Source: Nitrospirota bacterium
Lineage (GTDB): Bacteria > Nitrospirota > Thermodesulfovibrionia > Thermodesulfovibrionales > Magnetobacteriaceae
Assembly (NCBI GenBank): GCA_015233895.1
Contig: JADFXG010000002.1
Span: 1 to 64,000 of the forward strand
DNA: 64,000 bases
Direction: 5' to 3'
Made by a program: the position numbers and the translations under genes. This document shows, piece after piece, positions 1 through 64,000 of the stretch. How positions within the stretch are numbered: position 1 is the stretch's first letter; each line of letters starts with the position of its first letter. The notes below the pieces were generated by a model. It was not told the DNA's origin and did no database searches. It saw only the letters and a list, made by a program, of their open reading frames with translations.

Positions 1-88
1 CTCATTGTGTCATGCCTCCTTTTTGTTATAACTGATAATATAATTCAGTTAGGCAGTTTCTGAAAATATACTTTCCAAAAAATGCTCT

Positions 89-231
89 CTAATTAGACTT
101 CATGACACAGTTTTTTGAACACTCTCTCCGAATTTGGCGGTGAAATCCCTCAATGGCGTTTGTCTTATAGGTAAGAGTTCGGATTTCCTGAGGATACTTG
201 AAATAGTTTGAAAGCAATTGTAAAATCGTTC
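89..231 (-). pseudogene. IS256-family (mutator-type) transposase C-terminal remnant
   Basis: Reading the minus strand from about 231 to a TAG at 89 gives a peptide with NYFKYPQEIRTLTYKTNAIE followed by GFHRQIRR. This is the conserved C-terminal block of IS256-type transposases (YF.YP.EIR..YTTNAIE..HRQ.RK). The frame then changes to unrelated residues and stops after about ten codons, where a functional protein would continue for some 60 more. There is no upstream part: the frame abuts the stop of the adaptor gene at 232. So this is a broken piece of an insertion sequence that landed behind that gene. The repeated word tgtgtcatg near positions 6-15 and 100-108 may mark an element end, but I cannot define its borders. 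Confidence 0.7.
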
Positions 232-1479
232 TTATTTTCTTTTCTTAGGTCTCTTTTTTATTATAAGTTTTGAAGCCACAACATCACTGTCTTTTAGCCC
301 TGACAGTACCTCGGTCTTTTGTTGTCCGCGTATTCCAATTTTTACATCTGCCTTTTCTATTGCGCCGCCTGTTTTTACCAAATATACCACATACTTGCCG
401 TCCTCATACTTCACTGAGCCATTTGGCACTGTTAGTACGTTTTGCTTTGTCTCAGTCACAATTTTAACGTGAGTTGTCATCTCTGGCCTCAACAATGTTG
501 CAGTTTCTTTAGGTAGCATCACAATTGCCTGAAAATACACGATATTATCCTTAACCAGCGGCTGAGGGTCTATCCTGTCTATTGTTCCTTTAAAGGTTTT
601 ATCAGGATACGTGTCCACTGTAAATTCCGCTTCAAGCCCTTTTCGTATGCGCCCGATGTCGGTCTCATCCACGTATATCCACATGTCAAGTTTTCCCGGG
701 GAGAGCACCGTAACAAGGTTTGCCACCTGTAAGCCTGTCACAACGGTCTCCCCCTCCTGACCGCTTACCTCCGTAACTACGCCATCTATCGGTGAGATTA
801 TGTTTGTGTAGGAAAGCCTAATCTCAGCCCTTTGCAAACTGTGCTTAAGCAAAGCCAAATCGCCTTCCGCTACCTTTATGTCTCCAACACACTCTATCTT
901 TGTACGCTTTCGAGTATCACTTGATTTAGCCGCATCCAAATCTGCCTGAATAAACTCGGATTTTGCCCTGTCATAATCATTTTTGGCAATGTAGCCCTTC
1001 TCAAGCAGCGCCTCTTGCCGCTCATACTGCAACTTAGCCAGATCGGACTTTGCCCTCTTTTGCTTAAAATCGTCGTTTGCCTCATTCATTTTTTGCGGGT
1101 AACTTTCCCTGAGTTTCGTTAGAGTTGCCTGTACCTTTGCTATGTTCATCTGCAACTCCTCTATCTCTTTCTTTGTATCTCTGTCGTCTATTTTGGCTAT
1201 CAACTCGCCCTTTTTTACCTCACGTCCTACACGGGCATACATTGAGATAATCTCACCTGTAGTTCTTGCGCCTATCTTTACAACAGCACCCACCTGCGGC
1301 TTGATTATTCCTGTTTGCACTACTACATTTTCTAAAGATGAACGCTCTGCTTTAGCTGTTTCAAGTACTTCATACCATGAGGGAGGCTGCCAGATTATCC
1401 AGATTAATATTGATACGAAAACGGCAAGGACACTAACCGAGAGCTTCTTATGTGTTTTTATCCAGCCTTTGTATTTCAA
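232..1479 (-). CDS. HlyD/MacA-type efflux periplasmic adaptor (membrane fusion protein)
   Basis: 415 aa. It has one N-terminal membrane anchor (about residues 14-31), a biotinyl-lipoyl-like hairpin beginning near VKIGARTTGEI, a long alpha-helical coiled-coil hairpin (about residues 105-215), then the second lipoyl half (IISPIDGVVTEV) and beta-barrel domains. This is the architecture of adaptors that link an inner-membrane ABC or RND pump to an outer-membrane channel. The start is a TTG that overlaps the end of larC by 32 nt, so the two are probably co-transcribed. The expected MacB-like partner is not seen; a transposase remnant lies directly downstream. The substrate cannot be inferred. Confidence 0.85.
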   Translation of the reverse strand: MKYKGWIKTHKKLSVSVLAVFVSILIWIIWQPPSWYEVLETAKAERSSLENVVVQTGIIKPQVGAVVKIGARTTGEIISMYARVGREVKKGELIAKIDDRDTKKEIEELQMNIAKVQATLTKLRESYPQKMNEANDDFKQKRAKSDLAKLQYERQEALLEKGYIAKNDYDRAKSEFIQADLDAAKSSDTRKRTKIECVGDIKVAEGDLALLKHSLQRAEIRLSYTNIISPIDGVVTEVSGQEGETVVTGLQVANLVTVLSPGKLDMWIYVDETDIGRIRKGLEAEFTVDTYPDKTFKGTIDRIDPQPLVKDNIVYFQAIVMLPKETATLLRPEMTTHVKIVTETKQNVLTVPNGSVKYEDGKYVVYLVKTGGAIEKADVKIGIRGQQKTEVLSGLKDSDVVASKLIIKKRPKKRK

Positions 1480-2635
1480 AGTTCTTTAAAGCCTCCTCCA
1501 TAGCTCTCTTTAGCGGGATTTTATGGGAGACGGCAACCCGTTTGCAATCCTCATACTCAGGGGATACCGTGATAACACGGCCATCATGCCCAATGGCTGT
1601 CTTTACTTTAATGTAACCGTATGGGGTAATCACCATCTTCATTTCCCGTTTCAATACTCGCCGTGAAAGTTCCCAGCTCCTAAGTCCAAACGTTGTAGTT
1701 TCGGCAAATATTATATCGCTTAAGGTATTTTCTATGCTATGAGAGCATATCACTGTAAGCTTTGTCGCTGGCCGGCTTTTTTTCATTACTATTGGAGTGA
1801 AATACACATCAAGCGCTCCGGCATCAAAGAGTCTTTCCATCAGGTAGCCATAAATCTCTCCTGGCATGTCATCTATATTACTCTCAATGACAAGCACCCT
1901 CTCTCCTATATTATTTTCATGCGTCTCCCCAACAAAAACACGTAAAACATTTGGTCTGCTGGAGAGATCCTTTTCGCCACAACCATACCCTACTGAGGTA
2001 ACAGTCATATCCGGCATCGGTGTAAATCCATTGGCCATCGTCTTTGCTATTGCTGCCCCGGTTGGTGTGGATAGTTCCATATCATCACAATCGGAGTATA
2101 TAGGGACTCCCTTTAAAAGCTCTGCCGTTACCGGAGCAGGCACCGGCAGCGTTCCATGTGAGGTCATAACAGTGCCCCCTCCCACGTTTATTTTGGAAAA
2201 CCGGATTTCCTCAACTCCAAGGTACTGAATCCCTGCAACAAAACTCGTTATGTCAACCATACAATCAACTGCTCCAAGCTCGTGCAAGTGCACCTCATCA
2301 TACGATTTACCGTGCACTTTTCCCTCAGCTTTAAAAAGGGATTCAAAGATGGTCAGCGACCTATTTCTTATATTATCAGAAAGTGTGGAATTTCGGTAGA
2401 TTTCGTTTATGTCACCCCATGTTCTTTCGGCTCCGGTTTCAACAGTCCGGACGTCAAACTTAACCCCCCTTATGCCGCCTCTCATAATAGGCCTTGACGT
2501 AATCTCAAATTCCTGCAATGGAAGCCCTTTTAATGTGCCACTAAGATACTCTGTCGGCACACCGGCATCTATCAGAGCGCCGCTTAGCATATCCCCGCTG
2601 ACACCGGACTTACACTCTATATAACAAGTTTTCAT
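1448..2635 (-). CDS. larC: LarC, nickel-pincer cofactor biosynthesis protein (DUF111)
   Basis: 395 aa, the full length of the family. The N-terminus CKSGVSGDMLSGALIDAG and the VHLHELGAVDCMVDI block are typical of LarC, which inserts nickel into the pyridinium dithiodicarboxylate mononucleotide cofactor used by lactate racemase and related enzymes. The other two cofactor enzymes (LarB and LarE) and LarA are not in the window. Its 3' end overlaps the adaptor gene start. Function here is inferred from family only. Confidence 0.9.
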   Translation of the reverse strand: MKTCYIECKSGVSGDMLSGALIDAGVPTEYLSGTLKGLPLQEFEITSRPIMRGGIRGVKFDVRTVETGAERTWGDINEIYRNSTLSDNIRNRSLTIFESLFKAEGKVHGKSYDEVHLHELGAVDCMVDITSFVAGIQYLGVEEIRFSKINVGGGTVMTSHGTLPVPAPVTAELLKGVPIYSDCDDMELSTPTGAAIAKTMANGFTPMPDMTVTSVGYGCGEKDLSSRPNVLRVFVGETHENNIGERVLVIESNIDDMPGEIYGYLMERLFDAGALDVYFTPIVMKKSRPATKLTVICSHSIENTLSDIIFAETTTFGLRSWELSRRVLKREMKMVITPYGYIKVKTAIGHDGRVITVSPEYEDCKRVAVSHKIPLKRAMEEALKNFEIQRLDKNT

Positions 2636-2761
2636 AGTGACTCCTTCGTGGCATATTATAACACATTGGGAATGTATCGGAATAGTTTCATGTGGCGGTG
2701 TAGGGTTATTGATGCTTTTTTAGCATGTCATTATGAAGAGATTAAGCGAAAAACCACAGTA

Positions 2762-2796
2762 GGGCAGAGAAAACCATTACAATAGTCTCTCTACCC
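2762..2796 (-). terminator. Hairpin downstream of dsrD, possible weak terminator
   Basis: Arms GGGCAGAGA (2762-2770) and TCTCTACCC (2788-2796) pair over nine positions with one G-U. On the minus strand a run of five T follows about eight bases later, which is further away than in a canonical intrinsic terminator. It lies 20 bp past the dsrD stop and is the only structure seen before larC. Confidence 0.35.
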
Positions 2797-2815
2797 CAAA
2801 AAAAGGTGGCAATGT

Positions 2816-3040
2816 TTATTCTTTAGGTGGAATCTCTATGAAACTTCCGCCAAAATACGTAAATATCAGAGTTCCGGCATCCACAAGCTCGCGCAATGCA
2901 GCCTTTACCTCATCCTTTTCTATCCCTTGATCTGCCGAGACTTTCTTAAGAATGTCGGTCTGTTTCAGCTTCTTTTTGCCGGTTGAGTCTTCTACCAGTT
3001 TATATACTATCTTTTTTAATTCCTCTTTATCCATAGACAC
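2816..3040 (-). CDS. dsrD: DsrD, small winged-helix protein of the dissimilatory sulfite reductase operon
   Basis: 74 aa, basic and helical, with the TGKKKLKQTDILKKV and VKAALRELVDAGTLIF segments of the DsrD winged helix and a final beta-hairpin (FTYFGGSFIEI). It is 88 bp downstream of dsrB, the usual place in sulfite and sulfate reducers. DsrD has been described as an activator of DsrAB. It is typically present with the reductive enzyme and usually missing from purely sulfur-oxidising rDsr clusters, so its presence favours a reductive or bidirectional role. Confidence 0.85.
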   Translation of the reverse strand: MSMDKEELKKIVYKLVEDSTGKKKLKQTDILKKVSADQGIEKDEVKAALRELVDAGTLIFTYFGGSFIEIPPKE

Positions 3041-3064
3041 CTCAACAATTATTTTTTTGTAACG

Positions 3065-3093
3065 AAAGGGAAGGAAAATATTCCCTTCCCTTT
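3065..3093. other. Perfect 10-bp stem hairpin between dsrB and dsrD
   Basis: AAAGGGAAGG (3065-3074) and CCTTCCCTTT (3084-3093) form a perfect 10-bp stem with a 9-nt loop. No T-run follows it on the minus strand, so it is not a standard terminator. An intercistronic hairpin here could stabilise the dsrAB message or reduce read-through into dsrD. Confidence 0.5.
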
Positions 3094-3128
3094 CAGTTCG
3101 CTATTTCAATCTGATTGTTAACTAAATT

Positions 3129-4205
3129 CTACGTCCACTTAAATGCTGCTGAAGTTCTGAATGTCTGACGCGCAAATGTGAAATCGTCAATATGCTGGAT
3201 TTTGAATTCAAGGCCGGTCTCTTTAAAGAAACTCTCCCACCCGATTCTATCTACCCATTCGCCGACTCTCTCGTGCTTTTTTGCGCCCTTTATGTAGGCA
3301 TTTAAGATAGTCTTAACGGCGGCAACAACCTTTGGCCACCTCGGCGGCTCATTAGGTATCCAGGGCACAGCAAGACGTGAAAACTTAGGTGCTGACCTAA
3401 GATTTGATACTTTACCGCCTACAACTATGGCTACGCCATCGTTTTCCGCATCAGATATCGGCATTGCAGGGCAAACTGAGTAACAGTTACCGCAGTACAT
3501 GCACTTTTCAAGTTTTATCTTTACGCTCTTTTTAGACGGGTCAGGGCTTATGGCGCTTGTCGGACATGCACCGATTGTGGAGGGAATTTCACAAGCGTTT
3601 TTAAGGTTTTCATGGTCTATTCTTGGCGGAGTCTTGTGAACTCCCACGAGGGCTATGTCTGAACAGTGTACGGCTCCGCACATGTTAACACAACATGCTA
3701 CGGCAAGTCTTACTCTGTTTTGAAGCTCTTTAGTGGTAAAGTACTCATGCAGCTCATCCATGAGAGCTTTAACAAGGCCGGATGCGTCAGTAGCCGCTGA
3801 ATGGCAGTGAACCCATCCCTGAGTGTGAACAACGTTACTGATTCTTGGCCCGATACCGCCCAGCATGTAACCTCTTGATGTTAAGTCAGCCATAAGAGCC
3901 TTTGCTTTTTCCTCGGTGGTTGCAAAAAATTCAACGTTGTTCCTTGAGGTAAAGCGAAGGAAGCCGTCTGAGTGTTTCTTTGCTACTTCACAGTACTCTC
4001 TTATTGTAGTAGTGGCTATAAGTCTTGGGGAGGCCACTCTTACGGTGTAGATTTTATCGCCGCTCTCTGACACATGGACCATAAGTCCTGCGTTGATTAT
4101 CTCGTGATATTTCCATTTGCCATAGTTTTTCTTTATTACTGGATGCAAAAACTTTTCATAATGGGGTGGGCCTATGTCTGTCTGTCTGTCTGGTATTGCT
4201 GACAT
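3129..4205 (-). CDS. dsrB: Dissimilatory sulfite reductase beta subunit
   Basis: 358 aa. The siroheme/iron-sulfur region is visible as [14 protein letters not shown] and [17 protein letters not shown], followed by a ferredoxin insert with [17 protein letters not shown]. DsrB pairs with DsrA in a cytoplasmic heterotetramer that interconverts sulfite and sulfide-level sulfur using siroheme and [4Fe-4S] clusters. It lies 67 bp downstream of dsrA in the same operon and has a good ribosome site (ggaggag) before its ATG. Confidence 0.95.
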
Positions 4206-4272
4206 AATTATTAACTCCTCCTTAATTTATAATTAAAGTTTTACTTACTTTTTCAAACATTAAAAGCTGTTG

Positions 4273-5475
4273 TTATTTAGCCAGATCTTCCTCTGACCAG
4301 AAGAAAAATGGATCACGTCTTGGCTCTTTAACCATAGCAGGGTGAGGATCAAGACCAACCTCTTTCAGGAATTTCGGGAACGATACTCTTTCGATAAGCT
4401 CACCGATTCTCTCACGGTTTTTACCATTTTCATCCCACCATTCCCATATCTTGTCAATCAGGTCGTAAAACTCCTTATACGGTGGCTCCATCTTTATAAA
4501 GGGAACGATTACCCACGACATAAGTGCTCCGGTTACGATAGGTGCCTTGCTTCCCAGAAGAAGAGTTGCTCCCTTTTCGGTTCCGGGTCTCAGAGCCTTA
4601 GGCATTCTGGCTAAACAGTGCATACATCTGTTGCACTGAGAATTATTAATCAATAACTCGTTGCCGTTAAAAGACATACATTCGGTCGGACACATGTCAA
4701 TAACTTCGGACTGTATGTTCATTTTCTTGGAATACTCTTTCACCTCGGCCTGATCTATGCGAATATCGCCTTTCCACGTACCAATAATTGACATGTCAGC
4801 TCTGGCTATAGAAGCTATACAGTCAACGGGACAGCCTGCCGCTTTGAACTTAAACTTATACGGGAAAGCCGGCCTGTGCATTTCGTCCTGATAGTGCTGA
4901 GTTATATCATTGGTTATTGCCATTGTGTCAATGTTTGCCCACTCACAACGGGACATACCGAGACAGCAGCTCGGTGTTCTCATAGCTGAACCGGAACCGC
5001 CCAAATCCCACCCTCTGGATGAAACCTCAGCAAAAAACGGCTCAAGATACTCTGTACGGGTTCCAAGCATAACCATATCGCCAGTGGAACCATGCATATT
5101 AGTTAGTCCTGAACCATACTTATCCCAAAGATCACAGATCTCTTTTAACGAATCAGCCTCATAGTAAAACCCTGACGGGCTGTTTATTCTTACAGTGTGG
5201 AAATGGGCAACGCCCGGGAACTTGGCCGGTATATCTGAATACCTTCCGATAACTCCTCCGCCGTAACCTCTTACTCCAACTATTCCACCATGCTTCCAGT
5301 GGGTTACCTTCTCCTTGTAACACAGCTCAGTATGCCCCAAGAGATCTGATGCCATGCTTGCCAGATCTTCCGGCTGTCCTGTCAGGGCTGCTGCTTTTTC
5401 TATTTCCGTTACAAAACTCGGGAAAGCTCCCTTTTTGAGCTCATCCAGTAACGGTGTTTCGTACTTCTTACCCAT
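4273..5475 (-). CDS. dsrA: Dissimilatory sulfite reductase alpha subunit
   Basis: 400 aa. Visible hallmarks are RTPSCCLGMSRCEWANIDT and KAAGCPVDCIASIARADM, which carry the cluster-ligand cysteines, and the ferredoxin domain CPTECMSF...CNRCMHCLARMPKAL. The ATG has a ggaggtaatt ribosome site. With DsrB it is the key enzyme of sulfite reduction, or of sulfur oxidation when run in reverse. It is the first gene of the operon; a long A/T-rich intergenic region with an inverted repeat lies upstream. Confidence 0.95.
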   Translation of the reverse strand: MGKKYETPLLDELKKGAFPSFVTEIEKAAALTGQPEDLASMASDLLGHTELCYKEKVTHWKHGGIVGVRGYGGGVIGRYSDIPAKFPGVAHFHTVRINSPSGFYYEADSLKEICDLWDKYGSGLTNMHGSTGDMVMLGTRTEYLEPFFAEVSSRGWDLGGSGSAMRTPSCCLGMSRCEWANIDTMAITNDITQHYQDEMHRPAFPYKFKFKAAGCPVDCIASIARADMSIIGTWKGDIRIDQAEVKEYSKKMNIQSEVIDMCPTECMSFNGNELLINNSQCNRCMHCLARMPKALRPGTEKGATLLLGSKAPIVTGALMSWVIVPFIKMEPPYKEFYDLIDKIWEWWDENGKNRERIGELIERVSFPKFLKEVGLDPHPAMVKEPRRDPFFFWSEEDLAK

Positions 5476-6048
5476 AATTACCTCCTGCTATGATGTTTAT
5501 TAATGTGAAAGAGATTCCTTTATAAAACCCCTTTGCGTCAATAACCCATTTTCAAACAATCGCCAAACTTTATTAAATATAGCGCCTGTTGGTCAAATAA
5601 AAAATACTAATAATTCTATAAGCTACATCTATAGTCACAGTTTCCACCAGAACCTACCTGTTTATAACATTTTTTCAAACACCGCTTGTGACTATAACTC
5701 GTGTGTCTGTTCACCCCCTTTCATAATCTCAATCGCTATAATAAAATATTTTCAGATATTATACAACAATGCACAAAAAAATTTCTTTTTACAAATAAAA
5801 ATTTTTTGTTTATTTTTTCGATTTGTAAGGCTAAGGAAAAAAAAGGCCGCTGACCCTTGCTTTTGACAAATGATTTATTATTGATGGGGTCAAAAAAGTG
5901 AAATAAACAATGTTTTTTCAATAATTCAAGACTTCTGGGAGAATGCTATAATAATTTGAAAATAGGATCAAGGCAAACCATATCGAAAGAAAAAATGTAG
6001 TTCTTCTTTGAATATCGGTTGACTGTATAAAGACCTGCAGCTATGTGT
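5476..6048. promoter_or_regulatory. dsrA upstream region with a 10-bp inverted repeat
   Basis: 573 bp with no convincing gene. The main feature is a perfect inverted repeat, TATAGTCACA at 5630-5639 and TGTGACTATA at 5687-5696, separated by 47 bp and lying 155-221 bp before the dsrA start. Each arm contains TGTGA, the half-site used by CRP/FNR-family regulators, but the arms are too far apart for one dimer site. The rest (5736-6040) is A/T-rich; short open frames there have no good composition or ribosome sites. Confidence 0.4.
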
Positions 6049-7164
6049 TTAAAGCGTAAGGAGGAAGTTTTCAAAATCAGCCGACAGCTTTTCCCAGTGA
6101 TAATCGCAAGCCCACTGTCTGCCTGTGCGGCCAAGAGTGTGTCTTAATTCTGTGTCTTTTATTAAATTTATAATTTGTGCTGCCAAACTTTTATAATCCC
6201 CGCTTTTAAACGAAACACAGAGACCGGCTTTAACCGCAGCCTCAAGTTCCTCAATATCACTTACTACTACAGCCCTGCCAGCCGCTAATGCCTCTGTAAC
6301 TGTTATTGGCTGCACCTCATACTGTGAGGGCAACACAACAATAAAAGCATTGCTTAAATACTCAAGCTTTTGCTCTTTTTCCACCCATCCGGGAAGTGAA
6401 ATATTCTTTCTGATTTTTTCGTCTAATCCTGAAAGTATGGTGTTGAGTTTTTCCATGTCTCTGCCATCCCCTGCTATTACTAATTTAATCTCAGGGTAAG
6501 ACTTGTAAACATCCTCATAGGCTTTGATAAGCAAGTCAAGCCTCTTCGTGTGAATATCAATACGTCCCAGATATAAAATATAGCTATCCTCACCCATAGG
6601 GGCTTTTAAAAGCGTTTCATCAATACCGTTAGGGATAACTGCCATATTTATATCTTTCGGCAAATTAAGTCTCCTTGCAGTTACAGCATTGACAAGTATA
6701 AGGTTTTTATAGAGTTTTGGGAAAATGTGTTCAAACACGAAAAGTGTAAGAGCATAAATTGGGTTATATTTTCCGAAATACCGCCATCCGGTAAACCCCT
6801 GAATTTGAGCTACTAAAGGGCGTTTTCTGTAAGAGTACAAAAATGTTGGAATCGCAGGTGAAAACTCCTCTATTATTACGTCATACTTATGGCCGTTTAG
6901 CCGCACATAGATGGAGGCAAAGAGCGCATAAGAAAGAAGCGCCACAGTGAGGCTATTGCTTTCTATTCCGCAGAAAACATGCTTTATTCCATTGATAACA
7001 CCGTCTTTAGCGCCCTTATATTTTTTGCAAAGCAGTGTGATGTCATGCCGCTTACCTATAAACTTGTATAACTCATAGGCCCTTACGCCAACCCCTCCGA
7101 TTCCAAAATAATCCCCTTTACTTTCATACAGTAAATGCAGTATTTTCAAAACATGCCACCCCAA
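6049..7164 (-). CDS. GT4-family glycosyltransferase
   Basis: 371 aa GT-B fold protein. The N-terminal GIGGVGVRAYEL glycine-rich acceptor loop, the central VIPNGID, LGRIDIHTKRLDLLIKAY and the C-terminal E(x7)E motif (PITVTEALAAGRAVVVSDI) are typical of family GT4 retaining transferases that add sugars to lipopolysaccharide or exopolysaccharide. It stands alone between the dsr operon and a TPR gene, so its acceptor is unknown. A TTG five codons downstream is an alternative start. Confidence 0.85.
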   Translation of the reverse strand: MGWHVLKILHLLYESKGDYFGIGGVGVRAYELYKFIGKRHDITLLCKKYKGAKDGVINGIKHVFCGIESNSLTVALLSYALFASIYVRLNGHKYDVIIEEFSPAIPTFLYSYRKRPLVAQIQGFTGWRYFGKYNPIYALTLFVFEHIFPKLYKNLILVNAVTARRLNLPKDINMAVIPNGIDETLLKAPMGEDSYILYLGRIDIHTKRLDLLIKAYEDVYKSYPEIKLVIAGDGRDMEKLNTILSGLDEKIRKNISLPGWVEKEQKLEYLSNAFIVVLPSQYEVQPITVTEALAAGRAVVVSDIEELEAAVKAGLCVSFKSGDYKSLAAQIINLIKDTELRHTLGRTGRQWACDYHWEKLSADFENFLLTL

Positions 7165-7189
7165 AATGTTTTATTCTCAGATATTTCCG

Positions 7190-8320
7190 TCATTTCTTAT
7201 TATTTTGGTGTACTGTTTCATTATCTAACAATATGATACTCCTTTTTCTCAGATAATGCATGGCTGGTTCAGAACCGAGGCTGGCTGCCTTTTTCATATC
7301 TGCAAGAGCCTTTTCATCGTCTGCTTTTTTAGCATAAGACTCGGCACGGTAGTAGTAAGCCTCTGCACTGTCCGGCATTAACTCTATTGTTTTGGTAAAA
7401 TCAGCAATAGCCTTATCATACTCTCCTTTTTCCTTATAAAAAGTGGCCCGATAGAAGTAAGCCTCAGCATACTTTGGATTTATCACTATTGCATTAGTAA
7501 AATCAATAATAGCCTTATCTATATCCCCTTTGCTTTGAAATAAAGATGCCCGATAAAAGTATGCTACGGCATCCTTTGGGTTTGCCTCAATTGCTTTGGT
7601 ATAATCAGCTATTGCCGCATCCTTATCCTTGGTGGTTGCAGTTTTATTATCGGTAGTTGCGGCCTTATCATCGGTGGTTGCAGTTTTGCCATCACCTTCT
7701 CTGTCGTAGAAGGAACAGCCACTACTCACATACTGAACAGTATTTTTTTCTTTTGGCTCCTCAGGGGGATGATTATTTGTGCCAATTACAATTAACACCA
7801 CAAAGACAGCCACTGCGGCTATGGTGGCTACCAGTAAGGGGAGTTTGCTCTTTACGTCTGCTTTGCTTATAACTTTACTCTCAGAGTGAATATTTATTTC
7901 ATTGCTGTTTTCGCCAGTTTTACCCTTTGCGTTGTCTGTTATATCATGATGATGAGTGTACATTCGTCTGAAGTAGCTATCACCATAATCAGAATTTAAT
8001 TCAACAGCACTTTTATAGTCTGCCATAGCCTTGTCTTTACGTTCTTGTTTGAGATAGACTAACCCACGGTTAAAATACGCCAAAGCGTAATCAGGGTCTA
8101 ACTCTATAGCCTTGGTATAATCAGCGACGGCTCTTTTTCGGTTTCCCCTTGCTGCATAAGCATCAGCTCGATTTACATAAGAAATAGTAAACGATGGATC
8201 CATTTCAATGGCTTTGGTGTAGCTTTCAATCGCTTTATCGTAATCGCCATCCGTGTAGTGCATATTTCCGGCGTGGTTGTATTTCTCAGCATCTTTTTTT
8301 AAGAAATCAAAGAAACCCAT
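7190..8320 (-). CDS. TPR protein with a central transmembrane helix
   Basis: 376 aa. Three TPR units occupy about residues 15-115 (AIESYTKAIEMDPS, AVADYTKAIELDPD, AMADYKSAVELNSD), a single membrane helix follows (LLVATIAAVAVFVVLIVIG, about residues 160-180), then a short Thr/Asp/Lys-rich repetitive linker and three more TPR units. TPR sets on both sides of the membrane suggest a bridge for protein contacts. It is unrelated in detail to the shorter MamA-like TPR gene at 47.6-48.3 kb. Confidence 0.8.
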   Translation of the reverse strand: MGFFDFLKKDAEKYNHAGNMHYTDGDYDKAIESYTKAIEMDPSFTISYVNRADAYAARGNRKRAVADYTKAIELDPDYALAYFNRGLVYLKQERKDKAMADYKSAVELNSDYGDSYFRRMYTHHHDITDNAKGKTGENSNEINIHSESKVISKADVKSKLPLLVATIAAVAVFVVLIVIGTNNHPPEEPKEKNTVQYVSSGCSFYDREGDGKTATTDDKAATTDNKTATTKDKDAAIADYTKAIEANPKDAVAYFYRASLFQSKGDIDKAIIDFTNAIVINPKYAEAYFYRATFYKEKGEYDKAIADFTKTIELMPDSAEAYYYRAESYAKKADDEKALADMKKAASLGSEPAMHYLRKRSIILLDNETVHQNNKK

Positions 8321-8341
8321 TCCATTACCCTCACTGAATTC

Positions 8342-8524
8342 TTACGTACAATCTGCAATTTTGCATGTGATACAATTGCCACAGATTGGGTATTTATAAC
8401 CATGTTGACTAAGCTTTCTATGCGCCAATGTAATACCCATCTCCTTAACCAGCCTCCTTTTGGCAAATACATCCACCCCTTGCCAATATTGCGGTCTAAA
8501 CGGGTTATTTGAATAATAGCACAT
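8342..8524 (-). CDS. Small cysteine-containing protein, uncertain
   Basis: 60 aa with a C-terminal CGNCITCKIADC cysteine cluster that could bind a metal, and a normal amino-acid mix. No good ribosome site is seen before the ATG. It lies just upstream of the TPR gene on the same strand. It may be a real small gene or the tail of a decayed larger one; I do not recognise the family. Confidence 0.3.
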   Translation of the reverse strand: MCYYSNNPFRPQYWQGVDVFAKRRLVKEMGITLAHRKLSQHGYKYPICGNCITCKIADCT

Positions 8525-8598
8525 CCAAAAAATAAAATCAATTGCACATAGCTTTCATTCTAATACCGAGTTGCAATCTAAATTATAATATAAAGGAG

Positions 8599-8638
8599 GA
8601 GATTACGACGTCGCTACGCTCCTCGTAATGACAGATAG
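8599..8638. repeat. Dispersed palindromic repeat, family A
   Basis: The unit starts GAGATTACGACGTCGCT and contains the inverted arms ATTACGA (8602-8608) and TCGTAAT (8623-8629). Two further copies with the same start and the same (C)TCCTCG(T/C)AATGAC end occur at 49640-49680 and 49691-49731, 41 kb away inside the magnetosome cluster. Confidence 0.7.
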
Positions 8639-8663
8639 GGATGCTCATGTATAGCCTCACGCC

Positions 8664-8720
8664 GTCATTGCGAACCGCCACAGGGGGTCAGGGGAATCCC
8701 CTCAGGGGAGAGCAATCTCC
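8664..8720. repeat. Dispersed palindromic repeat, family B
   Basis: Starts GTCATTGCGAACC and ends GCAATCTCC, so the ends are inverted copies (ATTGC and GCAAT), with an inner GGGGAATCCCC palindrome followed by CTCAGGGG. A shorter relative sits at 49872-49908 (GTCATTGCGAACC ... GGCAATCTCC). At both sites it lies close to family A, as if the two travel together. Confidence 0.65.
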
Positions 8721-8910
8721 TCTTTTGAGCGCAACTTGGTATAAGGCTTTGTCAAAGCCGTCTAAACTACGTTGTTTTTGATTGTATATGTAGGTTGTGC
8801 TCTTTGCAGAACTAAGGTATAGTTTAGCGCAATAAAACAATGCTGCTTGTAACTGTAATCACAAGCTCATAACCCCCTCAGAACGTATCAGAGCCGCATC
8901 ATTTCATGAA

Positions 8911-8942
8911 GTTTTAAAACAGCCTTTACTGAAAAGGCTGTT
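8911..8942 (-). terminator. Intrinsic terminator overlapping the dksA-like stop codon
   Basis: On the minus strand a 10-bp stem (AACAGCCTTT and AAAGGCTGTT, 8933-8942 with 8918-8927) with a 5-nt loop is followed at once by TTTT. The TAA stop of the DksA-like gene lies in the loop. It would end the long rpsB-to-dksA transcript. Confidence 0.75.
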
Positions 8943-9354
8943 CTCTTTCCATCTGTTCTATTTTTTCAACCTTTTCCTTACATTCCACACAGTGTACCGC
9001 ATAGGGAAGCACTTTTAATCTCCCCTCGCTAATTTCCTGTCCGCAGTCCTCACATATGCCGTACGTGCCGTTGTGGATTTTCCTTAAAGCCTCATCTATC
9101 TTATTTAACTTCAACTTGTGGTGATGAAGTTTCTGTAAAATAATATCCTCTGTCACATCAACAACCGACCAGTCACCATCGTCAAGGGCCGCATCTATTA
9201 ACTGTCTTTCATCACCCTTTACGAAATTAGAAATCTCCGTTTTAGCCTCCATAATGAGTGACTGTCTCTCTTCTAGGAGAATCTTTTTGACTCTTTTAAG
9301 TTTTTCTGCTCTTTCGTTCTCCATGCTGCCCCCCTCTTTGGTGTCTTGACTCAT
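8926..9354 (-). CDS. DksA/TraR-family zinc-finger protein
   Basis: 142 aa with a long N-terminal helical hairpin and a C4 zinc finger (CEDCGQEISEGRLKVLPYAVHC followed by VEC; CxxC...CxxC). DksA-type proteins enter the RNA polymerase secondary channel and adjust transcription, often with ppGpp. Its ATG overlaps the stop of the preceding small gene by ATGA, so it belongs to the rpsB-tsf-pyrH-frr operon. A second ATG (MENERAEK) is an alternative start. It is close in length to E. coli DksA (151 aa), but I cannot say whether it binds ppGpp. Confidence 0.85.
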   Translation of the reverse strand: MSQDTKEGGSMENERAEKLKRVKKILLEERQSLIMEAKTEISNFVKGDERQLIDAALDDGDWSVVDVTEDIILQKLHHHKLKLNKIDEALRKIHNGTYGICEDCGQEISEGRLKVLPYAVHCVECKEKVEKIEQMEREQPFQ

Positions 9355-9503
9355 TCTTTTGGTGGCTCCTCATTGACTTTGTCACTCACACCCTCTTTAA
9401 AGACCTCCACTATGCTCTTTACCTGTATTGATGCACCTTTGAGAGCCTTCTGAATGTCAGGAAGCTTTGCATCTTCCACCTTTAGCATAAAATTACTTTG
9501 CAA
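9351..9503 (-). CDS. Small unnamed protein between frr and the dksA-like gene
   Basis: 50 aa. The TTG start at 9503 has an ideal ribosome site (ggaggt, 6-nt spacing) that overlaps the end of frr, and the TGA overlaps the next ATG by 4 nt, so it is tightly packed in the operon. The peptide (starting MQSNFMLKVEDAKLP, then DIQKALKGASIQVKSIVEVF) is amphipathic, ends in an acidic proline-containing tail, and resembles no family I know. An internal ATG at 9488 would give 45 aa. Confidence 0.6.
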   Translation of the reverse strand: MQSNFMLKVEDAKLPDIQKALKGASIQVKSIVEVFKEGVSDKVNEEPPKE

Positions 9504-9505
9504 CG

Positions 9506-10062
9506 CTACACCTCCATTATTTCTTTTTCCTTGTGGGATGTTATATCATCAATTTGTTTAATAAAGGAATCAGTCAATTTCTGATTCTCAGCCTGAGAGC
9601 GCTTTGTCTCATCCTCACTGATGTGCTGGTCTTTTTCCAGTTTCTTTAACTCTTCATTAATGTCACGCCGGATGTTTCTGATTGATACCTTTGCCTCTTC
9701 AGCTTTTTTCTTTATCACCTTTACCAGTTGTTTTCTTCTTTCCTCAGTAAGCGGCGGAATCTTTATTCTGACCATCTTACCGTCATTTCCAGGCGTTAAA
9801 TCGAGATCGGACTTCAGTATCGCCTTTTCAATCATGGGGATTACTTTTTGCTCCCACGGTTGAATGGAAATCGTCTGAGGGTCAGGCACTCCGAGGGTTG
9901 CCACCTTATGCAGTGCCGTAGGAGTTCCATAGTAGTCAACCATTATACCATCAACCAGCCCAAGCGAAGCACGTCCAGTTCTCACTCCGGCATAATCCTT
10001 CTTTAAATGGCCTATCACTCCCGCCATTTTTTCATCAGCCTTCTTTTCTAACTCTTTTAACA

Positions 10063-10063
<1 letters not shown>
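9506..10063 (-). CDS. frr: Ribosome recycling factor
   Basis: 185 aa, the standard length. GVRTGRASLGLVDGIMVDYYG and the C-terminal helices VSIRNIRRDINEELKKLEKD are diagnostic. RRF splits post-termination ribosomes with EF-G. It starts one base into the pyrH stop region and is part of the conserved rpsB-tsf-pyrH-frr order. Confidence 0.97.
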
Positions 10064-11408
<1,345 letters not shown>

Positions 11409-11415
11409 AGCTATC

Positions 11416-12180
11416 TTACTCCCTCCCTTCTTCTGCTTCATCCTGCATGATTTTTTCCTCTATCTTGACATCCTCTGCCTGTTCCACCAGCTCCTTGTTC
11501 AACATGGCCTTACCCTCTAAGATTGCATCCGCTATCTTTGACGTAACAAGTTTAACTGCCCTTATGGCATCGTCATTACCAGGTACTACGTAATCTATAA
11601 GGTCAGGGTCACAATTTGTATCCACTATTGATACAACCGGTAAGGAGAGTTTTCTTGCCTCCATTACGGCTATGTTTTCACGTCTTGGGTCAACAACAAA
11701 CACAGCGCCGGGAATCTTTTTCATGTCCTTGATTCCGCCCAGATTTTTCTGGAGTTTCATACGGATTTTTTCCAGTGCTGCCACCTCTTTTTTTGGCAGT
11801 ACGTCAAAGGTTCCGTCCGCTTTCATTGTCTCTATTTTTTTGAGTTTTTCGATACTCTTTTTGATTGTTATAAAGTTAGTGAGCATTCCGCCAAGCCATC
11901 TCTGGTTTATGTAATAAGCACCAGATCTTGCCGCCTCCTCCGCTATTGCATCCTGTGCCTGCTTTTTTGTGCCCACAAACAGAACGTCCTTACCTGTAGA
12001 TGCGACATCTTTTACAAAATTATAGGCCTCCTCCATTCCCTTCACAGTCTTTTGCAGGTCTATTATGTAGATTCCGTTTCTCTCCCCAAAAATGAACTTC
12101 TTCATCTTAGGGTTCCATCTCTTTACCTGATGGCCAAAATGTACTCCGGCCTCAAGAAGTTCCTTCATTGATACTACCAT
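11416..12180 (-). CDS. rpsB: 30S ribosomal protein S2
   Basis: 254 aa. [29 protein letters not shown] and the [12 protein letters not shown] motif are those of S2. The ATG at 12180 has an aggaggt ribosome site with 9-nt spacing. It is the first gene of the translation operon and has a long leader. An acidic tail ([14 protein letters not shown]) ends the protein. Confidence 0.97.
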
Positions 12181-12233
12181 ACGCGGCTAACCTCCTAAAC
12201 AACGGTTTTTTTCCTCCGCCAGAATTTTTCGTG

Positions 12234-12252
12234 CCCTCTCTGAAAGAGAGGG
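12234..12252. promoter_or_regulatory. Hairpin in the rpsB leader
   Basis: CCCTCTCT and AGAGAGGG form a perfect 8-bp stem with a GAA loop, 54 bp before the rpsB start. Ribosomal protein S2 leaders often fold to allow autoregulation by S2. No T-run follows. The remainder of 12181-12467 shows no gene. Confidence 0.4.
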
Positions 12253-12467
12253 AAACCACCGAAAAACTTTCTCACTTTTACAACCTCTCCGGCGTGCGTT
12301 CTAAATCTAAATAACTTAACATATCTATTATTGGTTTTTCAATAGGAGTAAGATTTTTTTCAGATTGAGAAGATATTTTAGACATCTTTATCACTTTTTA
12401 CACAAATATATGATAAATAAAAGTTAAATAAAAATAAGCAGTTAAATAAATAAAAAAGGAGAATTTT

Positions 12468-12686
12468 ATGGGAAAAGGAGACAATTATATTCAAGATCCA
12501 AAAACAGGCAAATTCAACGGAAGCACTAAAAGCAGCAATAATAGCACTAATGCTTCAAAAGGTCAGAAAGGTTCAAGAAAAAGTACGTCTGATAATACAA
12601 CTTCTAATAAACCAACAACTACAACTGAATATGTACCTCCAAAATTAGGAATGCCAGCGATAAGAACCGGTGTAGGAGGTCGATAA
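12468..12686 (+). CDS. Small Ser/Thr/Asn-rich basic protein
   Basis: 72 aa with an aaaaaggagaatttt ribosome site before the ATG. The middle is low complexity (Ser, Thr, Asn, Lys), between an N-terminal GKGDNYIQDPKTGKFNGS and a C-terminal YVPPKLGMPAIRTG. No signal peptide or membrane helix is present. It stands alone and I do not recognise it; the disorder suggests a binding peptide or structural role. Confidence 0.5.
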   Translation: MGKGDNYIQDPKTGKFNGSTKSSNNSTNASKGQKGSRKSTSDNTTSNKPTTTTEYVPPKLGMPAIRTGVGGR

Positions 12687-12877
12687 ATTTGCAGAGAACA
12701 ATTTAACAATTCCTTGTTAAGCAACCTTCCTTCATTGGAGTAATCTGTTGGATTGCTCCAATGGGGAAAAGTATACAATATAATAATGCTGTTAAAGTTT
12801 CAAAAAGTTGAAAAAAGCTAATTTAATAATATAATATTGTAGTATGGAAGTTCACAAGTGAATAAATTATTATACAG

Positions 12878-14047
12878 GTGAAAGAGATTCTAAAGAATAA
12901 ATATTATTTCCTGCTATCCCTTTTAATAGTCTATTTCGTGACAGACGTTTCGTTTATAATCAAAGAAAAACTCCCAATAATTGACGATTACCTTTATGGC
13001 AGGCGATTTCCAACTAAAAGCAAGGGTACTACTCCAGTACTGATTGTCGCTATTGATGACGAAACGGTTAAGCGCTATGATTATGTACGTCCTATGTATG
13101 CCGATGTAATTGAGGGGATTCTTAAAGGAAAACCAAAAGTACTGGCTATTGATAATTTTTTTTGCCGTATAAGAGATTTAAAAGAAGATCTGAAACTTAT
13201 AAAGATATTTGAAAATGCTGAATCCAACATAGTGCTTGCTTATTTCAGTCAAGAATTAGACAGCTTTTTATTACGACAAATTAATCCCGAAACACATGAA
13301 CGTATTTATAAAAACAATAACAAGGTTACTATTGCAAACGTATCAATAGCGATCCCTTCAGAAAACAATGAAATAACTGCCTTTGTTCTAAACCCTGATT
13401 ATTTTAGTTACGAACAGTATCTGCCTTTTCCTTTGGAGGTGGTAAGTAAATATGTTGGAGGTGCGGTTTATGTCCCGTATGCAGATGCTGGTTTTGACTT
13501 TAACACGGCTGGAATAAGACATTGTAAACTTGGCGATATGATGATACCTTCTATGTACGAAAGCATCCCTGACTATTACACTTTTATTAACTATACGGAC
13601 AGGGAGTTTCCCTCGATACCACTTTGGAGGGTTAACGAGACGGATTCAACGGTTTTCAAAGACAAAATAGTGTTAATAGGGGCAAGTGCACCATTAGCCG
13701 GCGATATATTGTCAAGTCCTGTTTCTAAAAAAATACCAGGAGTTTACATCCTTGCCCATGCAATAGACATGTTACTTAACAGGAATTTTATTACCCCTGT
13801 AGAGTTAAAACACCAAAAAGTGATGACATTTTTAGCGGCTTTCGTAATTTCCATAATATCATTAACTTTAAAAAGATTACCGGCTTTTTTTGTAACCATT
13901 TTTTCCATAATAGTGATAAAGCTTTTAACGGATATTCTGTTTTACCATTATTTGTTATACATGTATTTTGCGCCTTTTTTGTTTGCCATCCTCATTACAC
14001 ATCTAATCGTTATAATTTATACAAACTCGTTAAAATCAGCCTCTTAG
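12878..14047 (+). CDS. CHASE2-domain membrane protein without an output domain
   Basis: 389 aa from a GTG. One N-terminal helix is followed by a CHASE2 extracellular sensor (GRRFPTKSKGTTPVLIVAID ... VLAIDNFF ... VFKDKIVLIGASAPLAGD ... VYILAHAIDMLL, to about residue 310) and then three membrane helices. CHASE2 normally feeds a kinase or nucleotide cyclase domain, but here the protein ends right after the last helix (TNSLKSAS). No clear ribosome site precedes the GTG. Its stop overlaps by 4 nt the end of the convergent phosphatase gene, a possible functional partner. Confidence 0.75.
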   Translation: MKEILKNKYYFLLSLLIVYFVTDVSFIIKEKLPIIDDYLYGRRFPTKSKGTTPVLIVAIDDETVKRYDYVRPMYADVIEGILKGKPKVLAIDNFFCRIRDLKEDLKLIKIFENAESNIVLAYFSQELDSFLLRQINPETHERIYKNNNKVTIANVSIAIPSENNEITAFVLNPDYFSYEQYLPFPLEVVSKYVGGAVYVPYADAGFDFNTAGIRHCKLGDMMIPSMYESIPDYYTFINYTDREFPSIPLWRVNETDSTVFKDKIVLIGASAPLAGDILSSPVSKKIPGVYILAHAIDMLLNRNFITPVELKHQKVMTFLAAFVISIISLTLKRLPAFFVTIFSIIVIKLLTDILFYHYLLYMYFAPFLFAILITHLIVIIYTNSLKSAS

Positions 14048-15765
14048 GAGTTTGGCTTATAATTAAAACACAAAATTGTAATATCATCGGACTGCACCGC
14101 ATCGGTTGTAAACTCGGAAAGTTTGGCGACAACATCTTCTACAATGGTTTTTGACGATTTCCCCTGGTTTTTACTGAGCACCGCGATGAGTCTGTCATCG
14201 TCAAAAATCTTATTTTCCGTGTCCATAGCCTCAGTCACACCGTCTGTGTAGAGGAAAATGGCATCTCCTTCGGAAAATGTTATCTTATCAGAGTTGTACT
14301 CTGACTCCTCCATAATGCCGGCGGGAATACCATCGCTAATCTTAAGCAGTTTGACTTCTCCTGAGTTGTCAATCAGGTAGGGAGGATTATGTCCGCCGTT
14401 ACTGTAAGAGCATACACCGGTTTTCGTATCTATAATTCCAAGGAACAGTGTTACAAACATAGATTTTTCATTATTTCTGCATAAATCGTTATTGACTACA
14501 CGGAGGATTTGACCAGTATCTGAATAGATTTTTGCAACAGCACGAATAAGTGTTTTTGTAACGGCCATAAAGAAGGCCGCAGGAACTCCCTTGTCAGTTA
14601 CATCCCCAATTACAAAGCAAAGGAGAGTATCGTTAATGAAAAAGAAATCATACAGGTCACCGCCAACCTCTTTTGCCGGCTGCATGAAAGCATACAGGTC
14701 CACTCCATGTTCCTTGATGTCTGAGAAATTTACAGGCAGCAAACCCATCTGGATATCTCTGGCCAGTTTCATAGCTTCCTGGATTTTATGTTTTTCTATG
14801 TTTTCAAAAGCCATAGAGATGTTGTTACAGAATATTTCCACCATGTTTTTGTCTATCTCATTGAGTTGTCTGTGACTGTGTATATAGACCATGTTGTAGG
14901 AGTTAGTTTTATTTTTAAAATAGACCACACATGAGTTTTCGGTAAATATGTTTGTTTGCTCTGCCTCAGCACGAAGAAGGAGTTCAAACTCAGCGGGTTC
15001 CAACACTTCTTTTGCCGGCTTACCAATTTGCTGTCCATACACACCAGTACCCTTAACTATGGTGATGGCTTTTGAACTCTTGTTAGCAACAAAGGATGAG
15101 TCTATGTGATACACTGAACCCTCGTCAAGCCTTAACAGTGAAGTCAGTTGAGTTAAAATACCTGATATGAAATCATCCATTGACTGAACTTCAAAAAGAG
15201 TTGGAAATGCGGCTATAATCTGTTCAAGTCCTCTTTTTGTACCATCTATGGTAACAAGATTTCTATAGTCACGCAAAGCAGAGACCATAGTGGTAAACAG
15301 TTTTTGTTTGGTAAGTTCATTTTTTGACTTATAGTCGTTGATTTCGTATTGCATGATGACCTTGTCCTCGGGGGCCTGCCCCGGTTGGCCGGTTCTCAGA
15401 ATTATACGAAGGAGATTATTATTTAGTGTATTACGAATATGTTTTACGACCTGAAGACCAGCGTCATCGGTTTCCATAACGACATCAAGCAGCATAACAG
15501 CAGAGTCAGGATTGTTTTCGATAAGGGTTTTTGCCTCAGTGCCGGAGTAGGCCTGTAAAAAAGCGATCTCTTTGTCATCAAACACAACATCCATTAAACT
15601 AAGAATAGTCGCATCATGCACACCAGGCTCGTCATCAACTATAATGACTTTCCACTTATCTTTAGCTCTTTTTGCCCCTGGCTCACCCTCTGCCTCTTCA
15701 ACAAATAAGTCATCAAGGTCATCAACAGGCTCTTTTGTATCATCTGACAAACTATTTGTGTCCAT
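14044..15765 (-). CDS. Response regulator with a PP2C/SpoIIE-type phosphatase output
   Basis: 573 aa. An acidic N-terminus leads into a receiver domain (about residues 38-160: VIIVDDEPGVHDA ... VMLLDVVMETDDAG ... RTGQPGQAPE), then a DUF3369/GAF-like linker (about residues 165-330), then a SpoIIE-family PP2C phosphatase (QMGLLPVNF, GGDLYDFFFI, GDVTDKGVPAAFFM, YSNGGHNPPYLI, FLYTDGVTEA, SDDITILCF). Metal-binding aspartates are present. Such proteins usually act in partner-switching control of an anti-sigma factor. Confidence 0.88.
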   Translation of the reverse strand: MDTNSLSDDTKEPVDDLDDLFVEEAEGEPGAKRAKDKWKVIIVDDEPGVHDATILSLMDVVFDDKEIAFLQAYSGTEAKTLIENNPDSAVMLLDVVMETDDAGLQVVKHIRNTLNNNLLRIILRTGQPGQAPEDKVIMQYEINDYKSKNELTKQKLFTTMVSALRDYRNLVTIDGTKRGLEQIIAAFPTLFEVQSMDDFISGILTQLTSLLRLDEGSVYHIDSSFVANKSSKAITIVKGTGVYGQQIGKPAKEVLEPAEFELLLRAEAEQTNIFTENSCVVYFKNKTNSYNMVYIHSHRQLNEIDKNMVEIFCNNISMAFENIEKHKIQEAMKLARDIQMGLLPVNFSDIKEHGVDLYAFMQPAKEVGGDLYDFFFINDTLLCFVIGDVTDKGVPAAFFMAVTKTLIRAVAKIYSDTGQILRVVNNDLCRNNEKSMFVTLFLGIIDTKTGVCSYSNGGHNPPYLIDNSGEVKLLKISDGIPAGIMEESEYNSDKITFSEGDAIFLYTDGVTEAMDTENKIFDDDRLIAVLSKNQGKSSKTIVEDVVAKLSEFTTDAVQSDDITILCFNYKPNS

Positions 15766-15802
15766 TTATATCTCCTTAACAGAAGTGTATCTGAAATATC
15801 AG

Positions 15803-15825
15803 TTTTTTGTCAAAGTGACAAAAAA
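15803..15825. promoter_or_regulatory. Perfect 23-bp palindrome between divergent genes
   Basis: TTTTTTGTCA, a 3-bp spacer, then TGACAAAAAA. It lies 38 bp before the phosphatase gene (minus) and 118 bp before the plus-strand gene at 15943. A similar word (TCTTGACTTTTTT) follows immediately and could be a -35 region. A repressor operator is possible; a hairpin on the phosphatase message leader is the alternative. Confidence 0.4.
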
Positions 15826-15942
15826 GTCTTGACTTTTTTCCAGGTATATGATAAGCTTAATCGCTGCGTTAATAAAATACCATAGTAACATTGGCAAAAC
15901 TCTCAGTTGATGAGATAAAAAAGAGATCTAAAGGAGGAATCA

Positions 15943-16407
15943 GTGTCGAAAAAAATAACGGGACATTTTGACGATTTAATTGAGATGGCATCAGAGTTTG
16001 TACAAAAGCAAAAGGGAGTGTGGGACCACACAGCATGGACTAATTTTCTTGCCGAAGCAAAGACTATGGGCTATGAGGTAAACGATGAGTTAAAGTCATA
16101 TCTTGGCACCTTACTTGACTCCATGAAGAGAGTTTACAATGCCGCTGCTGCCACAGAAAGTATCACTAAGCTTATGTCAAGCATGGCGGAAAACACAGTT
16201 GATTTCATGAAAAAGACAAAAGGTGTATGGGATCATGACGGCTGGCAGAGCTACCTTAAGGACATTCAGAAAAAGGGTCTGGATTTAAATGACGAGACAA
16301 CCAAGTACCTCGGTGGCGTGTTGGAGGCATCCAAGGATCTTTATGCATTTCCACCAATTGCCAGCAAAATGATGGCAAAGGCTACTAAGAAGTCTAAAGA
16401 AGCCTAA
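15943..16407 (+). CDS. Two-repeat soluble protein of unknown function
   Basis: 154 aa from a GTG with an aaaggagg ribosome site. It consists of two copies of a 60-70 residue unit: FVQKQKGVWDHTAWTNFL ... VNDELKSYLGTLLDSMK and FMKKTKGVWDHDGWQSYL ... LNDETTKYLGGVLEASK. The shared pattern is KGVWDH..W...L...G...ND....YLG..L...K. No signal peptide or helix in the membrane. It is a duplicated helical module that I do not recognise. Confidence 0.7.
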   Translation: MSKKITGHFDDLIEMASEFVQKQKGVWDHTAWTNFLAEAKTMGYEVNDELKSYLGTLLDSMKRVYNAAAATESITKLMSSMAENTVDFMKKTKGVWDHDGWQSYLKDIQKKGLDLNDETTKYLGGVLEASKDLYAFPPIASKMMAKATKKSKEA

Positions 16408-16499
16408 AGACACAGCGGTAGCAGCATAGGTGGCTTTTACAGTTAACGAGAGGGGCCGATAAAAGATGTGTGGTCGTTAAGCAGAGGAAGATTGATATT

Positions 16500-16826
16500 A
16501 TGTTATCTATTAGGATAGTTAAAACAGCCGTATGTTTTTTGCTGTTGTCGGTGCTTTTGGTAAGTTGTGGGTTTATTTCAGACGGCCCCTCCGGTTGGGC
16601 AGTGAACAATATTAAGCTTCCTGTAGCTAAGGGCCCAGCCTCAAGCGGGTATAAAGAGGGCTTAGCTTGTATTTATGCTGCATTTGGTATGATTTCTATT
16701 GGGGACGCCTCAATAGAAAGCGCTACAAGACAGGGCGGCATAAAAGAAATATATACCATTGATACAACTGCGCAGAGCTTCTTTGGCGTTTACACCAGAC
16801 AATGCACAGTTATTGTAGGAAATTAG
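16500..16826 (+). CDS. TRL-like lipoprotein
   Basis: 108 aa from the ATG at 16500 (ribosome site agaggaag); an earlier ATG at 16470 would put charged residues before the signal peptide. A lipobox (LLVSC) ends the signal sequence. The mature part (GSASGYKEG-like segment SSGYKEGLACIYAAFGMIS, GDASIESATRQGGIKEIYTI, FFGVYTRQCTVIVGN) matches the TRL lipoprotein family, of unknown function. Confidence 0.75.
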   Translation: MLSIRIVKTAVCFLLLSVLLVSCGFISDGPSGWAVNNIKLPVAKGPASSGYKEGLACIYAAFGMISIGDASIESATRQGGIKEIYTIDTTAQSFFGVYTRQCTVIVGN

Positions 16827-16976
16827 AACAAGGTATATATAGCAAATTAATGAAAAGGTTATAACGGCAATGGCAGGGTAGAGAGTGCTGGGTAATGGGC
16901 GTTGTACGTCTTACTCTCTCCGGTCTCTGTCATTTGATGTGGTGGTGCAACTAAAACATTTACGATAATTAGTTCG

Positions 16977-17408
16977 TTACGTATCGCTTAGGATGGCCTT
17001 TTTGATACAGTCTGCAAAACGCTGTCTAAGTTCAGGGTCATTGATTACGGCGGTTATTTCCTCAATGTATTCTTTGTCGCTTTCTTTTAAAACTTTTGGC
17101 AGGCTTTTTGGGTTCTCTTCCATTATAACTTCAGGAATGTCTCTGACCCGGAACTTTATTTCACTTATTTTGAATTCCTGTAGTTTTGAAATCATCATCC
17201 CTCTGTAGAAATGCAGCTCTTTAAGCCAAAGCTCCGATGATACATCTACAGTGAGACGGCCACTTTGAAAGAATACTGGCCGTGTGTTATCGGCAACAGT
17301 GCCTTTAAACACCACACCCCATTTGTTTTTTATTCTCTCTAAAGTAAAGCCATCCTGTATTCCAAGATCACTACAAAGAGACTCCAACAAAGAGGCGGAT
17401 GTTATCAT
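16977..17408 (-). CDS. DUF721 / DciA-like protein
   Basis: 143 aa with the DUF721 core (IKNKWGVVFKGTVADNTRPV, LTVDVSSELWLKELHFYRG). DciA proteins load the replicative helicase in bacteria lacking DnaC. It is 13 bp downstream of rpmB. The acidic C-terminal extension (about residues 95-143) is not typical of the core domain. Confidence 0.7.
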   Translation of the reverse strand: MITSASLLESLCSDLGIQDGFTLERIKNKWGVVFKGTVADNTRPVFFQSGRLTVDVSSELWLKELHFYRGMMISKLQEFKISEIKFRVRDIPEVIMEENPKSLPKVLKESDKEYIEEITAVINDPELRQRFADCIKKAILSDT

Positions 17409-17421
17409 TTAATTGTAATGG

Positions 17422-17610
17422 TTATATCGCTTTTGTAACAAATCCGGAACGTAAACACCTTGTACACACTACCACTCTTCTGGGGCCTTTACTGGTTATA
17501 GCTTTTACTTTCTGAAGGTTAGGTTTAAACCATCTCTTGGTTCTGTTATTCGCATGACTGACGTTGTTCCCAACGGTTTTTGCCTTACCACAAACTGTGC
17601 AGGTTGCCAA
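17422..17610 (-). CDS. rpmB: 50S ribosomal protein L28
   Basis: 62 aa: [31 protein letters not shown] and the C-terminal [10 protein letters not shown] with two CxxC zinc-type pairs, as in the zinc-binding form of L28. The start is a TTG with an aaggagg ribosome site. Confidence 0.95.
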
Positions 17611-17764
17611 CTTTACATCCTCCTTAAATATTTCTTCGCTCTTTTCTTATATTACTCTTATGTAATCTGTGTATTATAACACAGAAAGAGTATATAAATT
17701 CAAGTGCGCTTGATTTTTTGTGTTTAATATGTGTGAAGTAAATGTAATTTCACTAAACAGTTGT

Positions 17765-19126
17765 TTAAGAGACAGTATAAGAGAAATACTTGGACTCGTA
17801 AGTATTCCCGCTTGTATCATAAATTATTTCAAAATAATAGTAGGTTCCTGTTTCAGCCGCATATGGAACATAGATATCCAGATTGCTTGCAGAAAATGTC
17901 TGTCCTGATAATATAGTTTGTCCACTGGTTTGAGTCAGCCAGGTGCCGCTTGGTGTGTAAATATAAGCATACATAGAATAGGTAGAGTTTGTATTATTGG
18001 TAATGGTTGAGGAAAACGGCCCCAAATTACCCCCACGAGATACTGTTGTTGTCGTTGGTGATGTAATCGTATGCGTCAGTGATGATGTGGATGACGATAA
18101 TGAACCGGTATAAATATATCCAGGATAAACTCCGGCAGCAAGTTTATTCCCGTCTGACGATGAAGTTATTGTTCGCCAATTTCTGCTACCGGCACTCGAT
18201 TGAGCACTCCATGTAGCACCTGAGTCTGTTGAGGTATAGATATAGCCACCATAAACTGAAGCAGCGAGTTTGGAGCCATCTGATGAGGACGCTATTCCAT
18301 ACCAATATCCGCTGCCGGCACCTGTTTGCTCAGTCCATGTAACACCTGAATCTGTCGATGTATAGATATAACCATAATAAGCTCCAGCAGCAAGTTTATT
18401 CCCATCTGATGAGGACGCTATTACTTGCCAGTTTCTTTTACCGGCACCTGTTCTTTGAGTCCAGGTAACGCCAGAATCTGTTGAGGTATAAATATAGTCA
18501 CCTGAAATATTAAAATCCTGAAAAACCACAGCAGCGAGTTTGGAGCCATCTGATGAGGACGCTATTCCATACCAATATCTTCTGCCTGCGCTCGTTTGCA
18601 CTGTCCATGTAACACCTGAATCTGTTGAGGCGTATATAAACCCACCCTCGCTATTAGTATCCTCATAATTAGTCAAAGCCGCGAGTTTGGAGCCATCTGA
18701 TGAGGACGCCATATTATACCAATATCTTCTACCTGCCCCGGTTTGTATAGTCCATGTAGAGCCGGAGTTTGTTGAGGTATAAATATACCCACCATAACCA
18801 ATACCATAAATATCAGCAGCAGCGAGTTTTGAACCATCTGATGAGGACGCTATTGACCACCAACTTCCGCTACCGGCGCTCGTTCTCTCTGTCCATGTAG
18901 AGCCAGAGTCTGTTGAGGTATAGATATACCCACTATTAGTAGATCCGGCAGCTAGTTTTGAACCATCTGATGAGGACGCTATTACTTGCCAATTTCTGCT
19001 GCCAGCACCTGTTTGAGCAGTCCAGGTCCATCCGGCATGGGATAGTGTTGGTAACAGCACTGTCAGCATTATAACCAATACCAACAAAAAGCTTAAAACC
19101 CTATTTGATTTAAAGACAACTGCCAT
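17765..19126 (-). CDS. Secreted seven-repeat beta-propeller protein
   Basis: 453 aa. A signal peptide (to about residue 31) is followed by seven repeats of 42-49 aa with the pattern WT.QT.AGSR.W..IASSSDGSKLAA....GYIYTSTDSG (about residues 33-345), the count expected for a seven-bladed BNR/sialidase-like propeller, then a C-terminal Ig-like domain (about residues 350-453). It would act outside the cytoplasm. A six-repeat lipoprotein with the same repeat lies at 21774-22661. No enzymatic motif can be pointed out. Confidence 0.8.
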   Translation of the reverse strand: MAVVFKSNRVLSFLLVLVIMLTVLLPTLSHAGWTWTAQTGAGSRNWQVIASSSDGSKLAAGSTNSGYIYTSTDSGSTWTERTSAGSGSWWSIASSSDGSKLAAADIYGIGYGGYIYTSTNSGSTWTIQTGAGRRYWYNMASSSDGSKLAALTNYEDTNSEGGFIYASTDSGVTWTVQTSAGRRYWYGIASSSDGSKLAAVVFQDFNISGDYIYTSTDSGVTWTQRTGAGKRNWQVIASSSDGNKLAAGAYYGYIYTSTDSGVTWTEQTGAGSGYWYGIASSSDGSKLAASVYGGYIYTSTDSGATWSAQSSAGSRNWRTITSSSDGNKLAAGVYPGYIYTGSLSSSTSSLTHTITSPTTTTVSRGGNLGPFSSTITNNTNSTYSMYAYIYTPSGTWLTQTSGQTILSGQTFSASNLDIYVPYAAETGTYYYFEIIYDTSGNTYESKYFSYTVS

Positions 19127-19335
19127 ATTTCGCCTCTTAAAAATCGTGATTGACGTTCATCACTTGTTTTAATACTTTACTTTAGGCAATCTACTTGTCC
19201 CAGTTTCTTACCGCATCCGCTCTCTGGGAAGTCCGGTTAGCATCTCCTGAATACGCTCAACATCAGGATTTACTTATATCACGGTTTCCATCAAGGCTAT
19301 AGTTTATAATTTTTTAAAGAAAAAAGTAAAGCTGA

Positions 19336-20136
19336 TTATTTCCCCGTGTGTTTCTCATTAAACAGGAGATCACCGCTTAAATTAAAACAAAGCGCTGTAA
19401 GGGCAATAGCAAGCCCCGGGAAAATTACCATCCACGGCTCAGAGAGCAGATACGCTCTGTTTTCGCTTATCATGTTGCCCCAGCTTGGAATCGGAGGCTG
19501 AGGCCCAAGCCCAAGAAAACTTAACGATGCCTCTGTCAGAATGTAGCCACTGAATTTTAATCCAAACATTGCTATCGCAATCGGCAGACACTGAGGCAGC
19601 ACATAAAAGGCTATAATACGTCCATTACCTGCGCCTATTGAGCGTGCCGCCTCTATGTATGGCATTTCTTTTATCTTTAACACCTGTCCCCTTACGAGTC
19701 TTGCAAAAGCCGCCCACCCCACTATTGATATTGCAGCCATCACAGTGAAAACATTCGGCGGCAACAGCACGGAAATTCCTATAGCTAATAAAAGAGATGG
19801 GAAAGAAAGCGTGAGATCCACTATAGCCATTAAGACTGTATCCAGCACACCGCCAAAAAACCCTGAGACTAATCCCACAAAAAACCCTATTGACAATGCT
19901 GCTGCTGCTGCAATAAATGAGACTCCAAGGGAAATCCGCCCGCCGTACAGTATGCGGCATAAGACATCGCGTCCTAAGCTGTCTGTGCCGCATGGGTGCT
20001 TAAGTGTCGGGCCCTCTTTGATACCCTCTAAATTTATCTTAACCGGATCATATGGAGTTAAAAATCCGGCAAATACCACGGCCAACACTATAACAGATAG
20101 AATCACTAAAGGGATTGATTTCACCGTAAGACTCAT
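19336..20136 (-). CDS. DppC-like ABC transporter permease
   Basis: 266 aa with the DppC/OppC N-terminal segment (DPVKINLEGIKEGP, HPCGTDSLGRDVLCRILYGG), five to six membrane helices, and the EAA loop (YIEAARSIGAGNGRIIAFYVLP). It forms the inner-membrane channel for peptides, nickel or similar substrates. It overlaps its partner permease by one base. No binding protein or ATPase lies beside it. Confidence 0.85.
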   Translation of the reverse strand: MSLTVKSIPLVILSVIVLAVVFAGFLTPYDPVKINLEGIKEGPTLKHPCGTDSLGRDVLCRILYGGRISLGVSFIAAAAALSIGFFVGLVSGFFGGVLDTVLMAIVDLTLSFPSLLLAIGISVLLPPNVFTVMAAISIVGWAAFARLVRGQVLKIKEMPYIEAARSIGAGNGRIIAFYVLPQCLPIAIAMFGLKFSGYILTEASLSFLGLGPQPPIPSWGNMISENRAYLLSEPWMVIFPGLAIALTALCFNLSGDLLFNEKHTGK

Positions 20137-21053
20137 TACACCCTGACCCTTGGATCAACGTACCGGTAAATAATATCCACTGCTGCATTGATAAAAACGA
20201 AAACAAAAGTGCCGGTTATTATACAACCCAACACAACTGGATAGTCCCGTTTTAAGATGCCATCAACCGTAAAACGCCCAATACCGTCCCAGCCAAAAAT
20301 CGTCTCTGTCAACACAGCGCCATTTAGAAAACTTGCAAAGTCAAGCCCTATCACAGTTATAACCGGTATCAGAGTGTTTTTAAGTATGTGAACAAAGTTA
20401 ATTCTGAAAGCAGTTAACCCTTTTGCTTTCAACACCTTCACAAATGGCATGTCAATGGTTTCGATAACGGATGCACGTGTGATTCTGGAAATACTGGAAA
20501 TCACAGGCAGCGACAATGTTATGGCAGGGAGAATCAGGAATTTTAGACCGCCCGTGCCAGAGGGTGGAAGGAGTTTTAGTTTTAAACTTAGAATTAACAT
20601 TAAAATCAACCCACTCCAAAACACAGGCATACTCATACCGGTTAGAGAGAGTGTGGAAAGCAGTCTGTCAGGCAACCTGCCGTAGTTAAGACCTGCGATA
20701 AACCCAAAGAGGATTCCCAAAACTGTTGCCAAAAACACGGCAGAGGCAGCAAGAGCAAGCGTGTTTGGAAGTTTTTTTAGTATCTCATCTAGTACGTCAC
20801 GGTTTGAATAGTAGGAGCGGCCAAGATTGCCCCTGAAAATAAGACTCACATACCCTGCATACTGAAGAATAACCGGCCTGTCAACTCCCAGAGAGGCTCG
20901 TATCCGCTGTAAATCCTCCGGTTTTGCATGCTGACCGACAAGCCCTTCGGCTGGGTCACCGGGGAGCATGTTTATTAGCAAAAACGTAATAAGGGTTATC
21001 CCAAAAACCAACAAAACCACAACAGCCGCTTTTTTTATCATAAACCTAAACAT
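20136..21053 (-). CDS. DppB-like ABC transporter permease
   Basis: 305 aa from the ATG at 21053 (MFRFMIKK); an ATG eight codons upstream is possible. The first helix, NMLPGDPAEGLVGQHAKPED, ASLGVDRPVILQY and the EAA loop (VKVLKAKGLTAFRINFVHILKN) are those of DppB/OppB permeases. It is the first gene of a two-gene set with the DppC-like permease. Confidence 0.85.
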   Translation of the reverse strand: MFRFMIKKAAVVVLLVFGITLITFLLINMLPGDPAEGLVGQHAKPEDLQRIRASLGVDRPVILQYAGYVSLIFRGNLGRSYYSNRDVLDEILKKLPNTLALAASAVFLATVLGILFGFIAGLNYGRLPDRLLSTLSLTGMSMPVFWSGLILMLILSLKLKLLPPSGTGGLKFLILPAITLSLPVISSISRITRASVIETIDMPFVKVLKAKGLTAFRINFVHILKNTLIPVITVIGLDFASFLNGAVLTETIFGWDGIGRFTVDGILKRDYPVVLGCIITGTFVFVFINAAVDIIYRYVDPRVRV

Positions 21054-21157
21054 ATCCCAAACCCATCCTGAAAACAATTATACCATACTCGCTAAATCCG
21101 ACGTACTTCCTCTACATACTATGCACGGAAACATTAATTTGTTGCACATCAAAAACT

Positions 21158-21184
21158 AAACCTTTTTCACCCCTCCGGTGTCTA
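21158..21184 (+). promoter_or_regulatory. ECF-sigma-type promoter candidate, copy 1
   Basis: AAACC (21158-21162), a 17-bp spacer, then GTCTA (21180-21184), about 100 bp before the CheY-like gene. The same two boxes with the same spacing occur before the Spy-like gene at 22784-22810. ECF (sigma-E-like) promoters have a AAC-type -35 and a GTCTAA-type -10 box. Confidence 0.45.
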
Positions 21185-21283
21185 ATGTGTGCATGTGTTA
21201 ACTGCGGATGTCCAAACGCATTATGTAAATAAGTTTTTTGTTGGTATTTTCAAGTTTGAAACAGTGGCAAGGGGGTTAAAACC

Positions 21284-21661
21284 ATGAAATGTAATGTCCT
21301 GATTGTGGAGGATGAGTACATAATAGCATACGATTTAAAAATGAGTCTGATGTCGTTAGGTTATGCAGTAGTGGGTGTGGCAAATAACGCACATGATGCT
21401 GTCACTTTTGTAAAGACTACCTCGGTAGATATAGTTTTAATGGATGTAATACTTTCTGGTGAGTTTAGCGGGTTGGATGCAGCAAGAGAAATATATCATA
21501 AATATAAAATCCCTGTGGTTTATGTGACAGGATGCTCAGGCAATGATATATTCAGAAGCACAATAGAAACTGAACCATTTGGTTATCTTATTAAACCATA
21601 TACTGAAAAGGAACTCTTTGCATCTATAGAAATTGCAAAAAATAAAAATGAGAAGATATAG
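21284..21661 (+). CDS. CheY-like single-domain response regulator
   Basis: 125 aa receiver only: VLIVEDEYIIAYDL (acidic pair), IVLMDVILSGEFSG (phospho-acceptor Asp), VVYVTG (Thr) and LIKPYTEKEL (Lys). No output domain, so it probably relays signals by protein contact. No kinase is adjacent. Preceded by an ECF-type promoter candidate. Confidence 0.9.
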   Translation: MKCNVLIVEDEYIIAYDLKMSLMSLGYAVVGVANNAHDAVTFVKTTSVDIVLMDVILSGEFSGLDAAREIYHKYKIPVVYVTGCSGNDIFRSTIETEPFGYLIKPYTEKELFASIEIAKNKNEKI

Positions 21662-21773
21662 TATCTTGTGAAAACCATCAATTTCAGTAAAGATTAACCC
21701 TGAGAATTTGTGTTAGTATATACATACTTTTGTTTTGTAGCTTATTTACTAAGATATTAAAAAGGAGTGGGTT

Positions 21774-22661
21774 ATGAAAAGGTTATTATTCTTAATGTTT
21801 ATACTGCTTATTATGGCATTAAGCGGATGTGGCGGAGGCCCCATAACAGCAGGGTCAACAACATCATCAACAACGACATCCGTGGCACCTTCTGCGGATA
21901 ACTATACATGGACAGCTCAAACCAGTGCCGGCAGCAGGAACTGGGACTCAATAGCATCATCATCGGACGGAGCCTCACTTGCCGCTTCAGTTTATGGCGG
22001 ATATATTTATACTTCGACAAATTCCGGTTCCACATGGAGTGTAAAAAGTGCTGCCGGAAGCAGATATTGGTACTCAATAGCGTCATCATCAAACGGGACT
22101 GCACTTGCCGCTGCAGTTTATGGCGGATATATATATACCTCTACAGATTCTGGTTCCACATGGACAGCTCAAACCAGTGCCGGCAGCAGAAGCTGGTACT
22201 CAATAGCGTCATCATCGGACGGAACAAAACTTGCTGCTGTCGATTATGGCGGATATATTTACGCCTCAACAAATTCCGGCTCCTCATGGACAGCACAAAC
22301 CTCCGGTGGTATCGAAAACTGGAAATCAATAACATCATCATCGGATGCAACAGTACTTGCTGCGACAGTTTATGGCGGATATATTTATATATCGACAAAT
22401 TCCGGCTCTACATGGACAGCACAAACAAACGCTGGCACTGGAAATTGGCATTCTATCGCAACATCACCGGATGGAACAGCGTTCGCTGCAACAGTTTATG
22501 GCGGATATATTTATACATCAAAAGATTCAGGTTCTACGTGGATAACTCAAACAAATGCCGGCAGCAGAAACTGGTATTCAATCGTGTTATCATCATACGG
22601 AACAAAATTCGCTGCTGTTGATTATGGCGGATATATTTATACTGGTATTTCAAACTATTAG
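21774..22661 (+). CDS. Six-repeat beta-propeller lipoprotein
   Basis: 295 aa. Signal peptide with lipobox LSGC (Cys about residue 19), a Thr/Ser linker, then six repeats of 42 aa (126 bp) of the form WTAQT.AGSR.WYSIASSSDGT.LAA.VYGGYIYTST.SGST. The repeats are close copies at the DNA level. It is a paralogue of the secreted protein at 17765-19126, on the opposite strand and with one repeat fewer. Likely exported and membrane-anchored; the ligand is unknown. Confidence 0.8.
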   Translation: MKRLLFLMFILLIMALSGCGGGPITAGSTTSSTTTSVAPSADNYTWTAQTSAGSRNWDSIASSSDGASLAASVYGGYIYTSTNSGSTWSVKSAAGSRYWYSIASSSNGTALAAAVYGGYIYTSTDSGSTWTAQTSAGSRSWYSIASSSDGTKLAAVDYGGYIYASTNSGSSWTAQTSGGIENWKSITSSSDATVLAATVYGGYIYISTNSGSTWTAQTNAGTGNWHSIATSPDGTAFAATVYGGYIYTSKDSGSTWITQTNAGSRNWYSIVLSSYGTKFAAVDYGGYIYTGISNY

Positions 22662-22783
22662 CAAGCCGCTTTCATTTGTCTGACACACGTTTGCTTTGTG
22701 CTTACTTCTGAATTAGAATCAGAATAATACTACTACGCCAAACAAGCTTTATAAACGGTGCTGTTTTAATCATAGATAAAACT

Positions 22784-22810
22784 AAACCTTTCTATGCTCT
22801 TCTGTGTCTA
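22784..22810 (+). promoter_or_regulatory. ECF-sigma-type promoter candidate, copy 2
   Basis: AAACC (22784-22788), 17-bp spacer, GTCTA (22806-22810), 77 bp before the Spy-like gene. The surrounding words (actaaacctt and gtctaatg) also match copy 1. A CCCCTG-T-CAGGGG palindrome follows at 22851-22863, just before the ribosome site. Confidence 0.5.
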
Positions 22811-22886
22811 ATGCTTAGATGATAAAGTTAGCAGTTATGAAACACGATGTCCCCTGTCAGGGGTCAAATCAACAAGTGGAGGTAAT

Positions 22887-23399
22887 ATGAAAAGGAAAGT
22901 AATCAGTATTTTGGTAATGTTGTATTTTGTAATTTTTGCAATGGCTGGCAGTGCCTTAGCTCATACTGACGATGAGGGTAAAAACACCGATAAAAAGTCA
23001 GACAAGAAAGAGATGTGGAAAAAGCACAAAGCCATGATGCAAGCAAAGATTGTCAAGGCGCTTGAGCTGGATAAAGAAACCTCTGAAAAGCTTACAGCAA
23101 TTCTTGACAATTACGGTAAAAAAAGGCATGAGCTTAGACATTCCTTTAAGAGTAATTTTAAAGAGCTAAAAGAAGCTGTAAACAAAAAAGATGAAGCCGC
23201 AATGAAAGATATTCTGGATAAAATTGACGAGGCTCATAAAGAACTAAAAACTCTGATGGAATCAGAAAAGGGTGAGATTAATGCTCTTTTGACAGTTCCA
23301 CAGCAGGCCAAATACGCGCTCGTTAAGGCTGATTTCTTTAAACATATGAAAAAAATGATGTCCGAAAAACATAATATGAAGAAGGACAATCCTAAGTAG
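22887..23399 (+). CDS. Spy/CpxP-like periplasmic protein
   Basis: 170 aa. A signal peptide ends at ALA (about residue 25) and is followed by a highly charged helical protein with the LTVPQQAKY form of the LTxxQ motif near residue 148, as in Spy, CpxP and zinc-resistance proteins. Such proteins are envelope-stress chaperones or metal sensors. The ECF-type promoter upstream fits envelope-stress control. Good ribosome site (ggaggtaat). Confidence 0.75.
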   Translation: MKRKVISILVMLYFVIFAMAGSALAHTDDEGKNTDKKSDKKEMWKKHKAMMQAKIVKALELDKETSEKLTAILDNYGKKRHELRHSFKSNFKELKEAVNKKDEAAMKDILDKIDEAHKELKTLMESEKGEINALLTVPQQAKYALVKADFFKHMKKMMSEKHNMKKDNPK

Positions 23400-23542
23400 C
23401 CGCTGTTTCTTCTTTGAGAAGAAATATCCTTTAAGTATATCCAGCAAGGCTAAATAAACTCAAAATACCAGCAGTTAAAAATAAAAGGGTGGAACAAGGG
23501 GGGATTTTTCCCCCTGAACCATCTCTTCACTTTCTATTACAC

Positions 23543-24994
23543 CTAAATTTTAACTCTCCAGTTGGTGCCATCAGGTTTATCCTCAAGTATTATGCCCTTT
23601 TCCTCAAGCCCTTTTCTTATTTCATCAGCTTTAGCAAAATCTTTTTCTTTTCTGGCTTTTTGCCGCTCACTTATTAGTTTTTCAATTGAGTCCTCTGTAA
23701 CTTCTATTTTCCTTGTCCTTATAACAGAACGGTACCAGTCCTCCGGTGTTTTTTGAAAGATATTTAAAACGGCTTTTATCTCATTAAGTGTGTTCAGAGC
23801 AAGGGTTATCAGCTGATTAGCTCGGCTGCCGGATGGTTTTTTATCAAGGTAACGGTTAATTTCACGAATCAGCTCAAATACGTGGCCAACTGCAAGAGCG
23901 CTGTTAAGGTCATCGTCCATTGCCTCATTAAAGTTGGTTTTTGTTACTAAAATAAAACTATTAAAATCCTCTTCAATGCCGGATGGTTTTTCCTTTTTTG
24001 AAGGAGAATTTAAAAACTCGGAAACTCGTGACACTGTGCAATAGTACCTGTCTATAGAGGCTTCGGTTTGGGTAAGCTGAGCTGGTGAAAACTCTATAGG
24101 ACTTCTGTAGTGGGTTGAAATCATAAAGACCCTTAAGACCTCAGCATCAAAGTCAGCAAGAATGTCACGGATTGTAAAAAAATTATTGAGTGATTTTGAC
24201 ATTTTTTCTTTGTCTATTGTTATAAAACCATTGTGAACCCAGCAGTTAACAAAAGGTTTACCGCTAAAAGCCTCAGACTGGGCAATTTCGTTTTCATGAT
24301 GAGGAAAGATTAAATCTGCGCCACCTCCGTGAATATCAAATGTTGTCCCCAGGTATTTCATAGACATAGCGCTGCATTCAATGTGCCAACCAGGGCGGCC
24401 TGGGCCCCACGGACTTTCCCATGAGGGCTCATCAGGTTTTGAGGCTTTCCACAGTGCAAAGTCCATAGGATTTCGCTTTTTCTCATTTACAGCAACACGC
24501 GCCCCTGCCTCCATTGTGTCCAAATCACGCTTTGAAAGACTACCGTAACCAGAAAACTTCTCAACTTCAAAATAGACATCCCCGTCCATCTCATACGCAT
24601 ACCCTTTGTCTATCAATCCGGATATTATTGCCTTAATCTCTTCTATATGCTCTGTGGCTTTTGGTTCAATATCGGCACTCCTGACACCCAGTGCCGCCAT
24701 GTCCTCGTGGTAAGCCTGTGTGAACCTCTCCGTTACCTCTTTCCATGGAATACCAAGCTCTTTTGCTCTGGCTATGATTTTGTCGTCTATATCGGTAAAG
24801 TTTTTAACAAACGTAACACTAAATCCACTGTACTTCAAATATCTGCTGAGAACGTCAAACACTATGGCGCTTCGAGCGTGTCCGGCATGACAAAGGTCAT
24901 AGACCGTAACCCCGCAAACGTATATGTTTATCCGGTTTCCGTCTATCGGTACGAGTGGTTCTTTTTTACCGGTTTTTGTGTTATAGAGTTTCAT
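23543..24994 (-). CDS. cysS: Cysteinyl-tRNA synthetase
   Basis: 483 aa. The class I signature is CHAGHARS (HIGH equivalent) near residue 37 and KMSKSLNNFF; zinc ligands are CGVTVYD, HIECSAMS and PHHENEIAQ. It charges tRNA-Cys. The ATG overlaps the end of cysE by 4 nt, so cysteine synthesis and use are co-transcribed. Confidence 0.97.
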   Translation of the reverse strand: MKLYNTKTGKKEPLVPIDGNRINIYVCGVTVYDLCHAGHARSAIVFDVLSRYLKYSGFSVTFVKNFTDIDDKIIARAKELGIPWKEVTERFTQAYHEDMAALGVRSADIEPKATEHIEEIKAIISGLIDKGYAYEMDGDVYFEVEKFSGYGSLSKRDLDTMEAGARVAVNEKKRNPMDFALWKASKPDEPSWESPWGPGRPGWHIECSAMSMKYLGTTFDIHGGGADLIFPHHENEIAQSEAFSGKPFVNCWVHNGFITIDKEKMSKSLNNFFTIRDILADFDAEVLRVFMISTHYRSPIEFSPAQLTQTEASIDRYYCTVSRVSEFLNSPSKKEKPSGIEEDFNSFILVTKTNFNEAMDDDLNSALAVGHVFELIREINRYLDKKPSGSRANQLITLALNTLNEIKAVLNIFQKTPEDWYRSVIRTRKIEVTEDSIEKLISERQKARKEKDFAKADEIRKGLEEKGIILEDKPDGTNWRVKI

Positions 24995-25656
24995 GTTTTC
25001 CCAATCCCATCGTTTTTTGATTCAAGCTTTTTTTGGAGTTCATTAATTAACTGCTCCATATTGTAAAGTCTCCTTTCTACCGGATCGGGCAAATAGTTGT
25101 GGTCAAGGGCATCCGTTAATTCAGTTTCAATGTGCTGTTTGTCTTTAACAATTTTACCGGGCACTCCAACCACTATGCTGTGCGCTGGCACTGAGTTTAA
25201 CACAACGGAGTTTGCTCCGATTTTAACGAAATCTCCTATCTCTATTGGCCCAAGCACTTTTGCTCCTGCGCCCACTACCACGTATTTGCCAAGGGTCGGA
25301 TGACGCTTTCCCCGCTCCTTACCGGTTCCTCCCAAAGTCACACCCTGATAAATCAGACACCCCTCCCCTATCTCAGTTGTCTCTCCAACTACTACCCCCA
25401 TACCATGATCTATTACAAATCCGGGGGCAATACGAGCTGCCGGATGGATCTCAACTCCCGTCAGAAATCTCCCTGCCGTGGATATAAACCGCGCTAACAG
25501 TACTGGCCCTGAGTTATATAACCTGTGGACTATCCTGTAGATGACTACTGCGTGAAATCCTGAGTGATTTAAAATTACATCTAAAACACCCTTAACGGCA
25601 GGGTCCTTTTGCAACAGCGACTTAAAGTCTTCTTTTATTTCAAGAAAAATGTTCAT
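24991..25656 (-). CDS. cysE: Serine O-acetyltransferase
   Basis: 221 aa. The left-handed beta-helix hexapeptide repeats and the signature VIDHGMGVVVGETTEIGEGC then YQGVTLGGTGK are diagnostic. It makes O-acetylserine, the acceptor for sulfide in cysteine synthesis. The short N-terminal region is that of the EpsC/Gram-positive-like form. Confidence 0.95.
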   Translation of the reverse strand: MNIFLEIKEDFKSLLQKDPAVKGVLDVILNHSGFHAVVIYRIVHRLYNSGPVLLARFISTAGRFLTGVEIHPAARIAPGFVIDHGMGVVVGETTEIGEGCLIYQGVTLGGTGKERGKRHPTLGKYVVVGAGAKVLGPIEIGDFVKIGANSVVLNSVPAHSIVVGVPGKIVKDKQHIETELTDALDHNYLPDPVERRLYNMEQLINELQKKLESKNDGIGKT

Positions 25657-25805
25657 CTATAAGTGTTCAGAGCGTCCATAACTTATGCACAGTTTTTATT
25701 ATAACAGAGACCCCTGATAAAAGAGTACGGAGTTAACAAAATGGTTGCGGTTAAAATCTGCTATTGCAGATCTATTATAAATTTTTAGGATTGAAAGATT
25801 TTAAA

Positions 25806-26060
25806 CTATCTGTAAGCATTCCTTCTATGGTCAATCTTTACAATTAAAATTAAAGACTCAATTTGTATTGTTTTATAAATTATTCTATAATCGCCAACTC
25901 TTATAGATTTTAGTTCCTTAAATTTACCTTTTAACTGCTTTCCTGTTTCACTATTATTTTTTAAATTATCAATTGTATCTATAATTTTTATTCTCTCTGC
26001 TTTTGGAACTTTAGATAATGACTTATAAGCTTCCCTCTCAATCTTTATTGAGTAACTCAT
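25806..26060 (-). CDS. RelE/ParE-family toxin
   Basis: 84 aa with the RelE fold signature (YSIKIEREAYKSLSKVP, IRVGDYRIIYKTI, VKIDHRRNAYR). RelE-type toxins cut mRNA on the ribosome; the C-terminal basic residues H-R-R are present. It overlaps its antitoxin gene by 23 nt. Confidence 0.9.
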   Translation of the reverse strand: MSYSIKIEREAYKSLSKVPKAERIKIIDTIDNLKNNSETGKQLKGKFKELKSIRVGDYRIIYKTIQIESLILIVKIDHRRNAYR

Positions 26061-26271
26061 CCTTAACCGACTCCCAATTCAGATACTCAGAATTTGGGTT
26101 ATTAAGAATTTCAAAAGCACTATCAAAATCTGCTATTTCCTCAAGATAATACTCGATAGCTTCCTGTATTATCAGGCTTTTTGAGCTATTTGTATTTTTA
26201 GCTAAATTATCAAGTTTTTGCAACAAAATGGAATCAATGCTAACCGATACAGGCTCTAAAGTTACCGTCAT
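26038..26271 (-). CDS. Ribbon-helix-helix antitoxin
   Basis: 77 aa. An N-terminal ribbon-helix-helix (VSVSIDSILLQKLDNLAKN ... SLIIQEAIEYYLEE) is followed by an acidic tail that would wrap the toxin. It is first in the operon, has a ggaggt ribosome site and represses its own promoter in typical systems. Confidence 0.88.
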   Translation of the reverse strand: MTVTLEPVSVSIDSILLQKLDNLAKNTNSSKSLIIQEAIEYYLEEIADFDSAFEILNNPNSEYLNWESVKDELLNKD

Positions 26272-26301
26272 ACATACCTCCTTTACTCGCGTTGTTGTTT
26301 A

Positions 26302-26330
26302 AATATACAACACTAAAAGTCAACTGTCAA
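26302..26330 (-). promoter_or_regulatory. Sigma-70-type promoter of the toxin-antitoxin pair
   Basis: On the minus strand TTGACA (26330-26325), 17-bp spacer, TATATT (26307-26302), about 31 bp before the antitoxin start. The -10 box sits within GTTGTTTAAATATACAAC, whose GTTGT/ACAAC ends form a likely antitoxin operator. Confidence 0.75.
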
Positions 26331-26360
26331 GCTAATGATGAGCTTCTCTATCCGTGGGTT

Positions 26361-27167
26361 TTAAACAACTCCAAGCGCAGTAAGTGCTTTTTTATGAATA
26401 CTCTCATTGGCGGAGGCAAGGATTGTATTTGATTTTTTAACTCCGATTTCTATGTCTTCAATGGGCTGGTTTCTTATGTCGGTTACAATCCCTCCCGCCT
26501 CTTTAACCAAAAGATAACCTGCGGCATAGTCAAAAGTTCTTGACATGGACGGAGTCACAAAGACACTAACCGCTCCCATGGATAGATACGCAAGGTTTAA
26601 CGCTGTAGCTCCAAAACAACGCGTTCTGTAACATAGTGAAAACAAAGGCAAAAGCACAGATAGGTCTTTGCCAGGGTTCTGAGACTCATATAAGATAACA
26701 CTGACATCATCTCCGGGGCGGGTCATGACGGGTCTGCCGTTTAGGTATGCGCCCTGCCCTTTAAGAGCCCAAAATTCGTCTCCGCTAATCAGGTTTATTA
26801 TATAGCCCATTACAACACTGCCAACCTTGTCGCCCTCAAGCACGGCTATTGAGGTACAAAACATGGGGAGGCCGGTTACAGCATTTTTAGATCCGTCAAT
26901 GGGATCAATTAGAATCCGCAAGCCTCCGCCGTTTATTTCCTTTTTCCCGATTTCCTCAGAAATTACGGTAAACGCTCCCCCCAGACTCTCTAAATGTGTG
27001 ATTATTATGTCCTCTGCTTTTTCATCCATTTTGAAAGTCTTATCGCCGCCTGCTCCTACCTTAAGGACATCTTCAGAGCCCTCAGCAAACCTGTACAATG
27101 GTACCATCTCAAGAAGCGCCTTGCCTATCGCCCTTAAGTCACTTATCTCCAAATTGTAAAAATTCAT
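26361..27167 (-). CDS. Inositol-monophosphatase-family phosphatase
   Basis: 268 aa from the ATG at 27167, which begins right after yajQ; the longer frame would read into yajQ. Metal-binding motifs are GGDKTFKMDEKAED, ISEEIG, IDPIDGSKNAV and the C-terminal FDYAAGYLLVKEAGG. Family members act on inositol phosphates, fructose bisphosphate or PAP; the substrate here is not clear. Confidence 0.85.
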   Translation of the reverse strand: MNFYNLEISDLRAIGKALLEMVPLYRFAEGSEDVLKVGAGGDKTFKMDEKAEDIIITHLESLGGAFTVISEEIGKKEINGGGLRILIDPIDGSKNAVTGLPMFCTSIAVLEGDKVGSVVMGYIINLISGDEFWALKGQGAYLNGRPVMTRPGDDVSVILYESQNPGKDLSVLLPLFSLCYRTRCFGATALNLAYLSMGAVSVFVTPSMSRTFDYAAGYLLVKEAGGIVTDIRNQPIEDIEIGVKKSNTILASANESIHKKALTALGVV

Positions 27168-27168
27168 T

Positions 27169-27666
27169 TTATCTGTAATTCCCAACCTCAACAAATATCC
27201 CAAAATCTCTTTCCTTGATAGCAGCTATTACAGCCTGTAGTTCGTCTTTTTTCTTCCCCTTGATTCTGACTGTATCTCCCTGAATCTCAGCGTTAACCTT
27301 TAGTTTCATATCCTTAACAAGTTTAACCACCTCTTTGGCTTTTTCTATAGGGATACCCTGTTGAAAATTGGCAACCTGCCGCACACTGCCCCCTGCAGCC
27401 TGTTCCACCTTGCCGTAACTAATCGTTTTCAGCACCACATTACGCTTGACAAGTTTGGACTCCAGAATATCCTTAACGCTGTTTAGTTTAAACTCGTCAT
27501 CAGATGCAATTGTCAAAACCTGTTTACCCTTATCCAGTTCAATCGTGCTCTTGCTGCCCTTAAAGTCAAAACGCTGGGATATTTCCTTTAACGCCTGATT
27601 TATAGCGTTTAACACCTCTTGCATGTCCACCTTGCAGCCAACATCAAATGAATACTCATCAGCCAT
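27169..27666 (-). CDS. yajQ: YajQ-family nucleotide-binding protein
   Basis: 165 aa, the usual length. YSFDVGCKVDMQEVLNAINQ, QRFDFKGSKSTIELD and the C-terminal RDFGIFVEVGNYR are diagnostic. YajQ proteins bind nucleotides, cyclic di-GMP in some cases. It lies directly upstream of the phosphatase gene. Confidence 0.92.
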   Translation of the reverse strand: MADEYSFDVGCKVDMQEVLNAINQALKEISQRFDFKGSKSTIELDKGKQVLTIASDDEFKLNSVKDILESKLVKRNVVLKTISYGKVEQAAGGSVRQVANFQQGIPIEKAKEVVKLVKDMKLKVNAEIQGDTVRIKGKKKDELQAVIAAIKERDFGIFVEVGNYR

Positions 27667-27710
27667 TTGTCTTACCTCCGTTTAAATTATATTATCGAAA
27701 GTCAGTCCTT

Positions 27711-29426
27711 TTAGTGTCGCGGCCCTTTATCCTTAATGGCTAACTCAAGATTCATCCGCGCCGGCATAAAGTTAGGATCAATAGTGAGAGCTTTCTTAAA
27801 TGCCTCCACAGCTTCTTTGAAAGAGTTCTCATCATCACCGATGTTTAAAACAGCAACACCATAACCGTTATAGGCCAAAGCACTTTTGGGATTTAACTCT
27901 ATTGCTTTCTTATAGATATTTGCAGCATCATGCGGCTTTTTTAGCGTAAAAAGCACATTACCAAGGTTTACATAAGCCTCAAAAAATGTTGGATTGAGGG
28001 TAATCGCCTCGCGCAGGTGCGGCAAACTTTCGTTAAATCTGCCTGCCTGAGCCAAAGATGCCCCCAAGCTGTTATGGGCTATGAAATTATCCTTTGTAAC
28101 TGAAACCGCATGGTCAAAGAGCGTTATCGTGTTTTTCCAATAACTTGTTTGCCGGTACGATAAAAGTGATAAGACCAGAATCACAGATACGGACAATAAG
28201 TACACTGCATATTTTTTAAGTTTATTTTCAAAAAAAGTATCTGGCCACATCATAACGAGAATTATAAAAATACCAATGTATGGGATGTACGTGTATCTGT
28301 CTGCCATAGCCTGCGGGCCTACCTGTATGAAACCAATGACCGGAAGCAGAGTTATAACAAACCAAAACCACCCTGTAAAGATAAAAGGTTTCGGTTTAAA
28401 TGACTTATAGCCAAACAATGTAAACACCGCAAAAGCAGAAATAAGCAGCATTAGAACGAGGGACAGCACAGCTTTTGTAGTTGAAAGATTAAAAGAAAAT
28501 TGGTACATGGCAGCCAGATTTATAGGCACGAATGCTATCTGCAAGTAGCTGAGGTATGAGATAAGGACATTTTTGAGACGGGTTCCCACAGATATCATCT
28601 CTACCGGAGCAAGTGTACCAACTGCCCTTTGTGCAAAAAAAGTAAAGATTGAGGTCGCAACAGAAAAGGCCAAAAAAGGTATTTTTTCTATAATTAATCG
28701 CAAGACATTGCCTTTGTTAAGCCTGCCAAATGGCCAGACATCTAACAGTAGAACAATTACAGGAAACGTTATAGCCATAGGCTTAGACATTAAGGAACAT
28801 GCAAACGCAAACAGAACAATTAAATAACGCTTAACTGAGGGCGCTGTCACATAGTGGTTATAGGCAAGTAATGACAAAAACCAAAAAAAAGCATAAAGAA
28901 CATCCTTTCTCTCCGACACCCATGCCACTGATTCCACATGAGCCGGATGCACTGCAAACAATGCAGCAATTATAGCGGCCTTGTTACGCAACCCAGTGAT
29001 TTTTTCAAATACAAAAAACACCAGCACAGTGTTTAACACGTGTAAAATTAAACTTGTAATGTGATGTCCGCCAGGATTCATGCCGTAAATCGTACAATCA
29101 AAAAGATGGGTAATCCATGTAAGCGGCTGCCAGTAGTCGGAGGACGATGTGGAAAACGCCCATTTTATTGCCGCAAGTGACAGCCCCTTTTGCACAAAAG
29201 CGTTTTCCGTTACATACTTTGTATCATCAAAATTAACAAAATCAAAAGATCTGACCTGAAAAAAAACAAGAAAAGATAACGTGGCTATAAAAAAAACAAT
29301 TATATCTGTGGAATTAAATATGTTTAGCCATTTGTATTCCTCCGCTTTATCGTTTAACGGACGATTCACCTGACTTTTCCCTGTGGCAGGATATTTATTT
29401 TTTTTCTTTTTGTCTTTAACTTTCAT
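27711..29426 (-). CDS. TMTC-like membrane protein with C-terminal TPRs
   Basis: 571 aa. About ten membrane helices carry the typical FVNFDDTKYVTEN, WQPLTWITHLFDC, GGHHITSLILHVLN and VHPAHVESVAWVSERKD motifs of the PMT-like/TMTC glycosyltransferase-fold family, and three to four TPR units follow (about residues 440-560). Bacterial members are common and uncharacterised; transfer of a polyprenyl-linked sugar is plausible. An N-terminal lysine-rich tail is cytoplasmic. Confidence 0.82.
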   Translation of the reverse strand: MKVKDKKKKNKYPATGKSQVNRPLNDKAEEYKWLNIFNSTDIIVFFIATLSFLVFFQVRSFDFVNFDDTKYVTENAFVQKGLSLAAIKWAFSTSSSDYWQPLTWITHLFDCTIYGMNPGGHHITSLILHVLNTVLVFFVFEKITGLRNKAAIIAALFAVHPAHVESVAWVSERKDVLYAFFWFLSLLAYNHYVTAPSVKRYLIVLFAFACSLMSKPMAITFPVIVLLLDVWPFGRLNKGNVLRLIIEKIPFLAFSVATSIFTFFAQRAVGTLAPVEMISVGTRLKNVLISYLSYLQIAFVPINLAAMYQFSFNLSTTKAVLSLVLMLLISAFAVFTLFGYKSFKPKPFIFTGWFWFVITLLPVIGFIQVGPQAMADRYTYIPYIGIFIILVMMWPDTFFENKLKKYAVYLLSVSVILVLSLLSYRQTSYWKNTITLFDHAVSVTKDNFIAHNSLGASLAQAGRFNESLPHLREAITLNPTFFEAYVNLGNVLFTLKKPHDAANIYKKAIELNPKSALAYNGYGVAVLNIGDDENSFKEAVEAFKKALTIDPNFMPARMNLELAIKDKGPRH

Positions 29427-29562
29427 CAGAACACCTTATCAAAAAACGCAGATTCTTAACTTTGAAACCTCCTGGTACAAGGCAAATTATTCTATAACTA
29501 TTTTCGCTAAATGTCAAGCAAAGAGCGGTCAATGTAATCATCATAACTATCCCGGTAACGAA

Positions 29563-30486
29563 TCATTGTTCATCGTTTAGGGTTCGTCCGGTAATCTTTA
29601 AAAACAGGTCTTCAAGGTTTGAGTTTCTGATAAAATATTGCCCCACATTAACTGGTTTTGCAGCGGACTCAAGAGCTTTCAGGTCATCGCTATAGAGATT
29701 TATGACCTCACGGGAGGCATCTTTTCTGTAAGTAGTCCCGCGGAGGATGCTTTCCACATCTTTAACAACGCTACTGTCATGAATCTCAAGTACATACTTT
29801 TCCAGCGTGTCGTCAAGAAGCTTTTTGGGATTACCCTCTATCATTTTTCGTCCGCTGTGCATGATTATCAGTTTGTCGCTAATCTGAAACGCCTCCTCCA
29901 TGTAGTGTGTGGTCAAAACTATTGTGATGTTTCTTCTTTTCATCTGGCGGAGTTTATCCCATATAAGGTGGCGCACCTGTGGGTCAAGTCCGGTTGTGGG
30001 TTCATCAAGAATCAGAAGGCGCGGGTTATTAATCAGAGCGCGGGCAATCATAAGGCGTCTTTTCATACCGCCGGAAAGCTCCCGGATTCGCGATTTACCC
30101 TTTTCAGAAAGCTCCATTACCTCAAGCAGCTCTTCAATACGCGCTCGCGCCGCCTTGCGTGGAATACCGTAAAAACCGGCAAATATCAGCAGATTTTCTA
30201 TAACGTTCATTTCAACATCCAGGTTGTCGTCTTGCGGGACAACACCGGACAGATATTTTATCTCAAGAGGGTTTTGGCGGGGATCATACCCAAGCACATT
30301 TAGCACCGTGTCAGGACAGTTGTCGCAACCAGCCTTACCGTAAATCATTTTCATCATAGTGGTTTTACCGGCCCCGTTTGGGCCAAGGAGGGCAAAGCAG
30401 ATTGACTCCTCAACGTCAAAACTTAAGCCATCTACCGCCTTAACCCTGCCAAAACTCTTATGCACATTCCTTACACTTATCACCAT
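29563..30486 (-). CDS. ABC transporter ATP-binding protein, DrrA/NodI type
   Basis: 307 aa. Walker A GPNGAGKTT, signature LSGGMKRR, Walker B LLILDEPTTGLDP and the switch histidine TTHYMEEA are intact. The C-terminal extension (about 220-307) is that of drug- or polysaccharide-exporting DrrA/NodI subfamily members. No permease gene is adjacent, so the partner is elsewhere. Confidence 0.88.
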   Translation of the reverse strand: MVISVRNVHKSFGRVKAVDGLSFDVEESICFALLGPNGAGKTTMMKMIYGKAGCDNCPDTVLNVLGYDPRQNPLEIKYLSGVVPQDDNLDVEMNVIENLLIFAGFYGIPRKAARARIEELLEVMELSEKGKSRIRELSGGMKRRLMIARALINNPRLLILDEPTTGLDPQVRHLIWDKLRQMKRRNITIVLTTHYMEEAFQISDKLIIMHSGRKMIEGNPKKLLDDTLEKYVLEIHDSSVVKDVESILRGTTYRKDASREVINLYSDDLKALESAAKPVNVGQYFIRNSNLEDLFLKITGRTLNDEQ

Positions 30487-30545
30487 AGTAAGTGTTGATT
30501 ATACCAAAAGGTAGTATGATAAGGGAAAGGGTTTTGCCCATAACG

Positions 30546-32585
30546 TCATGGACTTGCTACTATACCTAATGCCTCTGACAGGTCAGTAACAGGTTTTTGG
30601 CAGGCATTCCCTGTACAAATATAAATGGCGGGTTTACCATCAATGTCATTCATATCCGCTGTATAATCTGTGGGATTGTCTCTCTCGGTATCAGTGGATT
30701 TAAGTACAAACACAGAGTTGGGCAGAAAATGTTGTCCCAGTATCTTAAGCACTTTTAGTGCCTCATCAGTATTGCCTGCAACAACGATTTCATTTCTTTT
30801 ACCAAGGGCTAATCCCGCAGCCAAAATAAAAAAAGTGTATGCTGCCGGATGTTCACTTATCTTGCCGTAAAAGGCATCTATGAACTTATGAGCTTTTTGT
30901 TCGAGTGTATGGGAGGCGGTTAAGCGGCAAAGTTTTAGCATATTATAGAGGGAAATGGAATTACCAGATGGCTGTGCAGCGTCATAGAGTTCCTTTTGGC
31001 GTGCTATCAAAGTCTCAGAAGTCTTACTTGTAAAGTAAAATCCGGATGCCTCATCATCCCAGAAATTATCCAAAATAAAATCCATATATTTCCCGGCTTT
31101 GGTAAGAAAGGTTGATTCAAAAGTGGTTTCATAAAGCTCAATGAGTGCCCATGTTAAAGCTGCGTAGTCATTAATGGTGGAATCTATGGCACTGTGGCCG
31201 TCTCTGAAGCGGTGATACAATGCGCCTGTTTCAGTAGCCATAGCAGTTTCTATAAATAAAACTGCGTCCTTTGCCGCCTTTATGAAACTATCATCATTAA
31301 AAGCACGTCCGGCTATTGCTAATGCTGCAGCCATCAGGCCGTTTAAATCTGTAAGTATTTTATCATCCTTACCGGGGGGTATTCTTTTAATTCGTTCGTT
31401 GTAGAGTTTCTTAACAGCGCTTTCAAGCAGGTCAGATTCGGCCTGAGTGCCGGGAGTCTTTACCATATAAAGAATATTAAAACCATTTAAAGCGCCTGTT
31501 AATTCGTCAACAAAATTCCCTTCCACTTTAACATTAAAGAACTCTGTAACGATTTTAGATTCATCAGGACTTAACAAGTTTATAATATCATCATAGCGCC
31601 AGAGATAAAAAAAGCCCTCCTGTCCCTGGCTTTCAGCGTCCTCGGCACAGTAAAAGGCGCCGTCGGAGCTGCGCATATCTCTTAAGACATAAGTCAGGAT
31701 TTCACGGGCGGTTTTCTCATAAAATGGATTTCTTGTTACCTGATAAGCCTCCGTATAAGCCATAGCCAAAAGTGCCTGGTCATAGAGCATTTTTTCAAAG
31801 TGAGGGACATGCCAGCGGCTATCTGTGCTGTAGCGGTGAAAACCATGCCCTATGTGATCATACATTCCACCCAGGCGCATAGCATACAGAGTCTTTTCAA
31901 CCATATGAAGGGCAGATTTAGTACCAGTCTCAAAATAGTATCTCAGTAAAAATAAAATATTATGGGGGGTTGGAAATTTCGGAGCGTGTGAAAATCCGCC
32001 ATTTTCATTGTCAAAACTTGTCTCAAGTGCCTGATAGGTTTTAGCGGTTAATTCACTGCTCGTAGTATTATCTCTATATGAATGATGAGCTGGCTCGTTG
32101 AGTTTTTCAGTGATTTTTTCAGCTATACTTAAGAGGTCGGAACGTTTTAGTCTCCAGATGTTTTTAATTTGCGGGATAAGCTCTAACATTCCCGGTGTTG
32201 AGCCTCTCCCTGTCTTTGGGATATACGTAGCGGCATAAAATGGTCTGCCGTTAGGAAACATCATAATCGTAAGGGGCCAACCTCCTCTTCCTGTTATCAT
32301 CTGGCAAACTGTCATATAAATGTTGTCTATATCAGGACGCTCCTCCCTGTCTAACTTTATGGAAATAAACGTGTCATTGAGAAGCTTTGCCACCCCGACA
32401 TCTTCAAAACTCTCCCGTTTCATCACATGGCACCAGTGGCAAGTGGAGTACCCAATCGAAAGAAAAACAGGTTTATCCTCCTCCTTTGCCTTACTAAAAG
32501 CCGCCTCAGACCAAGGGTACCAGTTAACAGGGTTTTCAGCGTGTTGAAGCAAATAGGGACTCTTCTCATCCTTTAAGTTGTTCAT
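30546..32585 (-). CDS. YyaL-type thioredoxin-like protein (DUF255)
   Basis: 679 aa from the ATG at 32585 (ribosome site gagatgggg); a longer frame adds 23 unconserved residues. Hallmarks: [34 protein letters not shown] (CHWC thioredoxin-like site), [18 protein letters not shown], then an alpha/alpha-toroid domain ([17 protein letters not shown]). Family members (spermatogenesis-associated protein 20 type) have no settled function. Confidence 0.92.
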
Positions 32586-32705
32586 TTTCCCCCATCTCCA
32601 CTTGTTTAGCTCAGACTTTAAGTATCTGAGGTGTTCACTAATATTATAAAACAAATGTTTTTAAGTTAATTCTTTTTTTCCAACAAACTTTCGAGGTTTC
32701 TTTTT

Positions 32706-32894
32706 CTATTCTACTAGCCATTTTGACATTATCTTCTCTGCCTCATCTTGTGAATAAATACATCCTTCAGATACATCACTCATGCCTTTTTCAATTTTTT
32801 GAAGTACATAAAGATGATATTGTATGTCCTCAAAAGAGCAGTCCTCCGGTAACTGATTAATAAGGCTTACAATTTCCTGTTTTGGAGTCAGCAT
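32706..32894 (-). CDS. Orphan antitoxin-like small protein
   Basis: 62 aa: LPEDCSFEDIQYHLYVLQKI and a C-terminal YSQDEAEKIMSKWL. This pattern is common in small proteins encoded beside RelE-type toxins. No toxin gene follows or precedes it here. It lies 42 bp past the last magnetosome-cluster gene, on the same strand, with a ggagaaagggg ribosome site. Confidence 0.6.
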   Translation of the reverse strand: MLTPKQEIVSLINQLPEDCSFEDIQYHLYVLQKIEKGMSDVSEGCIYSQDEAEKIMSKWLVE

Positions 32895-32935
32895 GGTCTA
32901 TCCCCTTTCTCCTTATTACTACCACCACTACAATT

Positions 32936-34570
32936 TTATCTTTTGGGTGACATATTCATCAGGAATCTGATGATTTGTACTAATGCGCCTTTAACCGTTG
33001 TGACTTCACTGGTCAGTCCTGTGAGTTTTCCTTCTAAGGTGGACTGCACGTCTTTTGTCTGAGTTTTTACGATTGATAAATCGTTGGAGAGTGATGAGAG
33101 TGAGTCTAATTTATTTTCAAGGCCGATTAGAATTCCACTGTTTATGCTTGCTATTTTTTCGTAATCTATCCTTTCAACAGTGAACTTTTCGTAATCTATC
33201 TTTTCGTATTCATTTGTTGATTGAACTCTTTGGCTTGCTGCAAGGAAATTTCCTAAAACCGAGACAACATCCCCCATCTGTTTTGAAAGCTCAGTGAGCT
33301 TTTCCTCTATTACAGTTGTGTGTTCAGTAGTGTTGATTACAGGCATTGATGAGCTGACAGGAGCGCTCTTACCGGCACCAGAGGCAAGAAGAGCGTTTAA
33401 CACTGATACCATATTTCCGGTCTGTTTTGAAAGCACAGAGAGTTTATTTTCTAAGCCTGTCTGATTATTCTCAATCCGGTTAATTACTGATGGAATCTCT
33501 CTGAGGGCTGAGGCAAGAGGTACCAATAACTTTTCAAAATCCCTCATAGAGCCTTTGCTGACATCGGCTATTTTTTCGTAATCTATAGTCTCAAAATTCA
33601 GTTTTGACAGCTCAGCTTTATTTATACCGCCCTTTTGAGCTGCTCCCACAGCAAGAAGCCCCTTTAAGGCTGACAGCATCTCCACAGTGTGTTTTGAAAG
33701 CCCGCTGAGTTTACCCTCCACTGCCGCCTGATTTTTCTCAAGCCGGCCTATAAGCGATGGAATGTCTCTAAGAGCAACTGTTAGCGGCACAAACCGGCGT
33801 TCAAAGTCCTGCAAGGCATCCCTGTTGGCATTGGTTATTTTGTCGTAGTCTGTTTTCTGAGCGCCAATATTAACAGTGGCGGCAAGCAGAGTGCTAAGAG
33901 CCTTTGAAATCCCTGCTATTTGCTTTGAGAGATTGGAAAGCGCCGATTCATTAACAGCATGGCCTATATCAGAGTCTCCTCTAAGTGATGGGGCAGCGTC
34001 CCGTGAGACTGATAAAAACGCAGCCAGCCTCTTTTCAAATTCTCTCAGCGTTTCTTTTGTGACATCAGAGATTTTTTCGTAATCTATTTTATCGTGCTCT
34101 CTTCTTACATAGTTTATTGCCGGCAGACTCTCTCCTTGTCCATCTGCATTTTGACGGCTGCTAAGAGACTCTAAAACATCCATTAACTGCTCAGACAGTG
34201 TGGTTATCTTTTCCTCAATACCAGCCTGATTTTTCTCAAGCTGTTTCTTAAGCATCGATAAGTCACGGAGGATTGTTGAAAACACATCATATTTGGTTTC
34301 AAATTCTTTAAAGTTCTTCTTGCCAGAACTAAGGATTCTCTCAATGTCTTTTATCTTTAAATCCAATCTGCCTTTTGTATTTAACTTTACAGCTCTTCTA
34401 AAAACAGGACCAACTGAACCCTTTGGCTTCAACACGGTAACAGCATCCGCTGCCTTTGAAACAAGACCCGCAGTAGTGTCATAGACATTTACAATGGCTG
34501 AGCCGCTTGCATTTAACGCTTTTGCCAATCCGCCTGCTACAAGCGATCTTCTTTCTGATGTATCATCCAT
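32936..34570 (-). CDS. Soluble coiled-coil repeat protein of the magnetosome cluster, with ALNASGSAI N-terminal module
   Basis: 544 aa. The ATG at 34570 has the ribosome site ggaggag and matches the HEAT protein start (MDD); the GTG 4 codons upstream sits inside that site. Residues about 9-45 form a module (GLAKALNASGSAIVNVYDTT then AGLVSKAADAV) shared at 24 of 31 positions with the HEAT-repeat gene at 39846-41153. The rest has about five degenerate repeats with the linker IDYEKI..... and (L/M)(R/Q)(D/E)FE(K/R)(R/L), the same repeat family as the VWA protein next door, and a matching C-terminal end (ALVQIIRFLMN). No signal peptide. Function unknown; inferred scaffold. Confidence 0.75.
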   Translation of the reverse strand: MDDTSERRSLVAGGLAKALNASGSAIVNVYDTTAGLVSKAADAVTVLKPKGSVGPVFRRAVKLNTKGRLDLKIKDIERILSSGKKNFKEFETKYDVFSTILRDLSMLKKQLEKNQAGIEEKITTLSEQLMDVLESLSSRQNADGQGESLPAINYVRREHDKIDYEKISDVTKETLREFEKRLAAFLSVSRDAAPSLRGDSDIGHAVNESALSNLSKQIAGISKALSTLLAATVNIGAQKTDYDKITNANRDALQDFERRFVPLTVALRDIPSLIGRLEKNQAAVEGKLSGLSKHTVEMLSALKGLLAVGAAQKGGINKAELSKLNFETIDYEKIADVSKGSMRDFEKLLVPLASALREIPSVINRIENNQTGLENKLSVLSKQTGNMVSVLNALLASGAGKSAPVSSSMPVINTTEHTTVIEEKLTELSKQMGDVVSVLGNFLAASQRVQSTNEYEKIDYEKFTVERIDYEKIASINSGILIGLENKLDSLSSLSNDLSIVKTQTKDVQSTLEGKLTGLTSEVTTVKGALVQIIRFLMNMSPKR

Positions 34571-34614
34571 TAACTCCTCCACTCTATAATAACGCTGCTA
34601 TTCATGTTTTTCCA

Positions 34615-37600
34615 CTACTTCCCCTGTGTCTGTATTGAGCCCAGAAGCCTGATAACATTTATAAGGGCGTCTTTAAATGTTGTCATTTCCGCTGAAAGCC
34701 CAGATAGTTTTTCTTCAATATCGCTCTGATGCTGCACAAAAGCGTTCCTCATTGGTGGAATTCCGGATATAAATGACGATACATCATCCAGCCGCTTTTC
34801 AAAGTCTTTCAGGGTTTCTTTTGTGGCATCAGCTATTTTTTCGTAATCTATCGCTTCGTAGTCAGTCTTTTGGGCGCTTTGTTTAAGCTCAAATAGCTCT
34901 GCTGAAAGAGTTGACAGCTTGGCTTCAATATCGCTCTGATGCTGCACAAAAGCGTTCCTCATTGGTGGAATTCCGGAGATAAATAATGATACATCATCCA
35001 GCCGCTTTTCAAAGTCTTTCAGAGTTTCTTTTGTGGCATCGGTGATTTTTTCGTAGTCTATCTTCTCATAATCAATAGCTTCATGGTCTGTTTTTTGTGT
35101 ACTCTGTTTAAGCTCAGAGAGCTGCTCTGCAAGTGTTGAAAGTTTGGCCTCTATATCGCTTTGGTGCTGTACAAAAGCGTTCCTCATAGGCGGAATTCCT
35201 GAGATAAATGCAGATACCGCATCAAGCCGCTTTTCAAAGTCTTTCAGAGTTTCTTTTGTGGCATCGGTGATTTTTTCGTAGTCTATCTTTTCATAATCAA
35301 TAGCTTCATAGTCTGTTTTTTGTGCACTTTGTTTAAGCTCAGAGAGCTGCTCTGAAAGTGTTGATAGTTTGGCTTCTATATCGCTTTGGTGCTGTACAAA
35401 AGCGTTCCTCATTGGCGGAATTCCTGAGATAAACGCCGACACTGCCTCAAGCCGCTTTTCAAAGTCTTTCATCGTTTCCTTATTGGTATCAGCGATTTTT
35501 TCATAATCTATTTTCTCTTGTACAGTCATTTCATGGTCAGGCTTCTTTTCTGCGTTTTGTTTAAGCTCAGAGAGCTGCTCTGCAAGTGTTGAAAGTTTCT
35601 CTTCTATATCACTCTGGTGCTGTACAAAAGCATTCCTCATAGGCGGAATTTCTGAGATAAATGCAGATACCGCATCCAGCCGCTTTTCAAAGTCTTTCAA
35701 TGTTTCTTTTGTGGCATCGGTGATTTTTTCATAATCTATCTTTTCATAACCAATAGCTTCTCTGTCGGTTTTTTGTGCGCCTTGTTTAAGCTCAGAGAGC
35801 TGCTCTGCAAGGCTCAAAAACATACCCTCTATATCGCTTTGATGCTGCACAAAGGCGTTTCTCATAGGTGGGATTCCGGTTATAAACGCCGACACTGCCT
35901 CAAGCCGCTTTTCGAAATCCTTCATCGTTTCCTTGTTGGTATCAGCGATTTTTTCGTAATCTATTTTCTCTTGTACAGTCATTTCATGTCCAGCCTTATG
36001 TATGTTTTGTTTAAGTTCGGAAATCATAGTTTCAAGGTGTGACAATTTCCCCTCTATATCAAGTTGGTGCTTTTCAAAAGTATTCCTCATAGGTGGGATT
36101 CCGGTTATAAATAAGGAAACTGCCTCAAGCCGCTTTTCAAAATCCTTCATCATTTCCTTCGTAGCAATGGCTCCTGTAAAAGTCCCAAGTTTAGAGGCAA
36201 AGTCAACAGTAAGCGCATTTTTCAACTCAGCAACTATCTCCAGAAAAGTTTCTTTAACCTTAGCATGAGTTTTACCTACGCTATCTGTCAGTTCATCTTT
36301 AATTGACTCTCTTATGCCATCATAAATCTTGTCAAAAGCCCCTGCCCCTGCGCCTACAGTATTAGTGATGGCTGCTATATCTTGCTGTAAAGTCGCATAC
36401 TCCTGACTCTTTGTCTCTCTGACATTAGAGATAGCATTTTTTGTTTCCATTTCAAGTCTTCTCAGAATGTTTTTTAGATTCTCCTGAATGCCCTCAACAA
36501 ATTCTCCCAATAAGCCGTGAATAAATGACTCAACTCCCTCGTTATCTGTTATTACCAATTCCGCTCTCTTTATTTCAGCAACTCCGGCAGTGACCTTTTT
36601 AAGCTCATCCTGTATGGCTTTGACGGCTTGTGTAACAGAGGTATCGTCAGATTTCCCACCTTTCCTTAGCAGCAATATAATCACTATTACAAACAGTAAC
36701 ACCACAGTTAACAGCAAAAGCAGCCACTGATTGCTTTGCACAGATGTCTTCAATGGCGAATCAACAACAGTCTCTTCTTTGGGTTTAGACTCAACAGCGG
36801 CATGAGGTGTGCTCTCAGGTGTCTGGACATTGGCTGCAGGTATTATGAATTCTTTCTTTAACTCGATGTCCTGTCCCTGATGCTTCAATTTAACAATACA
36901 CACGTGTTTACCAGTCGGCCCTGAGTAGTTGTAATCTATCAAATATTTAATCCGCTTAGGAATGAAAATAGTTCGCGAAAGAGTCTGAATCTCCTCAAAG
37001 CCTGGATTTACCAGCAAAGTGCCTTTTGTCAGTTTTGTAATGTTGTCAAGGGGCTCAAAGTAATGCCGGCTGTTGCCAAAAATCATCACATTGACAGGAA
37101 TATGAGGTTTTTTAATTTCTTTCATGAGAGTTTCAATCGGTATATCGCTATCTTCATCTTTAGCATCAGTAATAACAAGCATAGATGTCTTTGCCGTTTT
37201 AGATTTTTCGGCTAATTTAATTCCCTCTGAAATGCCGCTATAAAGCAGTGTTTTTTTCTCAAGAGCTGTTAGTGAATCTATTTTACTTGTGAGAACAGAT
37301 TTATCATCAGAGAGATTCTCAATAACTTTTACATAGTTACCAAAAGTCAAAAGAGTCGCATAGTTACCATCGCTAAAAGGAGCCAGCAGGTAGGATGCGT
37401 ATTTTTTTGCATTTGCAATCGGAATCCCGTTCATGCTTCTGCTGACATCTATTGCCAAAATAAGCGACGTGGACTCATCGTTAACCGATGTTATAGAAAA
37501 ATCACCAATTGTTTGGCCATCTACGGTAATACTGACGTTTTCCTTTTTTAACGGAACATCAGTTTCGTTAGAGACCACTACAGCCGCAACTTTAGCAAAA

Positions 37601-37734
37601 TCTCTGACCTTTACATCGTTTAATTCAAAAGGAGCTTTCTTAGGATTGGTAGCACCAACAGAGGCAACCACAACTGATACAACTAATACTAACAACACTG
37701 CAACTATTGCAGTAAGAACCACCCTCTTTTTCAT
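34615..37734 (-). CDS. Membrane-anchored von Willebrand A protein with seven coiled-coil repeats
   Basis: 1039 aa. N-terminal membrane helix or signal (about 6-27), a VWA domain (about 85-260) with MIDAS residues in DVSRS (96-100) and VITD (190), a Pro/Glu-rich linker, a second membrane helix (about 337-356), then a long coiled-coil region. From residue about 528 to the end there are seven copies of a ~73-aa unit: (L/M)KDFEKRLDAVSAFISGIPPM then RNAFVQHQSDIE.KLS.L.EQLSELKQ, linked by IDYEKI.D..KET. By topology the VWA domain would face the periplasm or magnetosome lumen and the repeats the cytoplasm. It is the second-to-last gene of the magnetosome cluster. I know no characterised homologue. 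Confidence 0.82.
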   Translation of the reverse strand: MKKRVVLTAIVAVLLVLVVSVVVASVGATNPKKAPFELNDVKVRDFAKVAAVVVSNETDVPLKKENVSITVDGQTIGDFSITSVNDESTSLILAIDVSRSMNGIPIANAKKYASYLLAPFSDGNYATLLTFGNYVKVIENLSDDKSVLTSKIDSLTALEKKTLLYSGISEGIKLAEKSKTAKTSMLVITDAKDEDSDIPIETLMKEIKKPHIPVNVMIFGNSRHYFEPLDNITKLTKGTLLVNPGFEEIQTLSRTIFIPKRIKYLIDYNYSGPTGKHVCIVKLKHQGQDIELKKEFIIPAANVQTPESTPHAAVESKPKEETVVDSPLKTSVQSNQWLLLLLTVVLLFVIVIILLLRKGGKSDDTSVTQAVKAIQDELKKVTAGVAEIKRAELVITDNEGVESFIHGLLGEFVEGIQENLKNILRRLEMETKNAISNVRETKSQEYATLQQDIAAITNTVGAGAGAFDKIYDGIRESIKDELTDSVGKTHAKVKETFLEIVAELKNALTVDFASKLGTFTGAIATKEMMKDFEKRLEAVSLFITGIPPMRNTFEKHQLDIEGKLSHLETMISELKQNIHKAGHEMTVQEKIDYEKIADTNKETMKDFEKRLEAVSAFITGIPPMRNAFVQHQSDIEGMFLSLAEQLSELKQGAQKTDREAIGYEKIDYEKITDATKETLKDFEKRLDAVSAFISEIPPMRNAFVQHQSDIEEKLSTLAEQLSELKQNAEKKPDHEMTVQEKIDYEKIADTNKETMKDFEKRLEAVSAFISGIPPMRNAFVQHQSDIEAKLSTLSEQLSELKQSAQKTDYEAIDYEKIDYEKITDATKETLKDFEKRLDAVSAFISGIPPMRNAFVQHQSDIEAKLSTLAEQLSELKQSTQKTDHEAIDYEKIDYEKITDATKETLKDFEKRLDDVSLFISGIPPMRNAFVQHQSDIEAKLSTLSAELFELKQSAQKTDYEAIDYEKIADATKETLKDFEKRLDDVSSFISGIPPMRNAFVQHQSDIEEKLSGLSAEMTTFKDALINVIRLLGSIQTQGK
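34620..36153 (-). repeat. Seven tandem in-gene repeats of about 220 bp
   Basis: The coding repeats of the VWA gene remain very similar at the DNA level (for example gcgttcctcattggtggaat recurs with few changes at each unit). Two sub-types alternate: units ending in a MTVQEKIDYEKIADTNKET linker and units ending in an AIDYEKIDYEKITDATKET linker, which suggests duplication of a two-unit block. Copy number could vary between strains. Confidence 0.8.
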
Positions 37735-37906
37735 TTTTATGCTCCACTAAAAGAAACTACAGGGTCAATTAATCATCCGCCAAAACCACAGTTTCAACCG
37801 GAGGACTCCGCCAATTTTCTCCCCCCTGCGTAACGTAAAGTATAAACTTTAAGCCCTGTATTTATCAACCAGCGCCACAACCCATTGAAGAAATAATTAA
37901 TAAATT

Positions 37907-38482
37907 TCAGTCTATATGATAGTTGTGCATTATTTTAGATAATGAAACTTTACTTTCCACCTCTTTAAAAGCCTTATGTACCTGTTTTAAAATAACATCG
38001 TATTCAGTAAACTTTGGCATGATGAGTTTCTTTTTTCTCTCAACTGAGTTTAAAGCATTCTGGATTTCATTAAACTTTGCAACCACTATTTCCTTGTCAT
38101 CCCTTACCTGAGAAAGCTCATCCCTGAGATGGTTTTTAACGCCAACAGTGTTTTGTAAATCCTCTTCCACTATTTTTATATTTCCCTTATAACGGTTTAT
38201 CTCCTCAATAATGCGATCCTTTTTGCTGTGTAAATCATCTATAGCACTGCCATAACCCTCCACCCTGGATTGCTCACGCTCAAACTCCTCTTTCGTCCTC
38301 TTTATGATAACTTCAAGTCCCTCGGTCTGTCCGGTAAGCGCTCTCAGCCTTTCTTTTAAAACAGCGTTTACTTTAGTCAGCTCTTCTTTACTTTTAGCAA
38401 GAATCTTTAGCTCGTCTATAAGTTCATGAACCTCTTCAAACACACTCTTTTCGGAATACATATCATCCATCAGTTCGTCCAT
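37907..38482 (-). CDS. Coiled-coil protein of the magnetosome cluster (Mad-like)
   Basis: 191 aa, nearly all predicted heptad helix after an acidic N-terminus (MDELMDDMYSEKSVFEEVHE). No membrane segment. It is the last of three consecutive coiled-coil genes. Long coiled-coil proteins (Mad23, Mad25, Mad26 group) are known from magnetosome clusters of Nitrospirota and Desulfobacterota with bullet-shaped crystals; I cannot say which, if any, this is. A 172-bp gap to the VWA gene start shows no gene. Confidence 0.7.
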   Translation of the reverse strand: MDELMDDMYSEKSVFEEVHELIDELKILAKSKEELTKVNAVLKERLRALTGQTEGLEVIIKRTKEEFEREQSRVEGYGSAIDDLHSKKDRIIEEINRYKGNIKIVEEDLQNTVGVKNHLRDELSQVRDDKEIVVAKFNEIQNALNSVERKKKLIMPKFTEYDVILKQVHKAFKEVESKVSLSKIMHNYHID

Positions 38483-38493
38483 GGCTCTTTCAC

Positions 38494-39210
38494 CTAACCC
38501 TGAGTCTCATCGTAGCCAGCAAACTTTGCATCCATGCAGTCACGGTATTTCTTTTGTAAATCAGCTATTTTACCCAGATTGATAATCCTCTCGCCCTCCA
38601 AAACATTCACCCGGCGCACTGAAGACTCTAACTTACCGGCAAATCTTTCCAGCTTTGACTCTAAAAATCCAATGTCGCCAACAAGGTCAGCCTTTTCGCT
38701 CTCAAGCTCTGAAATCCGCATCTTTGCCAACTCAAGCTCTTTAACAGCCCTTTCAGTTTTCACTTTTAAGTCATGAATTGAAACCTGTGCTGCGTTTCTT
38801 TCATTAACCATATACTCCACCTCGGCCATCAACTGGCTCTTGGCCGGAGTTTCCTCACGCATTTGCTCAATCAGCGCCTCACGCTCCGCTTTTTCAAGCC
38901 TGAGCTCTGATATTACACCTTTTGCGCTTTCAATATCACGCACCAGTGCCGCATTGATGGAAAGCACCTCGTTTAACTCTGCCTCCATTTTTACCAAAGA
39001 GACCACTATTTCCTTTACCGTGTTCCCAATGTTAGGTGAGGCTATATCTTCATTAAGCAGCTTGAATATGTTTAACTCTTTCGTCTTAAAAAATCTCTTT
39101 GCTACCGGACTCATTAAAGCGTCCCCGCCATTTTCAACAGTTACATCATTACTGTGGGCATCTGTTTCGCTCCTCTGCTCTGGCTCCTCTGACAAGTATA
39201 AGTTCTCCAT
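38494..39210 (-). CDS. Coiled-coil protein of the magnetosome cluster (Mad-like)
   Basis: 238 aa. An acidic, probably disordered N-terminus (about 1-40) precedes a helical segment FFKTKELNIFKLLNEDIASP and a long coiled coil (about 65-225) rich in Glu, Lys and Leu (LEAEK/ISELESEKADL pattern). No cysteine pair or membrane helix. It lies 4 bp after the previous coiled-coil gene and 11 bp before the next, so the three are one translational block. Confidence 0.7.
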   Translation of the reverse strand: MENLYLSEEPEQRSETDAHSNDVTVENGGDALMSPVAKRFFKTKELNIFKLLNEDIASPNIGNTVKEIVVSLVKMEAELNEVLSINAALVRDIESAKGVISELRLEKAEREALIEQMREETPAKSQLMAEVEYMVNERNAAQVSIHDLKVKTERAVKELELAKMRISELESEKADLVGDIGFLESKLERFAGKLESSVRRVNVLEGERIINLGKIADLQKKYRDCMDAKFAGYDETQG

Positions 39211-39214
39211 GGTT

Positions 39215-39844
39215 TCACCTTTTATAATATTTTATTTTAAAATTTCTCTCCACTGTCCTTATCCCTGAGTGAAGACCTTGCAATGCGTCGGCAGTCCACT
39301 TAAGCCGTTCGTGAAGAAACTCCAGGTCTTTGTGCTTGCTTGAAATCTTTTGTTCTGCCTCTTCTGTCTTATCTTTGAAAGTCTCAATCTCCCCTTTTGT
39401 AAAATCAAGCTCTATGAGGCTTGCACCTATGTCGTTTATTTCTTTGTTGAGTTTATCCGATAACGTATTGTACTTTTCCATCAACTTAACCTTTTCTGAC
39501 TCTAAGAACTTTATTTCAGAAGCTAATCTGTTTTCCTCAGAAAGCGGCGGCAGGTTTTTCCTCTTTATCGCTTTAATCTTCTCGTCGTACTTTTTAGCCT
39601 CTTTCTCTTTTACTAAAACCTCATATTCAAGTTTTTTGATTTCCTTTTCCATATTGTAGTTCATGTCTTCAAGAGTCTCAACCTCTTTAGCAAGTTCCTT
39701 CTTCTCACTGCCAAGGCTTTCCGAATAAGCGTTTAGCTCCTCCTGATTTTCAAGGATTTTAGCTATTGCGGCATCCCGGATACTCTCAGAGCTGAAATAA
39801 CCGTCATCAGACATTATGTCGTAGTTCTCTTCATCCATATCCAT
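39215..39844 (-). CDS. Coiled-coil protein of the magnetosome cluster (Mad-like)
   Basis: 209 aa. Acidic N-terminus (MDMDEENYDIMSDDGYFS), then an almost continuous coiled coil with a proline break near KRKNLPPLSEENR (about residue 95). The ATG lies one base after the stop of the HEAT gene; a second ATG two codons later has better spacing to the ribosome site. Same family type as its two downstream neighbours, sequence unrelated. Confidence 0.7.
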   Translation of the reverse strand: MDMDEENYDIMSDDGYFSSESIRDAAIAKILENQEELNAYSESLGSEKKELAKEVETLEDMNYNMEKEIKKLEYEVLVKEKEAKKYDEKIKAIKRKNLPPLSEENRLASEIKFLESEKVKLMEKYNTLSDKLNKEINDIGASLIELDFTKGEIETFKDKTEEAEQKISSKHKDLEFLHERLKWTADALQGLHSGIRTVERNFKIKYYKR

Positions 39845-39845
39845 C

Positions 39846-41153
39846 CTACATACCCTCTCCTGAAGTCTCTGATTGTTCGGCAGCTTTCACTGAAGCACCA
39901 TTAGAAACCGATTCGGCCACTAACGGGGACAACTCCAGCGTCTTTACCCCCTGCCACCATCTCCTTAACTTATCTATCTCCGATGCAAGCACATCCCCTG
40001 TGAGATCAACATTGAAAGACACATACTCGCCGGTTATTGTATTTATGGCTTCAAGCGCCTTTTCCCGTATGTCGCGTGATTCATCGGTAAGAGTGCGAAT
40101 AAGGGGTGAGACGGCTGACTTGTCTTTTATCGTTGAGAGGGCTGTTATGGCCGACTTTTTGACTCCCTCATCTCTGTCGTGAAGCGCTTGTACAAGGGCT
40201 GGAACAGTGTCTGAGGAGTCTCTCCAGCCAAGGAATGTGGCCGCTGTTTTTCTGACCTCCTGGTGTTCATCCTTAAGTGCATTTAGCAGCACCGGAATTG
40301 CGTTATCGTCTCCGGCAAGCTTGTAAAGCCCCCGCAAAGCTCCCACTCTCACTCTGAAATTTGAAAACCTCGCAGCCTCTTTTAAAAACGGGATAGCAGA
40401 AGTGTCGTCCAGATTTATAAGCGCATTTATTATGTCTGAAATAAGGTATGGATTTTTGTAGCCTGCAGCCTCTATCAGTATTGGCACGGCTGCCTTAAAC
40501 CCAAAGCGTCCAAGCTCAGACACCGCCATTATCTTTATTTCCATCTCAGAGTCAAGAATGTCCCCGGCAATTTTAGCAAATATCTCCCGTTCAGAGTCCG
40601 TTAAAAACTCCTTGCTCCTTATTGCACGCTGTATGGCTGCCTCTACGGAGGCCGCTACTTTGCTCTCATCCGGTTTACCTTTTTTATTTAACGAGCTGGT
40701 TGCAGATTTTGATTGGTGTCTCTGCGCCTCTTCCTGGTTTTCAAGCTCTTTGAGCTCTGCCTGTCGGGTTTTTAACCGCTCTATCTCACGTTCGTAGTCT
40801 TTAACCTGTCTGACAATCGCCCCTATGCTTTCCGATTCGGCATCCTCTCCCTCAGCACTAAGTCTCCCGACCTCAGCGTAGAGTTTCTTTACTTTACCCT
40901 CGTAATCTTTAATTTTAGCATCAAGGCTCTTTTTCTCACCCGGCTTTGTAAGTCTCAGAGAAGAGAACATATTGTCCGGAAACTTTGGCAGAGCTGGCAT
41001 TCTGGGCGTAATGTTGACCACAGAGTTTGCCGCTTTTGAGACAAGGTCTGCCGTTGTGTCGTACATGTTTAAAATAGCAGAGCCGCTTGCGTTTAACGCC
41101 CTTGCAAACCCATCAAGTATAGATGATTTCCCTTGTGTTGATTTATCGTCCAT
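39846..41153 (-). CDS. HEAT-repeat protein with the ALNASGSAI N-terminal module
   Basis: 435 aa. Residues about 12-48 (GFARALNASGSAILNMYDTT then ADLVSKAANSV) match the N-terminus of the soluble repeat protein at 32936-34570. A coiled coil follows (about 70-150), then five to six HEAT/PBS-lyase-like repeats (about 190-390; AVPILIEAAGYKNPYLISDI, AIPVLLNALKDEHQEVRKTA, AVSPLIRTLTDESRDIREKA). HEAT arrays bind partners. Position in the magnetosome cluster and the shared module suggest a role with the repeat proteins. RBS gggaggt. Confidence 0.78.
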   Translation of the reverse strand: MDDKSTQGKSSILDGFARALNASGSAILNMYDTTADLVSKAANSVVNITPRMPALPKFPDNMFSSLRLTKPGEKKSLDAKIKDYEGKVKKLYAEVGRLSAEGEDAESESIGAIVRQVKDYEREIERLKTRQAELKELENQEEAQRHQSKSATSSLNKKGKPDESKVAASVEAAIQRAIRSKEFLTDSEREIFAKIAGDILDSEMEIKIMAVSELGRFGFKAAVPILIEAAGYKNPYLISDIINALINLDDTSAIPFLKEAARFSNFRVRVGALRGLYKLAGDDNAIPVLLNALKDEHQEVRKTAATFLGWRDSSDTVPALVQALHDRDEGVKKSAITALSTIKDKSAVSPLIRTLTDESRDIREKALEAINTITGEYVSFNVDLTGDVLASEIDKLRRWWQGVKTLELSPLVAESVSNGASVKAAEQSETSGEGM

Positions 41154-41169
41154 TTAGTATATACCTCCC

Positions 41170-42075
41170 TTACCTGAGATTCAATAACAGTTTCAACGCC
41201 ATGAAAATTAACAGAAAAGCTATAATCTTTTTTATAACTTCACCATTGGTACGTTTTGCAGCCTTTGCGCCAAAAAGAGCGCCCAGTATTGTTCCAACTC
41301 CTATAAATATAGCGTAATCAAAGTCTATTGTGTGAAACCCTATAAAGGCCAGCACGCCAAAGAAACTGGTTATCACTATAATGAAGTGGCTGGTAGCGGC
41401 AGCAACGTGTATCGGTATGCCAATAAAGCCCATCAGCGGCACGTGCAGAAGGCCTCCGCCTATTCCCAAAAGCCCCGAAAGAATACCTACTATAAAACTT
41501 CCGCCAAACCCGACTGAAAGATCCGGCGCATACGTGTGCGTTTGCCCATATGAGTCGTAAAGCACTCGTTTTTTGGGACGCTCCAGGTTTTTTTCACAAA
41601 TCAGCGAAAAATCCTCCATAAATATCATACTGTAGGAAAGCGCTATTAATAAAACAGAAAATATTACAGAAAACACAAGAAAATTCAACGCTTGTGTCAG
41701 AAACGCTCCTATTATCACACCCACAACAGCTATCACTGAAAACTTCACTCCAAGCTCGTAATCTATTCGTTTTTGATCTATATAGGAAAACGTACCGGAA
41801 AGCGCATTTAAAAACACCACCGCAGTAGAAGTACCTATTGCGTGCTGTGGCGTAAACTTATAAAAAATCAACAGAATCGGCACCAGTAAAAATCCGCCGC
41901 CAGCCCCTATCATTGTGCCTAAAAATCCCACAAAAACCCCAACTACCACTACCTTAAGCACATCCAGAAATCCGTCAAGCGTCAGGTGCTGAGGCACCAC
42001 AAGCACCCTCGCACAGCCCGTGATAAGCATGATGAGCACAATAACCGCTGCTAATTTTAGTATCGTCTTTCTCAA
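41170..42075 (-). CDS. TauE/SafE-type membrane protein, MamO C-terminal-like
   Basis: 301 aa, eight to nine membrane helices. The two TauE halves are visible by FLGTMIGAGGGFLLVPILLI and LSGLLGIGGGLLHVPLMGF. In Alphaproteobacteria MamO fuses a protease-like domain to a TauE domain; in the Nitrospirota the TauE part is known as a separate protein (MamO-Cter). Here there is no protease domain. Overlaps the preceding coiled-coil gene by 4 nt (ATGA). Confidence 0.75.
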   Translation of the reverse strand: MRKTILKLAAVIVLIMLITGCARVLVVPQHLTLDGFLDVLKVVVVGVFVGFLGTMIGAGGGFLLVPILLIFYKFTPQHAIGTSTAVVFLNALSGTFSYIDQKRIDYELGVKFSVIAVVGVIIGAFLTQALNFLVFSVIFSVLLIALSYSMIFMEDFSLICEKNLERPKKRVLYDSYGQTHTYAPDLSVGFGGSFIVGILSGLLGIGGGLLHVPLMGFIGIPIHVAAATSHFIIVITSFFGVLAFIGFHTIDFDYAIFIGVGTILGALFGAKAAKRTNGEVIKKIIAFLLIFMALKLLLNLR

Positions 42076-43229
42076 GGCTGTAATAACTCACCAAAAATAT
42101 TTTTTATATCTAAAAGACAACTCTCATACCTATCCAATATGGATTTCAGAGCCTTATGGTTAAGCTGCAAAAACTCCTCTATTGGCACACTAAACTCTGT
42201 CAGCCGCTCTGTTACCCCTATTTCAAGCTCCCTGAGAGAGACCTCCTCTTTAAAAACCCTAAGCTCCTCCTGTTTTGCGTTATGTTCGTTTACGGTTTTT
42301 TCATAATCAGAGCCTACCATGCTGTATTGTTTTATCTGAAGTTCGGTTTGTTCAATTTTCTCTTCCTCTTCAGCCTTTGTGCTTTCAAGTACCGCGATTG
42401 CTTCTGTCATTGAATCCTTATTCGACAGGAGTTGTGCAACCGCCTTTTGTAACTCCTCTATAGTTTCATAGCCGGTTATCTCAGCTATCTCCTGTTCAAG
42501 ATGTTCTTTCTTTGTAGTAAAGTTTATGCGCCCTTGCTCAGCCTTATCACGTACTACCGTCCGTGCTGAAAGTATCTCTGCGCTTTTTGTTATTTCTTTG
42601 ATAGCCGTGTCGGCTGCTTTTTGAATTTCAGTTGTCGCTCTTTGTGCCTCATCCTTATACCGCTGTAGTTCTTTCATATTCTCAAAAGCCGGTATTACGG
42701 ATTTTTGAAAGGCAAGGATTTCACGTAATTGTGCTGTTTCAGCGGTTAGCTCATCAAACCTCTTTTGGGTCTCTGAAACTATATTTTCAGTACGGGTTTT
42801 CTCAGCAGATATTTTTTCGTGTGTCTGCTTAAGATGTTTAGCTTTGCCCTCAGATATGCTGACCTCTTTCTTAAGATTAAAAATCATAGCATCACGGTCT
42901 ATCAGCTCAGCGGCCTTCTGTTCAATATTAGAAAACTTTTCTATCTCCCGGTCTAAGTACTCTTTTTCTTTGGTAAGATGTGCAATTTGGCCATTCATCT
43001 CCGTGGAAAGCCTGTCGTGCTCTTTCAGGGATTTCACGGTTTCTTTGTTTTTAAGCTCTGCTCTTTCAATTCGCTCCTTATAGTAGTCCAGTTCTTTGGT
43101 AATTTCATGTATCTCGGCTTCTAAGTTAGCCTTACGCATTTTATGAACAACATTTTCGCCAAAAATCCCTATCAGCCGATGAATATCCTCTTTTGTATAG
43201 GTTATGTCCTGTTCCACGAACTTCCCCAT
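42072..43229 (-). CDS. Long coiled-coil protein of the magnetosome cluster (Mad-like)
   Basis: 385 aa, almost entirely Glu/Lys/Leu/Gln heptads (about residues 25-340) between an N-terminal YTKEDIHRLIGIFGENVVHK and a C-terminal helix ending in YESCLLDIKNIFGELLQP. Soluble. Its stop overlaps the TauE gene and it starts 2 bp after the next coiled-coil gene, so translation is coupled. Candidate structural partner of magnetosome chains by position only. Confidence 0.7.
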   Translation of the reverse strand: MGKFVEQDITYTKEDIHRLIGIFGENVVHKMRKANLEAEIHEITKELDYYKERIERAELKNKETVKSLKEHDRLSTEMNGQIAHLTKEKEYLDREIEKFSNIEQKAAELIDRDAMIFNLKKEVSISEGKAKHLKQTHEKISAEKTRTENIVSETQKRFDELTAETAQLREILAFQKSVIPAFENMKELQRYKDEAQRATTEIQKAADTAIKEITKSAEILSARTVVRDKAEQGRINFTTKKEHLEQEIAEITGYETIEELQKAVAQLLSNKDSMTEAIAVLESTKAEEEEKIEQTELQIKQYSMVGSDYEKTVNEHNAKQEELRVFKEEVSLRELEIGVTERLTEFSVPIEEFLQLNHKALKSILDRYESCLLDIKNIFGELLQP

Positions 43230-43231
43230 AG

Positions 43232-44296
43232 TTATATCCTCAATATATTTATAGTTTCTTCAAACAGCTTTTCCATCGTCTCTATTTCAGCCTCTATGTA
43301 CTTATTTTCCTGAAAATACGACTTAATCCCTTTAAAGACCCCCTCGTTGTCTCTGATAATTAACTCGATTCTCGCCTTTTCACGGTTCAGAGCGCCTATC
43401 TCATTGATAAAATCCTTCAACTCTCTTTTCAGATTTTCTGTCTGAAGTTTCTTCTCTTTGTTTTTTGCTTTTTCAGCTTCTAACTTAGATGTTAACTCCT
43501 CTTGTGTACTGTTCAGTGATTCAAGTGAGAACTCTATCGCCCTCTTTTTGGCTGCAAGCTCCGTTAATTCTGTTAATAAGGTCTCCTGCTGCTCAATATA
43601 CTCCTTAGACTCCTGACGCTTTTTCTCTAAAGATGCTAACTCTTTGGTTAATGACTCCACAGTGCTTCTAAGCTCAGGTAATATACTTTCGTCTTCACTA
43701 ATTTTTGCATTAACTGAAGTTGTCTCTTCAACTATATTGGCTTGTTTTTCAGTCAGAGCTTGAAGCTCCTTTTCCATCTCTGCTTTCTTAACAAATATAT
43801 CCGAAACATTTTTGATTTCTGAAATCTCAGAGGTAAGCGTGGCTTCCTCTTTCTCTAAGCCCGCAATATCTGACTTAAATGTCTCCAAACGCTCGGCACC
43901 ATAAGATATTACCTCGCCAAAACTGCTAATCTCAGCTTCATAGGTTTCTATGGATTTAACTGCATTTTCTGACCGTTCTTTTAACTCCCGTATTTCAGTC
44001 TCTTGTCTTGCATACTCCTCAGCAACCTTGCTCATAGAACCAATGGAGGACAGCCTCTTTCTATAGATAAACACATCGGTTTGAAGAGACTTAACCAGCT
44101 TTTCACGGGAGGAATTTTCCACCACAGCTTCTTTTATGCGTGTCTGTCCATTTTCATTATCAGCTATCAGGCTCAGGAGCTTTGCCATCAAGTCCTTTAG
44201 CTTAGCCTTGTACATGACACGATCCTGTATGAGCTCATCAGCCTCTTTTGAAAACATCTCAATATTCTGAAATTTTATCTGGTTTTGATTTTCCAT
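43232..44296 (-). CDS. Long coiled-coil protein of the magnetosome cluster (Mad-like)
   Basis: 354 aa. Starts MENQNQIKFQNIEMFSKEAD, then continuous coiled coil to the end (IEAEIETMEKLFEETINILR). The general build matches its neighbour at 42072-43229 (N-terminal short domain, C-terminal FEETINI/IFGELLQ ends), which suggests old duplication, but I see no clear sequence identity. It lies 1 bp after the shorter coiled-coil gene. Confidence 0.7.
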   Translation of the reverse strand: MENQNQIKFQNIEMFSKEADELIQDRVMYKAKLKDLMAKLLSLIADNENGQTRIKEAVVENSSREKLVKSLQTDVFIYRKRLSSIGSMSKVAEEYARQETEIRELKERSENAVKSIETYEAEISSFGEVISYGAERLETFKSDIAGLEKEEATLTSEISEIKNVSDIFVKKAEMEKELQALTEKQANIVEETTSVNAKISEDESILPELRSTVESLTKELASLEKKRQESKEYIEQQETLLTELTELAAKKRAIEFSLESLNSTQEELTSKLEAEKAKNKEKKLQTENLKRELKDFINEIGALNREKARIELIIRDNEGVFKGIKSYFQENKYIEAEIETMEKLFEETINILRI

Positions 44297-44297
44297 G

Positions 44298-44723
44298 TTA
44301 TATGCCCTGCATTAGCTTTTCCCATTGATCCTGAAGGCGGTTTAATTTCTCCTCAATGTTTTTCTTTTCCTCAAGTGCGGAGGAGAGCTCGGCCTCAGCG
44401 GTGGTAAGTTTGTGTGTTAAATCTTTAATCGTATTTTCAAGCCCCTCGACCTTTGATGTATCCATTATTACAGCTTTTAATTCCTTTTTCAGCTTTTCAT
44501 TTTCCAGCTCAAGGCGCTGAACCTGCTGTCCTTTTATAATGGTAATTATATTTTGCAGATTTTCATCAGACTGAGTCCTTACAGAAGCAAACACATTCCT
44601 CTTTTCATTTAAAACTGTCTCCATGTTTGTCACGGTATCGGCAAGCTTTTCCAGAAGAGCCAGCCTGTGGCTGTCATCCAAGGTTTTTATCTTAGTCTTT
44701 AATGCAGTTGCAGTATCCGACAT
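44298..44723 (-). CDS. Short coiled-coil protein of the magnetosome cluster
   Basis: 141 aa from the ATG at 44723, which has a gggagagagag ribosome site; the longer frame to 44774 would add 17 residues of no conserved type. Amphipathic helix at the start (MSDTATALKTKIKTLDDSHR), then coiled coil (about 60-140). First of the three-gene coiled-coil block behind mamQ. Confidence 0.65.
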   Translation of the reverse strand: MSDTATALKTKIKTLDDSHRLALLEKLADTVTNMETVLNEKRNVFASVRTQSDENLQNIITIIKGQQVQRLELENEKLKKELKAVIMDTSKVEGLENTIKDLTHKLTTAEAELSSALEEKKNIEEKLNRLQDQWEKLMQGI

Positions 44724-44776
44724 TTCTCTCTCTCTCCCTGTTCCGTTAATTTCTGTTTTACACAGTTTAACCACTA

Positions 44777-45469
44777 CTATTTAACCCCCGGAGTAGTCTT
44801 TGCCCTTACCACGGACTCAAAAACCGGCATTTCCTTAAATCTGAAAACGAGGTTAAATATATTACCCGGAAACATCTTTAATCTTGAGTTGTAATAGCTT
44901 GACACTTTGTTATAGGCAATTCTCATTTCCACTATTTTTGTCTCCGTGTCGGATAGCTCCTTTAGCAAAAGAGTGTATGCCTCGGAGGACTTAAGGATTG
45001 GATAGGCCTCAGCCACCGCTTGAAATTTAGACAGCACAGAAAGATCATCAGCCTTAAGCCCCTTAAGCTCTATCGTCTTGTCCAGGGATTTTACGGCAGC
45101 CCTTACGTCTGAGACATGGGTAAACACATTCTGCTCATAGTTCATGTACTTATTGGCTGTTGCAACAAGATTGGGAATCAGATCGTTTCTCCTTTGCAAC
45201 TGCGCCTCTATCTGAGCTCTTTCCATTACCACATTGAAGTAGTTTATTGTAAATGTATTGTAGTAATACACGGCTGCGGAAATAACAGCCATTGTAAGAG
45301 CAAAAATGGCTGTCTTAATAGCTGCCGGCTGCCGGCTCCACAGAGCCGCATATATTCTGCTAAGGCCATGTTTGTTTTTTAAAGCGATGTTTGGAGCTTG
45401 CTCTATAAGTCCAAGCTCCGACGCATACACTTTCTTCAGTATCTGATTAATCTGATCTCTGTCGTTCAT
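44777..45469 (-). CDS. mamQ: MamQ-like LemA-family protein (copy I)
   Basis: 230 aa. One membrane helix (about 52-70) precedes a LemA helical domain with RRNDLIPNLVATANKYMNYE, the central AYPILKSSEAYTLLLKELSD and TETKIVEMRIAYNKVSSYYN, then FPGNIFNLVFRFKEMPVFES. MamQ is needed for magnetosome vesicle formation in Magnetospirillum. It starts 1 bp after the mamE stop. The LemA signature is well kept, unlike in the second copy. Confidence 0.85.
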   Translation of the reverse strand: MNDRDQINQILKKVYASELGLIEQAPNIALKNKHGLSRIYAALWSRQPAAIKTAIFALTMAVISAAVYYYNTFTINYFNVVMERAQIEAQLQRRNDLIPNLVATANKYMNYEQNVFTHVSDVRAAVKSLDKTIELKGLKADDLSVLSKFQAVAEAYPILKSSEAYTLLLKELSDTETKIVEMRIAYNKVSSYYNSRLKMFPGNIFNLVFRFKEMPVFESVVRAKTTPGVK

Positions 45470-45470
45470 A

Positions 45471-47252
45471 TTAGCCCTTGACGGTTATAAACATGGGCTG
45501 CCCTGACCTGATTATATCCAGCACAAACCCCTCCTTAACATTCACATCTCCGGTAATACCTACAAAAGAGAACATATCAGAAACCGGCTTATTGTTTATC
45601 GCGGTTATTATGTCGCCTTTGATAACTCCGGCTGCTTTCAGCACCCCTCCGGCATCGGAAACATAGACACCGTTTTTAACATAAGCTGAAAGAGGCGGCT
45701 TAATCGGCTCAACCTCCGTTCCTAACCAATCAAACTCTTTTATCGGTTTTGTCGCCTGTGTCATTTTAGGGAGAAACGGCGGCTCAGGGATTGTCTTCAT
45801 AGTCAATGTTTTTCTCGTATCTCCGGTTGCAACTGTTAAATCAAACTTAGCACCTGCCGGTTTGCCCGCTAAGATGGTTTTAAACTCAGCAACATTAGCA
45901 AGACGCCTGCCATCCACCCGAAGGATAACATCACCGCGCTTAAGCCCTGCCGCCTCAGCAGGCGTTCCGGGATACACTTTATCCACAAGCAGGCCGCCCC
46001 TGTGCGGAAGGTTAAAGTGCGTTGCTATGACTGAGTCCACATCAAGCAAGAGTGCGCCAAAGAAGGGCTGAGTTGCCTGAGTATCTTGTTGCAAAGCTGC
46101 CGGAACTGCACCTTGGTTCTGTTTGTTGGGTTGAACCGCCAACCTGCCGCCTCCGCCAAACTGGCACAACTGCGGGTGACAGTCAAGGCACTTGCCTCTG
46201 TAGGGATGCGGCGGTGTTATCATCATGCCACTTGGAAGCTTATAGGAATTTCCTACCTGCTTGCCTTGCTTTGCCCATGCCACCATTTGGCCTCCAACCT
46301 GAGGCACTATGTCATTAAAATCCACCACTCCTGCCACAAGCTGAGAGGCCTCACTTACAGGAATAGCAAACCCAACACCTGTAAAACCTCCCGATGGGGA
46401 ATAAATGGCATTACTTATCGCTATAACCTCGCCGGCAACGTTAACCAGAGGGCCTCCGCTGCTGCCCTTATTCAAAGCAGCATCCGTCTGAAACAACCCG
46501 TCGTACACCCTGCCGCCTACCGTAATGGAGCGGTTTTTGCTGCTGATTATTCCAACACTTACACTATAATCAAACCCAAACGGGCTGCCAAGCGCTATAA
46601 CAACATCGCCTGTACGCACAGCATTAGAGTCACCCAAATCAGCGTGGGCAAAAGGCCCCTCGCCATCTAATCTAAGAAGCGCTAAATCGGCATCCTTGTT
46701 TACATTTACAACCTTAAGTTTATACTCTTTTCCGCCTCCGGGCAAATACACAGTGCCTTTCATCGTCTTTGCGCCATCTATCACGTGGTAACTTGTAAGC
46801 ACATAGCCTGTAGGCTCAACAATTACACCAGAGCCTACCCGTGTATAAGTCAAGGGCTGCTGAATAGCGACAAGCTCAGGCACCTGAAACGCCACAGGAG
46901 TCTGAGGATTAGGCTCCAACACCACGTCTATGCTGATAACTGCCGGTCTGACCTTGTCTATGATATCATGATAACTGGTCTGCACCTGCCCCACAGGCTC
47001 CGTCAGTGCCACTCTGTCATAGGGGCTGGACTTTTTCAGCTTTACCATCTTAGAGACATCATCTGTTTCGAGGATATTTCTGACAATACCCCCCTCCTTG
47101 TAACTTTCGTAAAAAGCCCACGCTAACGTCAGTACTGCTAGTAGTACAAGGGTCCAAATCCACGGTCTGAAACTCTTAGGGCAGCTTGCACGCGGCTGCT
47201 CAAAACCGTTGCGGTTGTTGTTTCTGTATTTGCTCTCACTTGTGTCTGCCAT
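45471..47252 (-). CDS. mamE: MamE-like serine protease with PDZ domains and one magnetochrome motif
   Basis: 593 aa. Membrane helix at about 31-47; trypsin-like HtrA domain at about 100-310 with catalytic His156 (TSYHVIDG), Asp189 (KDADLALL) and Ser265 (NKGSSGGP) all present; one CxxCH haem motif at 355-359 (KCLDCHP); PDZ domains at about 400-488 and 510-593. MamE sorts magnetosome proteins and controls crystal growth. In Magnetospirillum there are two CxxCH motifs; only one is seen here. Followed directly by mamQ. Confidence 0.9.
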   Translation of the reverse strand: MADTSESKYRNNNRNGFEQPRASCPKSFRPWIWTLVLLAVLTLAWAFYESYKEGGIVRNILETDDVSKMVKLKKSSPYDRVALTEPVGQVQTSYHDIIDKVRPAVISIDVVLEPNPQTPVAFQVPELVAIQQPLTYTRVGSGVIVEPTGYVLTSYHVIDGAKTMKGTVYLPGGGKEYKLKVVNVNKDADLALLRLDGEGPFAHADLGDSNAVRTGDVVIALGSPFGFDYSVSVGIISSKNRSITVGGRVYDGLFQTDAALNKGSSGGPLVNVAGEVIAISNAIYSPSGGFTGVGFAIPVSEASQLVAGVVDFNDIVPQVGGQMVAWAKQGKQVGNSYKLPSGMMITPPHPYRGKCLDCHPQLCQFGGGGRLAVQPNKQNQGAVPAALQQDTQATQPFFGALLLDVDSVIATHFNLPHRGGLLVDKVYPGTPAEAAGLKRGDVILRVDGRRLANVAEFKTILAGKPAGAKFDLTVATGDTRKTLTMKTIPEPPFLPKMTQATKPIKEFDWLGTEVEPIKPPLSAYVKNGVYVSDAGGVLKAAGVIKGDIITAINNKPVSDMFSFVGITGDVNVKEGFVLDIIRSGQPMFITVKG

Positions 47253-47264
47253 GACCCTTATCTC

Positions 47265-47486
47265 CTATCTGTCGTTTCTGCCAGCATCATTGTTATCGCC
47301 GTTTTTCTCCATCATCTTAGCCTTAAGTCCAGTGTTTCTGATGCCTGCCATCAGGGCTACAATTCCGCCGACAATTAACAATATCGGCATAACCGCTAAA
47401 ACCACATCCATCACATACCACTTGTACTTTACCACTCCCCACAGCCCTAAACAAATTGCTATCAAACCCATCACTATACTTGTCAT
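47265..47486 (-). CDS. mamI: MamI-like small membrane protein
   Basis: 73 aa with two membrane helices (about 2-16 and 26-48) joined by KYKWYVMDV, then a charged tail. The start MTSIVMGLIAICLGLWGV and the VMPILLIVGGIVALMAGI segment resemble Magnetospirillum MamI, which is required for vesicle formation. It lies 12 bp before mamE. The ribosome site (aaggag) is only a few bases inside the border of the 118-bp inverted-repeat element upstream. Confidence 0.8.
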   Translation of the reverse strand: MTSIVMGLIAICLGLWGVVKYKWYVMDVVLAVMPILLIVGGIVALMAGIRNTGLKAKMMEKNGDNNDAGRNDR

Positions 47487-47506
47487 AACTGTACGCTCCT
47501 TTTATT

Positions 47507-47624
47507 CGAGGTTGCATTCAATCGCCTAACTTCGTTAGCTTCGTCAAAAGCTCCTCAACGTACTAAAAGTACGCCTGCGTCGCTTTCTCATTGCCGCCTC
47601 GTTATGCTTCTGACTGCAACCTCG
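47507..47624. repeat. 118-bp inverted-repeat element between mamA and mamI
   Basis: The ends are perfect 10-bp inverted repeats, CGAGGTTGCA (47507-47516) and TGCAACCTCG (47615-47624), extendable to 13 of 14 positions. Inside is a smaller palindrome, CGTACT-AAA-AGTACG. No open frame of use. It is MITE-like or REP-like and fills most of the only gap between mamA and mamI. Confidence 0.65.
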
Positions 47625-47641
47625 TAATTATTTATTAATAT

Positions 47642-48310
47642 TTATTTAAATCCTTTTCCTTCAAGCTCAAGCGCTTTTTTGAAATACTTCAGTGCCTCCT
47701 CCCTCTGCCCCCTGCCCTCATACGCAAGCCCTATGCTCTGGTATGCCTTTATGAAGTTTGGGTTTAAGGAAATCGCATGTTGATACGCCTCTATTGATTT
47801 ATCAAACTCAGACATGCTGTCATGCACAAGCCCTAGTTTGTAATATGCTTCTGCAAAAGACGGGTCTAATTTTATTGACTCACTATATGCGGTCAAAGCC
47901 TTTGCATACTCATCAATCATGTAGTAGGAGGTGCCAAGGTGAAAGAAACACTGGGCATCCGAGCGGTTTAGCACGGCAGCACGGCTAAGCATTTCTATAG
48001 CCTCGTTAGGGAGTCCCACATATACGAAAGCCTTACCAAGTTTAATGAGGGTCTCCAGATGCGTGCTGTCAACCTCCAGCACCTTTTTGTATGACTTTAT
48101 AGCTCCCTCATAGTCGCCCCTTTGCTGCATCTTATCACCAGCTGAGATGTAAATATCTATTGCATCGGCGGGGTTTAACTGTGTCACATCGTTATAGACA
48201 TTAATCATACCATCAAGTAGTCTTTTGCTGTTTGTGAATACAGTTTTCATAATTATCTTAAACTCGCTCAAATCCGGGTTTATTTTCAATTTCTTTATTG
48301 TATCTCTCAT
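47642..48310 (-). CDS. mamA: MamA-like TPR protein
   Basis: 222 aa from the ATG at 48310 (ribosome site gaggagatat); the longer frame to 48343 would overlap the upstream gene. It has five TPR units (AIKSYKKVLEVDSTHLETLI, AIEMLSRAAVLNRSDA, ALTAYSESIKLDPSFAEAYY, SIEAYQHAISLNPNFIKAYQ, ALKYFKKALELEGKG). MamA coats the cytoplasmic face of magnetosomes as an assembled scaffold. Its position between mamB and mamI is that of magnetosome clusters. Confidence 0.85.
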   Translation of the reverse strand: MRDTIKKLKINPDLSEFKIIMKTVFTNSKRLLDGMINVYNDVTQLNPADAIDIYISAGDKMQQRGDYEGAIKSYKKVLEVDSTHLETLIKLGKAFVYVGLPNEAIEMLSRAAVLNRSDAQCFFHLGTSYYMIDEYAKALTAYSESIKLDPSFAEAYYKLGLVHDSMSEFDKSIEAYQHAISLNPNFIKAYQSIGLAYEGRGQREEALKYFKKALELEGKGFK

Positions 48311-48323
48311 ATATCTCCTCGTT

Positions 48324-48710
48324 TTATAATGTTGTATGTCCAATTATTATTAAAAGAACCCACACGATAAACATAAACTGCTGGGTATGAAGCAGCTTCA
48401 TTTTGTTATACATCTGCGATGGTTTTCCCCAGTGCATGATGCCTCCCACCACACAAAGCCAAACTGTGACTAACATCGAGGTCTGAAGCAAAAAATTCCG
48501 CTCATCGGCATTATGGCCGTGAATGAAAGTCAGCAAAAGCCCCACAAGGTTCAGAGTTATATGCAGGTCAAGGTACGTGCGAAAGAATCTGGTTATCTCC
48601 GGAGACTGTCCTACAAGTTTTTTAGTAAGTACCTTTGCCGGATAGTAGGCATTTGCCACAATAAAAGCCACGGCTGCCAGCAACCCTAAAAAGTCGTTAC
48701 TTATTCTCAT
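48324..48710 (-). CDS. Four-helix membrane protein with spaced histidines
   Basis: 128 aa from the ATG at 48710, whose ATGA overlaps the mamB stop. About four membrane helices with histidines in and beside them (YLDLHITLNLVGLLLTFIHG, MHWGKPSQM, LLHTQQFMFIVWV and a final IIIGHTTL). The pattern looks like a small b-type cytochrome or ferric-reductase-like fold and could bind haem or iron, which is inference. Located between mamB and mamA. I cannot assign a magnetosome gene name. Confidence 0.65.
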   Translation of the reverse strand: MRISNDFLGLLAAVAFIVANAYYPAKVLTKKLVGQSPEITRFFRTYLDLHITLNLVGLLLTFIHGHNADERNFLLQTSMLVTVWLCVVGGIMHWGKPSQMYNKMKLLHTQQFMFIVWVLLIIIGHTTL

Positions 48711-49597
48711 GTAAGTTTCCACCACCTGGTTATAGGCACTGTTTTGACAAATACTTCATCAATACCCTCCACCTTATGTAAGACCATATTCCTGACATAT
48801 CCCACAAGCTCCTGAGTCTCAAGCACAGTCTTAGAACTTAACACCTCAATCTCAAGCTCAACCGAGCACTTCTGTCCCATACACCGTGACCTTATTCCTT
48901 TGACGCCTTCAATGCCCTTTATTGACATACAGGTATTGGAAATATCCTGCAGGATGTCCTTATCCACGGCTACATCAATGAGGCCGTTTACTCCTTTCAT
49001 AAACATCTCAACACTGATGTGAAATACAAACACAGCCACAACAAGAGCCGCTATCGTGTCAGCATACACATAGCCAAGCTTAGAGCCGATAAGCCCAGCT
49101 AACACGGCAACTGAGGTAAGACTGTCTGCTTTGCTCTCAGCGGCGTCAGCTAAAAGAGCCGGAGAGTTTAACTGCGTTGCCGCACACGTGTTGGAGGTGT
49201 ACATCAACCAACCGTACAGCAAAGACAGCAAAGTTGCCGCTATGGCGGCATTTTCCGGTATCGGCCTTGTTCCTGTCTTAAAACTATGCAGAGCGTCTAT
49301 TAAAATTAATACGGCACAGATAAATATAAACACGCTGGCCGACATCGTACTTAGATACTCAACCTTACCATGCCCAAAGGGATGCCCCTCGTCTTTTGGT
49401 TTACCTGCTATCTTTAACGCTATCAACACAAACACTGACGATATTGTGTCCGCTATCGAATGCACACCGTCTGCCATAAGCCCCTGGCTGTTCGTTGTCA
49501 GCCCCACCATAAACTTAAATATGGACATCGTAAAATTCCCGACAACACTCAGGCGCGGAGACCACTTACCGCAATACTCGCACTCTGGATATTTCAT
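48707..49597 (-). CDS. mamB: MamB-like cation diffusion facilitator
   Basis: 296 aa, six membrane helices and a C-terminal cytoplasmic domain. The N-terminal CEYCGKW zinc-hook-like pair and LMADGVHSIADTISSVFVLI, AGKPKDEGHPFGHGKVEYLS match MamB more than MamM (ADSLHSGAD type helix II). MamB is needed for vesicle formation and loads iron. Transport residues (D-x3-D in helix II, D-x3-D in helix V: ADAAESKADSLTS) are present. It has a ribosome site aaggagcgc. Confidence 0.85.
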   Translation of the reverse strand: MKYPECEYCGKWSPRLSVVGNFTMSIFKFMVGLTTNSQGLMADGVHSIADTISSVFVLIALKIAGKPKDEGHPFGHGKVEYLSTMSASVFIFICAVLILIDALHSFKTGTRPIPENAAIAATLLSLLYGWLMYTSNTCAATQLNSPALLADAAESKADSLTSVAVLAGLIGSKLGYVYADTIAALVVAVFVFHISVEMFMKGVNGLIDVAVDKDILQDISNTCMSIKGIEGVKGIRSRCMGQKCSVELEIEVLSSKTVLETQELVGYVRNMVLHKVEGIDEVFVKTVPITRWWKLT

Positions 49598-49639
49598 GCG
49601 ACAGCGCTCCTTCTATAATAACTATTTACTTTAAAAGAG

Positions 49640-49731
49640 GAGATTGCGACGTCGCTAACGCTCCTCGCAATGACAGATAGGGAAAAGAACGAGATTACTA
49701 CGTCGCTGTCGCTCCTCGTAATGACGGATAA
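49640..49731. repeat. Two adjacent family-A palindromic repeats
   Basis: 49640-49680 (GAGATTGCGACGTCGCT start) and 49691-49731 (GAGATTACTACGTCGCT start) are each about 40 bp, with CTCCTCG(C/T)AATGAC near the end. They match the unit at 8599-8638 and lie just upstream of mamB, within the gap between mamB and the second mamQ gene. Confidence 0.7.
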
Positions 49732-49740
49732 GAAAACTCT

Positions 49741-49877
49741 GCCTCGAGCCGTCGTTGGACAATCCGCAAAGCTTCGAGCCGTCGTTGGACAATCCGCAAA
49801 GCTTCGAGCCGTCATTGGACAATCCGCAAAGCTTCGAGCCGTCATTGGACAATCCGCAAAGCTTCGAGCCGTCATTG
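49741..49877. repeat. 30-bp tandem repeat (minisatellite) between mamB and mamQ-II
   Basis: Four full copies (49741-49860) of a unit that reads gcttcgagccgtcattggac then aatccgcaaa, and a partial fifth, with a C-to-G and A-to-G change between copies. The period is a multiple of three, so it gives spurious repetitive open frames on both strands; these are not genes. It runs into the family-B palindrome at 49872-49908. No promoter is obvious in the 347-bp gap 49598-49944. Confidence 0.9.
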
Positions 49878-49908
49878 CGAACCCCCGCAGGGGGTGTGGC
49901 AATCTCCG
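49872..49908. repeat. Dispersed palindromic repeat, family B (short form)
   Basis: GTCATTGCGAACCCCCGCAG then GGGGTGTGGCAATCTCC. The ends are inverted copies (ATTGC, GCAAT) and the middle CCCCC...GGGGG pairs, so it can fold as a hairpin. Related to the longer form at 8664-8720. Confidence 0.65.
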
Positions 49909-49944
49909 CTTTTCAAAACCAATTAACATACTTTTACAAACATC

Positions 49945-50532
49945 CTAATCAACCATTGGGACATGCTCTGCTCCCTCCTCCGATTTATAAAACTGCTTCT
50001 CATGAAAACCAAGATTTTTGGCAAAAATATTATAAGGAAACAGATATATATAATCATTGTACTCATAGACGGCCACGTTGTAGTTAGTTCTGGCATAGGC
50101 AATACGCTTTTCGGTAGCTGCCATTATATCCATTAGATACAAGAAAGGCCCTTTAGCCATAAGCTCCGGAGATCTCTCACCAAGGTAAGAAAGCACGCTT
50201 AAGAGACGCACTATTTCGCTCTTTGTCTGCTCCTGAGCCGCATAGTTTGTGCCGGTTCTGAGCAACCCGTTTAATTCAACCAAAAGGTTAAACAGTTTGT
50301 TCTCTGTCTCCATATACATATTGGCAGCCTTCCCGGCGCTTTCCAGCACTTGCAGCCGCCTCTGTTCTTCAGACTTGAGGTTATTTGCCGATATATCGTA
50401 AATATGCTCCTCATCCACCAACTGATTGTAGATAAACGCATGGACCAGAGACTTATAAAGCAAAAATATACCGACAAATGCTAAAAAATACTTTACGCTC
50501 AGATATTTTGATCTTAATTTTTTACTTATCAT
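49945..50532 (-). CDS. MamQ-like LemA-family protein (copy II, divergent)
   Basis: 195 aa. A single membrane helix (about 12-32) is followed by a helical LemA-like region ending in YARTNYNVAVYEYNDYIYLF and FPYNIFAKNLG, which align with the LemA C-terminal motif (YN..V..YN......P.N). The RRNDLIPNLV motif is missing. A second, weaker MamQ copy is known in 'Magnetobacterium' clusters. It overlaps the EcsC-like gene by 11 nt. Confidence 0.7.
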   Translation of the reverse strand: MISKKLRSKYLSVKYFLAFVGIFLLYKSLVHAFIYNQLVDEEHIYDISANNLKSEEQRRLQVLESAGKAANMYMETENKLFNLLVELNGLLRTGTNYAAQEQTKSEIVRLLSVLSYLGERSPELMAKGPFLYLMDIMAATEKRIAYARTNYNVAVYEYNDYIYLFPYNIFAKNLGFHEKQFYKSEEGAEHVPMVD

Positions 50533-51202
50533 CTTTCCAGCTTATCTGTATGTTATCATTATCCCACACACTGAAATACTTCCGGGCATGGTTGCCAACT
50601 GTCATAGTTGACACCAGATTAAAGGATGCGCCAAGAGGCACGCCTATAAATGGTATAAATCTGTAGTATTTCTTTAAAAGCCTTGGTATAAGCCGCTCAG
50701 CAAACTCCACCGTGGCTACCTCAACACCCCTGTTGATGTAACTTTTTGCAATCTCATCCACGGCAGTTCTTAGCACTGAGGCAGCAGTGGCCTTAAAGGC
50801 CTGGCTTGAACCGGAAAACCCCAGCAGTGCCAGCGTTATTGCCTTTAGCTCATCCTCACCAAGTTCTACTCCGTACGCTGCTGATATGGCAAAACAGAGC
50901 TCTATCTGAATTCTTAACACCAGTGCTAAATCCACAAGAGAACCTGCAAGTACTGTCCCAATCGTCCCAATAATAGGGATTGTCATAGGAAGGGTCGTAA
51001 GCCCCCCAATCCCTGCCGCCTTATAAGCCGCCTTTTTCATAAGATTACCGGAAACGGTATAAGATAAATACTTTTGCGGTTTATCACCGCCCATTTTTAG
51101 ATCAAACTCATCAATAAGTGCATTGACATCACTTTTAATGCTGGGCAGATGCGTGCCACTCAAAGTCAGCACCTTATCAAACCATTCGTATTTATCAGCC
51201 AT
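50522..51202 (-). CDS. EcsC-family protein of the magnetosome cluster
   Basis: 226 aa. Helical, with a hydrophobic glycine-rich segment (GIGGLTTLPMTIPIIGTIGT) and the EcsC-type regions VLRIQIELCFAISAAYGVEL, AKSYINRGVEVATVEFAERL, RFIPFIGVPLGASFN. EcsC proteins are associated with ABC export in Bacillus, but the family function is not settled. It sits between mamM and mamQ-II, and its stop overlaps mamQ-II, so co-expression is likely. Confidence 0.7.
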   Translation of the reverse strand: MADKYEWFDKVLTLSGTHLPSIKSDVNALIDEFDLKMGGDKPQKYLSYTVSGNLMKKAAYKAAGIGGLTTLPMTIPIIGTIGTVLAGSLVDLALVLRIQIELCFAISAAYGVELGEDELKAITLALLGFSGSSQAFKATAASVLRTAVDEIAKSYINRGVEVATVEFAERLIPRLLKKYYRFIPFIGVPLGASFNLVSTMTVGNHARKYFSVWDNDNIQISWKDDK

Positions 51203-51218
51203 GCCTTACCAAAACTCC

Positions 51219-52121
51219 CTAAAAGGCCTCTATGCCCATATTTATACCGCTTATGTTGCCTATCTTAGACTTTAACGTGTTTTCCACCTGCGCTCCTATC
51301 AGATAACCCTTATCAAGTGTATGGCTCTGATCCACTTTGATAATCATATCCACCCATATCCCGTGCCCAACCTTTCTGGCATTTACGCGCGCTACACGCC
51401 TTACGCCCGGCACAAGCATAGCAGTCATTTCCATCTCCTTGAGCACATTTTTGGGCAGCGACGAATCCATTATCCCTTTAAACGAATCGTTTAACATTCC
51501 GGCACTAAGCCTTATTAAATCCAACGTCTCTATCACTGCCACAAGCGGATCAACAAAGTAAAATCCATACCGTGAAAGCAGCACAGCACATGCTACAAAT
51601 GCTGATGATACTGCATCTGAGTGATTATGTTTGGCGTTGGCTATAACTGCCGGACTTTTCAACTTTTCTCCCACACAGTACAGGTATGAGGAAAGTTTAT
51701 AATTAGCTATCATTGAAATAATCGCAGCAAACAGAGCTATAAGCTTTGGCTTATAAACATGGCCAAGGTACGCATTCCAAATATCCTTTACCGAGTGAAT
51801 CAATAAAAACAGAGTGCCTATGATGATAAGTATGCTTATCAGAAAAATTGAAACGTACTCTATCTTACCATGGCCATACGGATGCCCCTCATCGGCAGGT
51901 TTACCAGATACCTGAACACCGATAAAGACAACAAGGGAGGTCAAAAAATCCTTAAAAGAATACAAGGAATCAGCAAGGACGGCCTTACTTCCGCTAATAA
52001 AACCAACTACTGCCTTAAAAATGGCAAGAAAAAGATTGGCACTCACAGCAGTCCAACCGGCTGCCTTAGAGCAGTTGTAACACTCCGGATAGACTATATT
52101 ATTTTGTGGCAGTTCGTGCAT
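51219..52121 (-). CDS. mamM: MamM-like cation diffusion facilitator
   Basis: 300 aa from the ATG at 52121 (ribosome site aggggatt); the longer frame to 52247 would run through mamP. Six membrane helices and a C-terminal cytoplasmic domain. VLADSLYSFKDFLTSLVVFI, ADEGHPYGHGKIEYVS and IWVDMIIKVD are the MamM-type signatures, with the D-x3-D metal sites (NHSDAVSSA). MamM forms a heterodimer with MamB for iron transport. Overlaps mamP by 28 nt. Confidence 0.85.
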   Translation of the reverse strand: MHELPQNNIVYPECYNCSKAAGWTAVSANLFLAIFKAVVGFISGSKAVLADSLYSFKDFLTSLVVFIGVQVSGKPADEGHPYGHGKIEYVSIFLISILIIIGTLFLLIHSVKDIWNAYLGHVYKPKLIALFAAIISMIANYKLSSYLYCVGEKLKSPAVIANAKHNHSDAVSSAFVACAVLLSRYGFYFVDPLVAVIETLDLIRLSAGMLNDSFKGIMDSSLPKNVLKEMEMTAMLVPGVRRVARVNARKVGHGIWVDMIIKVDQSHTLDKGYLIGAQVENTLKSKIGNISGINMGIEAF

Positions 52122-53038
52122 AATCCCCTGTTTCTGTGCGGACACGGTGTGCCCCATTTTATTGACGGCGGAGGTATGGGGAGAGCATCCCCTGCGTCCA
52201 TGCCAAGAGTGCTTGTGTTTTTCGCTGACTTTGAAATAGAGTGGCATTTGTCACACGGGCCGTAGTAGCCATGCGGACTTCTCGACGTTGAAAATATCAT
52301 GGGAGCCGCCTCCATCTGAGCCACGCCAAGCGCCTCAGACGACTTCACCGGTATTTTAATATCACCATTTTTCCTGTAAACTGTGACAACTGCCTCGTTT
52401 TTCATTGCAATCGCAGCAGTTGCCGCCTTAAACGAATGTAAGTCACTAACCGGCACATCGTTAACTGCCGAAATTACATCTCCTGCGTATATGCCCGATG
52501 CTGCGGCAAGGAGTGTCACCTCATCTATCAACACGCCAGTAACGTTTTGTGGTATGCCGTTAGCCTGTGCTAACTGCGGCGTAAGCGGCACAGCCTCAAG
52601 CCCAATCCAGTGTCCCTCTTGCAGAATTTTTTCAAGCAAGGCGGCATTTACCGCTGAGGGTGTGGTCTGCGTAGTGGTTGAGTTATCCGGGTTAACCGTC
52701 CAAAACATGTCTTTTGGGTCAACTTGCCAGCCGACTGCGGGTTTAGCAGAGTCTGTGCCCTGAGTGTCGGAGGGAGCGGACTGGTTATTGTAAGCAGGCC
52801 CATAGTTGTTAGCTCCCGGCACTGCATTAGGGTCCATCAAATCACCCTGACGATTTACAGGACGATTTAGGGCCGCAAGCGCCGGACTAACAGCGTTTTG
52901 CCGTACGTTTTTTATTAGTTCCTCCTCGTTCCTTTCCTTGCCCATAAATTTCTCCGGGCTAAAGATCAAAAGGTATCCGGCTGTAACCACTATAAGCAGC
53001 ACGAGGATAAAGTTAATTGATTTCCACAAGTTTTTCAC
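52094..53038 (-). CDS. mamP: MamP-like PDZ protein with two magnetochrome motifs
   Basis: 314 aa from a GTG (ribosome site ggag, 8-nt spacing). One membrane helix (about 8-27), a Pro/Asn-rich linker, a PDZ domain (about 145-235), then two CxxCH haem motifs at 262-266 (PCDKCHS) and 307-311 (LCTNCHK) near the C-terminus. MamP is a c-type iron oxidase that controls the Fe(II)/Fe(III) balance for magnetite. The stop overlaps the mamM start. Confidence 0.88.
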   Translation of the reverse strand: MKNLWKSINFILVLLIVVTAGYLLIFSPEKFMGKERNEEELIKNVRQNAVSPALAALNRPVNRQGDLMDPNAVPGANNYGPAYNNQSAPSDTQGTDSAKPAVGWQVDPKDMFWTVNPDNSTTTQTTPSAVNAALLEKILQEGHWIGLEAVPLTPQLAQANGIPQNVTGVLIDEVTLLAAASGIYAGDVISAVNDVPVSDLHSFKAATAAIAMKNEAVVTVYRKNGDIKIPVKSSEALGVAQMEAAPMIFSTSRSPHGYYGPCDKCHSISKSAKNTSTLGMDAGDALPIPPPSIKWGTPCPHRNRGLCTNCHKII

Positions 53039-53040
53039 TC

Positions 53041-53199
53041 TTATGACTCCGCAGCCTTAGGCTCCAGCATCGCATCCAACTTTTCCCTTACTTTGTTCTT
53101 TAACTTTTCAAGAAAAGTCGGATTATTGCGCTTTACCACCTCATACGCTATCGCTCCGGCAAACACTCCAAGAAATATACCTATCATAGCCTTAGCCAT
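53041..53199 (-). CDS. Small single-helix protein before mamP
   Basis: 52 aa with an excellent ribosome site (aggaggt, 7-nt spacing). It consists of an N-terminal membrane helix (AMIGIFLGVFAGAIAYEVVK) and an amphipathic basic tail (FLEKLKNKVREKLDAMLEPK). The TAA stop is 2 bp before the mamP GTG, so it is translationally close-coupled with mamP. It is not a recognised family; by build it could be a small magnetosome membrane protein. Confidence 0.7.
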   Translation of the reverse strand: MAKAMIGIFLGVFAGAIAYEVVKRNNPTFLEKLKNKVREKLDAMLEPKAAES

Positions 53200-53235
53200 T
53201 GTCGTTACCTCCTGTTAAGTATTTCTCTTCTGCCA

Positions 53236-54576
53236 CTACCAGCTTTCCTCTGGCTTTACATCAGAATCTGGCTTTACATCAGAGTCGGACTCTGAGCCGG
53301 TTTCGCTGGCCTCTTCATTTGCCGTCTCTGTACTTTCTTCTGATGTGTCAACAACCGGCACTTGCTCCTCATCTGCGGCGCTGCCGGCAGTCTCCTCAGA
53401 AACAGGTACATCCCCGGGGACACTTACCGGCTCTTCTACCACAGGTGTTGTTACCTCAGACACTGCCTCAGCCTCTTCAGTGTGTGGCTCTGACGCCTCA
53501 GGCGCTGCCTCATGAACCGGCTTACAGCATGTTGGATAGAGCCTCTCTTGTCTTTCCTTTATTAGCTCGTTTAGTATCTCGTCATTATCCTTAAGTTGCC
53601 GCAGATACCCTGAGGCCTCTTTATCGCTATACAGGTCAGATAGTATCTGCCCCTCGTAAATCCTCTTACCAAGCAAAGTCAGGAGTTTTTCATTTTCTTT
53701 CTTTAAACGGCGTATATCATAGGAGATGATAACCCCTCTTGCCGAGCCTCGTCCGGCCCCTGCTGATGCCTTTGCAGCTGTGCTTGTTGCCTTAGCAAAT
53801 GATTGCCCTGTTACTTTTGCCCCCTCGGCTATTGTTTTACCCATTGAAGCAAAGAAGCCGCCGATTTTAGAAACAGTCTCAGGATTTGTAGAAGCATCTA
53901 CGGTGGCGGTAGTAGCCTTTGCGATTGCTTTACCCGCTTTGGATAACATATCCCCAAATCCAATGGATTCTGCGGCATCAACTGTAGCTTTTGCTGTTAC
54001 GGTTGTGGCCTTAGCAATTGCCTTACCTGAAATCACAGCTCCCTCTGCCACAGTTTTACCCATTGATACAAAGAAGTCACCCATTCCCTCAGTCATACTT
54101 ACAGCATAGTCGCCGAGGTGTTCCATCACATACCTGAAATCTCTATGTTCAACGTCTTCATCGAATCTCTTATTCTTTACTGTCTCTTCAGTAGTGGTCC
54201 GTTGATCGTCCGTGGGAGCCTCTGCCTCAGGTGCTTCAGTTTCTTGTGCCGATATCGGCTCCTCTGTTATTTCCTCAGTTGGCGCCGGCTCTTCAGCTTT
54301 TACCTCAGTTGCTGCTACAGGCTCCTCGGCTTTTTCCTCTGCCGCTACAGGCTTCTCTGTTATTTCCTCAGTTGGCGCCGGATCTACTGTAGTTTCCCCA
54401 GATACTGCCGTAGTGTCTTCTGCACTCACATCCTGAGGTTCTACAGGTATCTCATCCTCCACAGGGTTCACATCGGTATCTGCGTTTTCTTCTGCATTTA
54501 CACTGTCATCGTTGTGCTCTTCAGTCATAACTGCCTCCACACCACTTTTTTTGTCATTCTTTCGTTTTCTTGGCAT
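53236..54576 (-). CDS. Acidic repeat protein near mamK, candidate MamJ-like linker
   Basis: 446 aa. An N-terminal region of about 140 residues is rich in Glu, Ala, Pro, Thr and Val with EEP/AEE repeats. A central part (about 150-290) has two copies of a hydrophobic alanine-rich motif (FFVSMGKTVAEGAVISGKAI and FFASMGKTIAEGAKVTGQSF), each followed by AKATT/TVDA-type segments. Then come a helical region (about 290-350), a CC pair (YPTCCKP) and a second acidic tail. Sequence is unrelated to MamJ, but composition and position near mamK fit an acidic linker. No signal peptide. Confidence 0.7.
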   Translation of the reverse strand: MPRKRKNDKKSGVEAVMTEEHNDDSVNAEENADTDVNPVEDEIPVEPQDVSAEDTTAVSGETTVDPAPTEEITEKPVAAEEKAEEPVAATEVKAEEPAPTEEITEEPISAQETEAPEAEAPTDDQRTTTEETVKNKRFDEDVEHRDFRYVMEHLGDYAVSMTEGMGDFFVSMGKTVAEGAVISGKAIAKATTVTAKATVDAAESIGFGDMLSKAGKAIAKATTATVDASTNPETVSKIGGFFASMGKTIAEGAKVTGQSFAKATSTAAKASAGAGRGSARGVIISYDIRRLKKENEKLLTLLGKRIYEGQILSDLYSDKEASGYLRQLKDNDEILNELIKERQERLYPTCCKPVHEAAPEASEPHTEEAEAVSEVTTPVVEEPVSVPGDVPVSEETAGSAADEEQVPVVDTSEESTETANEEASETGSESDSDVKPDSDVKPEESW

Positions 54577-54577
54577 T

Positions 54578-54823
54578 TTATATCTCCGTTTCTTTCCGTT
54601 TTTTCAACTTTTCCTGCATCCTTTTTATTAACCAAAAAGACGCTATAGTTATGGTAGCTCCAAGTGCTGCGCTAAAAATTATAATCAAACTTAAATTAAA
54701 GTGGAAAGGATTTCCAAAGAAGACTTTAACCGGTACCTCCCTTTGATTCTGGTCAAGGAACACGACCACAAGAAATATCGAGATAGAAATCGGCAGAAAT
54801 TTTAGTAATAAGAAATCTCTCAT
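54578..54823 (-). CDS. LapA-domain (DUF1049) small membrane protein, MamL-like
   Basis: 81 aa, two membrane helices (about 10-25 and 43-66) and a basic tail (RMQEKLKKRKETEI). The NQREVPVKVFFGNPFHFNLS segment between helices is the LapA/DUF1049 signature. MamL of Magnetospirillum has the same two-helix build and basic C-terminus and is needed for vesicle formation. Homology to MamL is suggested but not shown. It lies between mamK and the acidic protein gene (whose ATG is one base past this stop). Confidence 0.7.
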   Translation of the reverse strand: MRDFLLLKFLPISISIFLVVVFLDQNQREVPVKVFFGNPFHFNLSLIIIFSAALGATITIASFWLIKRMQEKLKKRKETEI

Positions 54824-54886
54824 CGTGGCTCAGACCGACACGTTCATTACGCTGTGATAGAGTACATACAAGTTCTTAGACGTACA

Positions 54887-54902
54887 TATGTATGTATGTA
54901 TG
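54887..54902. repeat. Short TATG tetranucleotide repeat
   Basis: Four copies of tatg between the mamK stop and the LapA-like gene start. Such tracts can slip, but it is outside any coding frame, 64 bp from the LapA-like start. Confidence 0.6.
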
Positions 54903-54972
54903 TATAAGTGTCTCCTTACAGCACATGTCTTTGCCAAACCTCCCTAAACGGTGTTTTAGTTAATATTAATAC

Positions 54973-56043
54973 TTATTTTTTCTTACTGCCTATCTCGTTC
55001 CAATACTCCTCGGGCATGTCTTTACAGAGCATCAGTGCGCCGTTTGCACCCGCAAAAAGAGTTTCCTCAATTCGGGTAACTTTGCCGTAGCCGAGATTTT
55101 TTTTCATATAATCTTCTATTTCTTTTTTAAGCCCCGCTATCTGGCTGCCGCCACCGGCTAAATACACATTTTCTTTGAGAATTCCCTGAAACTCCGGATC
55201 AAACGTAGCGATGAGTTTTTTTATCCCCTCGACTATCTCCGGCACTACCTCTCTGCAGGCCATCTTTAGCTCATTTGTAACATCATGCCGTTCCGGTTTG
55301 CCTTTTACTGGAATCTCTATAAAAATACTGTCGCCGTGTTCAGATATATTAGCGTTTTCCTCTTTAAATCTCTTTACCATATTTACTGTAAAATTAGCGT
55401 CTCCGTGCTTTTTCATAATCAGGTCGTAAAACACCGAATCAACGTAGTCACCTGCTTTAGTCGTTGTAATTTGGTCCTCATCGGAGGGCATTGTGCCGTG
55501 CATTCTGCATAGATCCACGGTGCCTGCCCCAATGTCAACAATAAGAACATTATTAAGCAGATTAAGCCCATAAGCAACCGCAAACGGCTCAGACACTATC
55601 ATCACATCATCAAGAATTCCTGAGGCTATTTCAAGCAGCACTTTTTTGTTTTTTCTGCTAGCCATAGCTGGAGCACCAAGCACTCCTCTTACTATAAAGT
55701 CACCTTCAACATCGGTGCTGCCCTCTTTCGCTATCTCTATCAGATGCCTCAAAAGCTCCTTTGCCGCATCTATGGACTTCTGGTACTCTACATCTTTTTC
55801 CGTGAGCTCATCTGTGTATTTAAGCATTCCCTTATCAAATGGTCTGTAAAGCGTAACTGCCATCTTATTTCTCAATGCGTCATCGCCAAAGGCAATGTCT
55901 TTGCCAAGCAGCTTTTTTGATATCGCATCTTTAGGAAACCCCACATAGCTTGATACAAAAGTCCTTATACCGTTATCGCAGGCTATAACGCTTCTGGATG
56001 TCCCCAAATCTATTCCGACGTTTAACACATGTCTGTCAGACAT
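54973..56043 (-). CDS. mamK: MamK actin-like protein
   Basis: 356 aa. Phosphate-1 motif LNVGIDLGTSRSV, phosphate-2 VLIVDIGAGTVDLCRMHGTM, adenosine motif NVYLAGGGSQIAGL, and the VGFPKDAISKKLLGK segment are those of MamK rather than ParM or MreB. MamK forms cytoplasmic filaments that position magnetosome chains. RBS aggagaaag. It is the second gene from the top of the magnetosome cluster. Confidence 0.93.
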   Translation of the reverse strand: MSDRHVLNVGIDLGTSRSVIACDNGIRTFVSSYVGFPKDAISKKLLGKDIAFGDDALRNKMAVTLYRPFDKGMLKYTDELTEKDVEYQKSIDAAKELLRHLIEIAKEGSTDVEGDFIVRGVLGAPAMASRKNKKVLLEIASGILDDVMIVSEPFAVAYGLNLLNNVLIVDIGAGTVDLCRMHGTMPSDEDQITTTKAGDYVDSVFYDLIMKKHGDANFTVNMVKRFKEENANISEHGDSIFIEIPVKGKPERHDVTNELKMACREVVPEIVEGIKKLIATFDPEFQGILKENVYLAGGGSQIAGLKKEIEDYMKKNLGYGKVTRIEETLFAGANGALMLCKDMPEEYWNEIGSKKK

Positions 56044-56092
56044 TAACTTTCTCCTGTATGTTTTTTCTGAAACATTGTCTCTAATTTATACA

Positions 56093-56611
56093 TTATTTCA
56101 TCTCCGACCGCAGTTCTACATTTTCCATAACGATACTTTTCAAAAATGATTTCTTGGCATCCGCAAGTCTCCTCTTAGGTTGCTCAGCCGATTTAATCCT
56201 TCTATCCAGCTGTATTCCGTGGCTTTCTATATAAGCAAGGCGTTTCTCTATTGCCTCAAGACGCTGTTCTATGTTAGTGAGGCGCATACTCCGTCTGTTA
56301 ATCAGTTTTTCTAAGTAGAGCAGGATTTCCTTAATCTCTTTGGATGCTTTACCTGTTAAGTCTTTAACAGGCTGCATGATGCTCTTAACTGGAGCAGCTA
56401 TGCCTTTAATAGGAACGACGATTTTAGATATTGGAGCACCTACCGCTTTGCCCCCTCTTACCACATAACTATACACTACCAGCACAGAGTATTCCATAGA
56501 GGCGTATGTATAAAGCCAGGATTCGTTTAGTATCTCAACACTGCCGGAGACAGATGAATCCACCAGTTTTTTCAAATCCCCGCAATCCACTTTCATTTTC
56601 GGCAATTTCAT
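56093..56611 (-). CDS. Small protein at the head of the magnetosome cluster
   Basis: 172 aa with an aaggagg ribosome site. An N-terminal acidic helix, a hydrophobic patch (YSVLVVYSYVVRGGKAVGAP) and VPIKGIAAPVKSIMQPVKDL repeats, then a coiled coil (about 105-150, LINRRSMRLTNIEQRLEAIE). No signal peptide. It is the first gene after the candidate promoter and 49 bp before mamK. Function unknown. Confidence 0.65.
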   Translation of the reverse strand: MKLPKMKVDCGDLKKLVDSSVSGSVEILNESWLYTYASMEYSVLVVYSYVVRGGKAVGAPISKIVVPIKGIAAPVKSIMQPVKDLTGKASKEIKEILLYLEKLINRRSMRLTNIEQRLEAIEKRLAYIESHGIQLDRRIKSAEQPKRRLADAKKSFLKSIVMENVELRSEMK

Positions 56612-56700
56612 ATAACCTCCTTAAGTAATCCACCAATAATCCACCGTTTTTATACTTCTAAATACTACTCTTAAAGACACCTAAGCAAACTTGACCAGCA

Positions 56701-56730
56701 ATACTACTAAAAACAAAAAAATAAAGTCAA
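56701..56730 (-). promoter_or_regulatory. Candidate sigma-70 promoter of the magnetosome cluster
   Basis: On the minus strand TTGACT (56730-56725), 18-bp T-rich spacer, TAGTAT (56706-56701); five and four of six positions match consensus. The leader to the first ATG is about 85 nt. It is the best match in 56612-56822, which otherwise has no gene. Confidence 0.5.
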
Positions 56731-56822
56731 GCAAATTTTAGTTAATTAATAATTTTAATTTATAAGTACCGTATCTATGCAATCAAGCAGTAAAACATAA
56801 ACCGATAGTTAGAGTCAAGTAT

Positions 56823-57011
56823 TTATTTTGCAAAACTTAGTACATTAGCTATAATGTCGGCAAAAGACGTAAGAACCTCCTCATCGGCAACGTCTCTTTT
56901 GTGTCCCTCACGCACATATATACAAATTACGCCAAAGAGCTTGTTTGCCACAACTATGGGCACACAGTAATGGCCATGCGGCGAAGCATCTTGATTTAAA
57001 TAAATATTTTT
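56823..57011 (-). pseudogene. GAF-domain C-terminal remnant
   Basis: On the minus strand a 62-codon frame ends at 56823 and reads HGHYCVPIVVANKLFGVICI then YVREGHKRDVADEEVLTSFA, the last strands and helix of a GAF domain. It has no start codon and no upstream part: a stop lies at 57012. So it is the tail of a decayed sensor gene. Confidence 0.6.
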
Positions 57012-57065
57012 TTAGCCAAAATATTTGGGAAAAACGACTATTTGAAAAAAACTAAATGTTGCAGC

Positions 57066-57737
57066 TTATCTGACAAGACCCAACATTTTGGAGAGAACAT
57101 CGAGTGCGCGATTATTAGTTAAGATTATTGTGAAAAAAAGTATCAGGAAGTATAACTTCATCTCAAGGCGAACACTTTTAAATTCAGCATACACATTTTT
57201 AAACTCACCTTCTAGTCTGGCAATATCAGCCTTTGTATTACCTTCTAGTCTGGCAATATCGGCTTTTATATCACCCTCCAGTCTGGCAATATCGGCTTTT
57301 ATGCTGCTCTCCAGCTTGACAATATTACCCTCCAGTCTGGCAATTTCATCTTTTGTTGCAAGTTCCAGTTTGGCAATATTACCCTCCAGTCTGGCAATTT
57401 CATCTTTTGTAGCAAGTTCCAGCTTGACAAACTCTGCTTTCGTAGCAAGCTCTAGTCTGGCAAATTCAGCTTTTGTACTGCTCTCCAGCTTGATAATATC
57501 GGATTTTGTAGCAAGTTCTAGCTTGATAATTTCGGCCTTTGTACTACCTTCAAGCCTGACAATATCGGCTTTTGTAGCAAGCTCATTAGACAACTCATCT
57601 TTAACTTCAGATTTATTTAACCTGGTGGCCTCAGAAAGATCCCGTAACGCCTCTGCTATCTCCTTTGCCGCCCTGTCCTCAAGGTCTGCACCCCTCAGCC
57701 GCTCATACATACGCAATGTGTCAAATGATACTGCCAT
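57066..57737 (-). CDS. DUF1640-type coiled-coil protein with 11-residue repeats
   Basis: 223 aa from the ATG at 57737 (MAVSFDTLRMYERL, the usual DUF1640 start). The middle has about a dozen copies of an 11-residue unit (TKADIARLEGN and TKDEIAKLELA types; 33 bp), which fits a right-handed coiled coil. One C-terminal membrane helix (LYFLILFFTIILTN). Function unknown. The repeats are also near-identical DNA, so length may vary. Confidence 0.78.
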   Translation of the reverse strand: MAVSFDTLRMYERLRGADLEDRAAKEIAEALRDLSEATRLNKSEVKDELSNELATKADIVRLEGSTKAEIIKLELATKSDIIKLESSTKAEFARLELATKAEFVKLELATKDEIARLEGNIAKLELATKDEIARLEGNIVKLESSIKADIARLEGDIKADIARLEGNTKADIARLEGEFKNVYAEFKSVRLEMKLYFLILFFTIILTNNRALDVLSKMLGLVR

Positions 57738-57918
57738 ATTTATATTCAATCAAAATATTAACAAAAAAAGCAATAGACAATTAAAAAAAATCATCAGTCA
57801 AAATATTTGCAAAGGCTATCCGCAACTAATTTGTTTTTCATGTCGGCTGCCTCAGCATACAATCTAGATGTATTTGAATAGGCAGCAGTTTTAAATCACT
57901 GGTTTTAAACACTGTCTT

Positions 57919-58194
57919 TTAATGCATAAAAAACGCCTTCATAACGAGGGATATAACACCGGCAAGCATTATTCCCATCATCCATTTGATAAGAGTAAGC
58001 TCACCTTCTATTTTGGTCATACGCTCATTTAGTCTTGATTCTATTCTGATCATATCCTCTACGGTTACAAGTGAGGCAACACCAGCCTCTTGAGCTTTTA
58101 AAATAGCTTCAGACAATCCTTTTGCCTGCTCATCTGAAAAGCCCGATACCTTCAATGTTTCAGCAAATCTTAATGTATCAAACGCTACTGGCAT
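57919..58194 (-). CDS. Short DUF1640-type protein
   Basis: 91 aa from the ATG at 58194 (MPVAFDTLRFAETLKVSGFS); longer frames add unconserved residues. It keeps the N-terminal segment and a membrane helix (WMMGIMLAGVISLVMKAFF) of its neighbour at 57066-57737 but lacks the 11-residue repeats. A paralogue pair. Confidence 0.72.
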   Translation of the reverse strand: MPVAFDTLRFAETLKVSGFSDEQAKGLSEAILKAQEAGVASLVTVEDMIRIESRLNERMTKIEGELTLIKWMMGIMLAGVISLVMKAFFMH

Positions 58195-58249
58195 ATCTGT
58201 ATTATACAGCAATAAGAAAAATTTTTTCAACTCCCACTTAAATCTTCTT

Positions 58250-59149
58250 TTACAGCAGCACTGCTCCATCAGGGACGTCATATGGGCCGCCGCCAAGATA
58301 ACCGCTGCTGTCTTTAGCCCGGATATATCTTGCCGCCCTGCCCTGCCGGCTGTGTCTGTCTTTAAGCTTACTCTCTATGGTGTCGTTTTCCTCAGGGCTT
58401 ATTCCGTATTTTTCCTTATAGACCTTTAAGTATTCCATGTATAGATCTAAATTTCCGTCTATAGTTTCAAGATTTTTATCCCACATCGAAGTTGGATATA
58501 CGCGATACCAAAAACCCCTAACCGGCAGCCACGCAAACCCTGCCTGCATACACCAGTGCAGCCATTCGTGAACATCTCCTAAAATCGGAGTGCGGGCGGA
58601 TTTCCTTATACTAAAAGTTAGCTCAGTCTCCGCTATTGTTGCTACAGCATGACGAAAACTGCTTACCAGAGCCAGACGGGACGCTTCTTTCCCGGAAATT
58701 ACACACGCACGCTTAAAAAAAGGCATCCGATACCCACAGCTTCCGTCCTCATAGATCATATCCCAGTGAAATGTGACCATAGGCACATTTTGATTTCTTA
58801 ACACATTGAGGGCTAACCCGTAAAACACAGGCTCAACTACATCGTCATCACTCATCTCGTGAAAATATTTTCCCTCAATTATGCCGCTGCCGTAAAAAAA
58901 ATCCATCGCGCGGCTGTTCCTTTCAAGCTCCTCTCCCTCAAGGTACTCTAAGACTTTATAGTCAGGTGAAATCAGGTTTTCTTTGTTTTCCGCAAGAAAT
59001 ACTTTAACATCCTCACTGAGCACACACACTATGACCTGGGTGGTAAAACATGCCGGAACAAAGGACAGGGACAGTCTCACACTCTCTAAAGCTTCTTTAA
59101 GATACGCCCTTCTAAAGGCGTTAACAAATACCGTCAAATCTTTCGTCAT
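58250..59149 (-). CDS. GT-A type glycosyltransferase-like protein
   Basis: 299 aa. LTVFVNAFRRAYLKEALESV start and a Asp-rich site YFHEMSDDDVVEPVFYGLAL resemble family-2 transferases; the central MSDDDVVEP fits the D-x-D metal site. The remainder has no domain I recognise. Last gene of the overlapping radical SAM set (29-nt overlap with the DUF354 gene). Confidence 0.6.
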   Translation of the reverse strand: MTKDLTVFVNAFRRAYLKEALESVRLSLSFVPACFTTQVIVCVLSEDVKVFLAENKENLISPDYKVLEYLEGEELERNSRAMDFFYGSGIIEGKYFHEMSDDDVVEPVFYGLALNVLRNQNVPMVTFHWDMIYEDGSCGYRMPFFKRACVISGKEASRLALVSSFRHAVATIAETELTFSIRKSARTPILGDVHEWLHWCMQAGFAWLPVRGFWYRVYPTSMWDKNLETIDGNLDLYMEYLKVYKEKYGISPEENDTIESKLKDRHSRQGRAARYIRAKDSSGYLGGGPYDVPDGAVLL

Positions 59150-60263
59150 TACCGCTTATAAGCCATGAGATGAACCTCTCGGAAAAACAAAGTGCCTGCT
59201 CCACCTGACGGTCATAAAATTGCTCAGAAAGTGCCTCTTTCCTTTTACCCAGCGAATTTAGCACTGTCTCTATAAGCTGAGACTCTGATGATACCCACTT
59301 CATCAGCCCCACGTCCATGAGAAACTTGTCGTAGTGACTTACAAATGAGCGCGTTGACACTGTAGGAGTGCCAAAAAAAGTTGACTCCACGTTTATCGTC
59401 CCTCCGCCCCCGATAAATAGATCGCAATAGGCCAAAAGATGTTGGATTTTTATTTTGTTTTCCAACACATACGCAAATGGAAAAAGAGTTTTCAAATAGT
59501 CTAACTCATAACGCGGCACTATTATTATGTTTGCCTCTGTTTTTTTATATATCTCAGGCAGCGCCTTATATAAAAGAGGATACTGTTTATCAACGTAGGA
59601 GGATTTGTATTCCTCTTCACGCACGACTATTACAGGCTTTTTAGAGTCGGCCCCTATGGATTTTAAAATCCCCTCATAAATATTTATATCAGGCTTGAAA
59701 TCACAAAGCCATAAAACCGGATCAATAAACTCATAGGAATACACCTGGGCCTTCTCAAGAGAAAATCTGGTAAATATATCATCCGGCACCATAAAGGGTT
59801 TAAACACGTGTGCCGACAAGGGAAGCGTCAAACGAGCCTGAGGCAGTGCTTTTAAAAAATTGCTTGTGTAGTCAGATAGCGGGATGTCGTAAAAATTTAC
59901 AATCGGAATCTTAAGGCCAAATGCCACCCGGTTAGCATCCACCGAACACAGGCATACCAGCTTTTCCACCTTCTGGGCAGTACAGCCACATTCTGCATCC
60001 ATCCCGGCAATGGTTTCCATAAAATCCATCTGCCGAAGTAATGAGGCATGAAGTTTTCCCTTCAACTGCCCACCGCCAAACTTTCCAACGCTCCGATACT
60101 TTATCTCATATAAGTCCAGAAGCTCTGTGGTTTCAGTGTAATCATCACCCTGCCGTGAGGTTACAAATGTGTCAACGCCGCGTTGGTTAAGTTTTTCAAT
60201 AATCTTACGAAAAAACATCACACTCTTTGGTGTGGCTAGATCAATCCATATAGCCTTACCCAT
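59121..60263 (-). CDS. DUF354-family GT-B-like protein
   Basis: 380 aa from the ATG at 60263, which overlaps the radical SAM stop; a longer frame would add 8 residues. IWIDLATPKSVMFFRKIIEKLN, TFVTSRQGDDYTETTELLDL and LLAYCDLFIGGGGTINVEST are DUF354 features, a family related to UDP-GlcNAc 2-epimerase and MurG folds. An archaeal or bacterial surface-glycan role is likely. Confidence 0.78.
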   Translation of the reverse strand: MGKAIWIDLATPKSVMFFRKIIEKLNQRGVDTFVTSRQGDDYTETTELLDLYEIKYRSVGKFGGGQLKGKLHASLLRQMDFMETIAGMDAECGCTAQKVEKLVCLCSVDANRVAFGLKIPIVNFYDIPLSDYTSNFLKALPQARLTLPLSAHVFKPFMVPDDIFTRFSLEKAQVYSYEFIDPVLWLCDFKPDINIYEGILKSIGADSKKPVIVVREEEYKSSYVDKQYPLLYKALPEIYKKTEANIIIVPRYELDYLKTLFPFAYVLENKIKIQHLLAYCDLFIGGGGTINVESTFFGTPTVSTRSFVSHYDKFLMDVGLMKWVSSESQLIETVLNSLGKRKEALSEQFYDRQVEQALCFSERFISWLISGNDERFDGIC

Positions 60264-61347
60264 CAGCTTTATCCCACCATGGAGCAAGAGGGATTAAGTC
60301 ATTTTCATCAAAAACAAATCCGTATTTCTTATCGTAATCCTTAAGTCCGTGGGCAGGCACAGAGGGTTCTATGATTTTTGCTTTAAGTGCGCACGTATAA
60401 AGGCATTTGCTTTTACACCCGCCCTCCCCTATTGTGGCTAAAATATTTGAGGCGGTCTCAGAGTCCAGCACGGCATCCAGAGAGCCAAGCTCTCTGATGT
60501 TTCCCATCCTAAGCTCCGGAAGCCATAAAAGACACGGATACACGTTGCCGTAGGGGTCAATGTCTATAGAGCGGCGTCCCATGTAGCAGTCAAAACGTAC
60601 GGGATCATTTTCCCATATAGCCCGTTGCCAATAGTACTTTGAAGCATAACGGCTTTTGTCAAAACCAATCTCCGCAAGCCGCCTGTAAATCTCCTGACGG
60701 ATCTCTTTTGGCGGTACAAAATCACTGAGGGCTAGTTCCCGGTTTGTTAAATTATCTATGGAATTTTTAAATCTGTCAGGGTTAAATCGTCCAAATCCCA
60801 CGTAGAGTCCAACACCAAGGCTCTTAGCAAACTCATAAACCCAATTGATTAAATGATAGTTTTCCACATAGATCGTAAACTGAAAACGCACGACCATCCC
60901 GGGGATCGCTCTAAGCCTTTTTGCTGTCTCTACCGCCTTTGCAAATCCATCCTTATACAGGCGGATTTTCCCATAGGTTTTCTCATCCCCATCCAGCGAT
61001 ATATCCAGCCTGTAGAGTGGAAACCGTGACGTTACGTACCTTGCAGTCTCCTCGTGCAAGTCAGGATACCAGCCACTAATGGGAGTATCTATTACCGTTT
61101 CCGGCAGGTATTTATGTATGGAATCCACTGCACGTATATAGGTTGGGCTCTTATGAGGCTCACCACCGGTTAGATGAATTTTTTTTATTGACAGATATTT
61201 GGAAGAGAACAGCAGATCTAATTCCTGAGATTTTAACTCATCCTGCCGCTTATCCGGAAGTTTCCATATAGAGCAGTACCGGCAGTGGCCAGGGCAAAAC
61301 TCCGTCAGTGTGTATGATATGTCATCAATGCTATATTTATTTTCCAT
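60256..61347 (-). CDS. Radical SAM protein
   Basis: 363 aa. The CxxxCxxC cluster site is C18-PGH-C22-RY-C25, followed by a partial TIM barrel (HLTGGEPHKSP, RLDISLDGDEKTYGKI). A C-terminal auxiliary cluster region is seen (FDCYMGRRSIDIDPYGNVYP then CLLWL, and CKSKCLYTCALK), SPASM-like. It could modify a sugar or peptide handled by the adjacent transferases. Confidence 0.85.
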   Translation of the reverse strand: MENKYSIDDISYTLTEFCPGHCRYCSIWKLPDKRQDELKSQELDLLFSSKYLSIKKIHLTGGEPHKSPTYIRAVDSIHKYLPETVIDTPISGWYPDLHEETARYVTSRFPLYRLDISLDGDEKTYGKIRLYKDGFAKAVETAKRLRAIPGMVVRFQFTIYVENYHLINWVYEFAKSLGVGLYVGFGRFNPDRFKNSIDNLTNRELALSDFVPPKEIRQEIYRRLAEIGFDKSRYASKYYWQRAIWENDPVRFDCYMGRRSIDIDPYGNVYPCLLWLPELRMGNIRELGSLDAVLDSETASNILATIGEGGCKSKCLYTCALKAKIIEPSVPAHGLKDYDKKYGFVFDENDLIPLAPWWDKADG

Positions 61348-61765
61348 TCATTATAACCTTATTTTTTAATTCCTCAACAGACGCTGCGTCTTTTATAATA
61401 TTTTTTATCTTTTCCAGTTTTTCTATATTATTTATGTTATGAAGAGTATTCATTAGAGAAACACCTTCTGCACCAAACTTAATATCAAGGGATAAGTTAA
61501 TTCCCTCCAGTAATCCCTCAAGTTTACCCTCAAATTTTCCTTTCTCGATCCCCTGTCTATATCTTACGTCTTTTTCAATATCATATACCAGTGCCATCTC
61601 ATTTACCTCCTTACATACATTTTCATGTAATCCCCTCAGCTGTGACAAAACCTCTAACTGCCTAATATACTTTGAGCGTTTAGCCTCCTCAGCTACTGTC
61701 TCTTTTATTCTACATAACAAATGTCTTATTACTATTGTAGCATCTTTTGAAGCAAAATCACACAA
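61337..61765 (-). pseudogene. Rpn-family (PD-(D/E)XK) protein fragment
   Basis: 142 codons from a TTG; the frame stays open upstream to about 61930 (KAFFYSRTKDCEKFINANTP before EEIVIAILCDF). LLCRIKETVAEEAKRSKYIR, LEVLSQLRGLHENV and YDIEKDVRYRQGIEKGKFEG match the C-terminal half of Rpn recombination-promoting nucleases. The N-terminal nuclease core and a start codon are missing, so it is 5'-truncated. Its stop overlaps the radical SAM start by 11 nt. The gap to 62037 holds only this extension and an A/T-rich stretch. Confidence 0.6.
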
Positions 61766-62037
61766 AATCGCTATTACTATCTCCTCAGGCGTATTGGCAT
61801 TTATGAACTTCTCGCAATCTTTAGTTCTAGAATAAAAAAATGCTTTGCAGCAAATATTTTTTCCTTGACTTATCCTGTAGATTATGGTAATTTCCGATTT
61901 GAAGGGAATGGGTGGCTTGGTAACAGGGAGGTCTTAGTAATATTGTATATCATTATTTTATACAATGAAAGAATTAAATTAATCAGCCACCCCTTGTGTT
62001 GGAGCAGTTGTGATGCCCTCGTTGTAGTTTAGTGGCA

Positions 62038-64000
62038 ATGAGATTATTGAGAAATCTTTTTAAAATTGATCTGAACCGCATATCTCTGACACTAAAAATG
62101 GCTCTTGTGTCAGTGCTGGTCGGTTTTATTGTAAGCGTTGCAGGTGGTTACGTACTCAGTAAAAACCTCAAAGCAGTGCTCAATGAACGGTTAACCGAAC
62201 AGCTTACCAAAGTGGCGGCTGACAACAGAAGGGTTTTTGACAAGTTTTACATTGGCTTCCATCAGCAAGTACGCCTGTTTGTATCTCGCAGTGACTTTCT
62301 AAATTATATTTCTAACGTAAAGTGGGACAATTCATCTGAGCCAATCATCCTGAAGGATGTTCCGCCGTGGGCTCCCCCTGCTTCAATGCTCCGGACATTT
62401 CAGCAGTTTAGCTATCTGTTGTTGTTTGATGCAAATGGAAACCTGAGGGAATTCTTTCAAAATGATGCCAGACCTCCTTCTGTTGGCCTCTTAAAACAAA
62501 ACTACTCACTTTTCTTGCAAATCAGTAACGACATCACAATGACAACATCCATAAGTGGAGAGCCATATGTCCTGTCCTCAAAGACTGTTTCAGATAATAA
62601 AGGAAACACTCTTGCCACCCTGATGATGGTCGAACGTGTGGATTCGGATATGCTGCAGGTTCTCTACGGAACCGATGCGCCAGGAGTAATAGCGATTGTT
62701 TCGTCAAAAGATTCAAAAGTAATAGTAAGCAATAAGCCCAATCTAATACCTCAGGGAACTACCTTCGACAACAATTTTAAAAAGAAATACACTTTTTTAG
62801 GAAAGTCTTTCTTAGACTATGGAGATGTGGACTCGTGGTTAATGATTGTCTCTTTAATCTCCAATGAGGATGTGGAGAGCCTGGATCGCACTATCATGCT
62901 TAGAACCAGGCTGTTGGGAATAGTAGGTGCGTCTTCCTTAATATTTTCTTTTGTAATCGTAATGATGTTTGCAATGAAAAAAATTTCACGTCTGAATCGT
63001 GAAATTACTGAGTTTTCAAAAGCGACAGGCGTAAACCTAAGTATGCAAAGCAATGCCGGCGACCAACTATTCCAACTTGAGAAGAGATTCAGGATGCTTT
63101 TAGATGAAATACTCATTTCGAGAAAAGAAATTGAAAATAAAAATGAAGAGTTAGAACTGAGAGTGGAGGAAAGAACTGAGGAGCTTGCTGCCGCTAATGA
63201 AGAGCTCTATGCCACTAATGAAGAGCTCAGTGCCACTAATGAAGAGCTCAGTGCCACTAATGAAGAACTTATTAATACAAACAATGTGTTAGAGCGTGAG
63301 GTATCGGAACGTAAGAAGGTTGAAGATGAGTTAGTAAAGGCAAAAGAGTCAGCAGAAGAGGCCAATAAAGCTAAGAGCACATTTTTAGCCAATATGAGCC
63401 ATGAGTTGCGCACCCCCATGAACGGTATCATAGGAATGACTAATCTGGCTCTGGACACACTCCTTGACAGCGACCAGAGGGAGTATTTAACCATAGTTAA
63501 AAACTCCTCAAACCATCTGCTTAACCTGATAAATGACGTATTGGATTACTCTAAAATAGAAGCCGGCAAAATGGAACTACAGGAGGCGGATTTTGATTTG
63601 TTTATAACTATAAAAACCACACTGGAACCTATGGTGATTACGGCAAACAACAAGGGAGTAAATCTAACAGTGGAGATTTCACCTGCAGTGCCGGCTTCAT
63701 TACAAGGAGATGCCGGAAGGCTGCGGCAGGTGTTGGTTAATCTTATCGGCAACTCTCTAAAGTTTACAGACAAAGGCAAAATTGAGTTGAAAGTGGATTT
63801 GGCTCAAAGAGTTTTAAAGACAGCTCAGCCCACTGATGAAAAAACTCAAATATTGTATTTCTCAATCTCTGATACAGGAATAGGTATTCCTAAAGAAAAC
63901 TTAGACGGAATTTTTGACAGCTTTAGCAGAGTAGAAAGTTTTTCAACCAAAAAATATGAAGGGACAGGGCTTGGGCTGGCAATAGTAAAAAAGGTTGTGG
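62038..64000 (+). CDS. Sensor histidine kinase, cut by the window edge
   Basis: At least 654 codons with no stop before the edge. Two membrane helices (about 20-40 and 297-317) enclose a cache-like sensor domain of about 250 residues; a coiled coil with three near-identical NEEL.A.. repeats ([13 protein letters not shown]) precedes the HisKA box ([18 protein letters not shown], phospho-His at residue 455), the N box ([15 protein letters not shown]) and G1/G2 ([26 protein letters not shown]). A hybrid kinase with receiver domains beyond the edge is likely. Ribosome site weak. Confidence 0.9.

Follow-up and report, generated by a model that had tools for sequence, protein, structure and literature searches.

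A Nitrospirota-type magnetosome gene cluster from Ca. Magnetomonas and two adjoining genes with a proposed role in magnetosome anchoring

What does the long run of genes within positions 32936-56611 of the 64,000-nucleotide stretch analyzed here (the window) encode, and do the two genes at its far end belong to the same function as the others? The sequence-only reading of this DNA had proposed a mam-type cluster with a defined gene order in one minus-strand run, and every gene that it listed was found, with the cluster and the two extra genes all located on the minus strand. The published man1-mad26 set is represented by 23 of 23 genes at 37907-56611, and a synteny comparison showed their order to equal that described for man1-mad26 (PMC8353452, PMC9376291). 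The proposal of a single cluster run is upheld for man1 to mad26; the final two genes are not part of the published set. The 23-gene order is kept in the congeners G016, G017 (= nDJH6bin1) and G018, as well as in other genera, where protein identities drop to 22-70%; since it is conserved in the same genus and beyond, it is far from what chance would produce. Furthermore, mamA, mamB, mamI, mamK, mamM and mamQ, six genes with a wide distribution, are all present. Best matches outside magnetotactic bacteria or a non-magnetotactic host lineage had been named in advance as evidence against a magnetosome cluster; instead, the closest relatives are found in magnetotactic MAGs, and mamB occurs in 17 of the 19 genomes of the host family. 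We regard it as practically certain that the run is a Nitrospirota-type magnetosome gene cluster spanning man1 to mad26. This core is biology already described, and its contribution to the known set is a further well-assembled cluster from Ca. Magnetomonas.

The host belongs to a species of Ca. Magnetomonas, with a DNA identity of about 95% over 26 kb to MAG nDJH6bin1 and of 84% to the closed 3.27-Mb genome of its congener G016, which is LBB01-like. No rRNA was found within the window, and the sole 16S of the MAG, located on a 3.4-kb contig, shares 78% identity with a congener's and probably represents contamination. A plasmid search gave no match. The man1-mad26 clusters of LBB01 and nDJH6bin1 share genes, order, strand and genus with the one described here (PMC9376291, PMC8353452), and the likeness extends to accessory mad28-mad29 genes at a separate locus: in the MAG studied here, mad28, a hypothetical gene and mad29 are found at 95051-97640 of contig C5, and one feoB is likewise encoded outside the window. 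Since a Pfam MreB_Mbl search for mad28 returned only MamK, MreB and FtsA/DnaK-type proteins, mad28 was recognized via the copy adjoining man1 in G016. Such a copy beside man1 is present in G016 and G018 but missing in the window, where a search next to man1 did not find a remnant either; nDJH6bin1 retains one of 24 residues. Many other families of the order contain MamK matches of 43-52%; these were not taken as a sign of magnetotaxis.

Among the mam genes, only mamK and mamM yield products that score above their NCBIfam cut-offs, which were tuned on Proteobacteria. The actin-like MamK (54973-56043) scores 470 bits against a cut-off of 400, and its relatives of solved structure are 5jyg and 5ljv (3e-74). 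The CDF transporter MamM (51219-52247) reaches 386 bits against 350 and matches PDB 3w5x at 2e-7; its true start likely lies near 52121, as relatives comprise 300-312 residues compared to the 342 called. For MamP, MamB, MamI, MamA and both MamQ proteins, the respective Mam model ranks first with a score below its cut-off, and for MamE it ranks second, behind generic DegP/HtrA. MamP (52094-53038) combines a PDZ domain with two magnetochrome CxxCH motifs (262 and 307; Pfam MCR, 1.9e-12) and matches PDB MamP 4jj0 at 7e-36. Pfam assigns both mamQ-II (49945-50532) and mamQ-I (44777-45469; 4.7e-35) to the LemA family. The second CDF transporter, MamB (48707-49597), obtains 220 bits with its best model, below the cut-off of 350, and is 59-71% identical to mamB products of other genera. 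The TPR protein MamA (47642-48343) matches PDB MamA 3vtx at 2.3e-58, and its relatives suggest a shorter product of 222-224 residues. MamI (47265-47486) contains two transmembrane segments (NCBIfam, 3.9e-18), MamE (45471-47252) is a trypsin-like protease with two PDZ domains and one CxxCH (Pfam) in which the motifs around the triad residues H, D and S are present, and mamO-Cter (41170-42075) encodes a TauE transporter (Pfam, 4.3e-51).

The genes left unnamed by the sequence-only reading correspond to Man1, Man2, Mad10, Man3, Mad31, Mad2, Man4-6 and Mad23-26, with the Mad names resting on gene order and on comparison with relatives from Nitrospirota and Desulfamplus-type MAGs. At the upstream end, man1 (56093-56611) was assigned by position and order; it encodes 172 residues with a coiled-coil C-terminus, 97% identical to nDJH6bin1 and 27-35% to other genera. 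Synteny also identifies man2 (54578-54823), with a LapA domain (Pfam LapA_dom, 1.6e-8) and two transmembrane segments; mad10 (53236-54576), whose acidic product (22% D+E) shows C-terminal similarity in all genera; mad31 (50522-51202), of the EcsC family (Pfam, 3e-12); and mad2 (48324-48725), with 37-62% identity in other genera. The small open reading frame noticed earlier is man3 (53041-53199), preceded by an AGGAGG ribosome site and encoding 52 residues with one transmembrane segment (98% to nDJH6bin1, 38-53% to other genera). The remaining genes, apart from mad23, encode coiled coils and were assigned by synteny: man4 (44298-44774; heptad z 5.5), for which relatives suggest a shorter product of 141 residues, man5 (43232-44296; z 8.4), man6 (42072-43229; z 5.1), mad24 (39215-39844; z 5.1), mad25 (38494-39210), whose synteny includes Desulfamplus-type MAGs, and mad26 (37907-38482; z 11.6). 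Mad23 (39846-41153) carries an N-terminal ALNA-G motif followed by HEAT repeats (Pfam HEAT_2, 5.1e-32), and its N-terminus aligns across several genera and Desulfamplus-type MAGs. The earlier estimate of about fourteen genes without a known role is out of date, as PMC8353452, which cites earlier work, and PMC12748827 report mutants of mad2, mad10, mad23, mad25 and mad26 in Desulfovibrio magneticus RS-1.

Most intergenic distances across the run fall between -28 and +49 bp, and wider gaps lie downstream of mamK (149 bp), mamQ-II (347 bp), mamA (155 bp) and mad26 (172 bp); promoter and terminator scans gave scores no better than shuffled sequence. Silent magnetosome clusters occur in other lineages, as PMC9938234 indicates, so that a complete but silent cluster in a non-magnetic host has to be considered. 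We judge this very improbable, since every credible comparison yields a dN/dS far below 1 (0.02-0.28) and LBB01, the closest described species, makes magnetite bundles (PMC9376291).

Downstream of mad26, the first extra gene (34615-37734) encodes a VWA protein (Pfam VWA, 3.4e-10; no NCBIfam model matched) with a signal anchor, a MIDAS site, a transmembrane segment and a repetitive coiled-coil tail. Hydropathy places the transmembrane segments at residues 5-23 and 338-356, and the MIDAS sequence DVSRS preserves DxSxS. The tail of 680 residues consists of heptad repeats, with 225-bp tandem repeats at 34706-36166, and its heptad signal (z 13.6) compares with controls of -0.5 for the VWA domain and 0.9 for MamE. 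DxSxS and a transmembrane segment after the VWA domain are found in 14 of 14 VWA relatives compared, and an N-terminal hydrophobic stretch in 12 of these 14 by the same scan.

The second extra gene (32936-34582) joins a Mad23-type N-terminal segment to coiled-coil repeats (z 8.5) that are related to those in the tail of the VWA protein. The segment resembles Mad23 (PMC12748827) in its ALNA-G motif and is 55% identical to Mad23 residues 1-56 (E 4e-15); while Mad23 continues with HEAT repeats, the extra protein has no Pfam HEAT match and carries coiled-coil repeats instead. Both genes are under purifying selection (dN/dS 0.13-0.17 for the first and 0.12-0.20 for the second). Single-sequence structure prediction gave a mean pLDDT of 38.0 for the VWA part (400 residues) and 37.5 for the second protein (548 residues). 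The LBB01-like genome carries both of these genes at the same place; the text of PMC9376291 does not name them, and the 22 kb published there for the LBB01 cluster fit a span that includes both. Our literature search found no report of VWA genes in Nitrospirota magnetosome clusters.

Do these genes act with the cluster, or are they mere neighbors? If the latter, the VWA protein would be an envelope sensor or adhesion protein from a family linked to kinases and phosphatases, and a local mad23 duplication would have supplied the N-terminus of the second gene, which would have no role in magnetosomes. The 172-bp gap after mad26 is compatible with this, as are the surroundings of VWA relatives elsewhere. 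In genera g4 and g7, they occur without known magnetosome genes beside them, in g7 as the first gene of a VWA-kinase-TPR operon, and in G299, a genome of another family of the same class, a relative without the coiled-coil tail and, by eye, with an FHA-like C-terminus sits among kinase-like and PP2C-like genes. An order-wide search had suggested that the VWA ectodomain is confined to the magnetotactic family; this was dropped when a phylum search returned the G299 protein as a 30% relative, along with weak ectodomain relatives in another family. No member of the VWA family occurs in G001 or G002, which belong to the same magnetotactic family, or in six further genomes of the order whose MamK is at least 64% identical. 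Against mere proximity, the extra pair is intact and adjoins mad26 on the same strand in all four of the Ca. Magnetomonas genomes examined (the G017 copy being split over two contigs), and the Mad23 motif persists in the G018 copy of the second gene, although this copy is only 57% identical overall. Moreover, a VWA relative in G008 has a separate link to magnetosome genes, directly following actin-like mad28, a small gene and mad29, with feoB behind it. We therefore consider mere proximity unlikely, albeit a serious alternative.

A known counterpart for an anchoring function is McaA, a magnetosome-positioning protein of Magnetospirillum with a signal peptide, a VWA domain with intact DxSxS, a transmembrane segment and a long cytoplasmic part, whose adjacent gene encodes a coiled-coil partner (PMC9512821, PMC13170167). 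McaA is further characterized by its localization to positive curvature and by its influence on MamK dynamics. The predicted topology of the first extra protein (signal peptide, non-cytoplasmic VWA domain, transmembrane segment, cytoplasmic C-terminus) resembles McaA in layout, and its tail differs in being a coiled coil of 225-bp repeats. McaB has an N-terminal transmembrane segment and a coiled coil, whereas the second extra protein has a coiled coil and a Mad23-type N-terminus but no transmembrane segment. So far, mcaAB has been reported only from Alpha- and Gammaproteobacteria (PMC9840458).

By this analogy, we lean slightly toward a chain-anchoring role for the extra pair, with one protein as the membrane anchor and the other as its partner on the magnetosome side. 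The VWA protein would reside in the inner or magnetosome membrane, with the VWA domain facing away from the cytoplasm and the long coiled-coil tail extending into it; the second protein may use its Mad23-type N-terminus to dock on magnetosomes or the chain scaffold and pair with the VWA tail via the related repeats. Together they could keep the magnetosome bundle in place along the membrane or set its spacing there, the task of McaA and McaB in Magnetospirillum magneticum. In other species, MamB/M/I/Q/E/O-type proteins serve vesicle formation, iron loading and crystal maturation, MamP is a redox heme protein, and MamK with Mad23, Mad25 and Mad26 lines crystals into subchains and chains. As MIDAS sites bind divalent metal and mad10 and magnetochrome genes lie in the same run, the VWA domain might alternatively handle metal for crystal growth inside the magnetosome or periplasm rather than place chains; we find this improbable, because the long repetitive coiled-coil tail and the Mad23-type N-terminus of the partner point to scaffolding. 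Taken as a whole, a main Ca. Magnetomonas cluster accompanied by an extra pair that holds the magnetosome bundle at the membrane is probably the best explanation of this locus.

The two extra genes are thus concrete candidates for how Nitrospirota hold their braided magnetosome bundles at the membrane. In RS-1, the chain factors of Magnetospirillum are all missing except MamK (PMC12748827). More tentatively, and with somewhat less than an even chance in our estimate, deep-branching magnetotactic bacteria may possess a McaA/McaB-type, membrane-anchored and MIDAS-dependent positioning module. It would combine a recruited envelope protein of the VWA type with a relative of Mad23 that has been shortened, and in Ca. 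Magnetomonas it would be attached to the cluster. Should such a VWA membrane anchor be confirmed, distant phyla would share this solution, whether by descent or by convergence.

Open reading frames combined with family searches recovered the same set of magnetosome genes that the sequence-only reading had listed one by one from motifs, including its small ORF (53041-53199, 52 codons), which is preceded by an AGGAGG site. The 23 genes from man1 to mad26 (37907-56611, minus strand) have the same order as that given in the text of PMC8353452 and PMC9376291. MamK and MamM score above their own NCBIfam cut-offs; for MamP, MamB, MamA, MamI, and both MamQ proteins, the own model ranks first with a score under a cut-off that was set on Proteobacteria. 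For MamE, the general DegP model ranks first and MamE second; the protein retains the protease motifs and has one CxxCH motif, with two found in MamP. Solved structures of MamK, MamA, MamP, and MamM are among the sequence relatives. Between mamQ-II and mamB, an insertion of about 330 bp (49598-49944) contains palindromic stretches that resemble REP elements, as well as a 30-bp tandem repeat present in 4.5 copies with 99% similarity; in congeners, this gap measures about 20 bp.

The earlier statement that about fourteen of these genes have no known role was too broad, since Mad2, Mad10, Mad23, Mad25, and Mad26 have reported roles or mutants in Desulfovibrio magneticus RS-1. There, Mad23 links magnetosomes to form subchains, which stay straight through Mad25 and Mad26; Mad10 interacts with magnetite, and chain placement is the task of MamK and Mad28 (PMC12748827, PMC12713370). 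Particles of a mad2 mutant are rare and odd (PMC8353452). The cluster itself is of an already known kind, and what sets this one apart is a two-gene extension following mad26.

The window (G000:C2:1-64000) lies on a 331-kb contig of a 3.71-Mb MAG in 65 contigs, the genus of which contains three further genomes (G016, G017, and G018), with DNA identities over aligned parts of 84.2%, 94.9%, and 75.4%, respectively. G017 is nDJH6bin1, since one of its contigs (12,575 bp) and JADFYB010000084.1 are the same sequence. G016, a single contig of 3,273,455 bp, fits Ca. Magnetomonas plexicatena LBB01, for which a circular, 3.27-Mb genome grouped with nDJH6bin1 was described (PMC9376291). The only 16S of the MAG, in an rRNA operon on a 3.4-kb contig (G000:C59, L001), shows 78% identity to that of G016; since this contig is probably a contaminant foreign to the bin, it was left out of the host assignment.

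Elsewhere in the MAG, contig C5 holds mad28, a small gene, and mad29, as described for the third region of LBB01, and a further Mad28-type actin and one feoB are found on C26 and C30, respectively. A mad28 copy adjoins man1 in G016 and G018; none is present here upstream of man1 (56612-58000), and nDJH6bin1 has a 24-residue remnant at this position. A coiled-coil protein made of 33-bp tandem repeats is encoded at 57066-57749, and its relative in G016 lies about 14 kb past the other end of the cluster. Two repeat proteins encoded close together in the window (17765-19126, minus strand; 21774-22661, plus strand) are both of the 'GSRNWYSIASSSDGTKLAA..YGGYIYTSTDSGSTW' type. The 6-Mb genome G007, from the family of the host, has two mamK genes (L083:8234-9346 and L085:8364-9443) whose surroundings are free of other cluster genes over about 8-11 kb; its mamB is on a different contig.

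The 1039-aa product of gene 1 of the extension (34615-37734, minus strand) is hydrophobic at residues 5-23 and 338-356, and its VWA domain (about 91-252) contains DVSRS. The tail, made up of 225-bp repeats, shows strong heptad periodicity (z 13.6 versus shuffles; controls, -0.5 and 0.9). Gene 2 (32936-34582, minus strand) encodes 548 aa and has no TM; its residues 1 to about 55 share 55% identity with Mad23 (E 4e-15), including an N-terminal motif that also marks Mad23 from other genera and from Desulfamplus-type MAGs, and the remainder has repeats in common with gene 1. All four congeneric genomes have both genes after mad26 (in G017, the stretch is split between the ends of two contigs), with protein lengths for gene 1 of 814, 1039, 1043, and 1221 aa and dN/dS values (0.13-0.17 for gene 1, 0.12-0.20 for gene 2) in the range of man5, man6, and mad10.

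Relatives of gene 2 were found in this genus only. VWA relatives of gene 1 (E <= 1e-27) occur in 14 of the 19 genomes of the family; DxSxS is present in all 14 compared, each of which also has a TM following the VWA domain, and an N-terminal hydrophobic stretch is seen in 12. In G008, the relative is preceded by mad28, a small gene, and mad29, with an feoB next in line; in genus g4, no magnetosome gene was seen beside it; in genus g7 (L095, L096, L097, and L108), it is the first gene of a conserved operon that further encodes another VWA protein, a protein of about 210 aa, a protein kinase, and a TPR protein. Outside the family, a relative with 30% identity is found in G299; its tail is shorter and by eye resembles an FHA domain, and kinase-like and PP2C-like genes lie nearby. 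Weaker matches occur in one further family.

The predicted anatomy of gene 1 (signal peptide, VWA with MIDAS, TM, and cytoplasmic part) agrees with that of McaA, which requires its MIDAS motif for location on the membrane's inner curve and which, jointly with McaB, interacts with MamK and sets the spacing of magnetosomes (PMC9512821, PMC13170167). mcaA and mcaB are reported to be limited to Alpha- and Gammaproteobacteria (PMC9840458), and RS-1 is without both (PMC12748827). We liken gene 1 to McaA by layout and do not claim membership in the McaA family; the TM feature of McaB is absent from gene 2. The two products may work as a pair, in which the VWA protein would be the membrane anchor, a job of the McaA kind, and gene 2 the part reaching the magnetosomes via its Mad23-type segment. 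Layout, repeats in common, conservation, and synteny are observed features, and membrane topology, pairing, and function are inferences. The two-gene extension makes this cluster a variant that deserves to be tested.

Follow-up and report, generated by a model that had tools for sequence, protein, structure and literature searches.

A VWA membrane protein and a partner with a Mad23-type N-terminus at the end of a Nitrospirota magnetosome cluster: a candidate pair for chain positioning

How magnetotactic Nitrospirota place and hold magnetosome chains in multiple bundles is regarded in the field as a mystery (PMC11344931). The stretch of DNA analysed here (the window: 64,000 nucleotides of contig JADFXG010000002.1, assembly GCA_015233895.1, family Magnetobacteriaceae) raises the question of whether a gene just behind its magnetosome genes has a part in this. 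A sequence-only reading had placed the gene at the end of the magnetosome cluster, and it does follow mad26, the end of the man1-mad26 cluster, its start lying 172 bp past that gene, with a second repeat gene (the partner) another 32 bp further on (Table 1). The assignment of mad23 and mad26 follows gene order and agrees with PMC9376291.

Table 1. Coordinates of the features discussed, as positions in the window.
Feature	Position	Strand	Remarks
VWA-TM-repeat gene	34615..37734	(-)	ATG start, 1039 aa
N-terminal hydrophobic helix, aa 5-23	37666..37722	(-)	anchor or signal peptide
VWA domain, aa 91-252	36979..37464	(-)	Pfam PF00092, E=3.4e-10
MIDAS DVSRS, aa 96-100	37435..37449	(-)	site completed by T162, D190
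Second membrane helix, about aa 336-357	36664..36729	(-)	RKGGK comes next
Linker, helix-rich, aa 361-508, membrane to repeats	36211..36654	(-)	read from translation
Seven IDYEKI repeat units, aa 509-1026	34657..36210	(-)	period 75 aa
C-terminal 40 aa of VWA protein	34618..34737	(-)	motif common to partner and family relatives
Partner gene	32936..34582	(-)	548 aa; starts at GTG, or at an ATG four codons downstream
Mad23-type N-terminal segment of partner, aa 1-57	34412..34582	(-)	match to Mad23
Partner repeat region, five significant units	32975..34363	(-)	phmmer i-E 4.5e-5 to 9.7e-11
C-terminal 40 aa of partner	32939..33058	(-)	motif of VWA protein
mad26	37907..38482	(-)	last gene of published man1-mad26 cluster; gene order
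mad23 (N-terminal segment and HEAT repeats)	39846..41153	(-)	HEAT_2 E=5e-32; gene order
mamK, same cluster	54973..56043	(-)	NF040964, 470 bits

In the encoded protein, a hydrophobic helix at the N-terminus precedes a VWA domain that has all five MIDAS residues; another membrane helix follows, and then seven repeats. The VWA profile search matched PF00092 at 40.8 bits against the Pfam cut-off of 23.8, and the MIDAS, described as complete-looking from its DxSxS (96-100) and Asp190, was borne out with T162 added: D96, S98, S100, T162 and D190 show no variation in 12 aligned homologues. In the VWA tree, calculated without the paralogue rows G148b and G381b, which do not match the MIDAS pattern, and without f25_L021 and f25_L023, the window's genus forms one well-supported clade with no resolved placement among the VWA relatives. 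Both proposed membrane helices reappear in the hydropathy of the near-identical homologue from genome G325 (5-23 and 338-356) and in a single-sequence model of the window protein (2-27 and 328-358) whose overall confidence is low; a model of the VWA part alone reached a mean pLDDT of 39. The predicted topology supports the proposal that the VWA domain lies outside the cytoplasm and the repeats inside; for the first helix, a signal peptide that is cleaved off is just as possible.

A phmmer search matched all seven units (i-E <= 5e-21 for each), so that the count given earlier stands; the unit length does not, being 75 aa rather than ~73 aa, with spacings of 75, 75, 76, 75, 75 and 70 aa and a DNA period of 225 bp. 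Repeat number varies, from about four units in genome G079 to seven in the window and G325. The repeats are predicted to be helical, as the sequence-only reading required, although its term "coiled-coil" overstates the case: the low-confidence model (A3, with five rows from the window; mean pLDDT 56) predicts a helix pair per unit with a break at the PP motif, and non-helical EKIDYEKI linkers between units. Domain names such as gp25, HepT, AIP3, SMC, Rad50 and KfrC that appeared over the repeat region were taken as coiled-coil noise, and the self-BLAST for internal repeats was disregarded, as it returned no match for any protein, including one that clearly has repeats.

The VWA gene is kept in all four genomes seen of the window's genus, with dN/dS between relatives of 0.13-0.26 in the VWA part and in the tail as a whole, and is thus not a chance open reading frame; the linker alone gives 0.21-0.34, and mad23 and mad26 give 0.11 for comparison. 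Promoter and terminator scans performed no better on the window than on shuffles.

The neighbouring gene had been overlooked in the sequence-only reading and changes the picture considerably. It combines a Mad23-type N-terminus with five further significant IDYEKI units and a C-terminal helix as in the VWA tail. Over ~51 aa the N-terminus is 59% identical to that of Mad23 (E=2e-14 among 167 window ORFs; 57.4 bits vs 22.7 for the best of 200 shuffles), and beyond this segment the partner has IDYEKI repeats where Mad23 has HEAT repeats; no HEAT family match was found in the partner, and hydropathy of the G079 and G096 partners indicated no membrane helix. In RS-1, Mad23 joins magnetosomes into subchains, and its HEAT part has been suggested to bind Mad25 (PMC12748827). 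Across 395 Nitrospirota genomes the Mad23-type N-terminus is present in 20, namely all 19 with MamK of at least 447 bits plus G335, and is therefore a useful marker that tracks high-scoring MamK. It is otherwise confined to Mad23 itself, and a second copy occurs only in the window's genus (4/4), always in the partner. A further search with Mad23 and VWA queries against 80 loci gave no match at E <= 1e-5. The link to magnetosome chains, first proposed from architecture and place, is consequently better supported than before, since the partner joins the Mad23 N-terminus to the same repeats.

The two proteins also resemble each other at their C-termini (40% identity over 53 aa; 42 bits vs 24.6 for the best of 200 shuffles). 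A search of the window's own genome with this motif returned exactly the VWA protein and the partner, and the motif is strong in 12 of the 13 genomes of the family, with three weak matches in the 382 others; the G079 VWA protein is without its last part. Further genera of this family likewise have a membrane VWA protein whose neighbour is soluble, helical and carries the motif, indicating that the pairing of a membrane and a soluble component is older than the move to the cluster.

Other Nitrospirota clusters were searched as had been proposed. Both genes follow mad26 in all four genomes of the window's genus (in G325 they lie on separate contigs), and this place is specific to that genus rather than conserved across magnetotactic Nitrospirota. 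The pair is absent at the cluster end in all eight other-genus family genomes with that end in view, two of whose contigs stop soon after, so that magnetosomes as such do not depend on it; in G309, which has the cluster, there was no VWA relative and no C-terminal motif.

On balance we think it probable, from the sequences, that the VWA protein and its partner would form a two-part device holding or positioning magnetosome chains at the cell envelope. The VWA domain would grip a divalent-metal-dependent periplasmic partner and thereby mark out a linear or patch-like zone of the inner membrane, with the tail reaching into the cytoplasm. This tail and that of the partner may associate via the repeats or the C-terminal helices that they share; alternatively, each may bind a third protein. 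The Mad23-type N-terminus would dock the partner on the machinery of the chain, either on Mad25/Mad26/MamK or on the magnetosome surface; repeat number would set the reach and be free to change. We favour this reading because of the VWA architecture with its complete MIDAS, the chimeric partner whose N-terminus tracks MamK genomes and occurs as a second copy in that protein only, the common C-terminal motif nearly confined to the family, and the precedents of McaA and Mad23 (PMC9512821, PMC13170167, PMC12748827). Points that tell against a tether are the missing pair in the other genera, the incomplete motif in G079, the low model confidence, the lack in the partner of the putative Mad25-binding part of Mad23, and the VWA relatives located away from magnetosome genes.

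These relatives resemble the window protein in their VWA domain with MIDAS, membrane helix, long helical tail and C-terminal motif, but are only 25-29% identical over the first ~377 aa, have no IDYEKI repeats and lie outside the magnetosome cluster. The magnetosome link had been said to fall if the same gene stood unlinked in non-magnetotactic relatives, and this was found in part: VWA-TM relatives do occur away from magnetosome genes, that of G174 in a genome without MamK above the cut-off, but none carries the repeats. In G132, G148, G381 and G174 they stand among ORFs that read as kinase-, phosphatase- and second-VWA-like, and in G235 a dynamin-like GTPase gene (PF00350) comes after the VWA gene; judging by these neighbourhoods, the pair was likely recruited from an older membrane module. 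They also lend weight to the alternative that a general envelope module, serving envelope upkeep or division, stands beside the cluster by chance. Similar VWA/GTPase/kinase operons have been proposed to remodel membranes (PMC2875224), and some relatives likewise have intact-MIDAS VWA proteins beside kinase or GTPase genes. In the window, unlike in those operons, the VWA gene has no kinase or GTPase gene beside it, and the family's dynamin-like protein has no match in the window's own genome. With a partner N-terminus otherwise restricted to Mad23, and both genes behind mad26 throughout the genus, we consider a chance neighbour unlikely, though it deserves to be taken seriously.

The closest working analogy to the proposed device is the McaA/McaB pair of Magnetospirillum magneticum AMB-1, in which McaA acts as membrane landmark and McaB on the magnetosome side; the proteins themselves are different. 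Both systems comprise two neighbouring genes, and McaA likewise has a signal or membrane helix, a periplasmic VWA domain with intact MIDAS, a membrane helix and a cytoplasmic tail, the layout predicted for the window protein. McaA forms a dashed line at positive curvature in a MIDAS-dependent manner; the MIDAS is required for localisation and the C-terminal region for positioning and McaB binding (PMC9512821, PMC13170167). McaB, a helical protein, is considered to be located on magnetosomes, and its counterpart here would be the helical partner; McaB has an N-terminal membrane helix, whereas the partner has the Mad23 N-terminus instead. Both Mca proteins bind MamK and alter its dynamics (PMC13170167), and by analogy the pair might act from the membrane to control the actin-like filaments of MamK and Mad28 rather than serve as a mechanical tether. 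We regard this as distinctly improbable, as neither protein has a known MamK-binding motif; it would be compatible with tethering.

A reversed topology, with the protein forming surface or periplasmic filaments and the repeats outside the cytoplasm, draws on the possible cleavage of the first helix and on the predicted nature of the topology, and is very improbable given the strong second helix after the VWA domain, followed by RKGGK, and the recurrence of the repeats in a partner with a cytoplasmic-type N-terminus and no signal. Sequence comparison separates the VWA protein from McaA itself. We take genome G404 to be AMB-1 (a mamK-like gene beside an mcaAB pair; a McaA/McaA-like pair), and it contained no McaA match to the VWA protein at E <= 10. 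Direct BLASTP gave 18.5 bits (E=2.1), and the conserved, McaB-binding residues 530-665 of McaA gave no BLASTP alignment beyond chance matches. The tail of the VWA protein, made up of IDYEKI repeats, is a further difference. Profile comparison returned a probability of 0.4% from shallow alignments that also failed for McaA against another VWA protein, and in the VWA tree McaA lies far away. McaA membership was therefore rejected and McaA kept as an analogy: despite the same layout and the McaA/McaB homologues retrieved from magnetotactic Proteobacteria classes and Nitrospirae (the Nitrospirae genes being unnamed in the main text; PMC9512821), a true orthologue spread among phyla is scarcely credible, and mcaA/mcaB have elsewhere been assigned to Alpha- and Gammaproteobacteria only (PMC9840458).

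The pair is undescribed, lies just beyond the border published for the man1-mad26 cluster and offers a concrete candidate for chain placement in magnetotactic Nitrospirota. A bolder version, which we hold tentatively and rate below even, is positioning by domain swap: an envelope VWA module, linked in other settings to dynamin-like GTPases or kinases, would have been drawn in when the tail of its membrane protein was joined, in a second gene, to the chain-docking segment of Mad23, giving a second, independent landmark of the McaAB type, in which repeat number would act as an adjustable ruler that spaces the chain from the envelope. The pair suggests that VWA membrane landmarks were enlisted for this task on more than one occasion.

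The window carries a Nitrospirota magnetosome cluster whose genes, man1 to mad26, follow the order already published (genes named by order after the excerpted texts of PMC9376291 and PMC8353452, the mam genes by NCBIfam and mad23 as the HEAT protein). Beyond mad26, where the cluster is made to end in the excerpts of PMC9376291, PMC8353452, PMC11344931 and PMC9840458, lie the VWA gene, after 172 bp, and the partner gene, after a further 32 bp. Both genes are present in all four genomes seen of the window's genus (G000, G325, G079 and G096), in G325 on separate contigs. Neither was found at the cluster end in eight family genomes of other genera (G241, G235, G337, G381, G132, G148, G172, G309), in which the cluster is syntenic and followed by unrelated genes; this absence is weaker for G148 and G337, since the contig of the former stops 425 bp past mad25 and the latter was read only about 1.1 kb beyond mad26. 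G152, the fourth type among the other genera, for which the view was limited to mamK neighbourhoods, stands outside the count of eight. The pair is a genuine addition to the magnetosome cluster, conserved at the level of the genus, and the limited, partly excerpted literature collection searched yielded no description of a VWA gene after mad26 or of the partner gene.

Features of the gene pair, its relatives and other repeats in the window
Feature	Location	Strand	Description
VWA gene	34615-37734	-	ORF, 1039 aa
Partner gene	32936-34582	-	548 aa
mad23	39846-41153	-	HEAT protein
Mad23 N-terminal segment	40983-41153	-	AKALNxxGxAxxxxYDxT
VWA gene end in G079 (complete genome)	L064:8088-8130		Different frame, without IIRFL part of C-terminal motif; VWA gene overlaps partner gene by 8 bp
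Operon-like group in G132	L233:5412-9522		Dynamin-like GTPase, small helper (YYVDVVTKNIL... or LYIDIVSKTII...), soluble helical or VWA protein
Operon-like group in G235	L067:5492-12515		As for G132
Repeat array between mamB and mamQ-2	49744-49877		30-bp unit, 4.5 copies, 99% identity
Adjoining repeat	49633-49730		51-bp repeat
Two divergent genes	17765-19126 and 21774-22661	opposite	Imperfect 126-bp (42-aa) tandem repeats
Gene upstream of man1	57066-57749		Coiled-coil, 33/54/66-bp repeats

The VWA protein matches Pfam VWA at residues 91-252 (E=3.4e-10), and the MIDAS that had looked complete in the sequence-only reading is borne out by an alignment of 12 homologues, in which D96, S98, S100, T162 and D190 are all invariant. 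With two membrane helices (5-23 and 338-356, from hydropathy of the near-identical G325 homologue) and RKGGK following the second, the VWA domain is predicted to lie outside and the long tail inside, in agreement with the earlier proposal; the first of the helices may instead serve as a signal peptide. Between relatives, dN/dS lies at 0.13-0.26 in the VWA part and in the tail taken whole, and at 0.21-0.34 in the linker alone, with 0.11 for mad23 and mad26.

From residue 509 the tail holds seven IDYEKI units, each matched by a single-unit query at i-E 5e-21 or better; the count of seven thus stood, while the spacing (75, 75, 76, 75, 75, 70) is mostly 75 residues and not the roughly 73 first proposed. 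The repeats had also been taken to be helical, and a structure model built on an alignment of window units only predicts two helices per unit, with a break at an IPP motif and a non-helical EKIDYEKI linker between units; its mean pLDDT is only 56, and it therefore supports a helical nature but not a fixed shape. Repeat number varies, with about four units in G079 against seven in the window (the G096 repeat region contains an N-run), which is how a spacer would be expected to behave.

Searched with one IDYEKI unit, the 167 window ORFs gave significant matches only in the VWA gene and the partner, which has five significant units. Residues 1-60 of the partner match the Mad23 N-terminus (59% identity over 51 aa, 57.4 bits, E=2e-14 against the 167 ORFs; best of 200 shuffles 22.7 bits), the 60 residues at its other end align with the VWA protein's C-terminus (40% over 53 aa, 42.4 bits; best of 200 shuffles 24.6 bits), and a domain scan found no HEAT domain in it. 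On these grounds the partner is, by sequence, a Mad23 N-terminus fused to the VWA protein's tail, which is good evidence of this kind for a tie to the chain machinery.

The same layout as in the VWA protein is found in McaA of AMB-1, in which localisation and function depend on the MIDAS and McaB binding requires residues 530-665 (PMC9512821, PMC13170167); McaA and McaB each bind MamK (PMC13170167). Genome search, BLASTP and profile comparison with McaA from a genome taken as AMB-1 gave no match to the VWA protein, the profile comparison having little power because it fails equally when McaA is set against an unrelated VWA protein. Given the same layout and no sequence match, we suggest by analogy, on present evidence, that the protein works like McaA, and have not filed it as McaA. 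The methods of PMC9512821, as excerpted, mention Mca homologues from Proteobacteria classes and Nitrospirae, and the excerpt of PMC9840458 places mcaA and mcaB in Alpha- and Gammaproteobacteria only; the Nitrospirae sequences meant in the former might be the family of the window's VWA protein.

The layout, MIDAS, shared tails, Mad23 N-terminus and gene order of the pair are evident from the sequences; action as a tether or landmark is the most likely reading, and a plausible one. The VWA domain would mark a place on the envelope through metal-dependent binding and its tail would reach inwards; the two tails would meet via repeats or C-terminal helices that they share, or by both binding a third protein, and the Mad23 segment would bring the partner to the magnetosome chain. 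In RS-1, magnetosomes are scattered upon loss of Mad23, whose HEAT repeats have been credited with the contact to Mad25 (PMC12748827). In the G079 VWA protein the C-terminal motif is missing its final part, an argument against the C-terminal helix being essential.

The full VWA protein matched 20 of 395 Nitrospirota genomes at E<=1e-8: 12 of the 13 family genomes (all but G309) and, from other families, G174 and seven genomes of f25. Family relatives outside the window's genus combine VWA, TM and a long helical tail, have no IDYEKI motif, and are encoded on a contig different from that of mamK. The eight of them read over their whole length all finish in the C-terminal motif; the protein of G174, a genome with no MamK over the cut-off, has an FHA domain in its place. 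A profile of the last 40 residues matched 15 of 395 genomes, comprising 12 of the 13 in the family (E 3e-15 or better) and three of 382 outside it (E 3e-5 to 7e-4, over 23 positions), and found only the VWA protein and partner in their own genome. It also picks out a soluble helical protein in six g2 genomes, G172 and G415. In four g2 genomes (G381, G148, G132, G419) the gene for this protein lies next to one for a dynamin-like GTPase (the G132 GTPase matches PF00350 at E=5.7e-14), and in G235 such a gene comes after the VWA gene itself (PF00350 E=8.4e-19). Of 19 family genomes, 14 have dynamin-like relatives, and none was found in the window's own. As relatives' genomes carry both a membrane VWA protein and a soluble protein with a common C-terminus, this pairing seems to be the older arrangement. 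The move beside mad26 and the gain of the Mad23 N-terminus seem to be a step of the window's genus, in an order of events that we infer; in the VWA tree the branching point of that genus among the relatives is not resolved.

A profile made from the Mad23 and partner N-termini of family members matched 20 of the 395 genomes at E<=0.001, namely all 13 family genomes in the sample and G114, G180, G228, G289, G335, G331 and G007; outside the family a match denotes the N-terminal segment, not necessarily a HEAT protein. Nineteen of these coincide exactly with the genomes whose MamK scored at least 447 bits; MamK exceeds the family cut-off of 400 in 53 genomes, and the remaining 34 (<=441 bits) lack a Mad23-type N-terminus. 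G335 has this N-terminus (E=1.4e-6) and no MamK over the cut-off, suggesting a lost or missing cluster. Each genome has one such N-terminus, but the four of the window's genus have two, the second lying within the partner gene. The Mad23 N-terminal segment, which tracked high-scoring MamK across the 395 genomes, may be a marker of magnetosome gene clusters.

Follow-up and report, generated by a model that had tools for sequence, protein, structure and literature searches.

The window, which is the whole stretch of 64,000 nucleotides analysed here (positions 1 to 64,000 of contig JADFXG010000002.1, assembly GCA_015233895.1, from a Nitrospirota bacterium of the family Magnetobacteriaceae), carries the magnetosome genes for MamE, MamQ, MamA, MamB, MamM and MamP. 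Its gene order, mamE-mamQ-man4-man5-man6-mamO-Cter-mad23-mad24-mad25-mad26, agrees with the order published for Nitrospirota, given there as mad26-mad25-mad24-mad23-mamO-Cter-man6-man5-man4-mamQ-mamE (PMC9376291). By synteny, an EcsC-family protein at 50522-51202 occupies the place of mad31. The features that matter for the following are:

32936-34570, minus strand: second carrier of the module, 544 aa, module plus IDYEKI repeat body, no transmembrane helix; only in the four genomes of the genus
34337-34570, minus strand: module block of the second carrier, residues 1-78, from BLASTP comparison with Mad23 and a whole-genome search
34439-34531, minus strand: module core of the second carrier, 31 aa, 24/31 identity
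34615-37734, minus strand: McaA-like VWA protein (Pfam VWA; transmembrane helix, MIDAS and repeat comparison, E=2e-44)
37907-38482, minus strand: mad26, coiled coil (synteny; orthologues in G016 and G018)
38494-39210, minus strand: mad25, coiled coil (synteny; orthologues in G016 and G018)
39215-39844, minus strand: mad24, coiled coil (synteny; orthologues in G016 and G018)
39846-41153, minus strand: Mad23, HEAT protein, 435 aa (Pfam HEAT_2, synteny, AF2)
40896-41153, minus strand: Mad23 residues 1-86, the block duplicated in the second carrier (BLASTP 49% identity over 85 aa, E=2e-16)
41019-41111, minus strand: module core in Mad23, 31 aa, residues 15-45 (24/31 identity, signature, amphipathic period)
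41170-42075, minus strand: mamO-Cter, TauE/SafE (Pfam TauE, E=4e-51, and position)

Because the window carries mam genes in the published Nitrospirota order (PMC9376291), we identify the HEAT protein at 39846-41153, from its sequence and position, as Mad23. Its HEAT repeats are recognised by Pfam (HEAT_2, E=7e-41), AF2 modelling with 16 sequences predicts coiled-coil helices at residues 71-147 and a confident HEAT solenoid at 163-416, and the gene lies between mamO-Cter and mad24-mad25-mad26, as in its relatives. The layout is that of an N-terminal helix, a flexible basic and proline-containing linker, a coiled-coil hairpin and a HEAT solenoid. In the solenoid, the coiled coil and its place in the mad23-26 set it resembles Mad23 of Desulfovibrio magneticus RS-1, which is described as having HEAT and coiled-coil domains and no transmembrane domain (PMC12748827). 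In RS-1, the late-stage fractions of magnetosomes are enriched for Mad23, which makes two-hybrid contacts with Mad25 and Mad10, and deletion of mad23 leaves the magnetosomes dispersed in the cell; the linking of magnetosomes into subchains by Mad23 is shown for RS-1 only (PMC12748827). A role in sorting Mad proteins to the membrane has been proposed from the HEAT domain (PMC9840458). At the C-terminus of most Mad23 proteins (e.g. L033 9956-11623) there is a Rho_N/SAP-like motif (LKRMSKAELISLC...FTKAELINLL; below the cut-off for Pfam Rho_N, E=0.01), which those of the window genus lack. In Ca. Magnetobacterium casense MYR-1 (L048 9983-11633) mad23 is read as two ORFs of 203 and 321 aa, possibly owing to a frameshift, and a two-ORF mad23 is also present in G003, which is probably the same genome as MYR-1.

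At residues 15-45 Mad23 has GFARALNASGSAILNMYDTTADLVSKAANSV, the counterpart of which in the second carrier is GLAKALNASGSAIVNVYDTTAGLVSKAADAV. The earlier note had counted 24 identical positions out of 31 and had described the bodies of the two proteins as different; both statements hold, with HEAT repeats in the one and a coiled-coil repeat body in the other. The match is in fact longer than 31 aa: BLASTP finds 42 of 85 residues identical (E=2e-16 with compositional adjustment), phmmer gives E=4e-16 for the same pair, and the matching block spans from the start methionine to LDxKIKD at about residue 85. At E<=10 no further copy of the module is found in the genome, which is 3.7 Mb long and 100% complete. 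For the second carrier, the ATG at 34570 is preferred as start to the GTG at 34582, because GTGGAGGAG just upstream resembles a ribosome-binding site and the relatives begin MDDTSE. A known domain is rejected as the source of the module, the best Pfam match, found in single members, having E=0.045 and the best PDB match E=0.17; the repeat body of the second carrier likewise matches no Pfam family over its cut-off.

Comparison with relatives identifies the module as Mad23's own conserved N-terminus, hence as part of a known family and not as a free-standing element. It starts all Mad23 relatives found with their N-terminus present, in both Nitrospirota and Desulfobacterota, except at a split locus in G489, and it is absent from the non-Mad23 HEAT proteins of the same genomes. 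Across the two phyla, 44 distinct N-termini match the module profile, of which 41 retain the signature A-x2-L-N-x2-G-x7-D and the remaining three deviate solely at L or N. Mad23 and McaA/McaB are already known; the open-access text consulted gave no account of the Mad23 N-terminal signature, of its exclusive distribution or of its transfer to another body beside an McaA-like protein.

The module profile, of 47 positions, was run over 395 Nitrospirota and 395 Desulfobacterota genomes, and MamM was detected with NF033615, all matches being over the curated cut-off. The module is found in 20 of the 395 Nitrospirota genomes, spanning 12 genera and several families, and MamM is found in the same 20 (Fisher p=5e-34, ignoring phylogeny), a co-occurrence that arises because the module is part of Mad23. 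The expectation that Nitrospirota matches lie in magnetosome genomes was therefore borne out, MamM being present in 20/20 genomes with the module and 0/375 without. Six of the 395 Desulfobacterota genomes match the profile, five at mad23 loci and one (G441, E=8e-4) by chance, in a short-chain dehydrogenase of a genome that has no MamM-like CDF gene; the mad23-bearing Desulfobacterota genomes examined all have MamM/MamB-like CDF genes, mostly on the mad23 contig. The possible meaning of magnetosome targeting, raised in the earlier note, comes through this survey with a qualification: the module is not seen widely in non-magnetotactic genomes, and it is explained in part by a known family, Mad23. 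A general Nitrospirota module is rejected by the 375 genomes that lack it, and a tag spread over many magnetosome proteins by the finding that, outside the window genus, the module is borne only by Mad23 or by the HEAT-less Mad23 piece of G489.

In the latter genome, a member of the Desulfobacterota, a short frame broken by a single in-frame stop encodes the module, a coiled coil, an acidic linker and a C-terminus of the Mad23 type. The HEAT solenoid is encoded by another gene, two ORFs further downstream, and the N-terminus of that gene's product does not match the module profile. The HEAT-less module protein, a 394-aa coiled-coil protein and the HEAT protein stand in tandem (L090 4543-8058), and this set sits between mamO-Cter and mad24-26-like genes. 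Judging from the gene arrangement, we read G489 as a second, independent uncoupling of the module from HEAT.

The N-terminal helix itself is a weak prediction, because it spans residues 9-44 of Mad23 at a pLDDT of only 30-49, ahead of a disordered linker, and because the AF2 model of the second carrier is uninformative (pLDDT 33 overall). Averaged over 17 aligned modules, hydrophobicity shows a period of 99.5 degrees, a periodicity that none of 20000 column shuffles reached and that does not separate 98.2 degrees (11-residue, synuclein-like) from 100 degrees; L, V, Y and F fall on one face of the helix and N, D and K on the opposite one. A transmembrane anchor is rejected, the highest 19-residue Kyte-Doolittle score among the modules tested being 1.59. 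Among relatives the HeliQuest-type score lies between 0.49 and 1.6, with the window Mad23 helix at a modest 0.49, so that lipid binding is possible and not indicated for all of them. Curvature-sensing or interfacial helices of the ALPS type are amphipathic, carry few charges and are rich in S, T, G and A. The module shares these properties, but its sequence is far more constrained (invariant L-N, G and D) than that of the usual lipid sensors. Amphipathicity by itself cannot tell membrane binding from helix packing; the invariance of the polar residues argues against pure lipid binding and suggests that there is a specific partner, either in place of lipid or in addition to it.

Unlike known Mad23, that of the window genus shares its N-terminal helix with a second protein, so that the earlier note's picture of one module on unlike bodies stands for this genus, to which the second carrier is confined. 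The second carrier was found in all four genomes of the genus and in none of 15 other genomes of the family, it is kept down to 57% protein identity among the four, and the order mad26, VWA gene, second carrier recurs in G016 and G018. The module is under purifying selection in both carriers, with a dN/dS that is mostly 0.05-0.18 (0.54 in a single pair of close relatives that differ little), and in the most distant pair of second carriers the module is 69% conserved vs 56% for the body. A tree puts three of the four second-carrier copies with the Mad23 of the genus, with weak support.

The adjacent protein at 34615-37734 has hydrophobic stretches at residues 1-32 (signal/TM) and 331-363 (transmembrane at about 338-356), a VWA domain at 91-252 with an intact MIDAS (D96VSRS) and a long cytoplasmic tail of about six IDYEKI-type repeats, which match the body of the second carrier (E=2e-44). 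Signal peptide, VWA domain with a DXSXS MIDAS, a single transmembrane helix and a cytoplasmic C-terminus also make up McaA of Magnetospirillum magneticum AMB-1, to which we liken the protein by architecture and not by sequence homology (PMC9512821). McaA is a marker of the curved inner membrane and acts together with McaB, which is bound to magnetosomes (PMC9512821, PMC13170167). McaA also has a conserved C-terminal region, 530-665. In both systems a membrane-anchored VWA-MIDAS protein stands beside a coiled-coil partner, which in AMB-1 is magnetosome-associated; McaB, however, is held by an N-terminal transmembrane helix, in whose place the second carrier has the Mad23-type amphipathic helix, and large repeats common to both partners set the window pair apart from McaA/McaB. 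Because it has no N-terminal transmembrane helix (no 19-residue stretch exceeds 1.6 on the Kyte-Doolittle scale), the second carrier is not classed as McaB, though it may work in a similar way. Relatives of the first 358 residues of the VWA protein occur in 12/20 MamM-positive vs 1/375 MamM-negative genomes, a comparison that is confounded by their belonging mostly to one family and is therefore no more than supportive. In other genera of the family these relatives lie on contigs other than that of mad23, and one of them (L122) has a tail that resembles apolipoprotein at a score below the Pfam cut-off.

For a module that is conserved, amphipathic, not transmembrane and reused on another body, the role that fits best is targeting or docking, and RS-1 Mad23 co-purifies with late magnetosomes without a transmembrane domain (PMC12748827). 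On balance we lean towards a mechanism in which the Mad23 N-terminal helix would dock a soluble HEAT/coiled-coil scaffold on the magnetosome surface, either on the curved membrane of the magnetosome or at a fixed protein partner there, as suggested by the invariant N, G and D, and docked Mad23 would let neighbouring magnetosomes be joined into chains through its HEAT and coiled-coil parts. In the window genus, Mad23 residues 1 to about 86 were duplicated onto the IDYEKI body, which would recruit a second protein to the magnetosome side. The VWA protein thus carries the repeat body on a membrane anchor and the second carrier has it behind the Mad23 helix, which is most simply read as the Mad23 helix providing the magnetosome end. 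Since the repeats of the second carrier match the cytoplasmic tail of the VWA protein, the pair probably forms a bridge between magnetosomes and inner membrane, like that of McaB and McaA in AMB-1. We speculate further, and more tentatively, that bullet-magnetite bacteria may have, in the Mad23 N-terminal helix, a magnetosome-targeting tag that is portable, and that its transfer to a new body may have produced a soluble counterpart of McaB, which pairs via shared repeats with an McaA-like VWA landmark in the membrane and so ties magnetosome bundles to the envelope.

The module and the start of the coiled coil could instead form a (hetero-)oligomerisation helix, with which the IDYEKI protein would co-assemble with Mad23 and have no direct targeting role. 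The duplicated block does take in the first part of the coiled coil, RS-1 Mad23 self-interacts by two-hybrid (PMC12748827) and the invariant small or polar residues A, N, G and D suit helix-helix packing, but every other genus has a single carrier protein and a disordered linker of variable length parts the predicted helix from the coiled coil; we consider this reading unlikely, if the least so of those that compete with docking. It is improbable that a recent tandem duplication near mad23 produced the second copy as a fusion without function: confinement to one genus, proximity to mad23 and the weakly supported tree would all fit, yet the copy is retained throughout the diverged genomes of the genus with low module dN/dS, an intact signature and a module no less conserved than the body. 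To chance or low complexity of an alanine/serine-rich helix we give practically no credence, for although the dehydrogenase match in G441 shows that the motif can be weakly mimicked, the compositionally adjusted BLASTP value and the perfect co-occurrence with MamM reject it.

Docking by the Mad23 helix would bear on the question of how soluble Mad proteins reach the magnetosomes of deep-branching magnetotactic bacteria, the late magnetosome proteins of RS-1 being described as lacking transmembrane domains (PMC12748827). A helix of 35-40 residues that perfectly tracks magnetosome genes and is reused on a second protein is a candidate recruitment signal. The module may serve as a tag for loading cargo onto bullet-shaped magnetosomes and as a compact marker for locating such gene clusters. 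The finding also suggests that Nitrospirota possess an McaA/McaB-like bridge between membrane and magnetosome, made from other parts.
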